NCBI RefSeq assembly: GCF_020921035.1
Contig: NC_063151.1
Span: 21,396,934 to 21,460,933 of the forward strand
Direction: 5' to 3'
Length of the DNA stretch: 64,000 nt
From: Rhodamnia argentea
Taxonomy: Eukaryota > Streptophyta > Magnoliopsida > Myrtales > Myrtaceae
Numbering within the stretch: the stretch's first letter is position 1; the number at the start of each line of letters is the position of its first letter. This document shows positions 1-64,000 of this stretch, one piece after another. Made by a program: the position numbers and the translations under genes. The notes below the pieces were generated by a model, which was not told the origin of the DNA, did not search any database, and was given only the letters and a program-made list of their open reading frames with translations.

Positions 1-616
1 TATTGTTGAATATAACCTGAAACGCTGCTGGTTCAGAATACATATGGCAGGATGGCTAGGTTTCCTCTCTCTTTTTTCATTATTATCGGTTGTCATGAGA
101 GGCTGAGAGCAACCATTCTTCAGATTCACATCCTGTCCATGTCTTTACATTCATAATCAATTGCGAATCTCTCTCCAAATCCTAGGAACCATGTCCATCG
201 ATAGTTTTACCGATCTATCGATTCAGTCTAATGCTGTGATGAACAAGAGCTTAGAAGACCGATAATAGGGAAAGATCTCTGAATCGGGAACAAGAGTTGC
301 TTGAATCATGGAAACGTTGGACCTCTTATTTTAGCTGCAATCCTTGCTGTTCTAATGGACCGTAATAAGATCATTACACATCGATGATCCATCAAATTAA
401 TCGTGCAGTACTTTTAACCTAAAAATATAAAAGCTTACAACGAATTAATCACACTTCCACTTATCTTCTGTGGCAAGATGCGTGGAGTCGACCCCATTTT
501 ATTATGTGAGTAAGTGCCTCCTGCAACACCGATGAAGAGTTTGTATCAGTAGCGATTTTTCCTCAGAATATGTCAATATAAGCAAGAAGGGTACTGCCGT
601 TTGACTTCGGATTCCG
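1..616. repeat. Older duplicate of SP2 3' flank; no gene
   Basis: I see no coding gene here. From about position 130 onward the sequence is a diverged copy of about 5290-5700 (and 19115-19520), the region downstream of peptide gene SP2. Matching blocks include the stretch around 140-240 versus 5305-5430, and the stretch around 500-600 versus 5570-5690. The homology continues through the SP1 gene, so SP1 and SP2 arose by an older segmental duplication than the 13.5-kb one. Confidence 0.6.
512..526 (-). promoter_or_regulatory. Conserved 3' element of SP1
   Basis: On the minus strand this reads TTGCAGGAGGCACTT. It lies about 91 nt after the SP1 stop codon. The same element, with T for C at one position, follows all four other peptide genes at 88-104 nt. 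It could be a 3'-UTR regulatory site or the acceptor of a 3'-UTR intron, since it contains TGCAG followed by G. The role is inferred from conservation only. Confidence 0.4.
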
Positions 617-955
617 CTAAAATCTCATATGATAGGGTGTGTAAACTGAAATGCAAGCACACATACATACGCATCCAGGGGAAGGCTTCGGGATGCTAGG
701 ATCTGATCCACCACCTGCATGCGAAGCGCAAACCCTGAAAAACCAAAGCAAGAATGGAACGTCCGCTAGTGTAAAACACAGAAAATGCATGAGAAACAAT
801 GACTGCTATGAAAAATTAAAGAGATTATTCAAAAGCGGATCGTCACCCGGGCATTTGGGGCGTGCCGAGACGATCATGAGCTGAAGGACCAGAACCATGA
901 ACATGCACAAACGTTGTGCGATCGAAGGAGACGGAGCAATAGCCTTGGGTGCCAT
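617..955 (-). CDS. Small secreted CEP-like peptide precursor SP1
   Basis: This is a two-exon gene. Exon 1 is 955-847 (ATG at 955, donor GTGACG) and exon 2 is 714-617 (acceptor CATGCAG, stop TAG), giving 68 residues with a phase-1 intron. Residues 1-31 form a signal peptide: a basic start MAPK, then a hydrophobic run around MFMVLVLQLMIVSA. The secreted part carries Cys35 and the core DPSIPKPSPGCVCMC, then a 15-residue tail containing one further Cys that the paralogs lack. The core aligns gap-free with CEP hormones (P-T-x-P-G-x-S-P-G-x-G-H) but ends GCVC instead of GxGH. The first exon matches SP2 closely. The upstream TATA region is degraded (TTACATAAGG at 1051-1060, minus-strand sense CCTTATGTAA), so expression may be altered. 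I do not recognise a named family. A signalling role is inference. Confidence 0.6.
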
Positions 956-1350
956 TTCTTCCCTCTTCTTTCTCTACTTTTTCACGCAGCCTCTTCTTCT
1001 TTTTCTTAAGATGTGCAGGAAGCTTGGTTTCTCAAGAGCTCGATTGCTGGTTACATAAGGAAATGATATGGGATTGATTGGTCCGTGGACCTTTGCTTGA
1101 TTAACGTGTAAGAGCAGGACGTAGAAATTAGATGTTTATGCCCAGTTTTTTGGGGTTTTGGGTTTTTCCTTCTGACAATGATATGCTGCCGTGTGTGACT
1201 ACAATTCATGAATTCACCAGAAGTTGCTGTCCGACGCGTATGGCATTGGCATCTTACAATTAATTTTACTCGCAGGTTACTATCAACTTAGATGTTTACT
1301 CTAAATTTGACCGGCATCCCATCCTGGCGACCCAACAATAATAATTTACT

Positions 1351-1660
1351 AGGTTAATTGTCCAAAAAGTATTAAACATGTTATACTGCGGCTAATTCAG
1401 TCATAAACTATCAATTTGATCTTAAGTCTTTCGACGATTTGCCAATTTAGTCGTAAACTTTTTCATTGTGCCAATTCAATCCTAAACGTTTTGAAATTTT
1501 GCCAATTTAGTCCAAAACTTATTATCTGGATAATTGGCGTAAAGGACGACACCGACAAATTGTCAAAAGGTTTAGGAATAAATTGGCAAAACTTTAAAAG
1601 GTTTAGAACTGAATTTGTCACTGTATAATACGTTTAGGACTGTTTGGACAATTTTCCCCA
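1351..1660. mobile_element. Non-autonomous inverted-repeat element (MITE), 310 bp
   Basis: The left end GGTTAATTGTCCAAAAAGT is the imperfect inverse of the right end around 1640-1660 (ACTGTTTGGACAATTTTCCC). The inside has repeated 'caatttagtc..aaac' motifs facing both ways. The 30-bp stretches pair along most of the element. There is no coding capacity. The same element is in unit 2 at 14825-15132. Confidence 0.65.
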
Positions 1661-1863
1661 TTGTTACTTTACAAATTCTTTCTGATTTTCCTCATCAATG
1701 GATATAACAAGGCTATGTGAAAATTATTCACAAAAGATTTGGACACGTGACCTTATATTTCGATATCATTAGAGATTTTGCGAAACTATTATCAAATGTT
1801 CTAAAAACTTAAATAAACGATATTTAGACATTCCGACATGTAAAGCAATAATTTGGGGAAGCA

Positions 1864-2700
1864 AGGGAAAAATTACCTACAATGTCCTAAGCCTATTGCA
1901 ATAGTGTGAATTCAGTGCTAAACCTATGTCTATGCCAATTCAGTCATAAACCTTTTACATTTGTACCAATTCGGTCCTTTCAACCAACTTTGGCTGGTCG
2001 ACGCTAATATTTTGATATATTTTTTTTCAATTTTTTTTCCGTTTTTTCCTTCTCCTTCCTCCTTTAACCAGTCACCGAGTGACCGGCTAGAGCCTCGGCC
2101 TCACTGTCGCCGGGCGAGGTCGCCCTTGCTTCCGGCCAATCGCCAATTCAGCAATCGGGTGAAGGAAGGAGGAGAAGAAAAAATAAACAAATAAATTGAT
2201 AAGTTATTAAAGTATCATTAGAAGTAATCATGTCAGCGCCACCTAGCCAAAGTTAGCCTTATATGAATCTATTCATAGATAAAAAAAATCAAGATCCTCG
2301 AGCCAATAATGACTGAGAAGATTGACTCAAGAACAAATTTCATGAGGGGCTCCATTGTAGAATTCAAACCTAACCATTAATTGTGGAGCGACGGGAATAG
2401 ATGGAACCTATGAATATGTAAGATTCTATTAAAAAATGAATCCTAATAATTCGTTAGGTGGGATGGAGGAACGAACTAGGGACTATTTCATTTATTCCGA
2501 GAATTCATGAGCTAACCCTACAACTAAAATAGATATTCAAAGAGTAAATACTCATCCGCGAAAGTTTACATTAGATTACTCAATCTTCTTTTACATTATT
2601 CAATCTTAGATGGATAGACTTAATTGGCATAAATACAAAATGTTTAGGATTGAATGGGCACAATCGCAATAGGTTTAAGATTTTTTTGGTAATTTCCTTG
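1864..2700. mobile_element. Non-autonomous inverted-repeat element, about 840 bp
   Basis: The left end (AAATTACCTACAATGTCCTA..) and right end (..TTAAGATTTTTTTGGTAATTTC) are imperfect inverted repeats. Both arms carry the 'cctattgcaat..gtgccaattcagt' signature seen in related elements at 9082, 22971 and 33119. A GC-rich core lies at 2080-2150. Unit 2 holds the same insertion at 15337-16185, so it predates the duplication. No transposase is present. Confidence 0.6.
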
Positions 2701-2704
2701 GGAA

Positions 2705-3040
2705 TCAAGAGATACGGGCAATCGCACGCATTTGGAAACCTTCATTACAGAACCTCGTCCATGATCGATTCGAAAGCACGGCCGTTCCTACGCTCTCCAG
2801 CTGCCATACGGGACCATATCCCGTGCTCGACGGGACCTCGACGTATAATCCCGATCCTTCTTGTAGCCTCCATTTTCGCCTCCGTCTCGAGGTGAGATTT
2901 TTAGGTTTTCGAGTTGTTTTCTTCCGTATGGCTGCCCAATGTGAACATGCTAACGATCTGTTGACATTTTGTCGGAGGGCTTGAACGTCAAAATGTCTGC
3001 TGAATCCTAACGAGATCGTGGAAAAGATAACGTCGTCCAA
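2705..3040 (-). other. Conserved open frame, unidentified (unit 1)
   Basis: A 111-codon frame reads MDDVIFSTIS at its start. It is kept open in both duplicates (112 codons at 16190-16528), but a 2-nt indel and stop-forming changes affect the alternative frame. It abuts the element at 1864-2700. I recognise no domain. It may be the remnant of a gene exon or a chance frame. Confidence that it is a working gene is low. Confidence 0.15.
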
Positions 3041-3778
3041 CCAACCTTTGTCTCCGATTGGTTGACTTCAATTTACTTATGGGAAATGATTATCCTATCT
3101 TTGTGTATTTCCTTCGAATCTACTATTCATCGTGTGACTTTTAGGCGGCGGCGGCGGCGGCCATCATCCAGTCGGATTAAAGCTCAAGATGTTCGAATGG
3201 GGCTGTTCGATCCCTGTGCTTTCATGGGAGGACATGAACTAATCCGCTTTGGGAGCACTAGCTTGTGCTTTCTCCTTTATTTTTTACTTTGCCGCACTGG
3301 AAAATTATTTTTCTGCAAGTCTCGGACAACCAAATGCTAGTACAATCTAAGCACACAATGGGAAGGTCCGACATTGAAATCATCCCCTCTCCGAACAGCG
3401 TTCTGTCCGGATGGTAGGGCAAACTAGATTAAAAGTGTGAATGATAATCATTATGTTTCCAAAAGTTATTTCTGGTGAGAAACATATTTTTCTATTTCAA
3501 TCCCGTTGATGAGTTTTTGAGCAAAGAAACGCTTTTGATAACGACACAAAATATCTATTTCAAGAACAAAAATTCATTTGATAACAGCAAAAAATTTCTA
3601 CGGTTGTCGGTCGCCGGGCCTTGAACAGCGAACGGCGAAAGGTGGCCATCGAACAGCAAACGGCGGACGGCGGACCATGTCCGTGGATCTATGGATGGTG
3701 GTCGGGACTAGCAGTTGGCGATAGGAACGCGAGAGAGAGGAAGACTACATGCGAGAGAGAGGGAATGAACGATGAGAA

Positions 3779-3838
3779 GAGTTCTTGTTTCTGTTTTTTT
3801 TTTTTTTTTTTTTTTGGTAAGTTGAGTTCTTGTTTCTG
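3779..3838. mobile_element. Micro-retroposon: poly(T)-GGTAAGTT with 15-bp TSD
   Basis: A 30-bp insert (3794-3823) of 22 T residues plus GGTAAGTT is flanked by identical copies of GAGTTCTTGTTTCTG (3779-3793 and 3824-3838). Unit 2 keeps the empty site near 17648-17662. This is the footprint of LINE-type target-primed insertion of an almost fully truncated, poly(A)-tailed transcript on the minus strand. It happened after the duplication. Confidence 0.7.
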
Positions 3839-5579
3839 TTTCTGTTCAAAAAATACAAAAGTAGAAATTTTTCATTTTTCATTTCAGTTCCAAACTTATT
3901 TCTGAATTAAAAATAAAAAATTACGTTACCAAATAAATTTATGTCCCAAACCTGTTCTCGAGAACAGAAAAATGGAAAAATAGATAAACAAAATGGTTAC
4001 ATACACGCCCAACGAGCCTTGATTACGTAGAGAGTAAGATGGAAAAGCTTGTGTGTCGATTGCATGTTTGAGTGCATGTTGGTCTGATCACTTTTGGAGC
4101 CCAAAAACATCCACGTCTTTTTCTTTTCCAGTAAAAGTGAATTAGTCTCGACCAGGATTTACCTCGCCACTAAGCGCACTAGACTCCTATGTTGTAATAC
4201 AACACGTAGAAACTAAACAGAATCTTACAAATTAAATCAATACGAAAAACTAAAAAAAAAAAAGATGAATGATAAAGAACACTAAAGAATATGTGATTCG
4301 ATCTGAATATCGATATATTCATCCATAGAGAGAATCAATAAGAACAATACACTATAATCGAAAAATAGGAGTAACAATCGGTAAATACGCTCGTATTTTC
4401 CGCACCTAGATTATATCCAAATTCTTAAGTATTTACAAATAAACAACTCTTAATTGGATATAAAAAAACACTGAACTCACGGAGAACAAATCGTGTATTG
4501 GGAATCCTCTAGTACGGCCAAAAAAGAACATCGTAGTTCGTCCTTTTTCTTTCCTTCGCGGCGCGATACCATGTGCCGAAAACAACCCACGATTTCTCCA
4601 CCATGCGCGGCTCGTCTTCCTTTTTCTTCGTCTTCTTTGTGCGATGAGAAGCGCGAAGAAACCACTGGCGGGTACAGTGCACTCTTAGAAACCCCTTGCC
4701 TTATTGGGTCGACGACTGTTCTTCTTGTTTTTGACCTGGGCCCACCACGAGAACTAATGTATATCTATTAAATCATGAGAGGCTGTTCTTTTGTCTTTTA
4801 GTGCCAAGGAAATCTGCGGCAGTTTTCCGTGCACGCTTAGGTCCCAATTCTTGATCCGTTAAAGATTTTCTTTTCTCAAATCAATTTAACAAACCAATAT
4901 ACATCCATAAACGACTTAAACTCGAGATATAAATTTGACAACCTTTGTGGTTCAGAACCCGCCGTCTTCTTAGCCTAAGTTTTGAAAAAATCAAAACTGC
5001 TGAGATGCAGAAAAGTTTGAAAGCTTGACATCAATCTTGCTCATTCACAGTTTTTAGTTGAATGATATTCATATCTGACACAGCGGTGCATGTCTGTGAA
5101 GCAAAGATACAAGAATTTGACCACTTCACAAGAACCCAGATCGTCATCCCGATGGGGGTATAAAATGAGTATTGAAGCTCACGAGGGCAAGTCGCCCGTG
5201 ATTTCACCAGATTCATGAGTTCATTTGGATCCATTTCGATGCTTCGCAGCCCTAGAAGAGTAGGCGGCAATGTAAATTTTTCACGAGTCCTTTCATATGG
5301 ACGACTTTGCATTCATGATCAATCGCAAATCACTCTCCAAATCACAAAAGCCGTGTCGATTGAAAACATAACCGATTTGCCGATCGAATTTATCGCCGTA
5401 GTCATTGCAAGCTTCATAGACCAATAATGAAGAAAGATATGCCGACTTGTTCTTTTGGCACTGAAAATCTTATTTCGACCTACCAACCGAACCTGGACCA
5501 AGAGTTGCTTGAATCTACTTTAACACATTTTTGTCATCCCTTCCCACGAGAAGTATAGAGTTCCAATCTTTTTTAATGT
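3839..5579. other. Spacer with conserved remnants, no clear gene
   Basis: This stretch is collinear with about 17663-19400. Two minus-strand frames are conserved in both units. The 62-codon frame at 4477-4665 (matched at 18300-18488) begins MVSSRFSSHKEDEEKGRRAA. The second, at 5031-5312 (matched at 18862-19134), contains LPPTLLGLRSIEMDPNELMN and resembles a degraded leucine-rich-repeat tail. Neither has a recognisable start context, domain or partner exon. I treat both as gene remnants or untranslated exons. Confidence 0.3.
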
Positions 5580-5594
5580 AAGTACCTCCTGCAA
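5580..5594 (-). promoter_or_regulatory. Conserved 3' element of SP2
   Basis: The minus strand reads TTGCAGGAGGTACTT, 104 nt after the SP2 stop. It is identical in SP2' and one base different in SP1. See the SP1 entry for the possible roles. Confidence 0.45.
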
Positions 5595-5697
5595 CACCAA
5601 CGAAGAGTTCATATTAGCACGGATTTTTACTGAGAACATGTCAATATAAGCAAGATGGATATAGCCGTTCGAATAAGAATTCCGTTAGAGTCTCCCA

Positions 5698-6032
5698 TTA
5701 TTGGGTGTATGAACTGAAACGTGAGTACATACATTTACATCCAGGGGAATGCTTCGGGTGGCTTGGATCAGATTGACCTGCATGCAAAGGGCAAACCATG
5801 AAGAGCTGAAAGATTTTTTCATTCTTTTTCCCTCGATGTTAAACAGTGGCGAACGGAACGTCCGCCAGTTTAAGTCGCAAAAAATGAATCAGAAGAAAAT
5901 AAAGAAATGAAAACGCCGTCACCCACCTGGGCATTCGGCTGCCGAGACGATTATGACCAGAAGGACCAGAACCATGAACGTGCACAAAAGTCGCGCGATC
6001 GAAGGAGAGGAAGCGATAGCCTTGGGTGCCAT
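5698..6032 (-). CDS. Small secreted CEP-like peptide precursor SP2
   Basis: Exon 1 is 6032-5927 (ATG in GAAATGGC, donor GTGGGT). Exon 2 is 5777-5698 (acceptor TGCATGCAG, stop TAA), giving 61 residues with a phase-1 intron. A signal peptide (residues 1 to about 32) has the core LLCTFMVLVLLVIIVSA. The mature part is short: Cys34, then DPSHPKHSPGCKCM, then a Ser/Tyr-rich tail YSRFSSYTQ. The PSHPKHSPG stretch matches the CEP signature PTxPGHSPG, but the CEP G-x-G-H end is replaced by G-C-K-C. A later donor 4 nt downstream would bring a stop codon, so the upstream GT is preferred. Exon 2 is identical base for base in SP2'. Function is unknown. A secreted, processed signal is the leading idea. Confidence 0.65.
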
Positions 6033-6143
6033 TTCTTTCCCCTTCTTCTTCTTCTTCTTCTCCTTTTTTTCCTCTTATCTTCCCTTCTTTTTCTCTTGAG
6101 ATGTGGAACGAACGTGGTTTCTCCAGAGCCCCATCGCCACTAC

Positions 6144-6153
6144 TTATATAAAG
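6144..6153 (-). promoter_or_regulatory. TATA box of SP2
   Basis: On the minus strand this reads CTTTATATAA, about 115 nt upstream of the SP2 start codon. It is conserved at 19960-19970 for SP2'. It is a good plant TATA box with a spacing that gives an 80-90 nt leader. Confidence 0.55.
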
Positions 6154-6448
6154 CAAATGATACGTGCTTGGTGCATGCACTTTGCTTGATTGACGAGTGA
6201 AAGTTGGGCGTGGAAAGTAGGGGTTTATGCCAATAAGTCCTTTGCCTATTGAATATGCTCTTTGAATTTCCAGAGTTTCTCAGCTGCCGTCCGTGTCTGC
6301 AAATTCAAGAGTTCGTGGGAAGTTGCTGTCCGACGTCTAGTCTTTCCGAGAGTTTTCATGGACTCAAACTTGGAACTCATTGTGTGGCCTCTATCCGATC
6401 ACGGGCATTTTCGTCCTTAAACTTGGGTATACGCATAGATTCTTGTAC

Positions 6449-6497
6449 ATCTATTTGTAATATATATATTTTTTTGGTCAAAATCTATTTGTAATAT
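6449..6497. mobile_element. Micro-retroposon with 15-bp TSD (shared by both units)
   Basis: Two copies of ATCTATTTGTAATAT (6449-6463, 6483-6497) flank a 19-bp insert ending in seven T plus GGTCAAA. Unit 2 has the same insertion at 20287-20333. This one therefore predates the 13.5-kb duplication, unlike those at 3779 and 20525. Confidence 0.6.
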
Positions 6498-6499
6498 TT

Positions 6500-8148
6500 C
6501 TTTACCACATAATATGATGTGTACAGTAGAGTCAAATCAATTCATATCTATGACTATTAATATTTTGTAATTATCAAAGAATGTATTATATATTATGTTG
6601 GAAAATATGATTGAATGAGATGAACAAAGAATCAGACTTTAAGACGTGATTGTATGAACCAAAAGGGATGAGGAAGTTTGGAGGATTTAATATGAGAGAG
6701 ACTTGAGTAAGCAAATATGAGAGTAGTATTCAAAATGCCTTCGCTAAGGCTTTACGCAAATTAAACACAAGCTTAATTATAAGCTTTTTACTACAAACTT
6801 ACAACTCTATCTCTCTCATATGCTAGGGCTTCTATAGCTTACTCTAAAAAAAAAAAAAAATACTACCATGCCACACATATTTATAGACATTTCAAGTTCC
6901 TACATCCACCACCCAGTTTCAATATGTAAGAAGCAAATTTGAACTTTTGTTCTTAACCGACTTTAACTAGTAAAAAAGAAACCATGTTCAGCCTACAAGT
7001 TTCGGTCAAGGAAGCAACTAATAATCAAGTCCAACTTGTCTTTCTCCTTTGACCACTTCATGCTCTGCACTTCACCGCCTCCTCAACTCAAGCATTGGCA
7101 CCTTCAGCGTGAAAAAGGGCAGCTGCCGCAATTGTTTTTCACCCCAAAGTCCAAGTTCATTTGAACTTTGCTTTCTTTTTCACTTTTCTTCCAAAATAAA
7201 TTTTATTATTTCCAACAGTAATAATACTCTCTTTAAGAAAGTACTTGCCCCACGACGTTGCTAATGGTTTCAGCAAATATCCTCTAGGATATAACAAAGT
7301 CTCAATGAGAATAACATATAACAATTTTGATATTTTTCCAGAATCTCTCAAGGAAAACAATTGGAAATAATAGTTGTGTATCTTTTGAGAAAAACGAAAA
7401 TTAAAAGTTAAGATTCTAAAAATGAACAGAGTCACTCAATATGTAATACTTGAAAGAAGACAACTTTTCACATCTCAAAAGGGCCATTCAATCACAATTA
7501 TTCGTGGCCAAAGAGCAGTTAATTTCGGACACACTACTTCGTGTCAGAAGAGCAGTTAATTTGGACACAGCTTTTCGTTGTCCGAAAAATAATTTATTCA
7601 GACACAACTCTTCATTGTCCGAAAAAATACCTTGTCCGAAAGATTGCAACTCTTGGACATAAATAGTTAATTATAATTCAAAAAATAAATTTAATAAAAT
7701 AACTGCATCTCCTACGTGTATAGTGGCACTGTTTCGTTGGGAGTTAACCATTTATTTTAATTATAATTTTGAAAAATAAAAAATAGATTGATCATTGATT
7801 AGTGCCAATGATTATTGGCGCCAAGTGCTAAGAGCACCAAAATCGCGCAGTCACACGCAGGTATAGCCTAGCCTACTCACCCATTTCTCTTTTTTTAGAA
7901 TACCATAATCGCATTCTAATTTATAAATTGACTTGCACTATCCCATCTCTCCTATATGGGACACAACAAAGGCACTTATGTTTGTTTTTTCAAACAAACT
8001 TCAGCTTATTAGACTCACACGGAATTTATATTAGAGATTTATCAAGTATTGGACGACATTAGATGTAAGGTCTACAATCGAGGTCATACAATGGCTCACT
8101 CGTTAGGCTGGCAACAACTTTAGCTGCTTCGACTGAAGTCGGTTCTGT

Positions 8149-8150
<2 letters not shown>
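6500..8150. other. Spacer; degenerate about 42-bp repeats at 7503-7660
   Basis: I see no gene. At about 7503-7660 (unit 2: 21361-21520) three to four degenerate copies of a roughly 42-bp motif occur. The motif is built from 'gagcagttaatt' and 'gtccgaaa/ttcggacac', so neighbouring copies contain inverted GTCCGAA/TTCGGAC halves. The rest is AT-rich with no recognisable features. Confidence 0.4.

Positions 8151-8151
<1 letters not shown>

Positions 8152-8202
<51 letters not shown>
8152..8202. repeat. (GA)n microsatellite, unit 1
   Basis: About 25 uninterrupted GA repeats. The unit 2 counterpart at 22007-22070 has about 32. It is a length-variable marker between the duplicates. Confidence 0.95.
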
Positions 8203-8204
<2 letters not shown>

Positions 8205-9081
8205 TTTATGTTTAAAGTTGGGTAATCTAAGTGTATCATATTTGGAAGGTTCAGTAAAGATAAATTTTATTTACTGGAAATGCAGAAAAATATAGTTTAA
8301 ACAATCCAATTTATGGTTAAAGTCGAGTTTGTTTCACGGAAAACTCAAAATTTGAAAAATATCTTCCGAACAATAATAGCTTATATCGCTTGAAAATGAA
8401 TTAATGCAAAAATATTTTCATCACCTATAAAAATGCTTCTTCATAAATTGTTATCCATAATGAAAACATTTTCTGTTGACTACTTGTAAAAAAGATATAA
8501 CAAATCACTTTTCAAAAAATATTTTCCAAATCTTAAATTTTCCGTGAAACAAAACGACCCTAATTGTAACTCCTAAACCCCATCCACCCTCTCCTTTGTC
8601 CTTTCTCTACGTCAGACAGTGATCCTGGAGTCAGGGTCTTCATTGAGAAGGTGGCCATGGAGTCATCTTTGGACTAATTTTTTCCTTCCAACCACAGATC
8701 TTGGAGGTGGTATCCACGTCAGACTGATGCAACCAATCTCCGAGGTTATTACATTAGTTGCTTGTTACCTTTGGTTCAAAGGACACTTTCTAACTAATCC
8801 ATCAAAGCAGACTTTGCATTTGACAATGCGTTGTTTGTTGTCAAGTTATACATGTCTTGAATCACTTGGACGTTGAATTATTCTAAAAATTGAATTTAAT
8901 ACACTTAACAACCGTGTTGGACACTCATCAAGATAGCCCTTTTACATTAGAAACCATTTTGTGTTGACTCTCAAGACATGCGTCTTCCAAGGCAGTTAAA
9001 GTATATATTAAATTAAAGAAGTGTATGGGGGACTAACCCTAGAAGTGTTGAAGATGGGTCCACGAAATGGTATAGTAAATC
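8203..9081. other. Spacer without recognisable gene
   Basis: AT-rich sequence collinear with 22071-22970. The 85-codon frame at 8619-8876 is not preserved in unit 2 and looks fortuitous. Nothing else stands out. Confidence 0.4.
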
Positions 9082-9491
9082 AAGGGAAAAATTATCAAAA
9101 AAATATTAAACCTGTTACAATTGTGTCAGTTTAGTCTTAAATTTTTTTTTAACAATTGAGTTTTAAACATTTTACAATTATGTCAATTCAGTTCATTTGG
9201 TTGATCGGCATTGACGTGGCAAATTTGTAATAATATTTTAATATTTTTTGAAATTTATTAATTATTTTTTTTATTTTTTAATAATTTTTTGTGTCTTTTT
9301 TGGCCTTTTCTTTTTTTAGGGTTTGGGCCGATAGCCCTACCGGCCACCGACGACCTCCGCCGACCCCTAGGCAAGGGCTTGCGAGTCTTCATTAGCTGCT
9401 GGCGAGGGCTTGCAAAAGAAAAAAAAAAGATAGAAAAAAGCTATTAAACAAAATTAAAAAGTTTGAAAAATACTAAAATATTATTAAAAAT
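9082..9491. mobile_element. Truncated inverted-repeat element
   Basis: The left arm starts with AAGGGAAAAATTATCAAAAAA and has the 'cctgttacaattgtgtcagtttagtc' signature of the family at 33119-33716. It is followed by a GC-rich core at 9320-9415. The right arm is missing and the sequence stops after the AT-rich stretch near 9491. Unit 2 has the same truncated copy at about 22971-23355, so the loss is older than the duplication. Confidence 0.55.
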
Positions 9492-10561
9492 TAGCCTCAT
9501 GAACACCGGTTGATCTCCCTCCATGTGGAAAGGAAGCACATGGTCGTTTTCTGAGGACACAGCCATCGAATGTCGAGGAGATTTACGGATGCTACGGTTG
9601 AGTTTCCTTTCTTCACAAGAGGCGTTGAATTGTCTAGAGAGATTCGACACTACCTCCATCTGCGATTGTTTCGATTGCTCTTAATTTATCCACAATCCAC
9701 GCAGGCAATTGAATTAATGGAGCGATTCAATACTACCTCCATCGGCTGCATCCAACATCGTTTTTTTTTTTTTTTAATCATAGGATAGCTGTTAAGTTTT
9801 AATTTAATAGCTTAAGCCTATATCGAGAATGAGAGAGGTTGGGGGCGAGTAGGGGTGGCGAGATAAGGGCAAAATGGGAAATAGACAAATGAGGCAAAAA
9901 AAGGAGAAAGAAAAAATGGGGGGGGGCGGAAGGCTCAATCGATCGGGGCCGTCCATTTAGTCATCGATCGATGAATCCAAATCTTAGGAGGTCAACCCAA
10001 AAAAAAAAAATGCGGAGGATCTCTATTCACCAATCATATTTTATATATTTTAATACGTCCCCTCAATGAAGCCTTGTTTGATAACTTTTTAGTTTACTTC
10101 GCGTAATGATGGAAGATCAATGAGTGGGTTAAATTGGCGATGTACGGAATCGAACTCGAGGCCTTCGACTCTAAAGCCGGTCTAAAATGTCCGCGCGCGA
10201 GCGCAACTATTTATTCCCAAAATTAAGACCGATTCGGACTCTTCACGAAAGGCAATAACTAAAGTTGATAAGGGATCGATCGACTTCTTCCATCGGGCGA
10301 GGAAATAGACCCATTTCTCCTGATCAACAAAATCCAACAACAGGAAGAAAACGTATCGACTTTCGTAATTGCGGGCGGATTACCATTTTACTTAATGGTT
10401 TCTTTTATTTTCGATACAAAATATTGAGTAGGACAACGTTCATAAAAGGAAAGAAAAACACGTCAGTCTTCGATCAATCATGACCGAAGCAACCAGCTAC
10501 TAATTATACTGATCCAAGAACGACTTAACACCTGACGCCGATCCCTCCATTGTTTGAGTAC
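9492..10561. other. Spacer, no clear gene
   Basis: Collinear with 23356-24428. It contains short frames around 9570-9788 and 10265-10483 that are partly kept in unit 2 but carry no recognisable domain. A poly(T) run lies at about 9761-9775 and a G-rich run at about 9918. No supported gene. Confidence 0.35.
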
Positions 10562-10575
10562 AAGTACCTCCTGCA
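10562..10575 (-). promoter_or_regulatory. Conserved 3' element of SP3
   Basis: The minus strand reads CTGCAGGAGGTACTT (bases 10562-10575 cover all but the first), about 88 nt after the SP3 stop. It is shared with all other family members although the flanking 3' sequence differs from SP1 and SP2. Confidence 0.45.
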
Positions 10576-10662
10576 GTGACAGTAAACAGCTTACTAATTA
10601 TACTGAACAGTCATTTTGAATCAGAGGCATGTCAATATCTCATCCGGAATATGGAGGATATG

Positions 10663-11295
10663 TTAGTAAAACATACATGTACATCCAGGGGACGGGTTTG
10701 GGTGGTCTGGATCTGCTCCACCTGCAAACCATTGCAAACAAAGGATCAAATCGTTGGATCGGTGTGCCTCGTCAAAACGGCAAGGCAAACGCTTGCGGAT
10801 TCCCAGCGAAAGTTGCTCACACATGACCTGTCCGGGGGTGCAAGCAAAGTAGAGAATTATAGTACAGATCGAGTGGGATTTGGGACATTCGGGGAAATGA
10901 TTTTGGTATTTGTCTGAATCTAACACATCTTCGGAATCCATGGAACGTGCTGAGGGATAAGACGACGACTACATCGATCGTTTCGAATTTCCATTTTTGC
11001 TCGATACTTGGTAGCATACCCGACGATGTGAAATTTTCGTAGAGAAATTGGTACAAGAAGATGGTTTCGCTCGTGTCGGCGGAGCAGAATGTGAGATGTG
11101 TTGGCGAAAAATTGCACGAGCCACGTAGTTGAGATTAATCCATATGATAATACACGGAGAAGTAAAGAGAATGAGAAGCTCACCTGCGCCACAATGGCCT
11201 GTTGCAGAGACGATGATCGAATGAAGGATGACCACCATGAGAAAGCACAGAAACTTCACACTCCAATCAGATGAACTCAAATCCTTGGACGCCAT
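10663..11295 (-). CDS. Small secreted CEP-like peptide precursor SP3
   Basis: Exon 1 is 11295-11184 (ATG in GAAATGGC, donor GTGAGC). Exon 2 is 10721-10663 (acceptor TTTGCAG, stop TAA). The intron is about 460 bp, phase 1, and the product is 56 residues. The signal peptide (residues 1-31) has a hydrophobic core FLCFLMVVILHSIIVSA. The mature part is about 25 residues with Cys35 and the terminal core DPDHPNPSPGCTCMFY. SP3 lacks the tail found in SP1 and SP2 and stops two residues after CxCM. Spacing, intron phase and the core show common descent with SP1 and SP2 despite a quite different N-terminal exon (MASKDLSSSDW). No named family is recognised. Confidence 0.65.
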
Positions 11296-11370
11296 TTCTT
11301 CACCTTCTTCTCCTTCCTGATTTTTTATGGTGGTGAGATGGCTTGAGCTCGTGAAGAGCTCCACGGCTAC

Positions 11371-11380
11371 TTATATAAGC
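11371..11380 (-). promoter_or_regulatory. TATA box of SP3
   Basis: The minus strand reads GCTTATATAA, about 76-85 nt upstream of the SP3 ATG, implying a leader of about 50 nt. The same box is present for SP3' at 25256-25263. Confidence 0.6.
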
Positions 11381-11399
11381 AGTCGAGACAGCAATCTTC

Positions 11400-12589
11400 T
11401 TTGTTCGTCGATACGACCCGATCAAACGTGTACGCAAATCAGTCGACCCGATGCCGTCGCCTACAGACTGTTCGTTCATTGGATAATACCCATTGCAAGT
11501 CAAACTTGCTGAATTTTGTTGAGCAATTGACAATGACGTTTCTTTTTTCCTAGAAAGTTTTGCCAATGACGGGGATAGGCACAGCAATGCTATGTGTTGT
11601 TCCAGCTTACTGGGCCATGGAAGCAGGTTTAGAATTAGGATGCCAAGTCCTGTGTATTTTAGAGATTTGTAAGGATTGAGGATGCGTGAAGCGTGGAATG
11701 TAATTAAGTATTTAAATATTAAATCACACATTGATCTAATAGGTTGAATTTTTAGAACAGTTTGACAGTGATCTCATAAAATTTCGCATAGTATCATAGA
11801 ACAAAATATATTAAGTTCAAATCTCATTTGCCTCTATGATTAAATATTTTCGATATTAAAATACTAAAGTGCCAATCTTGTGAAGGGTCTGGTGGATGGG
11901 AATGACCGCAACCAGGAAAATCAAAGGGAGCTGAAGAACGTACTCAGAGAAGATACCCCCATTAAAAATTTTGAGTTGAATCTGCCGTCCTTAGACGACT
12001 GTGGATGACATGATCGGTTCACCATTCACGTTGTCAAGTCAAGAAGTAGACGTCGGGATATATCTCTATGCCTTTTATATCTAATATGCTTAATACTTTT
12101 ATTTTTATAGAAATAGAATTCGTGGCAAAGATAGACTGATACGAGAATCATGACGAAATATATTTTGATCTTTAATTTATCCTCATTGTTTAATCAATCT
12201 TATTCTCTCACTTAGTTTAGAATATTTAATTTCCCCACTAACGATTAATTATCTGGTTAAGATTACGTAGTTAAATTGATTGACTAATCAACCTCAAAGA
12301 TATTCTTGAGACTTTCCATACAAGGAGTCATGATTGATCGGCAATCACCCCTTAGACAATTATCTTGTTGGATACTTAGTTTAAAAATTCTAGAATTTAA
12401 TTGTATGGGCAAAAAGATCCTCTCAAAATTCTGATCGTTCTCACCTCAATGGCTTGTGATTTTTATTCATGAATCAACCAACGGGTAGTTTTTAGAGATG
12501 GATCCTCGGAGTGGTTCTATCCAGTGGAAAGCGTGGAAAACGAGGAGTATAAAGAGCACCAAGTTCGACTAGTGAGATAGATCAAGGGT
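11400..12589. other. Spacer, no clear gene
   Basis: Collinear with about 25270-26440. The long minus-strand frame at 11300-11731 runs through the SP3 promoter and is broken or altered in unit 2, so I do not treat it as a gene. The remainder is AT-rich. Confidence 0.4.
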
Positions 12590-13035
12590 TCATCATCCTC
12601 ATTTCAAGAGAGCTTTATTTGATAAAATTGTCTGCTTGAGCGTTTACTTGAAATCTTGTGAGAGGTGTAATACAGAGTCAAGTGTATAGAGTGAGATAGC
12701 CTTGATAGAGGCACAACTCGCTTCTGTTGAAAGTGTTTGTGGTCAAGCAATCACATCTTTTTGTAATATTTTATTTAATTACTTAGAGGAATCCAGCCAC
12801 TAAGTTGTTAGTGTGGGAGAGTAGATCTAGGCTTATCAAAAATCGAACCACTATAATCTATCATGCATTGTCTTCTACTCTTTACTTGCCTCTATTTACT
12901 ATTTAATAGAAGCATTGCATGATTCTGCTGATTACCTTTGCTCTCATTAAACTTGATTATTTTAATTCTACATTATTTATATGAGTTAAGTTAAAAACAC
13001 GTATTCCCTCCCTCTAAGTGTTAGGCTTAGCCAAA
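12590..13035 (+). mobile_element. Copia-type LTR fragment (unit 1)
   Basis: The sequence carries the typical end of a Ty1/copia LTR: a block 'gtgggagagtagatctaggc' followed by a 'gaaccactata' block, a 'ttgtcttctactctttac' stretch and a terminal 'tattccctccctctaagtg' block. These match the well-known copia LTR 3' pattern (GTGGATGTAGGC..CCGAACCAC..TTCACCCCCCTCTAGGTG). No primer-binding site, gag or pol was found next to it. It is a solo or truncated LTR. The partner at 26440-26895 is the duplicate, not the other LTR of the same element. Confidence 0.55.
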
Positions 13036-14007
13036 ACAACACGAAGTAGTTGCAAGTATCTAGCAAACGAATACAAGCCCCGTTCCAATAACTAAGAATA
13101 TAATTTAGTATTAACTAAGAATATGGACACAGAGGACACGGCAAACACTAGTAAACTTGTGAACGTAGATTCAATATGCACACGTAGAAAGTGTAAAGAG
13201 AGAAATCTCTCGATTCTTCGGATTTTGAGATTGGAAATAGTTGCAAAAGCTACGAGTGTTCTATCGTCAGCGACGAGAATTCTTGCCCCAGAGCCCACTC
13301 ATTGAAATTTTTCTTGTCCGAACAGTCCAAAAAGTCTTCAACAATTGCTTCCACGTCAATTCGCTTCACTTGATTGAAATTACGAAAGTTACCTATTCGA
13401 TCTTAAAGTTATTATATGGATGTCAATTCTAATCCTAAACTTTTTAATTTTATCAATTTAGCCATAAATATTAATGCGAAATTTCAATGTAACCATTCCG
13501 ATAAAAATTTCGCCAGAAAATGCTAACGGTTCAGTCATTGTCAATAGTCCTACATGGTGCACCGCAATACCAGCAATTTTATAGCGACCATTATGCCGAC
13601 CCAAACAAACTGGTTCTCGTTCACGTCTATTGTCCATGAACGGGACGACGGACATAATTTTCTGTCGCGGTATTTCTTATGCATTATAAATTTCTCACGT
13701 CATGCTGACGTGGTCTTCCACTTTGATCGAGGGAACGTAACCTTATCGGACCAACCAGCTTCGCAATTTTATGGACGTCAATACGATCTCCAGCGAATTT
13801 TTTTGGTTGATTGGCACTACATATTGGACGACAAGAATGCCTTTACTCGTGCGGCGGCTTGTAAAACAATGGCCAGCCAAACATCCCCCTCCAACCGGGC
13901 CTAAAAACCTTAATTGATGACCCAGAAGAATAAGAAGAGTCACCACCCCATACTTGCATTATCCATGCGTGCAATATATCTTTCACCACTATCCTTGACC
14001 ATAATAA
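13036..14007. other. Spacer with decayed frames
   Basis: A minus-strand frame at 13092-13298 corresponds to the longer 26951-27229 frame in unit 2, which begins MKGIDVEAIVKDFLDCLDKQ. A one-base indel separates them, so at least one is broken. A partial 'cctaaac..caatttagcc' element arm lies at 13380-13480. I recognise no protein. Confidence 0.3.
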
Positions 14008-14008
14008 C

Positions 14009-14060
14009 GCCATCATCATCATCATCATCATCTTCTTCTTCTTCTTCTTCTTCTTCTTCC
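14009..14060. repeat. (ATC)n(TTC)n microsatellite, unit 1
   Basis: About seven ATC repeats are followed by about nine TTC repeats. The counterpart at 27866-27903 is shorter. The overlapping poly-serine frame is a by-product of the repeat. Confidence 0.9.
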
Positions 14061-14599
14061 TCATCTTTGAAAACCCTTCTGTCGGTGCCTAATTCTGCAC
14101 CGCACTCGGAGCGGTCCTTACTTATTAGGGATGACTTCATAGGAGCCGAAGGCGGCGTACTTTACTTGGTAATGAATGGGTTCGAGCTGACGAAGGAAAG
14201 TGAATTTGGCGGGATGACAAAGAATACGAGACTTATCACAAGAAGGGTCCAATGGTGATAGTGGTTTCTATATCTATATGCTAAGATTGGAAGTACAGAG
14301 CATCCGGACTCTAGAGAGAGATGATTAGAGAAGATGTCCCGGCCACGGACAAGGGAGGGTATCCGGCATCTTCTGCGAAACCAATTTACACGATCGGGAG
14401 CTAGGTTCGGTTCCTTATCCTCTCTCCTCTCTATCCGACCCATCACGGCCATGTCGTGACTTCCACCAATTGATCTAGCTGACATGAAGACCGATTCGAA
14501 AGAACGTTCAATTGCCATTGAGCAGTTCTATGAACATTCACCGTATCCCCTGCTTTTGGGAGGAATAGTATATACATATATAGAGTGTGGATATCCGGT

Positions 14600-14637
14600 G
14601 TGTGACTATAAGCATTCACAGTTCTATGAACGTTCAA
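14600..14637. other. Junction filler between the tandem units
   Basis: About 38 bp between the right end of unit 1 and the left end of unit 2 match neither flank as a continuation. The filler contains CAGTTCTATGAAC (14619-14631; source at 14523-14535) overlapping GAACGTTCAATT (14628-14639; source at 14502-14513). It therefore looks like a templated patchwork made during end-joining repair. Confidence 0.6.
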
Positions 14638-14824
14638 TTTTCCTTCTGACAATGATATGCTGCCTTGTGTGACTACAATTCATGAATTCACCAGAAGTTG
14701 CTGTCCGACGCATATGGCATTGGCATCTTACAATTAATTTTGCTCACATGTTACTATCAACTTAGATGTTTACTCTAAATTTGACCGACATCCCATCCTG
14801 GCGACCCAACAATAATAATTTACT

Positions 14825-15132
14825 AGGTTAATTGTCCAAAAAGTATTGAACATATTATACTGCGGCTAATTCAGTCATAAACCGTCAATTTGATCTTAAG
14901 TCTTTCGACGATTTGCCAATTTAGTTGTAAACTTTTTTATTGTCCCAATTCAATCCTAAAAGTTTTGAAATTTTGCCAATTTAGTCCAAAACTTATTATC
15001 TGGATAATTGGCAGAAAGGGAGACATTGACAAATTGTCAAAAGGTTTAGGAATAAATTGGCAAAACATTAAAAGGTTTAGAACTGAATTTGTCATTGTAT
15101 AATACGTTTAGGACTGTTTGGATAATTTTCCC
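14825..15132. mobile_element. Inverted-repeat element, copy of 1351-1660
   Basis: Same element and same position within the unit as in unit 1, with a few substitutions. It was inherited through the duplication rather than inserted independently. Confidence 0.65.
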
Positions 15133-15336
15133 GTTGTTACTTTACAAATTCCTTCTGATTTTCCTCGTGAATGCATACAACAAGGCTACGTGAAAATTAT
15201 TCACGAAAGATTTGGACACGTGACCTTATATTCTGATATCATTAGAGATTTTGCATAACTATTATCAAATGTTCTAAAAGCTTAATAGAAACGATATTTA
15301 GACATTCCAACATGTAAAGCAACAATATGGGGAAGC

Positions 15337-16185
15337 AAGGGAAAAATTGCCTACAATATCATAAGCCTATTGCAATTGTGTGAATTCAGTGCTAAACCTA
15401 TGTTTATGTCAATTTAGTCATAAACTTTTTACATTTGTACCAATTCGGTCCTTTCAGCCAACTTTGGCTGCTCGATGCTAACGTAGCAATTTTCAATAAT
15501 ATTTTAATATATTTTTTCCAATTTTTTTCCTTTTTTTTCTTCTCCTTCCTCCCTCGACCATTCACCGAGTGACCAGCTGGAGCTTCAGCCTCACTGTCGC
15601 TAGGCGAGGTCGCCCCCTTGCCTCTAGCCGGTCGCCAATTTCGCAATCGGCTGAAGGAAGGAGGAGAAGATAAAATAAATAAATTGTTAATTTATTAAAG
15701 TATATTAGAAGTTATCATGCCAGCGCCACCCGGCCAAAGTTAGCCCTATATGAATCTATTCATAGAAAAAAAAATCAAGATCCTCGAGCCAATAATGACC
15801 GAGAAGATTGACTCAAGAACAAATTTCATAAGGGGCTCCGTTGTAGAATTCAAATCTAACCATTAATTGCGAAGCGACGGGACAGATGGAACCTATGAAT
15901 ATGTAAGATTCTATTAAAAAATGAATCCTAATAATTCGTTAGGTGGGATGGAGGAACGAATCGGGGACCATTTCATTTATTCTGAAAATTCATGAGCTAA
16001 CCCTACAACTAAAATAGATATTCAAAGCGTAAATATTCACCCGCAAAATTTTACATTAGATTACTCAATCTTCTTTTGCATTAATCAATATTGGCCAAAT
16101 TGACTTAATTAGCATAAATACAAAAGGTTTATGACCGAATGGGCACAATCGCAATAGGTTTAAGATTTTTTTGGTAATTTCTCCA
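15337..16185. mobile_element. Inverted-repeat element, copy of 1864-2700
   Basis: Duplicate of the unit 1 element, with the same terminal signatures and GC-rich core (about 15560-15640). The following minus-strand frame 16190-16528 is the counterpart of 2705-3040. Confidence 0.6.
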
Positions 16186-16189
16186 GGAA

Positions 16190-16528
16190 TCAAGCGATAT
16201 GGGCAATCGCACGCATTTGGAAACCTTCATTACGGAACCTCGTCCATGATCGATTCGAAAGCACGGCCGTTCCTACGCTCTCTAGCTGCCATACGGGACC
16301 ATATCTCGTGCTCAACGGGACCTCTCGACGTATAATCCCGATCCTTCTTGTAGCCTCCATTTTTGGCCTCCGTCTCGAGGTGAGATTTGTAGGTTTTCGA
16401 GTTGTTTTCTTCTGTATGGCTGCCTGATGTGAACATGCTAACGATCTGTTGACATTTTGTCTGACGGTTTGAACGTCAAAATGTCTCCTGAATCCAACCG
16501 AGATTGTGGAAAAGATAACGTCGTCCAA
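16190..16528 (-). other. Conserved open frame, unidentified (unit 2)
   Basis: A 112-codon frame starting MDDVIFSTISVGF, homologous to 2705-3040. A second frame at 16230-16436 is open here but has a stop and a 2-nt shift in unit 1. No domain is recognised. Confidence 0.15.
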
Positions 16529-16699
16529 CCAACCTTTGTCTCCGATTAGTTGACTTCAGTTTACTTATGGGAAATGATTATCCTATCTTTGTGTATTTCC
16601 TTTGAATCTGTTATTCATCGTGTGACTTTTAGACGGCGCCGGCCATCATCCAGTTGGAGTAAAGCTCAAGATCCACGAATGGGGCTGTTCGATCCCTGT

Positions 16700-17053
16700 T
16701 CGATATTTTAACAATATCGGAAAAGGCGTTACTTTACGACGGCTTTGCAACGTTTGATCTAATTTGTTTCATTATTAATCCTCTCATTCATTTGTCATTA
16801 AAGTGAATATTCAAATCACGATGAAAACATACCAAAAATAATAAATTCTCTCTTTTCTTTCCATTTATTTGTCGTGTTTAAATACGACGTTATTGTTCAT
16901 ATTCCCTCTATCTATTCTGTGCGGAGTAAAGGGAAAGATTTGTGTAGCCTGTCGCACCGAAATATCGTACTCCGAGAGGAGTCAGACATTTCGATTTATT
17001 TTTTATATTTTTTCTTTGGCAACATTAGGTCATGTCAAGTTCTGCTTAACTCC
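16700..17053. other. About 355 bp present only in unit 2
   Basis: Unit 1 goes directly from GATCCCTGT to GCTTTCATGGGAGG (about 3205-3230). Unit 2 has about 355 extra bases between the same flanks. I see no clear terminal repeats or target duplication, so deletion from unit 1 is as likely as insertion in unit 2. No gene is seen. Confidence 0.6.
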
Positions 17054-19401
17054 GCTCATTTCATGGGAGGACATGAACTAATCCGCTTTTGTAGCACTAG
17101 CTTGTGCTTTCTCCTTTATTTTTTACTTTGCCGCACTTGAAAATTATTTTTCTGCTAGTCTCGGACAACCAAATGCTAGTACAATCTAGGCACACAATGG
17201 GAAGGTCCGACATTGAAATCATCCCCACTCCGAACAGCGTTCTGTCCGGATGGTATGGCAAACTAGATTGAGAGTGCGAATGATAATCATTCTGTTTTCA
17301 AAAACTATTTTTGACTAGAAATATATTTTTCTATTTCAATTCTCTGGATGAGTTTTTGAGCAAAGAAACGCATCTGATAACGACACAAAATTTCTATTTC
17401 GGGAATAGAAATTCGTTTGATAACTATATATAATTTTTACGGTTGTCGGCCTTCGGACCTCAAATGGCGAACGGCGAAAGGTGGCCATCGAACGGCAAAC
17501 GGCGGACGGTGGACCAGCGAACAGTGGACGGCAGATGGCACACCGCGTATGTGGACCAGCGAATGGTGGTCGGGACTAGCAGCTAGCGATAGGGACACGA
17601 GAGAGAGGAAGATTGCATGCGAGAGAGAGGGAGTGAGCGATGGAAAAAGTTCTTATTTCTGTTTATGTTCAAAAAATATAAAAGTACAAAATTTTCATTT
17701 TTCATTTCAGTTCCAAACCTATTTCTGGATTAAAAATAAAAAATTACGTTACCAAATGGATTTATGTTCCAAACTTGTTCTTGAGAATAGAAAAATAGAA
17801 AAACAGAGAAACAAAATGGTTACATGCGCGCCCAACGAACCTTGATCATGTAGAGAGTGACATGGAGAAGCTCGTACGGCGATTACATGTTTGAGTCCAT
17901 GCTGGTCTGATCACTTTTGGAGCCCAAAAACATCCACGTCTTTTTCTTTTCCAGTAAAAGTGAATGTGTCTCGACCAGGATTTACCCCGCCACCAAGCTC
18001 GCTGGACCCTTCTATTGTAATATAACTCACGAAAACTAATCGGGACATTACAAATTAAGCCAATACGAAAAGCCCAAAAAAATAACAAGAAATGATAAAA
18101 TGCACTAGAAATTATGTGATTTGGTCTGAATATTGATACTTACATCCACAGAGAGAGCCGACAAGAATAATCCACTATAATCGGAGAATCGAAGTTACAA
18201 TCGCTAAATAGGCTCGTATTTCCCACCCCTAAATTATATTCAAATCCCTAAGTGTTTACAAATAAGTAACTCTTAATTGGATATAAAAAAACACTAAACT
18301 CACGAAGAACAAATCGTGTATTCGAAATCCTCTAGTACGGCCAAAAAAGAACATCGTAGTTCGTCCTTGTTCTTTCCTTCGCGGCGCGATACTATGTGCC
18401 GAAGAAAACCCAAGATTTCTCCACCGTGCGCGGCTCGTCTTCCTTTTTCTTCGTCTTCTTTGTGCGATGAGAAGCGCGAAGAAACCACTGGCGGCTACAG
18501 TGCACTCTTAGACCTTCTGTTTTATAGGGTCAACAACTTTTCTTCTTGTTTTTGACCTGGCCCACCAGAACAACTAATGTACATATATTAAATAATGAGA
18601 GTCTGTTCTTTTGTCTTTAAGTGCCAAGGAAATCGGCGGAAGTTTTCCGTGCACGCGTTAACTCCCGATTCTTGATCCGTCAAAGATTTTCTTTTCCCAA
18701 ATCAATTTAACAAACCAATATACATTCATAAATGATTTAAATTCGAGACACAAATTTAACACCTTTGGTGGTTCGGAACCCATCGTCTTCTTAGCCTAAG
18801 TTTTGAAAAAATCAAAACTGCTGAGATGCAGAAAAGTTTGAAAGCTTGACATCAATCTTGCTCATTCATAGTTTTTAGTTGAACGATATTCATATCTGAC
18901 ATAGCGGCGCATATCTATGAAGTAAAAGATACAAGAATCCGACCACTTCACAAGAAGCAAGATCGTCATCTCGATGGGGGTGTGAAATGAGTCTTGAAGC
19001 TCACGAGGGCAAGTCGCCCATGATTTCAACAGATTCATGAGTTCATTTGGATCCATTTCGATGCTTCGCAACCCCAGAAGAGTAGGCGGAAATGTAAATT
19101 TGTCACAAGTCCTTTCATATGGACGACTTTGCATTCATGATCAATCGCAAATCACTCTCCAAATCATAAAAGCCATGTCGATTGAAAACATAACCGATTT
19201 GCCGATCGAATTTATCGCCATAGTCATTGCAAGCTTCATAGACCAATAATGAAGAAGGATATGCTGACTTGTTCTTCCGGCACTGAAAATCTTATTTCGA
19301 CCTACCAACCGAACCTGGACCAAGAGTTGCTTGAATCTACTTTAACACATTTTTGTCATCCCTTCCCACGGAAAGTAGAGAGTTCCAATCTTTTTTTATG
19401 C
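17054..19401. other. Spacer with conserved remnants, unit 2
   Basis: Counterpart of about 3215-5579. It contains the conserved minus-strand frames 18300-18488 and 18862-19134 described under unit 1 and the empty site (near 17648) of the 3779 micro-retroposon. No supported gene. Confidence 0.3.
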
Positions 19402-19416
19402 AAGTACCTCCTGCAA
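19402..19416 (-). promoter_or_regulatory. Conserved 3' element of SP2'
   Basis: The minus strand reads TTGCAGGAGGTACTT, 104 nt after the stop codon, identical to the SP2 element. Confidence 0.45.
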
Positions 19417-19519
19417 CACCAACGAAGAGTTCATATTAGCACGGACTTTGCCTGAGAACATGTCAATATAAGCAAGATGGATATAGCCGTTCGAATAAGA
19501 ATTCCGTTATAGTCTCCCA

Positions 19520-19853
19520 TTATTGGGTGTATGAACTGAAACGTGAGTACATACATTTACATCCAGGGGAATGCTTCGGGTGGCTTGGATCAGATTGACC
19601 TGCATGCAAAGTGCAAACCATGAAGAGCTGAAAGATTTTTTCATTCTTTTCCCTCGATGTTAAACAATGGCGCACAGAACGCCCGCCAGTTTCAGTGGCA
19701 AAGAATGAATCAGAAGAAAATAAAGAAATGAAAACGCGGTCACCCACCCGGGCATTCGGCTGCCGAGACGATTATGACATGAAGGACCAGAACCATGAAC
19801 ATACACAAAAGTTGCGCGATCGAAGGAGAGGAAGCGATAGCCTTAGGTGCCAT
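19520..19853 (-). CDS. Small secreted CEP-like peptide precursor SP2' (duplicate)
   Basis: Exon 1 is 19853-19748 (donor GTGGGT) and exon 2 is 19599-19520 (stop TAA), giving 61 residues with the same phase-1 structure as SP2. Compared with SP2, exon 1 has about seven base changes, giving three amino-acid changes all in the signal-peptide region (R14Q, T18M, L25H). The 80-nt exon 2, which encodes the putative mature peptide DPSHPKHSPGCKCM and its tail, is identical. That fits constraint on the mature part, although 80 nt is short and gene conversion would look the same. Its TATA box is intact at 19960-19970. Confidence 0.65.
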
Positions 19854-19960
19854 TTCTTTCCCCTTCTTCTTCTTCTTCTCCTCTTTTTCCTCTTATCTTC
19901 CCTTCTTTTTCTCTTGAGATGTGGAACGAACGTGGTTTCTCCAGAGCCCCATCGCCACTA

Positions 19961-19970
19961 CTTATATAAA
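19961..19970 (-). promoter_or_regulatory. TATA box of SP2'
   Basis: The minus strand reads TTTATATAAG, about 110 nt upstream of the SP2' ATG, in the same context as SP2. Confidence 0.55.
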
Positions 19971-20286
19971 GCAAATGATACGTGCTTGGTGCATGCACTT
20001 TGCTTGATTGACGAATGAAAGTTGGGCGTGGAAAGTAGGGGTTTATGCCAATAAGTCTTTTGCCTATTAACAGAGTTTCTCAGCCGCCGTCCGTGTCTGC
20101 AAATTCAAGAGTTCGTGGGAAGTTGCCGTCCGATGTCTAGTCTTTCCGAGAGTTTTCATTGGACTCAAACTTGGAACTCATTGTGTGGCCTCTATCCAAT
20201 CACGCGCATTGTTGTGGGAAAATTGTCCGAAAAGTGCCACGCACATTTTCGTCCTTAAACTTGGGTATACACATAGATTCTTGTAC

Positions 20287-20333
20287 ATCTATTTGTAATA
20301 TATATTTTTTTGGTCGAAATCTATTTGTAATAT
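20287..20333. mobile_element. Micro-retroposon, copy of 6449-6497
   Basis: Same 15-bp target duplication ATCTATTTGTAATAT (20287-20301, 20319-20333) around T7-GGTCGA. Inherited by duplication. Confidence 0.6.
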
Positions 20334-20524
20334 TTCTTTACCACATAATATGATGTGTATAGTAGAGTCAAATCAATTCATATCTATGAATATTAATATT
20401 TTGTAATTATCAAAGAATATATTATATATTATGTTGGAAAATATAATCGAATGAGATAAACAAAGAATCAGACTTTGAGGTGTGATTGTAAGAACTAAAA
20501 GGGATGCGGAAGTTTGGAGGATTT

Positions 20525-20578
20525 AATGTGAGAGAGAATTTTTTTTTTTTTTTTTTTTGGTCCAAATGTGAGAGAGAA
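20525..20578. mobile_element. Micro-retroposon: poly(T)-GGTCCA with 14-bp TSD
   Basis: AATGTGAGAGAGAA is repeated exactly at 20525-20538 and 20565-20578 around 20 T residues plus GGTCCA. Unit 1 shows the empty site (about 6688-6702). This is a unit-2-specific insertion after the duplication, of the same type as the one at 3779-3838. Confidence 0.7.
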
Positions 20579-22003
20579 GTTGAGTAAGCAAATATGAGAG
20601 TAGTATTCAAAATGCATTTGCTAAGGCTTTACACAAAGTAAACACAAGTTTAACTATAAGCTTTTTAGTACAAACTTACAACTCTCTCTCATATGCAAGG
20701 GCTTCTATAGCTTACTCTGAAAAAAAAAAAAAACTACTATGCCACACATATTTATAGACATTTCAAGCGCCTACATCCACTGCCTAGCTTCAATATGTAA
20801 GAAGCAAATTTGAACTTTTGTTCTTAACCGACTTTAACTAGTCAAAAAGAAATCATGTTCAGCCTACAAGTTTCGGTCAAGGAAGCAACTAATAATCAAG
20901 TCCAACTTGTCTTTCTCCTTTGACCACTTCATGCTCTGCACTTCACTGCCTCAACTCAAGCATTGGGCTTCAGCGTGAAAAAAAGGAAGCAGCCGCAATT
21001 GTTTTTCACCCCAAAGTCCAAGTTCGCTTTCTTTGTTCCTTTTCTTCCAAAATAACTTTTATTATTTCCAATAGTGATAATACTATCTTTAAGAAATTAT
21101 TTGTCCCACGACATTATTAATGGTTTCGGCAAATATCCTCCAAGAATAACAAAGTCTCAATGAGAATAACATATAGCAATTCTGATATTTTTTCAGAATC
21201 TCTCAAGGGAAACAATTGGAAATAATGGCTGTGTATCTTTTCAGAAAAAAGAAAATTAAAAGTTAATATTCTAAAAATAAACAGAGTTACTCAATATGTA
21301 ATACTTGAGAGAAGACAACTTTTCATGCCTCAAAAGTGTCATTCGATCACAATTATTCGCGGCCAAAGAGCAGTTAATTTCGGACACACTACTTCGTGTC
21401 CGAAGAGCATTTAATTTGGACACAGCTCTTTGTTGTCCGAAAAATAATTTATTTAGACACAACTCTTCATTGTCTGAAAAACTGCCTTGTCTGAAAGATT
21501 GCAACTCTTGGACATAAACAGTTAATTATAATTCGAAAAATAAATTTAATAAAATAACTGCAACTCCTACGTGTACAGTCTCACCATTTCGTTGGGAATC
21601 AACCATTTATTTTAATTATAATTTTGAAAAATAAAAAACAAATTGATCATCGATTAGTGCCAATGATTATTGGTGCCAAGTGCTAAGAGTGCTAAAATCG
21701 TGCAATCACACACTGGTATAGCCTAGCCTACTCACCCATTTCTCTTTTTTTAGAATACCATAATAGCATTCTAATTTATAAATTGACTTGCACTCTCTCA
21801 TCTCTCCTGTGTGGGACACAACAAAGGCACTTATGTTTGTTTTTTCAAACAAACTTCAACATATTAGACTCGCGCAGAATGTATATTAGAGATTTATCAA
21901 GTATTGGACGACTTTAGATGTAAGGTCTACAATCGAGGTCATACGATGGCTCACTCGTTAGGCTGGCAACAACTTTAGCTGCTTCGACTGAAGTCGGTTC
22001 TAT

Positions 22004-22006
<3 letters not shown>
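20579..22006. other. Spacer; degenerate about 42-bp repeats at 21361-21520
   Basis: Counterpart of 6700-8150, with the same GTCCGAA/TTCGGAC repeat cluster. No gene seen. Confidence 0.4.

Positions 22007-22070
<64 letters not shown>
22007..22070. repeat. (GA)n microsatellite, unit 2
   Basis: About 32 GA repeats, versus about 25 in unit 1. Confidence 0.95.
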
Positions 22071-22073
<3 letters not shown>

Positions 22074-22970
22074 AGTTTATGTTTAAAGTTGGGTAATCCA
22101 AGTGCATCATATTTGGAAGGTTCAGTAAAGATAAATTTTATTTACTGGAAATGCAGAAAAATATAGTTTAAACAATCCAATTTACGTTTAAAGTCGTGTT
22201 TGTTTCATAAAAAACTCAAAATTTGAAAAATATCTTCCGAACAATCATTTCTTATATCGCTTGAAAATGAATTAATGCACAAATATTTTTATCACTGACG
22301 AAAATGCTTATTCATAAATTGTTATCCATAACGAACACATTTGCCGTTCACTACTTGTAAAAAAGATATAACTAATCACTTTTCGAAAAATATTTTTTAA
22401 ATCTTAATTTTTTCACAAAACAAAGGCACCCTATTCTAACTCCTGAACCCCACCTACCCTCCCCTGTGTCCTTTCTCTACGTCAGAGAGTGATCCTGGAA
22501 TCAGGGTCTTCGCTGAGAAGGCGGCCATGGAGTCATCTTTGGACTAATTTTTTCCTTCCAACCACAGATCTTGAGGTGGTATCCACGTCAGACTGATGCA
22601 ACCAATCTCCGAGGTTATTATATTAGTTGCTCGTTACCTTTGGTTCAAAGGACACTTTCTAGAATCCATCAAAGCAAACTTTGCATTTGACTATGCGTTG
22701 TTTGTTGTCAAGTTATACATGCCTTGAATGACTTGGACGTTGAATTATTCTAAAAATTGAATTTAACAACCGTGTTGGACACTCGTCAAGGTAGCCAGTC
22801 CTTCTACATTAGAAACCATATTGTGTTGACTCTCAAGACATGCAAACGTTTTCCAAGGCAGTTAAAGTATATATTAAATTAAAGAAGCGTATGGGGGACA
22901 AACCCTAAAAGTGTTGACGATGGGTCCACGAAGTCTTTAAAATTAAATGGTATAATAAATCAAGGGAAAA

Positions 22971-23355
22971 ATTATCAAAAAAAATATTAAACCTGTTACA
23001 ATCGTGTCAATTTAATCTTAATTTTTTTTATCAATTGAGTTTTAAAAATTTTGCAATTGTGTCAATTCAGTTCATTTGACCGATCGGCGTTGACGTGAAA
23101 ATTTTTTAATAATATTTTAATATTTTTTGAAATTATTTATTTATTTTTTAATAATTTTTTGTACCTTTTTGGCCTTTTCTTTTTTTGGGGTTTGGGCCAG
23201 CAGCCCTACCGGCCACCGACGACCTCTGCCGACCCTTGGGTGAGGGCCTGCGAGTCCTCACCTACCACTGGCGAGGGCTTGCAAAAGTTATATATATATA
23301 AGCTATTAAACAAAATTAAAAAGTTTAAAAAATATTAAAATAATATTAAAAATTA
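22971..23355. mobile_element. Truncated inverted-repeat element, copy of 9082-9491
   Basis: Left arm plus GC-rich core (23190-23280), with the right arm missing exactly as in unit 1. The flanking stretches 22071-22970 and 23356-24428 hold no supported gene. Confidence 0.55.
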
Positions 23356-24428
23356 GTCTCATGAACACCCGTTGATCTCCCTCCATGTGGAAAGGAAGCA
23401 CATGGTCGTTTTCCAAGGACACGGCCATTGGATGTCGAGGAGATTTACAGATGCTACAGTTGCGTTTCCTTTCTCCACAAGACGCGCCGAATTCTCCAAA
23501 AAGATTCAACACTACCTCCATCTGCGATTGTTTCGATTGCTCTTACTTTGTCCACAGTCCACGCAGACAATTGAATTAATGGAGCGATTCAATACTACCT
23601 CTATCGGCTGCATCCAGCATTTTTTTTTTTTTTGGATCATAGGATAGCTGTTAAGTTTTAATTTAATAGCTTAAGCTTATATCGAGAATGAGAGAGGTTG
23701 GGGGCGAGTAGGGGTGGCTGAGACAAAGGCAAAATGGGAAATATACAAATGAGGCAAAATAGGAGAAAGAAAAAATGGTGCGGAGGGGTGGGGGGGAGGG
23801 AGGGCGGAAGGCTCAATCGATCTTGGCCGTCCATTTAGTCATCAGTCGATAAATCCAAATCTTAGGAGGTCAACAAAAAAAAAAAAAATGCAGAGGATCT
23901 CTATTCACCAATCATACTTTATATATTTTAATACGTCCCCTCAATGAAGCCTCGTTTGATAACTTTTTAGTTTACTTCGCGTAATGATGGAAGATCAATG
24001 AGTGGGTTAAATTGGTGATGTACGGAATCGAACTCGAGGCCTTCGACTCCGAAGCCGGTCTAAAATGTCCGCGCAAGCGCAACTATTTATTCCAAAAATT
24101 AAGACCGATTCGGACCACCCTTCACGAAAGGCAATAACTAAAGTTGATAAGGGATCGATCGACTTCTTCCATCGGGCGAGGAAAGAGACCCATTTCTCCC
24201 AATCAACAGGAAGAAAACGTATCGACTTTGGTAATTGCGGGCGGATTACCATTTTACTTAATGGTTTCTTTTATTTTCGATACAAAATATTGAGTAGGAC
24301 ATCGTTCATAAAAGAAAAAGAAAAACACGTCAATCTTCGATCAATCATGACCAAAGTAACCAGCTACTAATTATACTGATCCGAGAATGACTCAACACCT
24401 GAAGCCGATCCCTCCATTGTTTGAGTAC

Positions 24429-24442
24429 AAGTACCTCCTGCA
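24429..24442 (-). promoter_or_regulatory. Conserved 3' element of SP3'
   Basis: The minus strand reads TGCAGGAGGTACTT, 88 nt after the stop codon, matching SP3 and the other family members. Confidence 0.45.
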
Positions 24443-24529
24443 GTGACAGTAAACAGCTTACTAATTATACTGAACAGTCATTTTGAATCAGAGGCATGTC
24501 AATATCTCATCCGGAATGTGAAGGATATG

Positions 24530-25180
24530 TTAGTAAAACATACATGTACATCCGGGGGACTGGTTTGGGTCTCTTGGATCTGCTGTACTTCCACTTCCAC
24601 CTGCTAACCAATGCAAACGAAGGATCAAATGGTTGGATCGGTGTGCCTGGTCAAACGGCGAGGCAAACGCTTGCGGATTCCCAGCGAAAGGTGCTCACGC
24701 ATGACCCGTCCGGGGGTGCAAGCAAAGTAGAGAATTATAGTACAGATCGAGTGGGATTTGGGACATTCTGGGAAATGATTTTGGTATTTGTCTGACTCAA
24801 ACATATCTTCGGAATCCATGGAATGTGCTTAGGGATAAGATGACGACTACATCGATCGTTACGAATTTCCATTTTTGCCCGGTATTTGGTAGCATACCCA
24901 ACGGTGCAAAATTTTCATAGACAAATCAGTATAAGAAGATGGTTTCGCTCGTGTCGACGGTGCAGAATGTGAGATGTGTCAGCGAAAAATTGGCCACGTA
25001 GTTGAGATTAATCCATATGATAATAATACACGGAGAAGTAAAGAGAATGAGAAGCTCACTTTCGCCACAATCGCCTCCTGGGCCTATTGCGGAGACGATG
25101 ATCGAATGAAGGATGACCACCATAAGAAAGCACAGAAACTTCACACCCCAATCAGATGAACTCAAATCCTTGGACGCCAT
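24530..25180 (-). CDS. Small secreted CEP-like peptide precursor SP3' (duplicate)
   Basis: Exon 1 is 25180-25060 (donor GTGAGC) and exon 2 is 24600-24530 (acceptor GTTAGCAG, stop TAA), giving 63 residues with a phase-1 intron. The signal peptide is nearly the same as in SP3. The region just after it differs strongly: IGPGGDCGE replaces the SP3 sequence, and exon 2 has gained 12 nt giving GGSGSTADPRDPNQ before the unchanged SPGCTCMFY end. So the two SP3 copies have diverged in the linker and first half of the mature part while the terminal core is fixed. The reading frame is intact through all indels, which argues that both copies are or were functional. Confidence 0.65.
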
Positions 25181-25255
25181 TTCTTCACCTTCTTCTCCTT
25201 CCTGATTTTTTATAGTGGTGAGATGGCTTGAGCTCGTGAAGAGCTCCATGGCTAC

Positions 25256-25263
25256 TTATATAA
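25256..25263 (-). promoter_or_regulatory. TATA box of SP3'
   Basis: The minus strand reads TATATAAG-type sequence about 76-83 nt upstream of the ATG, in the same context as SP3. Confidence 0.55.
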
Positions 25264-25269
25264 GCAGTC

Positions 25270-26439
25270 GAGACAGCAATCTTCTTTGTTCGTCAATACG
25301 ACCCGATCAAACGTGTACGCAAATCTGTCGACCCGATGCCGTCGCCTACAGACTGTTCGTTCATTGGATAATACCCATTGAAAGTCAAACTTGCTGAATT
25401 TTGTTGAGCAATTGAGAATGACGTTTCTTTTTTCCTAGAAAGTTTTGCCAATGACGGGGATAGGCACAGCAATGCTGTGTGTTGTTCCAGCTTACTGGGC
25501 CATGGAAGTAGGTTTAGAATTAGATTGCCAAGTCCCGTGTATTTTAGAGATTTGTAAGGATTGAGGATGCGTGAAGCGTAGGATGTGATAAAGTATTTAA
25601 ATATTAAATCACATATTGATTTAATAGTTTGAGTTTTTAGAACAGTTGGGAGTGATCCCATAAAATCTCACATAGTATCATATAGCAAGATATCTTAAGT
25701 TCAAATCTCATTTGCCTCTCTGATTAAATATTTTCGATATTAAAATACTAAAGTGCCAATCTTGTGAAGGGTCTGGTGGATGGGAATGACCGCAACCAGG
25801 AAAATCAAAGGGAGGTGAAGAACGTACTCAGAGAAGAGACCCCATTAAAAATTTTGAGTTGAATCTGCCATCCTTAGACTACTGTGGATGACATGATTGT
25901 CGGTACACCATTCACGTTGTCAAGTCAAGAAGAAGACTTAGGAATATATCTCTATGCCTTTCATATTTAATATGCTTAATACTTTTATTTTTATAGAAGC
26001 GGGATTCATGGTAGAGATAGATTGATATGAGAATTATGGTGAAATATATTTTGATCTTTAATTTATCCTCATTGTTTAATCAATCGTATTCTCTTGTTTA
26101 GTTTAGCATATTTAATTTCTCCACTAACAGTCAATTATCTGGTTAGAATTACGTAGTTAAATTGATTGACTAATCAATCTCAAAAATATTCTTGAGACTT
26201 TCCATATAATGAGTCATGATTGATTGGCAATCACCCCTTCGACAATTATCTTGTTAGATACTTAATTTAAGAATTCTAGAATTTGATTGTATGGGCGAAC
26301 AAATCCTCTCAAAATTCTGATCGTTCTCACCTCATCAACCAACAGCTATTTTTTAGAGATGGATCCTCATAGTGGTTCTGTCCAGCGGAAAGCGTGGAAG
26401 ACGATGAGTATAAAGAGCACCACGTTGGACTAGTGAGAC
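25270..26439. other. Spacer, unit 2, no clear gene
   Basis: Counterpart of 11400-12589. AT-rich, with no supported feature. Confidence 0.4.
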
Positions 26440-26895
26440 AAATCAAGAGTTCATCATCCCTATTCCAAGAGAGCTTTATTTGATAAAATTGTCTACTTGA
26501 GCATTTACTTGACGTCTTGTGGGAGGTGTATTACATAGTCAAGTATATAGAGTGAGATAGCCTTGATAGAGGCACAGCTCGCTTCTATTGATAGTGTTTG
26601 TGGTCAAACAATCACATCTTTCCGTAATCTCTCGTTTGATTACTTAATGGAATCCAGCCAATAAGCTTTTAGTGTGGGAGAGTGGATGTAGGCTTACCAA
26701 AGCCGAACCACTATGATCTATTGTGCATTGTCTTCTACTCTCTACTCACCTCTATTTACTATTTAGTAGAAGCATTGTATGATTCTGTTAATTACATTTG
26801 CTCTCATTAAACTCAATTATTTTAATTCTGCATAATTTATCCGAGTTAAATTAAAAACACTTATTCACTCTCTCCAGGTGTTAGGCTTAGCCAAA
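26440..26895 (+). mobile_element. Copia-type LTR fragment (unit 2)
   Basis: Duplicate of 12590-13035. The diagnostic block is better preserved here: GAGTGGATGTAGGCTTACC, then CCGAACCACTATG, then a terminal 'tattcactctctccaggtg' block. Confidence 0.6.
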
Positions 26896-27865
26896 ACAAT
26901 ACGAAGTAGTTGCAAGTATCTAGCAAAAGAATACAAGCCCCTTCCAATAATTAAGAATATAATTTAATATTACCTAAGAATATGGACACAGAGGACACGG
27001 CAAACACTAGTAAACTTGTGAATGTAGATTCAATATGCACACATAAAAAGTGTATAGAGAGAAATCTCTCGATTCTTCGGATTTTGAGAATTGAAACAGC
27101 TGCAAAAGCTACGAATATTCTATCGTCAGCGACGAGAATTCTTGCCCCCACAACCCACTCATTGAAATCTTGCTTGTCCAAACAGTCCAAAAAGTCTTTA
27201 ACAATTGCTTCCACATCAATTCCCTTCACTTGACTGAAATTACGAAAGTTACTTATTCAATCTTAAACTTATTATATAGATGTCAATTCCAATCCTAAAC
27301 TTTTCAATTCTATCAATTTAGCCACAAATATTCGCGTGAAATTTCAATGTAATCATTCTGCTTAAAATTTCGCTGGAAGATCTTGACGGATTCGGTCATT
27401 GTCAATCGTCCTACGTGGTGCACCGCAATACCAGCAATTTTATAGCGAACATTATGCCCAACCAAACAAACTGGTTCTAGTTCACGTCTATTGTCCATGA
27501 ACGGGAGGACGGACATAATTTTCTGTCGCGGTATTTCTTATGCATTATAAATTTCTCACTTCATGCTGACGTGGTCTTCCACTTTGATCGAGGGAACGTT
27601 ATCGGACCAACCAGCTTCGCAATTTTATGGACGTCCATACGATCTCCAGCGAATTTTTTTGGTTGATTGGCACTACATATTGGACGACAAGAATGCCTTT
27701 ACTCATGCGGCGGCTTTTAAAACAATGGCCTGCCAAACATCCCCCTCCAACCGAGCCTAAAAACCTTAATTGATGACCCAGAAGAATAAGAAGAGTCACC
27801 ACCCCACACTAGCATTTTCCATGCCTGCAATATATCTTTCACCACTATCCTTGACCATAATAACG

Positions 27866-27903
27866 CCATCATCATCATCATCATCTTCTTCTTCTTCTTC
27901 TTC
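27866..27903. repeat. (ATC)n(TTC)n microsatellite, unit 2
   Basis: Shorter counterpart of 14009-14060. Confidence 0.9.
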
Positions 27904-28769
27904 ATCTTTGAAAACCCGTCTGTCGGCGCCTAATTTGCACTACACTCGGAGCGGTCCTTACTTATTAGGGATGACTTCATAGGTGCCGAAGGCGGCGTAC
28001 TTTACTTGGTAATGAATGGGTTCGAGCTGACGAAGGAAAGTGAATTTGGCGGGATAACAAAGAATATGAGACTTATCACAACAAGGGTCCAATGGTGACA
28101 GTGGTTTCTATATCTATATGCTAAGATTGGATACAGAGCATCCGGACTTTAGAGGGTATCCGGCATCTTCTGCGAAACCAATTTAGATGATCGGGAGCCA
28201 GGTTCGGTTCCTTATCCTCTCTCCTCTCTATCCGACCCATCACGACCATGTCGTGACTTCCACCAATTGATCTAGCCGACGTGAAGTCCAATTCGAAAGA
28301 ACGTTCAATTGCCATTGAGCAGTTCTATGAGCATTCACCGTATCCCCTGCTTGTGGGAGGAATAGTATATACATATATAGAGCGTGGATATCCGGCCATA
28401 CGTGCGGTGAATTCCAATATTTTCACATGTACACATGATCAGATGTTTCGGTCCGAGGACTCCTCCCTTCTTCCGCTTCAATCTCCGGTTTGTTTTGGGC
28501 CGTGCTTGGTCTTATTTTATTTAGGCCAGCCCACGAGCCCAACTTACGGCCTTTTTTCCTGGTCCAAAATTGTGGAACGACTAGCCCAAATTCCATCAAT
28601 AATAAAGGGGAATCCATTAGCCAGCAAAGAGACTGAGATCAATGCTTCGTATCGACCAACAACATGAAAATGACGGACTCATTCAGTATGATACACGCGT
28701 CGAATCCCTCTGATTCCAATGAATTATAACTGAACCAACATGTGTCAGCACACCCTCGTCTGTACCTGG

Positions 28770-29318
28770 GAATAGAAGTGTCAAATGGTTGAGTCGAGTC
28801 AGGTTTAGATCGAATCGAATATGGTCCAGCTAAAATTAACCCGTTTAATCCGTTTTGACACATTTATGTGTTGTGCAAATTTCTCGAACCTTACGCGACT
28901 TGTACCCGACCTGACCCATGTTACTTAAACATTTATATATTAATCTAATTTAAGAAAACTTACTTCTTATAAATTGTGAACAATTTTTATAATTTAAAAA
29001 AATATGCGATTTTTAATTTTTTATATTTTTTAAATATGAATATTTTATTTTATTTATTTAAAAAGATGTTGGCGAGGGTTAGTGCGGCAACTCACAGGAT
29101 TTCATAAAAAAACAAAACAAAAAATCAAAAAATCTTTTATGACTCGCCAAAAATAGTCAGATAATCCATTTATAATCCATCTAAAACTTATTTAAGATCC
29201 ATTAAGTCATTAAATGACCCATTTATGACTCGTTTGAATTTACTAAGCAACCTATTTATGATCCGCACTCTTAAATGTGGATTAAAATACGGGTTCTTGA
29301 TCCATTTTGTTACCTCTA
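28770..29318. mobile_element. Possible hAT-like non-autonomous element
   Basis: The left end GAATAGAAGTGTCAAATGG is the imperfect inverse of the right end around 29300-29318 (CCATTTTGTTACCTCTACG), resembling hAT MITE ends. It is flanked by diverged direct copies of about 45 bp: 28716-28760 and 29326-29372 both contain 'gaattataact..ccacatgtgt..agcacaccctcgtc'. That is longer than a hAT target duplication, so the insertion may sit in a pre-existing repeat. The inside is AT-rich and non-coding. Confidence 0.4.
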
Positions 29319-29319
29319 C

Positions 29320-29825
29320 GTGTGATTCCAAAGAATTATAACTCAAACCACATGTGTGAGCACACCCTCGTCCATACGTTAATTAGGGTGTCTCCATCCG
29401 TCTCTTATTTTACTTCAGTCGTAATCATAGGCTCATCATTCGCTTTAAGAATCGACGAGTCAAAACAGATTCAACCCCGCATCATTTCAAGAAGAGTTAA
29501 CAATATTTCCATAGATTGACGCGATACGTATGCATAATTTCTACGTCCTAGTCGAAGGTGGATACCAATGAGTAAAGAATGATTGAGACTCATAACAACA
29601 TATGAAATTGACTGGGCAACTGATTCGTCCAAAATAAAAGGACGGGAAATGAGCAACGTGACGGACACTCGATGCCTTTTTTTTTTTCCTTTTTTACATG
29701 TCTACGTATCTTAATTGGAGCAAGTCTAGCCAAGCATCGGTCTATTTCTCGTTTTTTTTTAATCATTATTTCTTGGTTAACAAAGACTTGCCCGTGTCGA
29801 AAAAATTAGAAACATTGGACGTGCC
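29320..29825. other. Spacer upstream of the GPAT gene
   Basis: No gene seen. Short poly(T) tracts lie at 29678-29695 and 29752-29760. The proximal part serves as the promoter of the acyltransferase gene. Confidence 0.4.
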
Positions 29826-29834
29826 ATATAAAAA
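29825..29834 (+). promoter_or_regulatory. TATA box of the GPAT gene
   Basis: CATATAAAAA lies about 52-61 nt upstream of the start codon, giving a predicted leader of roughly 25-30 nt. Confidence 0.6.
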
Positions 29835-29885
29835 GGGCCACATGCTTCCGAAACCACACAACCCGAGAAAAAAAATAAAAAGAAG

Positions 29886-31941
29886 ATGGCCGGAAAATCG
29901 ATCGCAAAGTCCCTATTCTCCTTCCTCACCGGAGTCCTATTGGCAAGAACCAAAACAACCACCAGCATCCATGCAAAATCGACCCAGAAGCTCGCCAAAT
30001 ATGCCAAAACATCCCTCGAGGACCTCTCTTCAGGAACTCTCGTCTTCGACTTCGAGGGCACGCTCCTCCAGTCATCTTCCCTCCTCCCTTACTTCATGCT
30101 CGTGGCCTTCGAAGCCGGCGGCTTCTTGAGAGCTCTCGTGCTGCTTCTCGCGTACCCTTTCGCACGCATGCTCGGTCGGGAAACGGCTCTCGCCGTGATG
30201 GTGTTCATGTGCTTTGTCGGGATGAAAAGAGAAGGGTTTAGGCTCGGGAGCACGGTTTTGCCCAAGTTCTTCTTGGAGGACATGGGCCACGAGGCGTTCG
30301 ATGGCGTGATGGGTTTCGGGCGGAGGGTGGCGGTCACGAGGTTGCCGAGGGTCATGGTCGAGGAGTTCCTGAAGGAGTGGCTGGGAGTCGACGCGGTGGT
30401 GGGAAGAGAAGTGGCGGTGTTCCGAGGGCGGTTCGTGGGCTTGATGGAGAAGAACGAGGGGAGGCAAGAGCTGATTCGGCTTCTTGGCGAGGGATGCTTC
30501 AGCAAGCCATGGCCTTTTGAACATCACCAGCTTCTTGCTCACTGTGAGGTAATGAAGAATGTTTCAAGTTGATCTCAGCCACCAAAGGATAATTAAAAGA
30601 AGCTCAGATTGTGTTAATATATTAGACAGCTCTGCGTTAACATGAGTATTATCATCTGATATTGAACTAAACAATCGTCTTCAAGACCACAGCTACATGT
30701 CCAATTCATGCCTTTCGATGAATTGATCTTTGTCTGAACTTTACCTATTTATCGGACTTTGTCTACCTCAATCTGATCGAAAGAAATAATATCGATCTTT
30801 CTTTGACTGATTTGCCATGTTTATTTGTTGATGTACCTTTTGCAAGGACCGAAGATACCGTTACAGTCAAGTTCATTTTTCAATACATGTTAGCCCATAC
30901 ATCTCTCTTGATGTATACTGTGCAAAATACGAGCATTGGAAGATTGTTTTTTGTGTGTGTGGTTAACCATGCGTCTCGATATATAATTTGCGTGATCTAG
31001 TAGAAAATGACTGAATAGAAATTGACAGAACTTTCCTATTACTGTTTGAACAGGAAGCGTACATGGTGAGCCAAGCAGAGAAGAGGAATTGGCAGCTCCT
31101 CCCGAGAGAGAAATACCCAAAGCCCTTGATCTTCCACGACGGCAAATTGGCCTTCAGACCAACGCCGCTCGCCACCCTCGCCATGTTCATGTGGATTCCC
31201 CTTGGCCTCCCGCTCTCCATCCTCAGAATCACCCTCGGCATCCTCTTGCCTTACTCGATCTCGGGCCCTGTGTTGGCCATGACAGGACTGAAGACCACCG
31301 TCTCGAAACCCCGAAACCCTAATCTCGACCCCAATCCGCTTGCCGATGGCGCAAAGGGCACTCTGTATGCATGCAACCACAAGACCCTCTTGGACCCAAT
31401 CTACGTCTCCTTTGCCCTCAACAAGCCCCTCGCCGCGGCCACCTACAGCCTGAGCCCGCTCAACGAGGCCATCTCCCCAATCCGGACTGTCCGCCTGGCC
31501 AGGGACCGTGAGCAGGACACGAAGCTCATGCGGCAGGCCCTGGCCGGCGGAGACCTCGTGGTGTGCCCCGAGGGGACCACGTGCAGGGAGCCCTACCTGC
31601 TGAGGTTCAGCCCGCTGTTCGCACGAGTGAGCGAGGACATAGTCCCCGTGGCTATCGCCGTCGGGGTTAGCATGTTCTACGGGTCCACGGCCCGCGGACC
31701 CAAGTGCTGGGACCCGGTGTTCCTCTTCATGAACCCAAACCCGAGCTATACTCTTCAGATCCTTGAGAAAGTGCCGGCCTCTTGCACGTGTGAGGGCGGG
31801 GGCAAGTCCGGGGTTGAAGTTGCAAACTATGTGCAGAGCCAGATTGCAGGGGCTCTAGGGTTTGAGTGCACGCTCCTCACAAGAAAGGACAAGTACATGG
31901 TCCTGGCTGGGAATGATGGGAGGATCCAAACCAAGAATTGA
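29886..31941 (+). CDS. GPAT3: Glycerol-3-phosphate acyltransferase, GPAT2/3 clade
   Basis: The enzyme transfers an acyl group from acyl-CoA to glycerol-3-phosphate at the ER membrane. Plant-specific GPATs supply precursors for cutin, suberin or pollen and tapetal lipids. Exon 1 is 29886-30548 and exon 2 is 31054-31941, with a phase-0 intron of 505 bp (GTAATG..AACAG), giving 516 residues, the usual family length. The N-terminal HAD-like domain (about 50-220) starts with FDFEGTLL: D55 is kept but the second Asp of DxDGT is Glu57, so phosphatase activity is doubtful. The PlsC domain follows, with box NHKTLLD (329-335) and PEGTTCREP (393-401). Hydrophobic segments lie near 68-110 and 260-298. The C-terminus (FECTLLTRKDKYMVLAGN) and the FPYFMLVAFEAGG-like start resemble Arabidopsis GPAT2/GPAT3 more than GPAT1 or GPAT4/6/8. 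The subfamily call is from memory of those proteins. Confidence 0.9.
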
Positions 31942-33118
31942 ATTTACGAACTTGGAAGATGTAGCAGATTGTGAGATGGCTAGTATCTCATCAAAAGGAC
32001 TGCAATTGTGTTGTTACCTTTAGATGGGTGAAAAGAATTCCTAGGAAGAGAAATGGGATTTTGGCACTAGGTAGAGACACACATACAAATAGATGCGGAG
32101 CATCTATCTCTTATTGTGTCTCTATACTTGGTCACATTTGAACAGAATCACGACACCTATCACTAAGTTTATTGGTACGTATCGAGATCGTATGCATGTG
32201 ACACAAATTGAGACATGATAAACAAAAAAGAAGTTTTGTATGCCTTTAATCCAAAAGTATGGACAATATTGTCTGTTTGCCGGTTGAAATACGAAATCCA
32301 ATCTTAAAACGAGTATCGCCATCTCTACTATTTTTTATTACACAAGTTGACATCTTCCACTACACATGCCTTCATCACCCCTTTGAGGATCCAACGGATC
32401 TATCTAGGCCTTGAAGAGTACAATGTGGCAATTCAACCTTCGAGTTTTTTAAGTAGTAACAAGCTTATGGCACCTTTATAAATGTTTGATGTGATGGAAT
32501 GAACTCTTGAAAAGGTAAGCTGAACTTAATTCATCTACCTAATTGATGAGAAGATTCAAATATTTGTGTCCTCAATGATATGATAGGGATGGAAATGGTA
32601 GGCATAGTTTAAGGGAAATGCTTTACCGATAATACTATCAAAGACGGTACAATCTCAATCGTAAATCCACACACTATCATCGCGTGTTTTGCATAAAGCA
32701 CTCATTGATTGGTAGATCAAGTGGTCAGAAATAATTGTCGATCTTGTCAAACTTTCGGGCTAGCGACTTTCGTAGTTTAATTACGTATCGGGATTGTGGA
32801 ATGGATAACTCTTTAAATAATTGGGGTCACTTATGTATTTTGTAAATTGCAAAATACAAAATAAAATGGATTATATTCAAACAAATTTTCCACTAACTTC
32901 AAGTTTTGTTTCGCGACTTTGGAGACTTCCTAATTGGAGACGTGCAATACAAAACGAACTTTGAATTAATTGTTGGGGTTGCAAACGTCAAGTGGTCTAG
33001 ATATATGTTTGGTGCGAGATGAACCAAATGGTTTCTTCAAAACTACTTTGGGATTTTGATGGATTAAGCGTACCTAACTACTCTAGGAAGAGCTAGTGAG
33101 ATTGTTTGCAAACAATCG
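31942..33118. other. Spacer, no gene
   Basis: AT-rich sequence after the acyltransferase gene. No coding or RNA feature seen. Confidence 0.5.
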
Positions 33119-33716
33119 GAAAAAATTACCCCACAAGAAAAACCTTCAACATAATGCACTTGTGCAGTTAATCATAAACCTTTTAATTTGACCAATTTAG
33201 TCCATTTACTAATGTAGTCGTTCTAGCCAATTTTAGCCGGAAATCACTTATGTGTGGACCACTTTTTTGCAATTTTACAATAGATTTTCCAATTTTTTTC
33301 CCTTATGTTTCTGTCTTTCCCTTTTTTTTTTTTTTTTACTTTTCTCTAATTTCACTTCGCTAGTCCACGGCCTCGACGGTGGCCAACGGAGGTTGTCAGC
33401 CATAGGTGAAGGTCAAGACGCCCTCGCCTCGCCCGGATCTGGCAAGGGCGTCGTGACCCTCACTCAAGGGCTTGCCAACCCTCACCCGTGACCGGCAAGG
33501 GTCACCGGCCTCATTTGAATAATAAAACGAAAAAAGAAAAGAAAAAATAGAAAGGGAAAAAAAATCGGAAAAACTATTTTAAAAATGATAAAAATTATTC
33601 ACGTCGGCGATTTCCGTCCAAAATTGGCTGGATAGACTATATTGGCAAATTTTCAAAAGGTTTATGACTAAATTAGGGCAAGTACAATACATTCAGGATA
33701 TTTTGGTAATTATTCC
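33119..33716. mobile_element. Inverted-repeat element, about 600 bp, both ends present
   Basis: The left end (AAAAATTACCCCACAAG.., then 'gtgcagttaatcataaacc') and right end (..'atgactaaattagggcaa'..GATATTTTGGTAATTATTCC) are imperfect inverted repeats. The inner arms 'tagccaattttagccggaaatc' and 'gatttccgtccaaaattggctgg' pair well. A GC-rich core sits at 33361-33510. This is the most complete copy of the family whose relatives lie at 1864, 9082, 40200 and elsewhere. No protein is encoded. Confidence 0.65.
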
Positions 33717-34485
33717 AAAAAAAAATCCCTAAGTAGTTGCTTGAACTTTCTGGCAAACCTATGAACCGAACTAATCCAATAATGCAGTCCTTGGCACCTC
33801 CCATAAGTTTTTCATGCAAAAAGCATGTAAGACAACAATTTTTTTCTTAATGATCGACACCGACGCATATCGACACGAACAATCGAGAATTAATCCTCCT
33901 TTGTGGTCCGGAACGATATGAGCCATAAATAATAAATAAAAAGTAATAAATAACCATACTTCAAGGATGAACTTTACATTCAATGCAAACTTAGCTGTGC
34001 TAACACGTCCTCAATCTTTAGCTACAGTCCGCTCATGTGTGGGCAGGAAGATTACTAATAAGTCTCTTTTGCTCAGATTTCACTTTCAGCAGCTTCATGT
34101 CAACTCCTTAGCTATGTGGTGTGTTCGACCAAACAGGTGTCCCGGACGTGGAAAGTGGCATTGATCACGAGTAGTTCTGGGGCCTAAAGGTTACTTTGGC
34201 GGGTTTGTACATGATTTGAATTTGAACTTCCATTGTCCTAAAGCCGACGATGTTTTTGAGCAGCGAAACTCACAAGACATGATTCTATTACTACCTCGGC
34301 GAAAACCGAAAACATTAGCTCTTCGATGCCGCAATTTATAAGCAGGGGAAGCTATGTATGACACCACAAAAGGGGAAGGAGAAAAAAAGAAAGATGAAGA
34401 GAAAAGTTCTTCCACTCTGCTGAGTTCTCATGACAGGGGAAGCTGTGTGTATGTATTAAGACGAAAAGAACTCAAGAAATGAAGC
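33717..34485. other. Spacer between convergent genes
   Basis: No gene supported. It includes the 3' end region of the minus-strand GRX-DEP-DUF547 gene just right of it. Confidence 0.4.
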
Positions 34486-37400
34486 TTAGCAATTCGCTCC
34501 CCAGTCATATGGCTGGTATGTCACCTTCAATTGATTGCTCGAAAGCATCTCCAGCAGGGCCTCGGAGTCCTGCGAGGCTAGATAGTTTGATGCATGCTTA
34601 AGCACTTCCACCTCGTTTTTCCCGAAATCTACACGGAACCTGTCGTCACACGATCAGTTACGAAAATGTCATGAGCTTCTTCAACTAGGAAAATAGAAAG
34701 AGATGTCGGACAAAGCAAAACTTCACACGCTTTATATATGTCGTGACAAGAAAACAAAGGCACTGCACAATAAATTGTTTAAAAGTGTCTCCGGCTTTGA
34801 GTTGCGAAAGATTCGTCAAGTTCATCGACACGAGGGCACGCAAGAAAATACAGAATGACATGCTGTAGCCAATCCATCAACATGGAAATATGGGCCAATT
34901 TAAAGCCCGTGCTGCATTTGAAGGCATCTACAATAACTTACCACTTTAGGATCTTGCTGACAGAGGCAACCTTGGTATTCGGATCGTAATAAAATCCCCC
35001 ACTTCTTAAGAAAAGGCAAGCTGCCTCCGTCAACTCTTTGTCAATATTCCCAGGTGAATAGCATTGAAGAGCTGGTCCAGACCGAGTGCCACATACAAGT
35101 GCAAAGTGAATAAGAGGCTCTGGATATGGAAGAGCCACCTATTTCCAAATGAATGAAAATTTCTTCAGGGGAGTAGAATACAACTTTCCTCCACAAAAAA
35201 TAAGATGTTGAGAGAGAAAATGCACCCTAATATATGAAGCATCCAAGACTGGTAAGTCTGGAGTCTCTTGTCATTCTTGCAACACGACGATATGCGTTAA
35301 ACAAACCACTCTCCCCAGTCAATGACTGGAAAAGAAAATACTTACACATATATGTATCGAACCGTATAGTAGAAAAACAGAAAAAGACATAAAACAACCC
35401 AAGTCAATCTATGGTAAAAATCTAAAGAGTTAGCTCCTCTATTTTTCTGCTTACATAGAGCACCATGCTAGGAGAAAAAAGACTTCATGTGGCAACTTTA
35501 CAACTTTTGGGCTATAGGAAGAGGAAAAGGAAACAAAAACCTGAAACTAAGCGAGTTTCTGTACTTGACATAATGTCCAGCATATAGTCCTGTTAAGATG
35601 CAGATATGTTTGCAATCTCGTTCTTATATTTTGGACAAGAAAGAGCTAAAGAATGGCTGACACACAAGCAGAAAACTTATTCCAGTTTATCATAATACTC
35701 TACTCGACAAATAGGCAAAGCAGATTGGGGAAACAAAAAAGGTAAATAACAATAGTATCAGCACCCTACCTTGGATCGTTTATCTTTGGCACCAAACGGT
35801 TTCATGAGGTTGTAAGGCGGTCGCTGATTGCCCCGAAGAATACCATTTTGGATGGCAGAAAGTGAATAGGTGCATCCACCAACAACATACTTGAAATCTC
35901 CAAATAACTTCTTACGTTCCAGTGCTCCAGCCGGATGACCCCACACCAGTATAGCATGGATTGCCATCATGTTGTAGAGGTTAATAAAAAAGGCAAGCTT
36001 CTCCTCCCTAGGCATGCCCTGCAATTCTACCCTTTGGAGTTCCTCTACAGTTCTCAAATACCTAAATGAATAAGACCTTACTGAATACTTGTGCATACAA
36101 CAGATAGAGTTCAAAGAATCGACATCATCAACCTATTGAAAGAAAGCTCACCTTGCAAACTCCTCACTTCCATGAATACTTCTATAGTCCACATGCTTTC
36201 CATCTTCTGAGGTGTAAGCATCAAAGATTGCATAGGATAGAAATCTCAATCGCGATGCTATTTCAATTATGGGCTTTGGCTTCACATCTATAATACCTCT
36301 AGGAATGTTGTAACACTGTGTTGATACAATCGGGTCGTGGTCCAGAAATCGATACAAGTGATTACCGTCCTCAAATTCATTCTCACTAGAATCACAAAGG
36401 GCATTAAGAAAAGTCAACTATATATTTAATGCATGGAACGAGATGATTGTAACATAGCAAGAGAACAAGAAAATACTCACTCAAGAACATGATAAAAGAA
36501 GAGTTTGCTGGCGAGCTTTCTACCAAATTGAATAGCCTGGCCCATGAGGAAAAAGGATTATTAGTGCAACTGAACACAAATAATCAAGCCAAATTACATG
36601 ATATGGACACATTAACCAATAACAAAAAAAGATTTTACAAACTGACCTCTTCCCTTTCCAGGTATTGGTCCTCTGATATGAAATTTACAGCTTCTGAACC
36701 AAGAAAACAGCTAGTGAACCTGCGCATTTTACTGAATCGATCCTTGACAGGAACTGATTCTTTCATCTTCCGAACAACAATGGCCAGCTCATCAATAGCC
36801 CCACTATTAGACGCGTCGTCTTCGCCAGAAAGAGGCGGTAAAGGAGCTTCAGGCGATGGTGCCTCAGCAATTAGATAATCTATCTTGTCCTTGAGCTTGC
36901 CAGTCTCATCCAAGTTTTTCATCTCACTCAAACCTCCAATAAGTATCTCATTGAATAAGACCTTTGGAACAGCTGAAGAACCACTAATCTTTTCCAGCTC
37001 CAGCTTTCTACTTGGATAAACGTCGACATTAATTTCAACATACCTAAGCCGCTTTCTGTACAAGAACAGCCTAGCCTCTTTGCATTCCTGGCAACCTAGT
37101 CTTGTATAAAGAATGATTCTTCCTTTTGCTACGATAGGTTGCAGCAAGTCATTTACAACCTCCTGCTGCTCAGCTTTGTTTTCTTCATCAGCATCTCTAG
37201 TAAACTTGAAATAGCTAAGAGGGTTCCATGTGGATTTTTCTGATGCTTTTTGAGAAGCTTCTTCAGCTTTAACTTCTTGGCAGGACTCTCCATCCTCTTT
37301 ATTTTCCTGAGTAGCGACTTCCTCATCATCACCTTTTTTTCCAGAAAGGCGACGCAAGACGGTGGAGACTGCATCTGCACTCTTGTCCATGACAAAGTTC

Positions 37401-38329
37401 TTAATGGCAGCTGCCTTCTCAGGCCAATTGCTTCCCTGAGTTTCTGGATCAAGATCCAAAGAGCGGAGAGATGTAGACCTAATACTTTCCATTCCTGGAA
37501 CTTCCGTTCCATCAAAAACGGGCTCAGCTTCCTTTTCCTCGCTGATATTGTCAGTTTCCTTCATAGATTGGCTTACTTCTTCCTTAGCCCTGTGCTCCAA
37601 GTTCCCATCGTCACTTTTTTCATCACCAGCATCATATTGTTTATGGGTATTATCTGATTTTTCCGCTTGAGCTTTAGATTCTGCATCTATTTGCCCATTC
37701 AACTTGTCAGACAAGTCTTTTCCACTGTCATTTTCTGGCTTGGCACTGGTCTTGACATCATTCAGAGCTTCTACGTTTTTTGATGGTTCATCTTGATCAT
37801 CTTGCTTTGCACTGGCCTTGACATCATTCGGAGCTTCTATGCTTTCAGATGGTTCATCTTGAACCGTCTTGTCAACATTATCAACTCCACCTTCTTCTAC
37901 CTTCTCGGTTTCTGAGGAGCTATTTTCTTCCCTATTAGTGTCTTCTTTGTGCATGACTTCTTCAGACAAGTCTTTTCCGCTGTCATTTTCTGGCTTGGCA
38001 CAGGTCTTGACATCACTCAGAGCTTCTAGGTTTTTTGACGGTTCATCTTGGTCATCTTGCTTTGCACTGGCCTTGACATCATTCGGAGATTCTATGTTTT
38101 CTGATGGTTCATCTTGAACCGTCTTGTCAACGTTATCAACTCCACCTTGCTCTACCTTCTCAGTTTCTGAGGAGCTATTTTCTTCCCTATTAGTGTCTTC
38201 CTTGTGCATGACTGCTTCGTCCTCTAATCTTTTATCTTGATCATTATTACTGGGAGCACCAGTTGCATTTTCCCTTACCTTCTCAGCTTGTGGAGAGTTA
38301 GCATCTTGACTAGAATGTTCCTTGTCCAT
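34486..38329 (-). CDS. Glutaredoxin-DEP-DUF547 fusion protein
   Basis: Coding exons are 38329-36647, 36536-36481, 36385-36152, 36061-35770, 35138-34942 and 34639-34486, giving 871 residues. All junctions keep frame with GT-AG signals. Order: a long acidic Glu/Asp/Lys/Ser-rich N-terminus (1 to about 390) with an 85-residue tandem repeat, then a glutaredoxin-like domain (about 400-490; CQEC at 413-416, cis-Pro in AVPKV at 455), then a DEP domain (about 511-600; FGRKLASKLFFYHVL), then DUF547 (about 660-790; KLAFFINLYNMMAIHAILVWG). Arabidopsis At4g08550 has this layout as I remember it and is annotated only as a predicted disulfide oxidoreductase. The start is the first ATG of the long exon, and a non-coding first exon lies upstream. 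Redox-linked signalling at a membrane or scaffold is inferred from the domains. Its true substrate is unknown. Confidence 0.9.
37706..38212 (-). repeat. 255-bp in-frame tandem repeat in the fusion gene
   Basis: Residues 40-123 and 125-208 are near-identical copies, each starting VMHKEDTNREENSSSETEKV and ending KPENDSGKDLS. The period is 85 codons (255 bp). The few differences (E/S, S/A, C/S changes) point to a recent unequal crossover in the disordered acidic region. The frame is preserved. Confidence 0.9.
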
Positions 38330-39670
38330 GACCCAGCACGATCAAACTAACTGAATAGTAACTAATTCAAACCAAGTTTTCAGAATTTCATTTTCCTGCA
38401 CCATATAATCAATATAAAAAGTCTAATTCAAACACAAGCCTAATATTTTGAATGAAGGTTTCCTGCAGAAACTAGTGAAAGTGCATTTACTTATGACTAT
38501 AAAGGACGAGGTTATGTAGCCAGCCAGTAAAACCAAAGCAGCTTTATCACCAAGTAGAAGGCAATGCATGTTAAAGAATTACATAGTCCACATCCAGATA
38601 GACGATAAACTGATAAAAAAAGCAAGGTGCTTTTTAAGGCTCCAAGGACATTGAGGGACATTAAGCCATGATTCCACGAGCTTGAGAAATAAGTAAGAAT
38701 GAACAAAAAATTCCATCCTATTTCTGCATTGGCATAGCAGACAACAAACCTAATAAAAAACCGTGCGCCAACTTTAAAATCATACCAAATCCACAGTTAA
38801 CGTAAGAGGAACACGTAGTTGGGCCTTACCAAAGTGACCATCGGAAACATTACTTTTGAAGAGCAGGTACCGTTGTTAAAGGGTCATAATCAACAAACCC
38901 TTTTACATCAACAAGCACGCTTCTAAGATTAACAACAGCCTGAACAAAGAACTAACCTAAGCAGAGGAAGTTATCAAGAATTCAACTCGGTCTATCTGCA
39001 GATTCAATCCTCCATATAAAGAACTAAAACCTCAACAAAAGGCCTGTACAAACCATTAAATCTCCATTCTCGTCTCATCCATGTCAGGAAAAGCGGTAAG
39101 GTCAAAATCCGGCACCACTATCTGCCAAAATTTGCAAATCATCTCTGATTCATTAAACTAAGGCGAACGCAAATATCCCCAAAATCGTCTTCCTCAACTT
39201 CCAAACAAACAGCACGATCGAAATGGAAATACCCAATGAGTAAAAAAAAGCCCAAAGCAGACAGCAATCACACGGTAAGCAAGTCCAGTCGCAACGGGTG
39301 CATATCCAAAGAGCAACAGAGAAACAGCACTCTCGTGGCTTAAATCAGAACAACAGCACGAAATAACCCAAGGGATTCATCAACCATTTGCGAGCAAATG
39401 GGGATGGAAGAAATCTTACCGATCCGAGAGAAGAAGATCGACGCTTCAGATTGAAGAGGGTCGTGAAGAAAAACAGGGGAAGGTGAAGAAGATTCAAAGG
39501 AGGAGGAGGAGGAGGAAACGGGAGAGAAGGGGTTTGAAAATGGGGAGAAACGGTGGACTTTTCTTGGTTCTTGGGGGAGTTGCACCAAATAAAACTGAAA
39601 ATGGGGGAACAAAAAGGATCGAAATTCGAGAACTTGAAAACCATAGAAATGGAGGGAGGAGAGGATGAGC
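38330..39670 (-). other. 5' leader exons and intron of the fusion gene; promoter
   Basis: A probable non-coding first exon ends at 39420 with donor GGTAAG (minus strand). An acceptor TGCAG at 38396 would join it to a leader piece 38395-38330 just before the ATG. That leaves an intron of about 1 kb with no open frame of interest. Transcription would start somewhere near 39650. This placement rests on splice signals only. Confidence 0.5.
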
Positions 39671-42600
39671 GAGCGTGAGAAGCGGGAACAACTCCGTGGG
39701 CTTTAAAGACACACTCTTGTTTTTTATCCCTTGTTGTTTTCCCTTTCCGGACGTCATTTTCCTTTTGCCTATCTTTGGATTCAGAACCTTCGGAAGTACT
39801 TGAAAAGGCCGAAGACGATCGGATCTCGGTCCTTGGATCGACGGCTGTTCAAAGTATCCTGCTCGCTTGCGCGAATAGGAGAACCGGCCCGGTTGGCTCG
39901 GCCGAACGTAAACTTTTTCGGGCCAGATCGGAGGCCGGTTGAGTTTTGGATAAGTACGGGTCGCGAGCTTTAAACCCGAAAAGCCCAAGGAGCCCGATTC
40001 GGCTATGTCAAAACATTCGATGGCTAGACACCCAAATTTTTGCACGCGGGACAGATCCCACCATTTGTTAGCAGCTCATTGTACGGGCGTTGATAAAATG
40101 TCGGACGGGTCACGGAACGTTGCATATTAGGGGGCGCCAACATGTATGGTAGAGGACATTAGCCGCCCCCCCCCCAAAAAAAATGACATCATTGTGAAGT
40201 TTGATTCCACAATTTTTTCGATTTCCGGTAAAAAATGAGCGGAAAGACTATATTGAAATTTAGCGTAAAGATTTAGGATTAAGTTGACAAATTGAAAAAT
40301 TTAAGACGAATTGCCGTCTGTACTATAATCTTAAGACCGGTTGCTAACAATTTACCCACCAAAAATGGCACCGAGAATAAGAAAGAACGGTAATACCATG
40401 TGATGAAGAGTCTTTTCAAGTAACTGAAATGGGGGGACAATTCTAATGGAGATGAAGAACATAGGAGGGGTACAACTGATCGTAGCATGACGAAAGGGGG
40501 AGGATTCAACAAAGTTTTTGAGCGGAACAAGTTCTAATGGAGATGAAGAACGGAGGAGAGGAGCTATTCAACCGAAGAATAGAGCCGTGAATGTTGAAAA
40601 TATGTATCGAGCTTGAGCCCGAAGCGAAAATTTGAATATTCCAAACTGAATATTTTTCTATTTTGTCTTGATATCAAATTAGAATTGTCCAAGCAAGATA
40701 GAGAAGGAAAATATTGACGGGGCTAATATTCGGATTGTTACGATCTTTGCACTAATATTGAAAATTCAAGTGACTTGAATCGGAAGATTATTCGATCAAC
40801 TTGGGTTTTTTGCCGACCAATATATGCTGACCATCTTGACCAAATATAGAGTCCTCGAGCGGTGATATGAATAATTAGAAATCGCTAGCCCGATAGTATT
40901 GTCGGTTATTTCTAACCATTTCTCAACAAATAAGTGTTTTATGCAAAATACATGATGGTATGTGGATATATGATTAAAATTGTATTATCTCTAACAATAC
41001 TGTCAAAAAAACATTTCCATAAATAATTTAAGAGTATCTTTTGTGGCGAGTCGAGCCTCGTCGGTCGACGCATGTGGCCTGTCATCGGCTAGTGCCCGGG
41101 AATGGCGACCAACTAAGGGAAAAGAAAAGAATAAAAAGAAAAGAAAATTATAATTAATTATTAAAATATTAAAATAAAATAAAATATTAAAAAGTCGAGA
41201 GGAGAAATTCCGAAAAATATTTTCACCTCTTCAAATTGGAAAATTCACTTTTCTAATTCCATGCATGAATATTTTCGTTGATCGAAAAGTATTTTCGGTT
41301 GACCTGTCAATTTTAACAAGCCAAACGGATGAAAGTTTGGAAAATGAATTTTCGAAAAACACTTTCATCCAAACAAACCCGCCATAGTGACCATTGCCGC
41401 AAATTACGCTTTGCACTGAGTTGTTTGCTGCGAGGAATTACATGAATGCACAAACTTTAATTATCACCGAGCACGATGAGCGCGTTGAAACGAAGAAGGT
41501 GTTATGACATATGTTGATATATCCTTTCAAAGTTACTCTTTCTATATATATTCTAATATGGACTAAAAAAAATGGAATTTAGTCTCACATCGTGCACCCT
41601 TTGAATAGAGGATATAGCAATTTATCTTGGATTTTATCGATCTAAGTAGGAGACAATATACTGGGGGAAGAGGAGTGGTGATGTGGGCTTCTTCCACTAG
41701 ACTCGAACGTTATTTCTGTTTACTATTACCTAAAAATAATCAAGTTATTAATAACCGGTGGGGTTGGTTTGGTGTTCAGTGTATATTAGTAAAGAAGGCT
41801 TCATATCCGAATAAAGAAAGAATAAAGTAAAGGTGCATAATAAGTCATCTCAAATCAATGAATTTATTGTAAAATTCCTCTCATGATATGATGTATTTTT
41901 ATTACAATTTTTTTTTTTTACTGATAAAGGGATCAAATGCAAAGAATGAAACAAAAAACAGACAAAAGTGTCAAAGTCTGTCGATTGAAAGTGTTCTCGT
42001 TCTCATCCTCGATACATCTAACCTCTACTGGATGTGATTCCAAAAGTTGAAAAGAGGACTCCCCATGATTGAGAACTCACAATCGATAGAGGGGCATTCG
42101 AGATTAGCTAAAGGCGAAAGGTCTCGCCTATATCTGCAGGAGCTACACATGCATCGTCACTCATTCGGATCTTTTCTATCAATATGAACCTAGAGCAATC
42201 GCATGATGAACCAAGAAGTCGCCAGGACCAATAGTTAAGAATAGTGAATTACTATTCTTATCAATAGCATTTAACCAATCGGGCAAATGCTAGGCTATTC
42301 CTTAAAGATAAAAGTTCATCGAACCCATATGAAGTTTTACCATGAGTGGATTATATTCATTGGGTAAATATAGGCTCGATTAGGATTTATTTCTCCGAAT
42401 TACCAAAAGCAAGCATGACATCACTATGAATATAAAGCCCCAAAGTGCGGAACCCTAGAAAAAGGCTTGCCCAACTTAAATGGCACATGGTAGCTTCATT
42501 ATGGTCTAACATTCTTGCTAGGCTGATTATGAACTGGAAGGAGGCACAGGGTATACAAGTTTAGCATCTGCGACTCTTGCTTGGCTTGGCGGATGTGACA

Positions 42601-42930
42601 AAGGAGGACAAAGGAGGACGAAACTCAGGTTTGGTTTATTGCTTTTTTTTTGTGCCTATTTCTCCTGAGGTGGTTAGGTCATAGCGACGGCTAACCTTAA
42701 CTCAATAGGGGATTCGATCCAGCCGCAAAGGGGGTTTCGATTTTTCCCATAGAGAAGCAGATTTTTCTGCCTTTATATATATTTTTTGTATATTTGTTTT
42801 ATCATATATATGATGGAAGCAATGATAAATTCATGATAATTTTTTTTTTTTTTTTTGCAATTATGCATGATATATTTGTCAATTTATAATTTTATATAAA
42901 TGATCTGTATAATAGATTTATTTATTTTTA
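39671..42930. other. Spacer with decayed elements, no gene
   Basis: Holds a right-arm fragment of the 33119-type element at about 40195-40360, and a short direct repeat 'ttctaatggagatgaagaac' (40442-40461 and 40531-40550). It also has a GC-rich element core at 41041-41115 with AT-rich flanks, and T-rich tracts near 41908, 42643 and 42840. The 42640-42780 stretch ('cctgaggtggttagg..ggattcgatcc') and 42935-42975 may be decayed short retroposons. No coding gene is supported. Confidence 0.4.
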
Positions 42931-43095
42931 TTGGTAAAAGGGAGGGAAGCCCGAGGGGCGCGAAGGGAATTCCACATGCGTAATATAAATGCAGTTAAGC
43001 AAGTTGGGAGCGATGACTGATGAGAGTCTTATGACCGTTTTGCTACGATACGAAGCAGTTGAAACGATTTCCCTAACGGCCTAACCTCCTCTCCG

Positions 43096-43150
43096 TCTAG
43101 AGAGGGGGCGAGAGAGAGCGAGCGAGCGAGCTCGAGCTCGAGCTCGAGCT
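43096..43150 (+). repeat. GAGC/CTCGAG-rich leader repeat before the rhomboid ATG
   Basis: A GAGA stretch becomes GCGAGCGAGCGAG and then four GAGCTC units in a row. The GAGCTCGAGCTC run is self-complementary and lies 17-60 nt upstream of the start codon, so a hairpin in the leader RNA is possible. GAGCTCGAGCTC recurs inside the coding region at about 43195-43206. Confidence 0.6.
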
Positions 43151-43166
43151 TTGCTTGCGGAATCGA

Positions 43167-46113
43167 ATGGCCGCTTCCGCCAAGATCGGCGCAGAGCTCG
43201 AGCTCAAGCCCCGCCACCATCCGAGGCGGTCGTTCGATTTCGGCGACCATCCCTGGGGCGGCGACGAGGACAGGTTGCCTTTCTTCAGATCGGCCTCTCG
43301 CCGGCGAGGCGACACGTGGATCGTCTCCCTCTTCGTGCTCCTCCACGTCTTCGCCTTCGTCGCCACCATGGCCGTCAACAACTGCGGTGAGAACTCCCAC
43401 GGCGATTGCGCGCTCGAGGCCCTCGGCAGGTTCTCGTTCCAGCCGCTCCCCGAAAACCCCCTGCTCGGACCTTCTGCTTCGACGTGAGATTCTTCGTTTC
43501 TTCTCGCAGTACTCGTGGTTTTTCGTTTTCATTGTGGTGATGTTCGACATTTTGAGCTCCTCTCGCTGGAGTAGGTGCCAGTGCTTCTAGTTGCTCTCCC
43601 CATGGTTCCCAAAGATTGCTTCTAGAACTGTACCATCAAAATTGGAGTGTGTGGTTGGATCTCATCTTATGGAGACGAAGAGTCATCCAGATCAAATAGG
43701 ATCGCAAATTCTAGTGCCCTAAGCTTCTTCCTTTTTTAAGTGATATTCTAGTAGGTTTAGAAGTCAGGGATAACGGCAATGGCGGCTGTGGGGGCGAAGT
43801 GGCAGAGGTGGTGGGATGATGCTGGTGTAGGAAGGAAGTTTTGGTGAAAACATTTTGGCAAATTGGCCATGATGGTGATGGAGTAGTGGCGAATGGAGGT
43901 GAGGGAACAACCAGAGAGTGATTGTCTATTGTAGAGGATAAAAAAGCTAAGATAATGGTGGAGTCACGGTAGTTAGAGGCAGCAATGACTCAGTTCCATG
44001 GCCCTGGCGGCGAGAACAAGAGTGATAGGGGTGGAGGTGGGGTTGGCAACAAGATTGCTTGAGACATGAGAATGGCAAGATCCCCTACAGAGTAGGAAAG
44101 TTGAGGCTACACCCTCTGTTCATGTAGCCTCGTAATTTTTATCTCTGAAATGACTTGAATCCAATAATTTAGAGGAATGTTAAATCTCTGCTGTTCTGTG
44201 CCTTCTAGCCAGACTACATACACACAGGTGCAGGGTGGTCAGAAGCAGAAAAAATGGGTGTTAGAATTCTGATAGAATGTTCCCGGAAGCAGCAGGTGTC
44301 GAACCACTAACACTCTCACGATATACACATGCGATCCTCTTTTATGTCTAGTACTTTGGTGGCATCTACCATATCTGCTGGTTTTTTTTTTTTTTTTCAA
44401 GTCTTGTGAAAAGGGATGCTTGACGATGCTGTTTTGTTTCGTGAGGTTGGTTTTTTCCTCTCGTAATAGCGATGCATATGTGAACATGGAATATAGCAAT
44501 GCTTTTTTGGTCTTGCAAGTCTCAACAAAAGAGAGAAAGATCACTTATTATTGTGTTTTATCAGGCTGGATGCAGTGGGGGCTGTCCGACGAACATTGCT
44601 GACTGAGCACCAGAGTTGGCGACTCCTCACTGCACCATGGTTGCATGCTGGGATTTTCCACCTATTGATCAATCTGGTCAGTGTCATGTACTTGGGGATT
44701 CATCTAGAGCAGGAGTTTGGACCATGTAGGTATTTTGGCTTCATGATAACCTTTGAAGTTTAATAAATATTAAGTTATGTTAGACTAATCTTTCATTCTA
44801 TTATCCATCTCATTATTTTACTTGCTTTGCAGTAAGATCAGGGATGATCTATGCACTCTCTGCCTTGGTTGGTAGCTTCGTTTCTGCACTTTTTGTCCAA
44901 GACAGTCCACAAGTCGGTGCATCTGCTGCTCTTTTTGGACTATTGGGAGCTATGCTTGCTGTTTTAATACGCTATTGGAGACATTTCAATGATAAGGTTG
45001 ATACTGCATGTATTTACGTGTTCTAACCATTATTTCACTGTGTTAATCTATTCTACCTTTCTGGATTTCTCGATCACCATATAAGTCTCTCCTTTACGTG
45101 TTGCAGTTTGCTGCTCTGCTTATCATTTTCTCAATCTTCTCAATCAATTTTGCTGTTGGCCTGTTGCCCTATATTGATAACTTTTCAAGCATTGGAGGCT
45201 TCATATCGGGATTTCTACTTGGTGTCGTGGCTCTATATAAACCTCAACGTAGAGAACTTCCTCCCAGTAAGGTTGGTCTCTTTGACTATGGTGTTCAGAG
45301 TTCCCTCAAGTTGAAGCAGAAGCTGGATAAACCAGTGCTGAGGATTGTGGCTCTTGTTCTCTTTGGTCTCGTGTGAGTTGGAGTTTTTATTTTCTTTGTG
45401 GCAATTGTCTTCCCTCACTCTGTTGGTGAATTAGATCTCATAAATTGATATTCTTTGTTGTGCAGATTCTCTGGCTGTCTTGTCGCTGCACTATGGAGAA
45501 TCGACTTAAACCAGTACTGCAGTTGGTGCTATTTTCTCAATTGCATCGCTTCCAAAAGATGGAGCTGCAACGACATGACGACTTCTTGCGAGGTACCGAG
45601 ATTATTTTGAATTTGTAGTCCTATGACATAGACTTATTACAGTTAACTAGCGTGTTCTTTCGCAATGGAGCATATAATTTCGACATTGGGTTTGGTTCGA
45701 CAAATGTGTACCTTGCTTGTCGGAAGCTGAAGCTGTTCCTTTTCTTTCTTTTTCCCTCACAAATTTGGAGCCCAACCAGTGTTGCTACAGCTTGCCAAGT
45801 CCCCCGGTCCTTTCTTTATGCTTTTGATACCACCATCTTTTTCTCAGTTTCTTTCAGGAAACATTAAGTTGAATTCACATAGTAGATCTTGGCATAGTAT
45901 TTCGACATCATACTAGAGACTCGATATCCTCAATGACACATTTACCATTTGTGATTTTGCAATTTCCTGTGCTTCTAACAGATTTTGCAGTCAGTGGAGC
46001 GCAATGCCGAGTTAACTTTGACCTGCATGGCTAATGGAAAATTCAGGGTGTTTTCTTTCACCAACATTTCACCAGCCAGAATGGGGGATCTGTGCACTCT
46101 GATATGCTCGTAG
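43167..46113 (+). CDS. KOM: KOMPEITO-like rhomboid, probable pseudoprotease
   Basis: Exons 43167-43483, 44565-44725, 44833-44996, 45107-45372, 45466-45592 and 45991-46113 give 385 residues, all with GT-AG introns in frame. It is a multi-span membrane protein. The first segment is near 51-70. The rhomboid core has WLHAGIFHLLIN (131-142, His138 and Asn142), the serine motif GASAALFG (Ser190) and an IGGFISGFLLG segment (243-253). Active plant rhomboids carry DNFAHIGG in the last motif. Here it reads DNFSSIGG, so Ser242 replaces the catalytic His. The Cys-rich C-terminal domain (SCE..LTCMANGKFRVFSFTNIS..DLCTLICS) is the hallmark of Arabidopsis KOM (At1g77860), which is needed for pollen exine. 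A binding or sorting role rather than cleavage is inferred. Exon 6 has two in-frame acceptors 9 nt apart (45981, 45991). Confidence 0.88.
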
Positions 46114-46744
46114 ATCTTCTCTCTCGGACAGATTAGTAGCTTTGCATTCCCTTGACGGTCTCAAGCACGGTTTATGATACGTACACCAGTCTTCCGGTGA
46201 ATTTTGTATTCTTTTGTAGAGACTAAACCGACTAAGTTCTCCACTCTATTCCAGTCTTTGAAATGCAATGGCTCGATGTTCTTTCCGATTTTGATATGCT
46301 GTGCTGACACGTTCTCCAAACTGCTCCAATGCCATGGATTGGTTTCTTTTCTTGACTCAAGAGTATTCAAATCTTTGCTGCTAGAATTGGATCAAATACA
46401 CATGAATACGTGATGCACGTACGAAATTGTAACTTTTCACGGGGAAGCATAAACGTTAGAGGCAGTATTACCCTAAATCTCAGTCATCATTGTATTGGTC
46501 TGAGTTCAAGCAAATTTCCAGTACTGTTGTTGCTATTGCCGTTCACTCGACAAGCCCTCACGACGATTTTCGAGTGGAAAACATAATCTAAAGCTCTCGT
46601 GGACTGAATGCCAATTCATGAAGTTCAATGAAGGAAGAAGCACCGCCGCAAAATGTATTTTCAGGTCGGCGGCGGGGGCCGGATGTGGAAGGGGCCAAGT
46701 TCTAGCATTCAAAATTATTTACTAATCCGACATGTCACATGGAG
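46114..46744. other. Spacer between rhomboid and tRNA gene
   Basis: Contains the rhomboid 3' UTR. The small overlapping frames at 46161-46413 on both strands have no recognisable content. Confidence 0.4.
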
Positions 46745-46817
46745 GCGCCCATGGCCTAATGGATAAGGCGCTTGACTTCTAATCAAGCGATTGTGGGTTC
46801 GAGTCCCACTGGGCGTG
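46745..46817 (+). tRNA. tRNA-Arg (anticodon TCT)
   Basis: A full cloverleaf of 73 nt without an intron. The acceptor stem pairs GCGCCCA with TGGGCGT (first pair G-U) and the discriminator base is G. The D stem is GCCT/AGGC, the anticodon stem CTTGA/TCAAG with loop CTTCTAA, the variable loop CGATT, and the T stem GTGGG/CCCAC. It reads AGA codons. Internal promoter boxes A (TGGCCTAATGG) and B (GGTTCGAGTCC) are present. Short T-runs from about 46820 are suitable RNA polymerase III terminators. Confidence 0.97.
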
Positions 46818-47633
46818 CCTTTTAACTTTTCCTTTTATTTTTCTTTTTTCATGTTTTTTTTTTTGGCTGCCTTTTCAAGATCCCCAAAATATTAACCCGG
46901 TGTCACCGCAAAACCAAAAAACTTAGCAATCTCAATATAATCAATCTTATTACTATGCTAAGCATTTAATTTAGCACTCCTTATAAATCTCAATTTATCT
47001 AATTATTTTTTCAAAATAAAGTATTTACACGGTTTTGTTCACGTATATCAAATAGTTAAAGACCCTTCTATCAACCAACGAGATGTAACTAAATTTTCTC
47101 TATATGTTGAATTTAGAGTTGCGAGACTTATTGAAAAGATTGATCCTATGGTCATCAATGTTTTGTCACAAAGCTGAATTTGATGTATCATAAATAATTT
47201 GGGTTTTTTTTTTTTATAGATTCTTACGTATTGGATAAAAAAATAAGGAATATGCTTATGTGACAATTTTTTTTTTATAATCTATTTGGAGATTGACAAC
47301 TTGTTGTGAACTACAAAAAATGAATAACAAATAACTAAAAATTATAGCGGGGTCCACTCTTTTAAGAATTTGTGGTCCAAAAACATGTTGTTATTCTCAT
47401 AGTCATTCAAAAAATATCATGCTAGTAAAGTCCAAAAAACAATTCTTGAATGAGGTATTCAACTCTAGGGATTGATTGAAAAAGGAATCTTTGTTGGTTC
47501 TACCTCCTCTTTTTTATGAAGAAGAAAAAAATCATTTTATCGAAGGATAAAAAAAATATACCAAAAATTGTGGTAAATAGAAAACATGTTAGGAGCGTCT
47601 CTCTTTAACAATCTATTCTTATTTATTTTAACT
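46818..47633. other. AT-rich spacer
   Basis: No gene seen. Several poly(T) tracts at 46853, 47207 and 47266. Confidence 0.5.
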
Positions 47634-48030
47634 ATCAAAATGACACAAATAATTCTTGAACTTTGATCCAAACTGTAGTCCTTGAACTTGTAATTTGACC
47701 AATATGGTCCTTAAATTTTAACTCAACGTGTAATGTGATTCCTGAATTTTTAAGTCGATCAATATGGTCTACGAACTTTTGAAATATGTTCAACTTAATT
47801 CACAACATATATGAAGATGTTCAATGTAGTCCTTTCATTGATTCTTGTTCAGGAATTAAGTTGAACACGTTCCAAAAGTTTAAGGTCCATATTGGTCAAT
47901 TTAAAAATTCAAGGACCACATTGCACGTTAAATTAAAATTTAAGGATCATATTGATCAAATTACAAGTTTAGGGACTACATTGCACATTAGATCAAAGTT
48001 CATGAATCATTTGTATCATTATCCCATTTT
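47634..48030. mobile_element. Foldback element A
   Basis: Two arms of about 170-180 bp (47634-47805 and 47856-48030) are inverted copies of each other. They are built from 'cttgaacttgtaatttgaccaatatggtcc'-type units facing opposite ways around a short 50-bp centre. The transcript of either strand would form a long hairpin. No protein is encoded. Confidence 0.7.
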
Positions 48031-48464
48031 AATTTTAATGAACAATGAAAGGTGTAGTAGGAAAAATTACGAAAAATATAATTATCGCACTACGACTGTA
48101 AACTCTCTTTTCATCCATCATTTTTCCTAATAGTCAATTTTTTTTAGTCTATCCATTATTGGAACTTCCCTCCATCGATTTTTGAAGTTCGAACTCAACT
48201 ATTGTCAAGTGTTGGATCACACAGCAATAACTATAAAACTTGTCATGCTACGTGGCAAGTACAAAGGCAAAGTGAAATACGACGTCGTAAGCACATGAGC
48301 GAACATCCTTTCAATTTCGACAGATAACTGTCTGTAATAGACCTTGAATGAAATCGAGCCAATTGAATTTACACGGCTTTTTTTCAAAGTTTTTAGGATA
48401 AATGTTGGATGGTTGGCACTAAAACTCATCCTAATCCTTGCATATCATCCTTAAAAAGATATAA
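48031..48464. other. Spacer between foldback elements
   Basis: No gene supported. Confidence 0.4.
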
Positions 48465-48888
48465 TGATTCAAATGGTTCTTGAACTTTAACTCAATACAC
48501 AATGTTATCCTTAAACTTTAATTTTTTTTTAATATAGTCCTTGAACTTTAGCATAATATGCAATGTCGTCCATAAACTTTTAACTTATTCAATATGGTCT
48601 CCGAACTGTTGATAAATATTTAAGCTATTCCATGGATTATATGCAAATATCTAATGTTATTATCTTCCATTGATTCAAGTTCGGGGACAATATTGAATAT
48701 TTTCCTACAGTCCATGAATTAAATTGAACATACATCAAATGTTCGGGGACCGTATTGAGCAAGTTAGAAGCTCAAGGACGATATTACACACTAGGTTAAA
48801 GTTGAGAGATCACATTAAGTAAATTAAAAATTAAAAAATCACATTACACGTTAAATCAAAGTTCATGGATCATTCGAATTACTTTCCC
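48465..48888. mobile_element. Foldback element B, related to A
   Basis: Inverted arms start 'attcaaatggttcttgaactttaac' on the left and end 'gttcatggatcattcgaattact' on the right. Inner units resemble those of element A, so the two belong to one family. The centre is around 48640-48700. Confidence 0.65.
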
Positions 48889-49459
48889 TCTTTAAAAAAA
48901 GCCTAGAGCGCCAGGACTGGCTATACATGACTTCCTCACAACCTGAAAAAACTCGTCCAATTTCACTTTAGGTTGGGCTAAAGCTTGGAAGCTACTTCGA
49001 TGGAGCATCCTTCTTTCTTTCTTTCTTTTTTTTCTCTCTCTATAGGGGGGAAGGCTGGGGGCTCAAATTGAATTCATCCTTTTGGTAAAGGGGAATATTC
49101 GAAACTTGGGTGTGTCTGCTATTGAATCCACAAAGCAATCGAAGCATCTTGCCAATCTCATCATCCATTCTATTGATTCTAGGGGCATTAAGGACTGTCG
49201 AGCATGGCCTACGCTATGATCAATAAGGCTGCGTCTTATCACCCCCATCATCCTCATTCCCTTGTTTGCTGATGTGGGAAGACTGCGACATTAACCATGT
49301 TAGCTAAATCTAACCGTGCACGTCGAGCGACGAGCGACGAGGCCTAGACCGCAACATCTCGATATTTCATGTCCACGAGACTCGTCTCACTAATTATCTT
49401 GACTTTAGTTTTCCATCTATGTTCATAGAATATTCTTAGCTACATATAACGTAATAGAT
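48889..49459. other. Spacer, no gene
   Basis: CT-rich tract at 49011-49040. The 64-codon minus frame at 49063-49257 has no recognisable domain. Confidence 0.4.
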
Positions 49460-50200
49460 GGCCTAATACTCGGAAAAAACCTGAACTTTAAGTCAAGTCC
49501 CAATTCTATCCTAAGTTTTTTTATCTCATAAAAAGCCGTCAATTTTTACTTGAGTTCCAAATCAGCCCATGTTAATCCTCCGTCTTTAATTTCCCTGGAC
49601 AACCGAGATATGGAAAACTCCCGAGCACGAGCTGTTAGAGTGTCCCAGGTCCAAGTGTCTCAAGCGTGAGTTCTCCGACCACGAGAGATCAAAGATTCTC
49701 GAGCATGGGAGATTGAAGACTGAGCCAAAAATGGAATACCCCTGAGTGACATGAAAGGAAGTCCCTCTTAAAAGTAAGAGCAATTGGAGAAAACCAACCC
49801 TAATCGCTCGAGTTATTACAAAAAATTGATATCCGACAAGACATCGTTTGAGTTGACATGAAAATTCATCTCCAAAAAAAGATGTCTTTTTGGCTAAGAA
49901 ATTTGGGAATAAACTAAAGCAAATGACATGGAAATGCCACGTTACTAAGGGCGATTTTGGATAAAGGATCAAGAGAGACATATTTGAGACTCAAGTGCAA
50001 GTTGGTGAAATTTTTAAAAGACAAAAAAAGGTTCAAGGTAGAAAATGGACCTAAATAGCGTTTTTTATGATAAAAAAAAAACACGGTAGATTTGAAATTG
50101 AACAGAAAGTTGAGATTTTTTATATGAGGCGTAAAAAAAAGTTTAGGGTAAGTAAAATTGAAACTGAAACTAAAGTTTAAATTTTGTAGGGTATTAGGCC
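49460..50200. mobile_element. Inverted-repeat element with GGCCTAATAC ends
   Basis: It begins GGCCTAATACTCGG and ends GTATTAGGCC, a perfect 10-bp terminal inverted repeat. Sub-terminal arms ('cctgaactttaagtcaagtccc' versus the right-hand 'gaaactgaaactaaagtttaaa') pair imperfectly. The minus-strand frame inside (49586-49981) shows no transposase features. Size is 741 bp. Confidence 0.65.
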
Positions 50201-51983
50201 CGTAACAAAGATATGTAATGGCTTTATTATCAGAGTACTCGAGGTTCTTTTCTTCTTTCTACACAATAAGATCCACTCTGTTTTTTCATCCGCTTAAGTC
50301 CAAACCTAGGCTAGGAAATTTCTGAATTTTTCTCTCTCTTTTTCCCTGCACAGACAGAGACTCGATGACTTCGATAGCTGAAAAGACTCTACACTTTACA
50401 CCATTGTCTGAAAATCATGGCATGTTTTCATTGACATCAAAAGTGTGTGAAAATGAACGAACAGCATCTCCACTAATGCTTTGCTTGGTTGATCGTGTAC
50501 AAAGGCCGAATAGGATCTCAATTTATAGTCCCCTTGCCTTTTTCAACGACGACCCCCACTCTCCCTCATCCATCTACGTCTCTATTTATTTAGCTTATGT
50601 ACTTTTAGATGGACATTTCCGGTTGTTCACTTGCGCGTGGCCATCGGCACGAACATATCTCTGTCGCAATTCAAAAGGATTGCAGAATGTCCCAGGAAAG
50701 TGGGAATGTCGCGACAATCGGATAGATTCTTCGATCATCATCTTCGAGAATACCCGTGAAGCGATTAAATGAAAAGAAAAAGAAAAAGGGAATTCCGAAT
50801 TTCAAAATGCGTATTCCAACATAAGGCCGCGCCACGTGCAATTACCGAATCGGAAATTCAAACTCTTAAAACCTTTGATCAATCATGCTAGTCGCAATGG
50901 ACCTACGAAATGTGCAATTGAGAATTTGGTGGGTGTATTGCCATTAGCATGACTAGTTGGACTTTGGAGGGCAAACCTAATGGCAAAAGATGGGGGAGGC
51001 AATCCACGTTCGTGTGCCCTTTTGGAGATGCGCTCCTCCTCCTCCTCCTCCTCCTCACTTCCCGAGGAAAATCTTAGAAGACCAACATCCTCTCAAGTGT
51101 CCCGTTCCCCAAAACCTCACGAGCACTCCATTAATTTAAACTATTATACGGAACCGAAGACACGATTACGAAAATCGGTAATGCACAAGATTTCCCGGTC
51201 CCCACCACGCCAATCTGGAAAAGAAATTCACAGCCTTCACATTTAAAATTGAAGGACCAATTTCATCCCCTTGCTCCTTGACGAATGGCACGTATGGAGA
51301 GATTTTCAATTTGTTGATAAATGTGTCACACCGATATAAATTTAAAATTTTTTGTGTCGCGACTTCTATCTACTTAAATAATGAAACTTCCGAATGTTCT
51401 CATAAAAAGAGAATGGAGCTTTGGCTATGTTAAGTGGAGGGTCAGCGTGACCGGTCAACTCGGGTGCTCGTGCTATGCAAGAAAGCTCTTACATGGAATT
51501 TTTTGTGTCGAGATTGTTAGGTGTGGCCATGGGAGCAAAACTTTCATGGTTTTTCCGAGGACAAAGGGAAAAGAGGGTATCGAGAAAAGCCAGATTTGCA
51601 TGAAAAGGCTTCATTTTTTTTTTCTTTCTTTTTGGCATAGTTGAAGGGGATAGATTCAAAGAACGAAGAAGAAGGCCATGCATGATTTCATTCTTGAAGA
51701 AGAGATGGTGTGTCCAAGGAGACACGAGCCGCAGATTTCAATATGAGTGAGGGGATTAGAGGGGGCCAAGTCAGTTGCTCGAGGAAGAAAAGGAGGAAAC
51801 AAAGCTCCAATCACCAACAGCCTCTTGACTAAGTGGGGTGGGGTTTGAACAATAATCAAAAGACTAAACAAGAGAAATCTGCTGAAAAATGGGTCAATCT
51901 CGGTCAAACTTCCCACGCACCCATGACCTCAATCCAACATCATGACATAGCAATCGCCACAGCAAAACATTATAATGCAAATC

Positions 51984-52019
<36 letters not shown>

Positions 52020-52490
52020 TGCTCAAAAGGGTATTTCTCTGTTTTCCTTTTTGGCCAATCTTTATTGTTCTCTGTGAATAATGGTGAATAATTCCTCGTC
52101 CTGCAGAATTTTCAAGGGAACAGATGATTTCTTTCTTTCTTTCTTGGCCCATCTTTTTGGTTTCCTCCCCTCTTGTTTTAATCTTTGGGGGTTGCCACTT
52201 TTCTTTCTCCCCCTCCCCCTCTTCCCCCATCAGACAATCGAAAAAATGGCAGCTCACAATCATCGTTTCCTCTTTGTAGGAAACAATCATCATTGCTTCC
52301 CAGTTCCCACAATTCCTTTCAACCCTAGGAACCTGAGCTTCTCCTTCTTCCTTGACTTTAAATACCCTATGCTTGCTCACCGTCTCTCCTCCTCCAATCT
52401 CACCATCTTCCTCTTCTTCTGAGCTTTTCTTTCTTTCTTTCTTTTGTCTTTGTTCTCATTGAGTTTCCAGCAGAGAAGAGCCCAGAAGAG
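50201..52490. other. Spacer and promoter of the BPS1-like gene
   Basis: Frames at 50365-50772 and 50980-51246 are open but show no domain or splice partner. The region 50500-50540 has a TATA-like box on the minus strand (ACTATAAATT). A CT repeat lies at 51988-52017 and a CTC repeat at 51032-51056. The sequence TTTAAATACC at 52358-52367 could be the TATA box of the gene at 52491, giving a leader of about 100 nt. Confidence 0.35.
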
Positions 52491-53611
52491 ATGGATCCTT
52501 CTTCCGCCAACTCTGTCAATGGCTTCTACAGTCTGCTCACTAGAGGGATTGATGATCTCGAGCGCGTCTCTCTGTCTCACAGCTTCATGTCGGTCCAATT
52601 CCTCCAGAGGGTACTCTCGGTCCTCAGGTCCTTCCACACCAGTTTGTCCCTGCTTGTCCAGAAACTTCACTTGCCTGTGGGAGACAAGTGGCTGAACGAG
52701 TACATGGACGAGAGCTCCAAGCTGTGGGACGCATGCCATGTCCTCAAGTCTGGAGTCTCTGGCTTGGAGAATTGCTGCTCTGCTGGGTTGAATGTGATCT
52801 CCTTGTTCGATGCTCACCATCATCACCTGAGCCCACAAGTCTCTAGACAGGTCTGTCGCAACTTCCTTCCTAATAAAAAATTTAGACTTTCTTTTTAGTT
52901 CATTTGATTTTTTTATTTCTTCTTTCAATAAGAGAGTTCATTTTTTTTCCCTCTGTTTTGTGCGTGTGTCCTGATTTGAAACAGGTTATTAGGGCGATCA
53001 ATGGATGCAGGAGAGAAGCCGTGGGGCTGGAGGAGGAGAACAGGGCACTCATGGAGATGAAGTTCAGGCCACTCTCGCTGAGATTCGAGGAGATGGGCGG
53101 CGCTTTCGAATCGAAGCTTCACGGGTTCAATGGCTTCAGGGGAGCTCTGTACGCGATGAAGAACGTGAGCTCTCTGCTCATAATGATCCTGCTATTTGGG
53201 CTGGTCTATTACTGGCCAGAGGAAACGAATATCCTTGGGAAAGAGTACGAGATGGAAGGGTGCTTGTTCTATGGGTCGTCCTTCATGGTGTCGACGGCGA
53301 GGCTGAAGCAGAGGGTGGCCTCTGAGATTGACCAGGTGAGTGGTGGGGGTGGGACTGGGATTCTGGCTCAGGAGTACAGGAGGTCGAGGACGGCCATGGA
53401 TGAGCTGAGGGGTGAGCTGGAGAAGATTTGCTCAGTGGGAGGGGTGGATTTTGAGTCGCAGGCGAGGATCAGAGAGAGAGTGGAACACTTGAGAGGGTGT
53501 TTTGGGGTGTTGAGATCAGGTGCTGAGAATATTGTGGGCCAGCTTGATGATTTCTTTGATGAGATAGTTGAAGGGAGGAAGAAGCTTTTGGACTTTTGCA
53601 GCCACAGGTAG
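52491..53611 (+). CDS. BPS1-like (BYPASS1-related) membrane protein
   Basis: Exon 1 is 52491-52850 and exon 2 is 52985-53611, separated by a phase-0 intron of 134 bp, giving 328 residues. It starts [19 protein letters not shown], the normal start of this subgroup. The N-terminal half is helical with conserved [20 protein letters not shown] and [22 protein letters not shown] single hydrophobic segment (about 184-201, [18 protein letters not shown]) may anchor it. The C-terminal half is helical and acidic, with a Gly-rich stretch and [14 protein letters not shown] heptads. Family members in Arabidopsis limit a root-derived mobile growth signal (BPS1) or are uncharacterised. This copy belongs to the BPS1-like branch I remember as At1g22030/At1g77855. 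Biochemical activity is unknown. Confidence 0.85.
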
Positions 53612-56600
53612 TGAAGTTGCAAAACAAAGGCAAAACAGGGATCAGTTAAGGTGGGCTAAAATTAAAAAAAAGAACAGAGTGTGAGAGAGATTCAGGGAAA
53701 AACGACATGTAGAGAAATTTCTTGATGTTGGTTGTACCTTTCATCTTATTTTATTACTTTCTCTTCTTAGGTTTCCTTCTGTCCGGAGTCTCTCTTTTGT
53801 GGTCATTCTGGTTCCTACAGCTAGTATACTATGACCTTTGGAGAAGCCTCTCCTTGATATTCAAAAATTACCATAAAGAAAACCAGAGCAAAAGCATCAC
53901 AAATGGGAACAATAAATCAACGGAATCATTGCACATTTTTTTTTTTACAGTTACCGACTGAAATTACACTCGTTGGAGGGGGAAGATAAAAAGGGGTAAA
54001 AAGAGAGAGAGAGAGAGAGAGAGAGAAAAGAATGAAAAAGAAAGGAATCAAAAGAGAGAGAGACCCAGGACTAATGATGCACAAGCAGGGCCAGCTCTGT
54101 TTCTTGTTTGGTAAACAAAATAATGGCGGGACAATGGTATGGAAGCTTCCCCTTTTGCCTTTCACGGAACGACCTCACTTGATCAGACTCGAGCATTGAT
54201 TATGCATTCCATTTTATGTGAAAAAAGATTGTGTTTAGGACAAAGGATTGAGATATTTTTCTTCCTTTCCTCTGTTCTGTCCTGTTTTGAGTGCTCATTC
54301 TTCCAGTCTGGTGTCATAGTAAAATCACTAATCATCATGGCTTTGAAAAAAAAAAGAAAAAGAATGATAGCAAGGGCTCGCTTAATGAGACTGTAGGTAG
54401 GTGAAGGTGGGGTCTGTGAGATTCCTGGGCCTCTCTTTGCACTGTCCTGAAGAGCAGCTTCTTTTCCTCCCCTTAGGAAGCTTTTTTGTCTGATTCACTT
54501 CCCACTTTGAAACCTAGTTAGAGCCTTCTCTCCCTCTCTCTCTCCCTCCATATACAGTTACTCTTTTTTTTCTTGTCTGAAGATCTCTGAGACTATTTCA
54601 GTTGCTGTCTGTTTCTTTTCTTGACGAATTTCCAGCTGTAATAAAGGCTAAAGTGGAAAAAATATATATTGGAATGCCCACCACTTTCACAGCTTCGATG
54701 CTGTTTGTCGCCGCCGGAAATTCATGCCTTACCCTCCATTAAAGTGACTGCTCGAGAAGTCAGAGAGTGAACAAAAAAGGAAGAGGAAAGAAGAAATGCC
54801 GAGACAAGGGAGGAACAGCCGAACAGGAGGGAGGCCAAAAGACAAAAAAGAATACATACCGGGCAAAATTATGTGCTCTTCTGTCCAAACCACGACATAA
54901 ATGATGCATTGTCCGGGGATAAACCCAGAACTTTAGTTGTCAAAACTGTCATATTGTCTTCTCTCGGAAGAAAAGGCAAAAGGATGGAAAAACTTGAATT
55001 TTAACTTTGAAAAAGCAGAGGAGGCCACCCCTCCTAAGTTTTCAGGCTAAGATAGCCTGGTACTCCAAGCACAAAACCAGCGTACAAGTCGAGGGTTACT
55101 TGAGGCCTTAACCCCCAAAGAAATGGAACTGACGTATGCTCCGAATGTGGCGGGGGTCCTAAACTCTAAGCTGCCCGATGACGGCCTGGGAGGTGTTTCG
55201 ATGGGGTCATTTTCTTAATGAGTTCAAGAGAAAAGGAACACCACCAACTAGCATCAGCTCTCATGTGCAATCAATGTACTGTTGAGGAATTGTAAAAGTC
55301 CAGGGCATTTTCTCTTCCTGTTTTCCTCCGGAAACCCCTCGATTCATGCAAATGTTCCAATAGGAAAAACCTCTCCGGACGTCTAGATATAGGGTCACCC
55401 ACGTAATATTGCCTCTAGGACATTTATGTGGGATCAGGGGATCAACTGCACAAGGCTACCAAACTTGATGCCTTACAAGCAGAAAATAAGGATGCTAGAA
55501 GCAGTGGCCGAAACAAAAGGATGCTAGAGGCAATTTGAAGCAAACCAACCATGTTCTACTTAAGGCACAGATCATTTGAAATGAAAGACATTAGCTTGCA
55601 ACACGTATATGAAAGATTACCTGTCAAATCTTCTGTTCATTTATTCTTGAGGAGATCTTATAAAAACCTGCCTGCAAATTTACATTTTCCATAGTCACCA
55701 CCGCCTTAATCCATGCTGCCTATTGAAGATTATCTGCCATTGTCTTAGATGAGCCTCTGAACATACTACCAGGTAATAACGGGGATAACGAGGGAAAAAA
55801 GGAACTTTTGTTAGCCAACTGATCCTTCATACTTTGAGTCCTAATTGACAAATAGAATGTGAATGATACCCAAACATGTCTGTATGAAACCAAGAAATGC
55901 TACAGCTATTCACAATGAAGAACCAAGAAAAGCACATGTTCCAAAATGGGAAATGATATACACCGATAATCCGGAAAAGAGAGACCGCAAAATTAAAACT
56001 TCACATGTATCATAGAGGACAATGCAAATTAACTTTACCTTCACAGTCTTTCCTCTACTGTCGGCAGAAGTATTCTTGACCATCATCTCCTTCATTTCTT
56101 GCACCGTTGCCTACGAGAAAGCTTCTCCCTGATCCTCTCAAGGTACTTGCTAAGTTTTCAATGTATGTAGCCAAGTTGGAAGGAATTCAATAAAAGATAG
56201 GTTTCTTTGGACACGAATCTTAAGATACAAAATGCATTTAACTATAGCAGCTCTTGAAGTGAAGTAAGAGAGTAACAATCGAGGGCTGAGTACATCAGGA
56301 GTCCCCCAGAACATTGAAGTTCACTTCATCCAAGCATGAAACTCAAGTAGGGCCCACCAGGTATGTTAAAATCACAAGGAAATTATAACAATTAGAAGCT
56401 TTAAAAAATGATGTACATAAATTCTTCCACAAATACTTTTACATATATCAGACCCTTTAGAAGGGAAAGAAAAGAGAAAATTATCCTCATGGATTCAACT
56501 ATAACTTGCGCAGCTTGAACACGAAGAAACTAACTTTGCCCGGTTCAATAAAAGCCGCATGCTACCCAAAAAGTTTCACGACCTAGAGTGGACGAAGGAC

Positions 56601-56644
56601 GTTAAACTCTTTTCTAGAAGAAATTGGTACTTGTCGCTGAATCA
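53612..56644. other. Spacer; possible stray exon at 56039-56130
   Basis: Mostly non-coding. A (GA)n tract lies at 54003-54026. On the minus strand, 56039-56130 has exon-like borders (acceptor CGTAG, donor GTAAAG) around ATVQEMKEMMVKNTSADSR. It might be an alternative last exon of the GrpE gene or a leftover exon of another gene, but frame and homology do not decide. Nothing else recognised. Confidence 0.3.
54003..54026. repeat. (GA)n microsatellite
   Basis: About 12 GA units. A similar CT run lies at 51988-52017 before the neighbouring gene. Confidence 0.85.
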
Positions 56645-59600
56645 CTATCGCTCATCCACTCCAGCTGCTGCTGCAGTTTGTCCAGCAGATTCCACAGCAA
56701 GTGGTTTTGCTTTCTTGCTTCCAGGTCCAGCTGAAACTTTAACCTTTGCAGGCCTCAGAACTCTATCACCAAGACGAAAGCCACGGTGAATCTCTCGAAT
56801 TACAATGCCTTCCCGAAATTCTTGAGACTCCTCACGTCCAATGGCCTCATGTAGCTGCAATGGTTGAACTTAAGCAACTGATAAAAAAGTTAATTAAACT
56901 TAAGCAAGTGAAAATGTGACAGTACAATCCTGCTTGTATGTTAAATGAAATCCATGGCAGATCAGAACTGACCGACGACTTCTTTCAAGAGAGGCATGGC
57001 AGAGGAATAAGAAATAGTATGAAGTGGACTCACATTGTGTGACAGATCTATTATTCTCCTGCCAGACTGCATAATGAATATTACTAAAATGGCAGATGAC
57101 CGAAACCCAACCACCCACCCCCCCCCTTTTTTTTCTCCCCAGGGCGGACACTCCACCTCATCATAACTTCTCCATCGCCAGCATCACCACATCTGCTACA
57201 CAATCACTCCTCCAACAAGTGGTAGCGGTGATGGTCAACATCCTGGAGTAATGGACATGATAGTTGTGGTGATGATGGAGGACAAGGCAAATGCGGTGAA
57301 GGTGGTGGTAAACAGTGGTTGTGGGATTGGTAGCTGAAAAGCGGTGGAGGGAGGTCACCTAAGTTATCCTATTCTAGTGATAACAAATAATGTAAGAATT
57401 TATGATGTACTGATGTTTTTCATGATTTGTTGTATGCATCATGCCCATGGAATGCTTATATGAGAACAAACCTTCAGAGTAACTAATCAGGATCTATGCT
57501 ATTCATATGAGATAATTATCCTATTTTAGCCTTAGAGATCACATAATTCCATTCCACAAACCCATCTTGCCATAAAAGAATCGGAATCCCCAGATTCATG
57601 TAAAGTACATAAGGACACTTTTCAGTTGTAAGAAACTTGGTTAAAAAAAAATAACATCATCCTTCCAGGGTCTAGATGATCATGGAATATTTGGACAGGT
57701 ATACGAATTACATTGCCAACTTAATCGTCTCAACCTCAGTTTTTGAAATCCCAGAAGTTAATATCAGAATGGACCATTATGCTAATAGAAAAGGACATCC
57801 TCATCGCCTATGATACTTGGACATCTTTCTAGAATAGCCTTTTCTAGAGGAGACCAAGAAAACCAATGCCAATAAATGATAAAGACACCATTTTCTTTCA
57901 CATGTCGGACTTTCCAAACTTAAACAAACCCAAGAGATAGATAGAATCATGTACAAGACTAATAAAGACATTAACATCAATTTAACAATCACATAAAAGG
58001 ACCACAAAAACTCACTGATGGATCAAAAGGCTTTCCAAGAGATGCAATAGCAGATACATGCAAGCTCCTCATGACTTCTACAAATTGCTTGTATATTCCT
58101 TGGTAACTAGCATCAATCTTCTTTTCCTTTTCTGTCTCAGGTTTGATCTGTTGCTTGGCTCTTTCAAAATTATCCACCATGGACAGAAGAGACTCGATTA
58201 TTTCCCTCTGTGCATCACTCCTCTTTGTAAGTCTTTCCTTTTCTGATCTCTTTCTAAAGTTATCAAAATCTGCTTGCAGTCGGATATAACTCTCTTTACC
58301 AGAAGTCATCTCTTCTGATAAAGTAGATACTTGCTCAATAAGTTGCTTTCTCAATACTTCTATATTGCACATCCTAGCCTCCACCTCATAAACTGTCTTC
58401 TCATCTCCAGAAAGGAAAGCCTCCCTGAAAACTTCAATGAGTTTATTCAAGCTGACTGACTCCTGCATATTGTCTGAAGGCCCAGATGGTTGCATACCTT
58501 CTGAAGAAGTCTCTGTCCCATCAGTTTTCTAAACCAAATAATAATCTAATTAGTTGGCTGACGCATTTAGAAGAAAAGGCAAGACTCTTTACTTATGAAT
58601 GCAAGATTTTGTTTCAAGTTGAGAAAGGTTAAACATTTCCACTATGTGCAAGTATCAAACTTTAAGAACTGAGAACCAAAAACAGAATACACATATCTCA
58701 TAAGTAGACACGAATTCCATATGATTGGCATTCTGCACATCCAGATCACACTGATGCATACCCACTGAAATCGGATACACAGGAAGCATTCTGAAACACT
58801 GGCAGGTTCAGCAAATTTTTCTAGACTAAAATTACTTTATATCTTCTTATTTGGTCTGGGAAAACTTGTCTCCTCGACGTTTCTCCTCTCAAACATTTTG
58901 GGGGGCTTTCTCATTTTCCATTCAAATTTTTCCTTCTTTAGTTGGACAACAGCTTGGACTAACATTTTTCCTGCTATGTCTCTTGGAAACATTATTTGTC
59001 ATAACCAATTGATATTGTACGCAGAGACATTATAATGTAGCCGATAAATTTTCCTTCCATGACTTTGCTTCCAAGTGGTAGATTTATATTTCCAGCTCTA
59101 TGTTGGGTGAAGACTGAAAGAAATCCACAGCAATTTGGTTGATAGAATGTCTCTGCGAGTGACTCTATCTCAAAATAGATAATCTCACAGCACCATACCG
59201 CTTAGTGCTTTGTCTTATGCGGTATAAGAGAATACAACAAAAACCATTCGACAGATCTGAAAGTTTTGCTTTGGCTATCTAATGTCCATATAAACCTTCG
59301 ATTTTCTGGTTTAGAATATCTTGTTAACAGGAGTTTCGTCTTTTCTTTTCTCGAATATTTTCCATTTTCTTGTACATTTCTTAGTACAATTGGTAAATCT
59401 AATCGAAATTTTTATCGCTCGGGAAATGAGAGAACAGTAAATCCAACGAAACTATGTAATTCAGGGAAAGGGGCAGAGGCAGTTTACAGTAATTTTGCTC
59501 AGTCAGGACAAGGTAGTGACATGTGCAAATAGGAAACACTCAAGTAATAGGTTTGAAATCATATAACTGACATTTGAAGACCACAATCCAAACAGTTGTA

Positions 59601-61368
59601 GGATTTAGAGGGGAAATCGTAATAAGTTGAGGTTTCATGAATAAATTTAATATCATCCCTTGAAGCATTCAAAACATGCAAACCACTCAAGCCATCCACT
59701 TACTAGTAAATCATACAATTTAAATACTCCCTGTTTTAATAGTAAAACCAATTTAACACTATTAGGACCTTTTTTTTGGCATAATCGGATTACAACCAGC
59801 TTAGACAAGAAAAAAAACCAGAAAAGAGAGTTTTTTTATGATCTCTGCTCATGCTGGAAGGCTTTAGTCTAAAGTGTGCATGTACGCCCTAACTTCCCCT
59901 CTTTGGAAATTCGAGATGGGAACTGCACTTCTATGTCATTTTTTGCACAGCTGCATGAAGTGAGCTTTTGAGAGTGGGTGTCACTAGAAATTCCAGATGG
60001 AAAAGAGAATTTCCATTAATCCCATGCTCATTCCATAATGAACTTTTCGCATTTCTGAAAGTATATTGTGAGATCGAACTACCCAAACCCCTGGCAATAT
60101 CTACTGTTTACCCATGGGCTTTTAAAGTAAGAGCCATTGAGCTTAACATAAGACTCACATATTCTGACCTAATGAATGATAGAGATTCCGCAAACAGCTT
60201 GCCGCACATCAAAGGAAGTCCTAGATTCCTTTCTCTAAGCATCTACTATCTACGGGTAAGTTACATATGCAAAGCATCCTTCGTCCCTTTCTCCCAACCA
60301 ATATAAACAAATTTCACAACTCATTAATTGGACGTGCAAATATAAGTATCATTGCCCGTGAAACCTACACTCTTAAATGCCACAGCCATTCTCTTGCACT
60401 GTCAATGGGACCAATACAAAGCGCCAATTGTGCAACAGCATGATAATTGGTACAGTGCTTGACTAATCTTTTATATGAGCCGTGGTCACTGTAATTTAAA
60501 TGTTTAGATATTTTAGAAGGTGCGGCACTGTTCAAAGTTTTGAATTGAACGAGAAGGCACTGTTACTGGTTAATGTAAAGTAAATTTCTGCACAGCCTTT
60601 ATCTTAGTTCTTGACTCGTCTGACCACATTAGCTGTCGCTATTGGTATCAAAAGATTAAAGATCATATTATGCAAGGATCAGTTTTAAGTTATGATGCAC
60701 GTAAAGTAACACTTGCTAAAGGGCGCCTTACTACTGACTAATGCAAGCAAATGTGCCAACTCTATGCACATCCTAGTAAGCTAAGAATTAGCGGGTAACT
60801 ACCAGCATATTCTGAAACATAGAAGGCATATTTGTGCGCAACTTCATAAGCCATGTTCCAGAACCTTCATTTATAGCCTACCGTGATCCAGAGAAACCAG
60901 AATCCGTATAAACCGCACATTTCACCGAACAAGGCCCACGACAAATACCGAAGCAAAGCAACTCCAACGCCAACAGTATAAACAGATAAGGTGCTAAATC
61001 ATAGGAACAAGAATCTAAATAAGTTAGTTCAGATGAAAAGCTCTCGTTCTGAGCTGGAAAAAAACTTTCCGCAGAGGCGCACGTCGATCGCGCATCCTGT
61101 ACAAAAATCAGCCGAATTATAGGAAGCATACCGAAGAATGGGCGGAGTGAGCAGAGTGAGGAGCAGAAACGAGAGGGCATCCGGGAGAAGGCCTGCTTTG
61201 GCACCCTCGAATCGAACGGGAACTGGGGAGTGAGGTAGAAAGCCCTACGCTTGTCCCCCATTCGCCGCAGCTTCGAAGCAGAGAAATGGGTTGCCTTGAA
61301 GTAGGAGGAGGAGGACAAGGAGCGAGACGAAGGACGAAGACAGAGTGGTTGGAGATGAAAAGGGCCAT
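56645..61368 (-). CDS. Organellar (probably chloroplast) GrpE nucleotide exchange factor
   Basis: GrpE releases ADP from DnaK-type Hsp70 and so resets the chaperone cycle. Exons are 61368-61132, 58528-58016 and 56854-56645, all phase 0, giving 319 residues. The first intron is about 2.6 kb. Exon 1 (1-79) is Ser/Pro/Arg-rich and nearly free of acidic residues, as expected of a transit peptide. The long coiled coil runs about 125-205, including RLQADFDNFRKRSEKER, followed by four-helix and beta-wing parts (GIYKQF..LGKPFDPS, then LHEAIGRE..EGIVIREIHRGFRLGDRVLRPAKVKVSAGPG). That ending is typical of plastid CGE-type GrpE, with a short Ala-rich tail. The start is the ATG that gives a transit peptide in frame. 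Longer frames upstream are not in phase. CGE1 versus CGE2 cannot be settled here. Confidence 0.88.
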
Positions 61369-61671
61369 TCACCAGAGAGAAACACAGGGCAAAATCTCCG
61401 GGCTTGCGGCGTCGGAAGAGTGGCAGTTTCTGCAACAGTCTGAAAATGCAGCGGTGGAGAAAGATTTAGGCGAGAGAGGAAGGCAAGGATTAGGCTAGAG
61501 ACACCTGGAACAACACCGGAAGCCCTCCCTCGCGAAAACGTCAAAGGAATGAACTTTCTTTCATGTCTTGCGTCGCCGATGTCGCCGAGGACCGTAGGAA
61601 ATGCTCGGGTCAAAGGCTTTGACCATGTTGCTAGTGTTGTCCTGCATTTTTCATGTTTTTTTTTTTTTTTT

Positions 61672-62130
61672 GGTTAATACCATGAAAAATCCTAAACTGA
61701 TATACTTGTGATAAATTTACCCTAAACTATTTTTTTGACCATGAAAAATCTCAAACTATTTTTTTGACCACAAAAAATCCTAAACTGGTATATCGGTGAC
61801 AAATTTGCCCTAAACTAATTCTTTTGACTACGAAATACCCCAAGCTAGTACACCTGTGATAAATTTACCCCTAGTTATATTGATTTAATATCATAAAAAA
61901 TCTCAAATTGATAAACCTGTTACAAACAGAAGGTCAAAACTCCATCTTGGTATATCCGTTAACTGTCATGTGTCACCAAATCAGCAATTTGTGAGTTAAA
62001 TTTATCGAAAATTAACGGAGGGTAAATTTTTCATATGTGTACCAGGTTTGGAATTTTTTGTGGTCAAAAAATAATTTGAGGTACATTTGTCACAAGTGTA
62101 CCAATTTGGGGTTTTCTATGATATTTACCC
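61672..62130. mobile_element. Inverted-repeat element, about 460 bp
   Basis: The left end GGTTAATACCATGAAAAATC is inverse to the right end (..GGTTTTCTATGATATTTACCC, 62110-62130). The inside has repeated 'taaactgatatacttgtgataaatttaccct' units on both strands. It begins right after a poly(T) run. Non-coding. Confidence 0.65.
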
Positions 62131-62234
62131 TTTTTTTTTTCCTCGTTTAGGTTGAGAGTTGGCGGAATAATATTTTTTTTCTTAGTGTTTATCATTTCTT
62201 TTTCTCTTTTACGGGGGGAGCATGTGCATAGGAA

Positions 62235-62765
62235 ATCATAAAATTAAAAACTTTCAAAGTATGTAATCAAATCCTAAAGTTTGTTAAATTGGTGCAATTA
62301 TTCATTCCGTTAACTCCGTATAACTTGACTAACGAAAAATGCTGACGTAACTTTTTTAATATTTTCTCTCCTACATGACGATGATATGGCTAAAACGACG
62401 TTATTTTGATACAAATCTATTTTTTAATAAAAAAAAATTTTAAAAAAGTTAGAACCAAGCAGCTTAGCCCTTCCCGCTCTTGCCCCACCATTATTGGGAA
62501 GGGCCGATGATGGTGGGGGAATGGTCGATGGGGCCTAACGAGCCCTGCCACCCTCGTCTAGGCCAAAAGAATATCGTTAACCACGTCATCGCCACATAAA
62601 AGAGAGAATATATTAAAAAAAGTCATGTTAGCATTTTCTGTTAGTCAAGTTGGACAGAGTTAACAGAATGACTTGATTGCACAAATTTGACAAGTTTTAA
62701 GGCTTTATTACAATTTTTGCAAGGCTTAAGATTGGATTGCACTTTTGTGACAAATTTGAGGACTT
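62235..62765. mobile_element. Inverted-repeat element with GC-rich core
   Basis: Arms 'gcaattattcattccgttaactccg' (about 62296-62320) and 'ctgttagtcaagttggacagagttaacagaatgac' (62637-62672) are inverted relative to each other, and the outer parts match less well. A GC-rich core with 'gggaagggccgatgatggtgggg' lies at 62460-62570. Non-coding. Confidence 0.55.
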
Positions 62766-62829
62766 CTAGTGAACATATCATTTTCTTTTTTTTCGGTCAA
62801 AAACACATCCCTTCTTTGAATATTAGAAG

Positions 62830-63320
62830 TTGGGAAAATTCCAACTAAAGGCCCGAAGCATTCTCATTTTCTCAATTAAAAGCCCGATCTCGTAGGCCAA
62901 CCGATTAAGGGCATTTTTGTCAAACTATCATCTTAATATAATTTTAGGTTAAATTAAGTTAAAATAACAATAATAAAAAGAAAACACATGCTGAAGGGCT
63001 ACCCTCCCACCTGTGGATCCCCCCCCCCTGCCGATGGGGCATCGGCGCCGGCCAACAAGGTCACGGGTGCCTCGGCAAAGGTCGGCAACCCCACCGACCC
63101 GAGGCAAGGGCCGGGGCCGGGGCCATCACCTGTGTTTTCATCTTTTTTTAAAAAAATTTAAAAAAATGTAACAAAAAATAAAGAAACAAAACCAAAAAAG
63201 TTAAACGATGAAAATGTATATTTCATAAGTGCTCCTTTGAGATTGATATGGCTACTTCAAGCCTTTTTTCTGAAACAATGTCCACTTTTCAAGTCCTTAT
63301 TTAAAATTTTTCCTTAGAAG
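62830..63320. mobile_element. Possible inverted-repeat element
   Basis: The left 'gggaaaattccaactaaaggcccgaag' and right '..ggcttgaag/cttcaagcc..aaatttttccttag' ends are weakly inverse. A GC-rich core lies at 63000-63130. This is a weaker case than the two elements before it. Confidence 0.4.
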
Positions 63321-64000
63321 TTTGACTGATTTCTCCAAAATTGTTTTCATATGTCCAATCCTTGAACAATGTCAGCATTCTAACTCTTGTTATTGTTCTT
63401 ACTTTGTTGCAATTTCAAAATCTATACATATTAAAATGAACGGATTGGTATAGTAAAAGGGTGGCATGGTGTGTAACCCACAATATATTCACTTTTTTTG
63501 GTCTGTTTTGATCTTGGTAGAGAGTTGGTAGAAAGTTCTACTTATCATATTTATGTTTTGTTTTCCTTTTCGTATTAGAGTTGATAGGTGATTTTTAGGA
63601 CTATTCTGTTTAGGCATCGTTTATTTTGGAGATTATTATGCATAAATATCATTATGATCACTAATTCGAGTAAGAAACTTTCAAAATTATCCTTTTTTTT
63701 TACTATTTTTATTTTTCGTTTTGAATTCCTGTGAATATTGCTTTGTGAGGTACTATATAGTTTATGTTCTTCTAGTTACATGCATTTTACAAAAACACAA
63801 AAATTCCAATTTGGAATAGGATTTAATTTAGATTGTTTTCTAATTTGAATTGGATTATTTTACGCTTTAGATGGTTTTCATATTTTGAATTTGGAATAAA
63901 ATCTCTAAAAAAATAACACGTGTATATAGTTGCATCGCTCTTGCCATGTCATCGTTGTCGTGTCATCATCTATGCTACCAAGTCATAATTTCGATGTTAT
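63321..64000. other. AT-rich end of window
   Basis: No gene or repeat recognised. Confidence 0.5.

Follow-up and report, generated by a model that had tools for sequence, protein, structure and literature searches.

Five minus-strand loci in a 64,000-nucleotide stretch of the Rhodamnia argentea genome (the window, on contig C2) raise the question of whether such small exons encode secreted peptides and, if so, how these peptides end. Plant genomes are thought to conceal many secreted-peptide genes whose exons are too small for gene finders, and the SP family presented here is a concrete case: its coding exons measure 44–145 bp, and in one of its branches an intron seems to split the stop codon. 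The first-pass annotation placed five genes at 617–955 (SP1), 5698–6032 (SP2), 10663–11295 (SP3), 19520–19853 (SP2') and 24530–25180 (SP3'). The ATG, the hydrophobic signal sequence, the phase-1 intron and the SPGCxCM reading were all reproduced at these positions, as were the lengths of 68, 61, 56, 61 and 63 residues, obtained in our own count when the frame was continued past SPGC. SPGCxCM was not supported as the C-terminal signature, the conserved end being [S/N]PGC followed by 0–1 residue and then a stop.

Window loci and their relatives

The DNA pattern CCTGGATGNNNATGTATGT (up to three mismatches) matched five times in the window, every time at an SP locus, and the shuffle control (n = 100) gave a mean of 0.29 and a maximum of three matches. 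Exon 1 of SP1 (847..955, this and all following gene features on the minus strand) encodes the signal peptide with the first Cys and closes with the phase-1 donor CGG/GTGACG (the slash marks the splice junction). Exon 2 (667..714), entered through the acceptor GCATGCAG/GTG, ends in GGSDPSIPKPSPGCV with the T of a split stop. SP2 comprises exon 1 at 5927..6032 (donor CAG/GTGGGT) and exon 2 at 5733..5777, ending in QSDPSHPKHSPGCK; a TATA-box-like TATATA (6145..6150) lies 118 bp before its ATG. SP3 comprises exon 1 at 11184..11295 (donor CAG/GTGAGC) and exon 2 at 10677..10721, encoding GGADPDHPNPSPGCT. For SP2', the duplicate of SP2, exon 1 (19748..19853) was assigned from the duplication and a splice-site check and exon 2 (19555..19599) from a splice-site check, which also gave exon 2 of SP3' (24544..24600, ending in SGSGSTADPRDPNQSPGCT); exon 1 of this SP3 duplicate spans 25060..25180 (donor AAA/GTGAGC).

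A tandem duplication of about 13.8 kb within the window copied SP2 and SP3 into SP2' and SP3'. Its copies, neither assigned to a strand, extend over 1164..14598 and 14638..28395 and are 89–91% identical. The five loci are real but not independent, since a single duplication carrying SP2 and SP3 leaves three independent genes in the window. No additional copies were found in the 40 kb before and the 20 kb after it, and a whole-genome DNA search with SP1 as the query matched SP1, SP2 and SP2' only.

That small secreted-peptide genes split by introns form a cluster here was supported, and the family extends beyond this cluster. Eight intact relatives and two relics are located on contig C9, and the relatives, like the window genes, have an exon for the signal peptide, a phase-1 intron and then a very small exon 2. 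At least 13 intact family genes are thus present in one genome, in two clusters. Homology between the clusters is indicated by exon 2 of SP4 (C9), which shares 88% DNA identity over 49 bp with exon 2 of SP3 (E = 1.5e-11). The splice architecture was present in all 11 genes checked together and also in SP12 and SP13.

The first genome pattern, built on an AGY Ser codon and ATG, gave no match; it was unable to match even the window loci because their Ser codon is TCC. Two weak genome matches, one on C8 (E = 0.49; 3,072 bp examined) and one on C3 (E = 0.99; 901 bp examined), were rejected because neither strand contained PGC codons. The C3 sequence examined ends about 250 bp beyond the match, and a distant exon may lie outside it. 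The idea that the exons are the start of larger genes was also rejected: stop-to-stop frames that overlap the duplicated block reach 157 aa at most, and a Pfam scan of two frames from this block gave no match.

Predicted product and comparison with known peptide families

The family precursors are 50–63 residues long, and each of the 13 has a 12-residue core with a mean hydropathy of 2.67–3.43, as expected of a signal sequence. Behind this core, all 13 carry two Cys spaced by 14–20 residues. The first coincides with the likely site of signal cleavage, judged from hydropathy and small residues, or lies within a few residues of it, and the second is at the C-terminus. SP6 has a third Cys at its very end and so finishes in two Cys; its spacing was taken from Cys38 to Cys59. 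Additional Cys occur within the signal core or ahead of it.

Removal of the signal peptide near the first of the two Cys would leave a Gly/Pro-rich peptide of about 18–28 residues. One disulfide might join both Cys into a small ring, which is a guess from the two conserved cysteines, with a PSPG turn adjoining the C-terminal Cys. The near-exact C-terminal placement suggests that a free C-terminus matters, as for other plant peptide ligands, and the peptide would most likely be an extracellular signal perceived by a receptor kinase. We give about an even chance to this reading, in which a multigene family would encode secreted signalling peptides with one disulfide, read outside the cell by receptor kinases. 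A genuine two-cysteine ring would add a class of ligands that is simple and can be synthesised.

Judged from the sequences, the shape of the predicted product, a short secreted peptide with one Cys near each end, fits no known plant peptide family compared. This agrees with the earlier view that no described family could be recognised, as no plant peptide family tested gave a match. Pfam returned no family at E ≤ 10 for ten of the 13 precursors (all except SP2', SP3' and SP12), and a PDB search with the mature region gave no match. Among the best matches in the open papers searched for SPGC endings, two-cysteine secreted peptides and Eucalyptus/Myrtaceae peptides, no description of the family was found.

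An unlikely alternative is a divergent CEP/PIP-like linear peptide, in which a CEPR/HAESA-class receptor would recognise hydroxylated prolines in DPxxPxPSPG, with a secondary role for the cysteines. The P-x2-P-x2-SPG spacing of the SP peptides equals that of the canonical CEP core. The likeness extends to the small secreted precursor, the motif in a C-terminal peptide, the Pro-rich core and the PSPG near the end, especially in group II (CEP13–15), whose members end VPSPG(V/I)GH (PMC12494267), beside [P]SPGCx here. However, the CEP C-terminal motif SPG(I/V)GH, with its GxGH (PMC4526919), was found in none of the 13 precursors, all of which end in PGC plus 0–1 residue with Cys as the last conserved residue. 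The SP genes carry one intron or two, a phase-1 intron being present in all 13. By contrast, the 17 tomato CEPs are intronless (PMC9562649), the lack of introns being a common CEP feature and not a strict definition. Moreover, separate CEP-like matches were located on C1, C2, C9 and C11, away from the SP clusters.

The CTNIP/SCREW peptides are likewise small and secreted, with two conserved Cys in the active region. According to PMC9191895, HSL3 binding depends on the CTNIP cysteines, and candidates were filtered for Cys 9–11 residues apart, in contrast to 14–20 in all 13 SP precursors. The second Cys of the SP peptides is, in addition, the last or second-last residue, and the CTNIP string is absent from all 13 precursors. 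In SP2, the stretch DPSHPKHSPG resembles the PSY1 core. The PSY motif DYXXXX[AP]NXXHXP (PMC11641228) was absent, DY occurring in 0 of 13 precursors, and the SP peptides differ in having no Asp-Tyr sulfation site. For IDA/IDL and PIP/PIPL, PMC4526919 gives the core motif S(G,A,V)PS and describes the IDA gene family as intronless. These groups, too, have short secreted precursors whose ligand motif is C-terminal and contains Pro, but none of the 13 SP precursors contains the S(G,A,V)PS core, and SGPS and GxGH are both missing.

Cysteine-rich peptides have several disulfides, with at least four Cys in the mature peptide; behind the signal core, 12 of the 13 SP precursors have two Cys and SP6 has three. 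A distinctly improbable reading takes the products as small defence peptides acting directly on microbes and not via a plant receptor. The tandem, fast-evolving clusters would suit such a role, as would the W-boxes TTGAC[CT], which seven of the eight C9 genes (all but SP4) have no more than 150 bp from the ATG, against a background of 16% of 150-bp windows. The predicted mature peptides are, however, short, Gly/Pro-rich and equipped with two Cys, unlike the usual plant defensins, which are cysteine-rich. The C9 W-boxes are partly common by descent, and the five window genes have none over this distance; within the preferred reading of secreted signals, those near the start of the seven C9 genes hint at stress or immune induction there. 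We propose only tentatively that the products may be an undescribed family of plant peptide hormones, perceived by a receptor in stress signalling; each would be a ring of some 20 residues, closed by a single disulfide from a Cys left near the signal-cleavage site to a C-terminal PGC, and encoded by a micro-exon gene with, in one branch, an intron-split stop.

Constraint on the coding exons

The proposed frame has no stops in either exon of the 13 genes. In exon 1 the +1 frame is broken in all 13 genes and the +2 frame in eight, and alternative frames of exon 2 are frequently free of stops, +1 being broken in one gene only and +2 in six. Pairwise comparison of the PGC codons among ten representatives (45 pairs) revealed 51 synonymous and no non-synonymous differences, a count biased by the fact that the PGC motif or similarity in exon 2 led to some of the members; SP9, SP10 and SP12 were recovered via exon 1. 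The residue before PGC is Ser (TCC) in all five window genes, and on C9 it is Ser (AGC) in seven of eight genes and Asn (AAC) in SP10.

The whole-gene dN/dS was weakly below or near 1, with a median of 0.64 over the 52 pairs with an estimate and pair values of 0.31 (SP2/SP2'), 0.56 (SP5/SP6), 0.93 (SP3/SP3') and 1.30 (SP9/SP10). Constraint therefore rests on a few residues. That the loci are decaying relics, transcribed or not but without translation, is very unlikely: dN/dS at or above 1 in ten of the 52 pairs and the two relics among the C9 copies would be in line with decay, but frames and splice sites are intact in 13 of 13 genes and the PGC codons have no non-synonymous difference.

A predicted second intron and the C-terminus

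The CM and the tail behind SPGCx are most likely a read-through into a second intron. In all five window loci the donor T/GTATGT directly follows SPGCx (TAT/GTATGT in SP1, AAT/GTATGT in SP2), and the acceptor TGCAG/GAGGYACTT is found 106–146 bp downstream. The predicted introns are located at 521..666 in SP1 (146 bp, inside the TGA stop, acceptor TGTTGCAG/GAGG), 5589..5732 in SP2 (144 bp), 10571..10676 in SP3 (106 bp), 19411..19554 in SP2' (144 bp) and 24438..24543 in SP3' (106 bp), with exon 3 starting at 520, 5588, 10570, 19410 and 24437, respectively. Their splicing would restore the split stop T/GA, so that the peptides would end in SPGC[V/K/T] and the precursors would comprise 52 (SP1), 50 (SP2), 52 (SP3), 50 (SP2') and 59 (SP3') aa.

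The C9 genes offer a comparison. Six of the eight have a plain stop at the position of the split codon, one residue after PGC, and SP9 and SP10 stop one codon earlier, straight behind PGC. The second-intron sites, which lie within the stop codon in the window genes, are found just past the stop in SP5 and SP6. SP4 is without intron 2. Its 3' end matches neighbouring SP5 when that gene is taken as spliced (alignment score 49, reached by 0 of 1000 shuffles) but not when it is left unspliced (score 15, reached by 182 of 1000). The match to spliced SP6 was weaker (score 32, 1 of 1000 shuffles), the unspliced form scoring 13 (559 of 1000).

A gene of two exons only, as in the first-pass annotation, with peptides ending in SPGCxCM and a short variable tail, is highly improbable: its frame is open and CxCM is present in all five window loci, but the tails behind M disagree among SP1, SP2 and SP3, TATGT belongs to a donor, and the C9 genes stop where splicing makes the window stop (six of eight) or one codon before (two of eight). 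With [S/N]PGC plus 0–1 residue as the conserved end, the CM-ending tblastn pattern would therefore find none of the eight C9 relatives. Searches of other plant genomes, where SPGCxCM would fail, become possible with a corrected signature, namely [S/N]PGC(x) and a stop behind a phase-1 intron and a Cys beside the signal peptide.

Two variants of the spliced model were rejected. A GAG acceptor, GAG being a weaker splice acceptor, would give SPGCxC-T-[YC] tails, which are not conserved and conflict with the C9 stops. An alternative frame of exon 2, reading PLDVxEVL in SP1–SP3 and joined to exon 3, is broken in SP4, although open in 12 of the 13 genes, and by eye shows many amino-acid changes from gene to gene.

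Window loci and their duplication

Judged from their sequences, the SP loci form a real, fast-evolving family of micro-exon genes encoding predicted secreted peptides. A reading of the window recovered, on the minus strand, all five loci described in the first-pass annotation (SP1, SP2, SP3 and the duplicate copies SP2' and SP3') with the exons assigned there, i.e., a signal-peptide exon, a phase-1 intron 1 and a tiny exon 2. The DNA pattern around SPGCxCM (x, any residue) was matched five times in the window, solely at these loci, versus 0.29 matches on average in shuffled sequence. SP2–SP3 and SP2'–SP3' were located inside the two copies (89–91% identical) of a tandem repeat of about 13.8 kb, and the independent evidence therefore amounts to three genes. 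A TATA-like box was detected 82–118 bp upstream of the ATG in four of the five genes; none was found within 400 bp upstream of the ATG for SP1 or for SP4, a relative on contig C9.

Each copy of the tandem duplication carried on the plus strand one fragment of the plastid rpl16 group II intron (Rfam RF04334; window 2291–2337 and 15777–15823), probably a plastid DNA insertion duplicated later along with the block. Directly past the block, a RAM2-like glycerol-3-phosphate acyltransferase gene was identified on the plus strand (window 29832–31941) by the Pfam domains HAD_RAM2_N and Acyltransferase in two adjacent frames. Two 255-bp tandem copies, 94% identical, were present at 37707–38216.

The 3' end and a probable second intron

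SPGC and one further codon were followed in all five window loci by T/GTATGT (the slash marking the splice site), which is a strong plant splice donor and downstream of which SP1, SP2 and SP3 had no common protein sequence. A second conserved block, TGCAG/GAGG[TC]ACTT, closed the candidate intron 2, with the interval from T/GTATGT to TGCAG/GAGG being 146 bp in SP1, 144 bp in SP2 and SP2' and 106 bp in SP3 and SP3'. Under the predicted splicing, the joined donor and acceptor would form T/GA, a stop codon split by intron 2, giving precursors of 52 (SP1), 50 (SP2), 52 (SP3), 50 (SP2') and 59 (SP3') residues that end in SPGCV, SPGCK or SPGCT. On this reading, the C-terminus differs from the SPGCxCM ending initially proposed.

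The C9 genes SP5 and SP6 had their own candidate intron directly 3' of the stop (TGATGCAT/GTAAGC ... GCAG/, 132 and 140 bp), which was missing from SP4. The SP4 3' sequence aligned to spliced SP5 with a score of 49 (best of 1000 shuffles, 29), whereas the score for unspliced SP5 was 15, equalled or exceeded in 182 of 1000 shuffles; for SP6, the scores were 32 spliced (equalled or exceeded in 1/1000) and 13 unspliced (559/1000). Since SP4, which lacks this intron, aligned to spliced and not unspliced SP5, the second intron is believed to be genuine. We infer that intron 2 of the window genes would be the same ancestral intron as that of SP5 and SP6, with a shifted donor.

Relatives on contig C9

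A six-frame whole-genome search with the SP3 precursor gave an exon-2 match on C9 (E 1.5), around which the full gene SP4 was read. SP4 shares the layout of the window genes (signal exon, phase-1 intron, second exon) and terminates in SPGCR followed by a plain TGA. Stepwise searches and reading revealed the further intact genes SP5, SP6 and SP9–SP13, so the family proposed as five loci contains at least eight more intact genes on C9. Two exon-2 relics, SP7, with a lost stop and no exon 1 seen, and the degenerate SP8, were located near intact genes (L018 1501–1548, minus strand, and G000:C9 24363698–24363772). All C9 members lay on the minus strand at about 24.35–24.48 Mb. The 24.30–24.46 Mb region was examined completely and the sequence past it at the loci recovered by searches, hence the cluster is at least as large as seen and may be larger. 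Away from the two clusters, genome searches with family precursors gave, among the matches listed, only C8 (E 0.49) and C3 (E 0.99), with no codons for PGC, the conserved C-terminal motif, in the pieces examined, the C3 piece being short; genome-wide member counts, taken from the best candidates listed, are lower bounds.

SP11 (G000:C9 24412337–24424056, minus strand) had an intron 1 of 11.6 kb containing an element that resembles a young LTR retrotransposon in having two direct repeats of about 1.42 kb with 99.2% identity. Its near-copy SP12 had an 802-bp intron without that element. SP13 (G000:C9 24468188–24469006, minus strand) looks like a recombinant of an SP10-like signal exon and an SP11-like second exon.

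The W-box, TTGAC[CT], was present no more than 150 bp from the ATG in seven of eight C9 genes and none of the five window genes, against a background of 16% of 150-bp windows. In SP5, SP6, SP9, SP10 and SP13, one W-box was located 62–63 bp upstream of the ATG and a TATA box 44 bp upstream. These boxes are a weak hint of stress induction of the C9 genes, weak because the copies are related to each other.

Constraint, predicted product and known families

The proposed frame was open in both exons of all 13 genes. In exon 1, the +1 frame was broken in 13/13 and the +2 frame in 8/13; in the short exon 2, these frames were broken in only 1/13 and 6/13, so that its case rests on conserved residues. 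The three PGC codons showed 51 synonymous and no non-synonymous pairwise differences among 10 representatives (recent copies SP2', SP3' and SP12 left out), a count partly biased because some members were found through the PGC motif or exon-2 similarity; SP9 and SP10 were found via exon 1 and had PGC at the expected place. PGC with 0–1 codon and a stop occurred six times on both strands of 160 kb of C9, each time in the SP family. The preceding residue was Ser in all five window genes (TCC) and in seven of eight C9 genes (AGC), and Asn in SP10. Whole-gene dN/dS, obtained for 52 of 55 pairs of 11 genes (without SP12 and SP13), had a median of 0.64 and was below 1 in 42 pairs (SP3/SP3', 0.93; SP9/SP10, 1.30), a weak signal. 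The constraint is one of few fixed residues inside a fast-changing precursor.

Each of the 13 precursors contained a hydrophobic core (mean hydropathy 2.67–3.43) and, behind it, a Cys placed either directly at the likely cleavage site or a few residues away. A stretch that was mostly Gly/Pro-rich led from this Cys to [S/N]PGC, after which 0 or 1 residue remained. The cleavage-site Cys and the PGC Cys were 14–20 residues apart, and one disulfide between them would close a small ring. More Cys were present within or ahead of the core, and SP6 had an additional one at its very end.

No Pfam match at E ≤ 10 was obtained for the 10 precursors run. According to excerpts of the published descriptions, CEPs end in SPG(I/V)GH (PMC4526919), those of group II in VPSPG(V/I)GH (PMC12494267), and introns are absent from the 17 tomato CEPs (PMC9562649); for CTNIPs, candidates were selected by the presence of two Cys spaced 9–11 apart (PMC9191895), PSY requires DYXXXX[AP]NXXHXP (PMC11641228) and IDA genes are intronless with an SGPS motif (PMC4526919). 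None of these CEP, CTNIP, PSY and IDA motifs, as so described, was found in any of the 13 precursors. The SP family differs from CEPs in ending with PGC and 0–1 residue, from the tomato CEPs also in its phase-1 intron, and from CTNIPs in its wider Cys spacing, although it may work like either. Separate CEP-like loci were detected in the same genome with a query built from a consensus.
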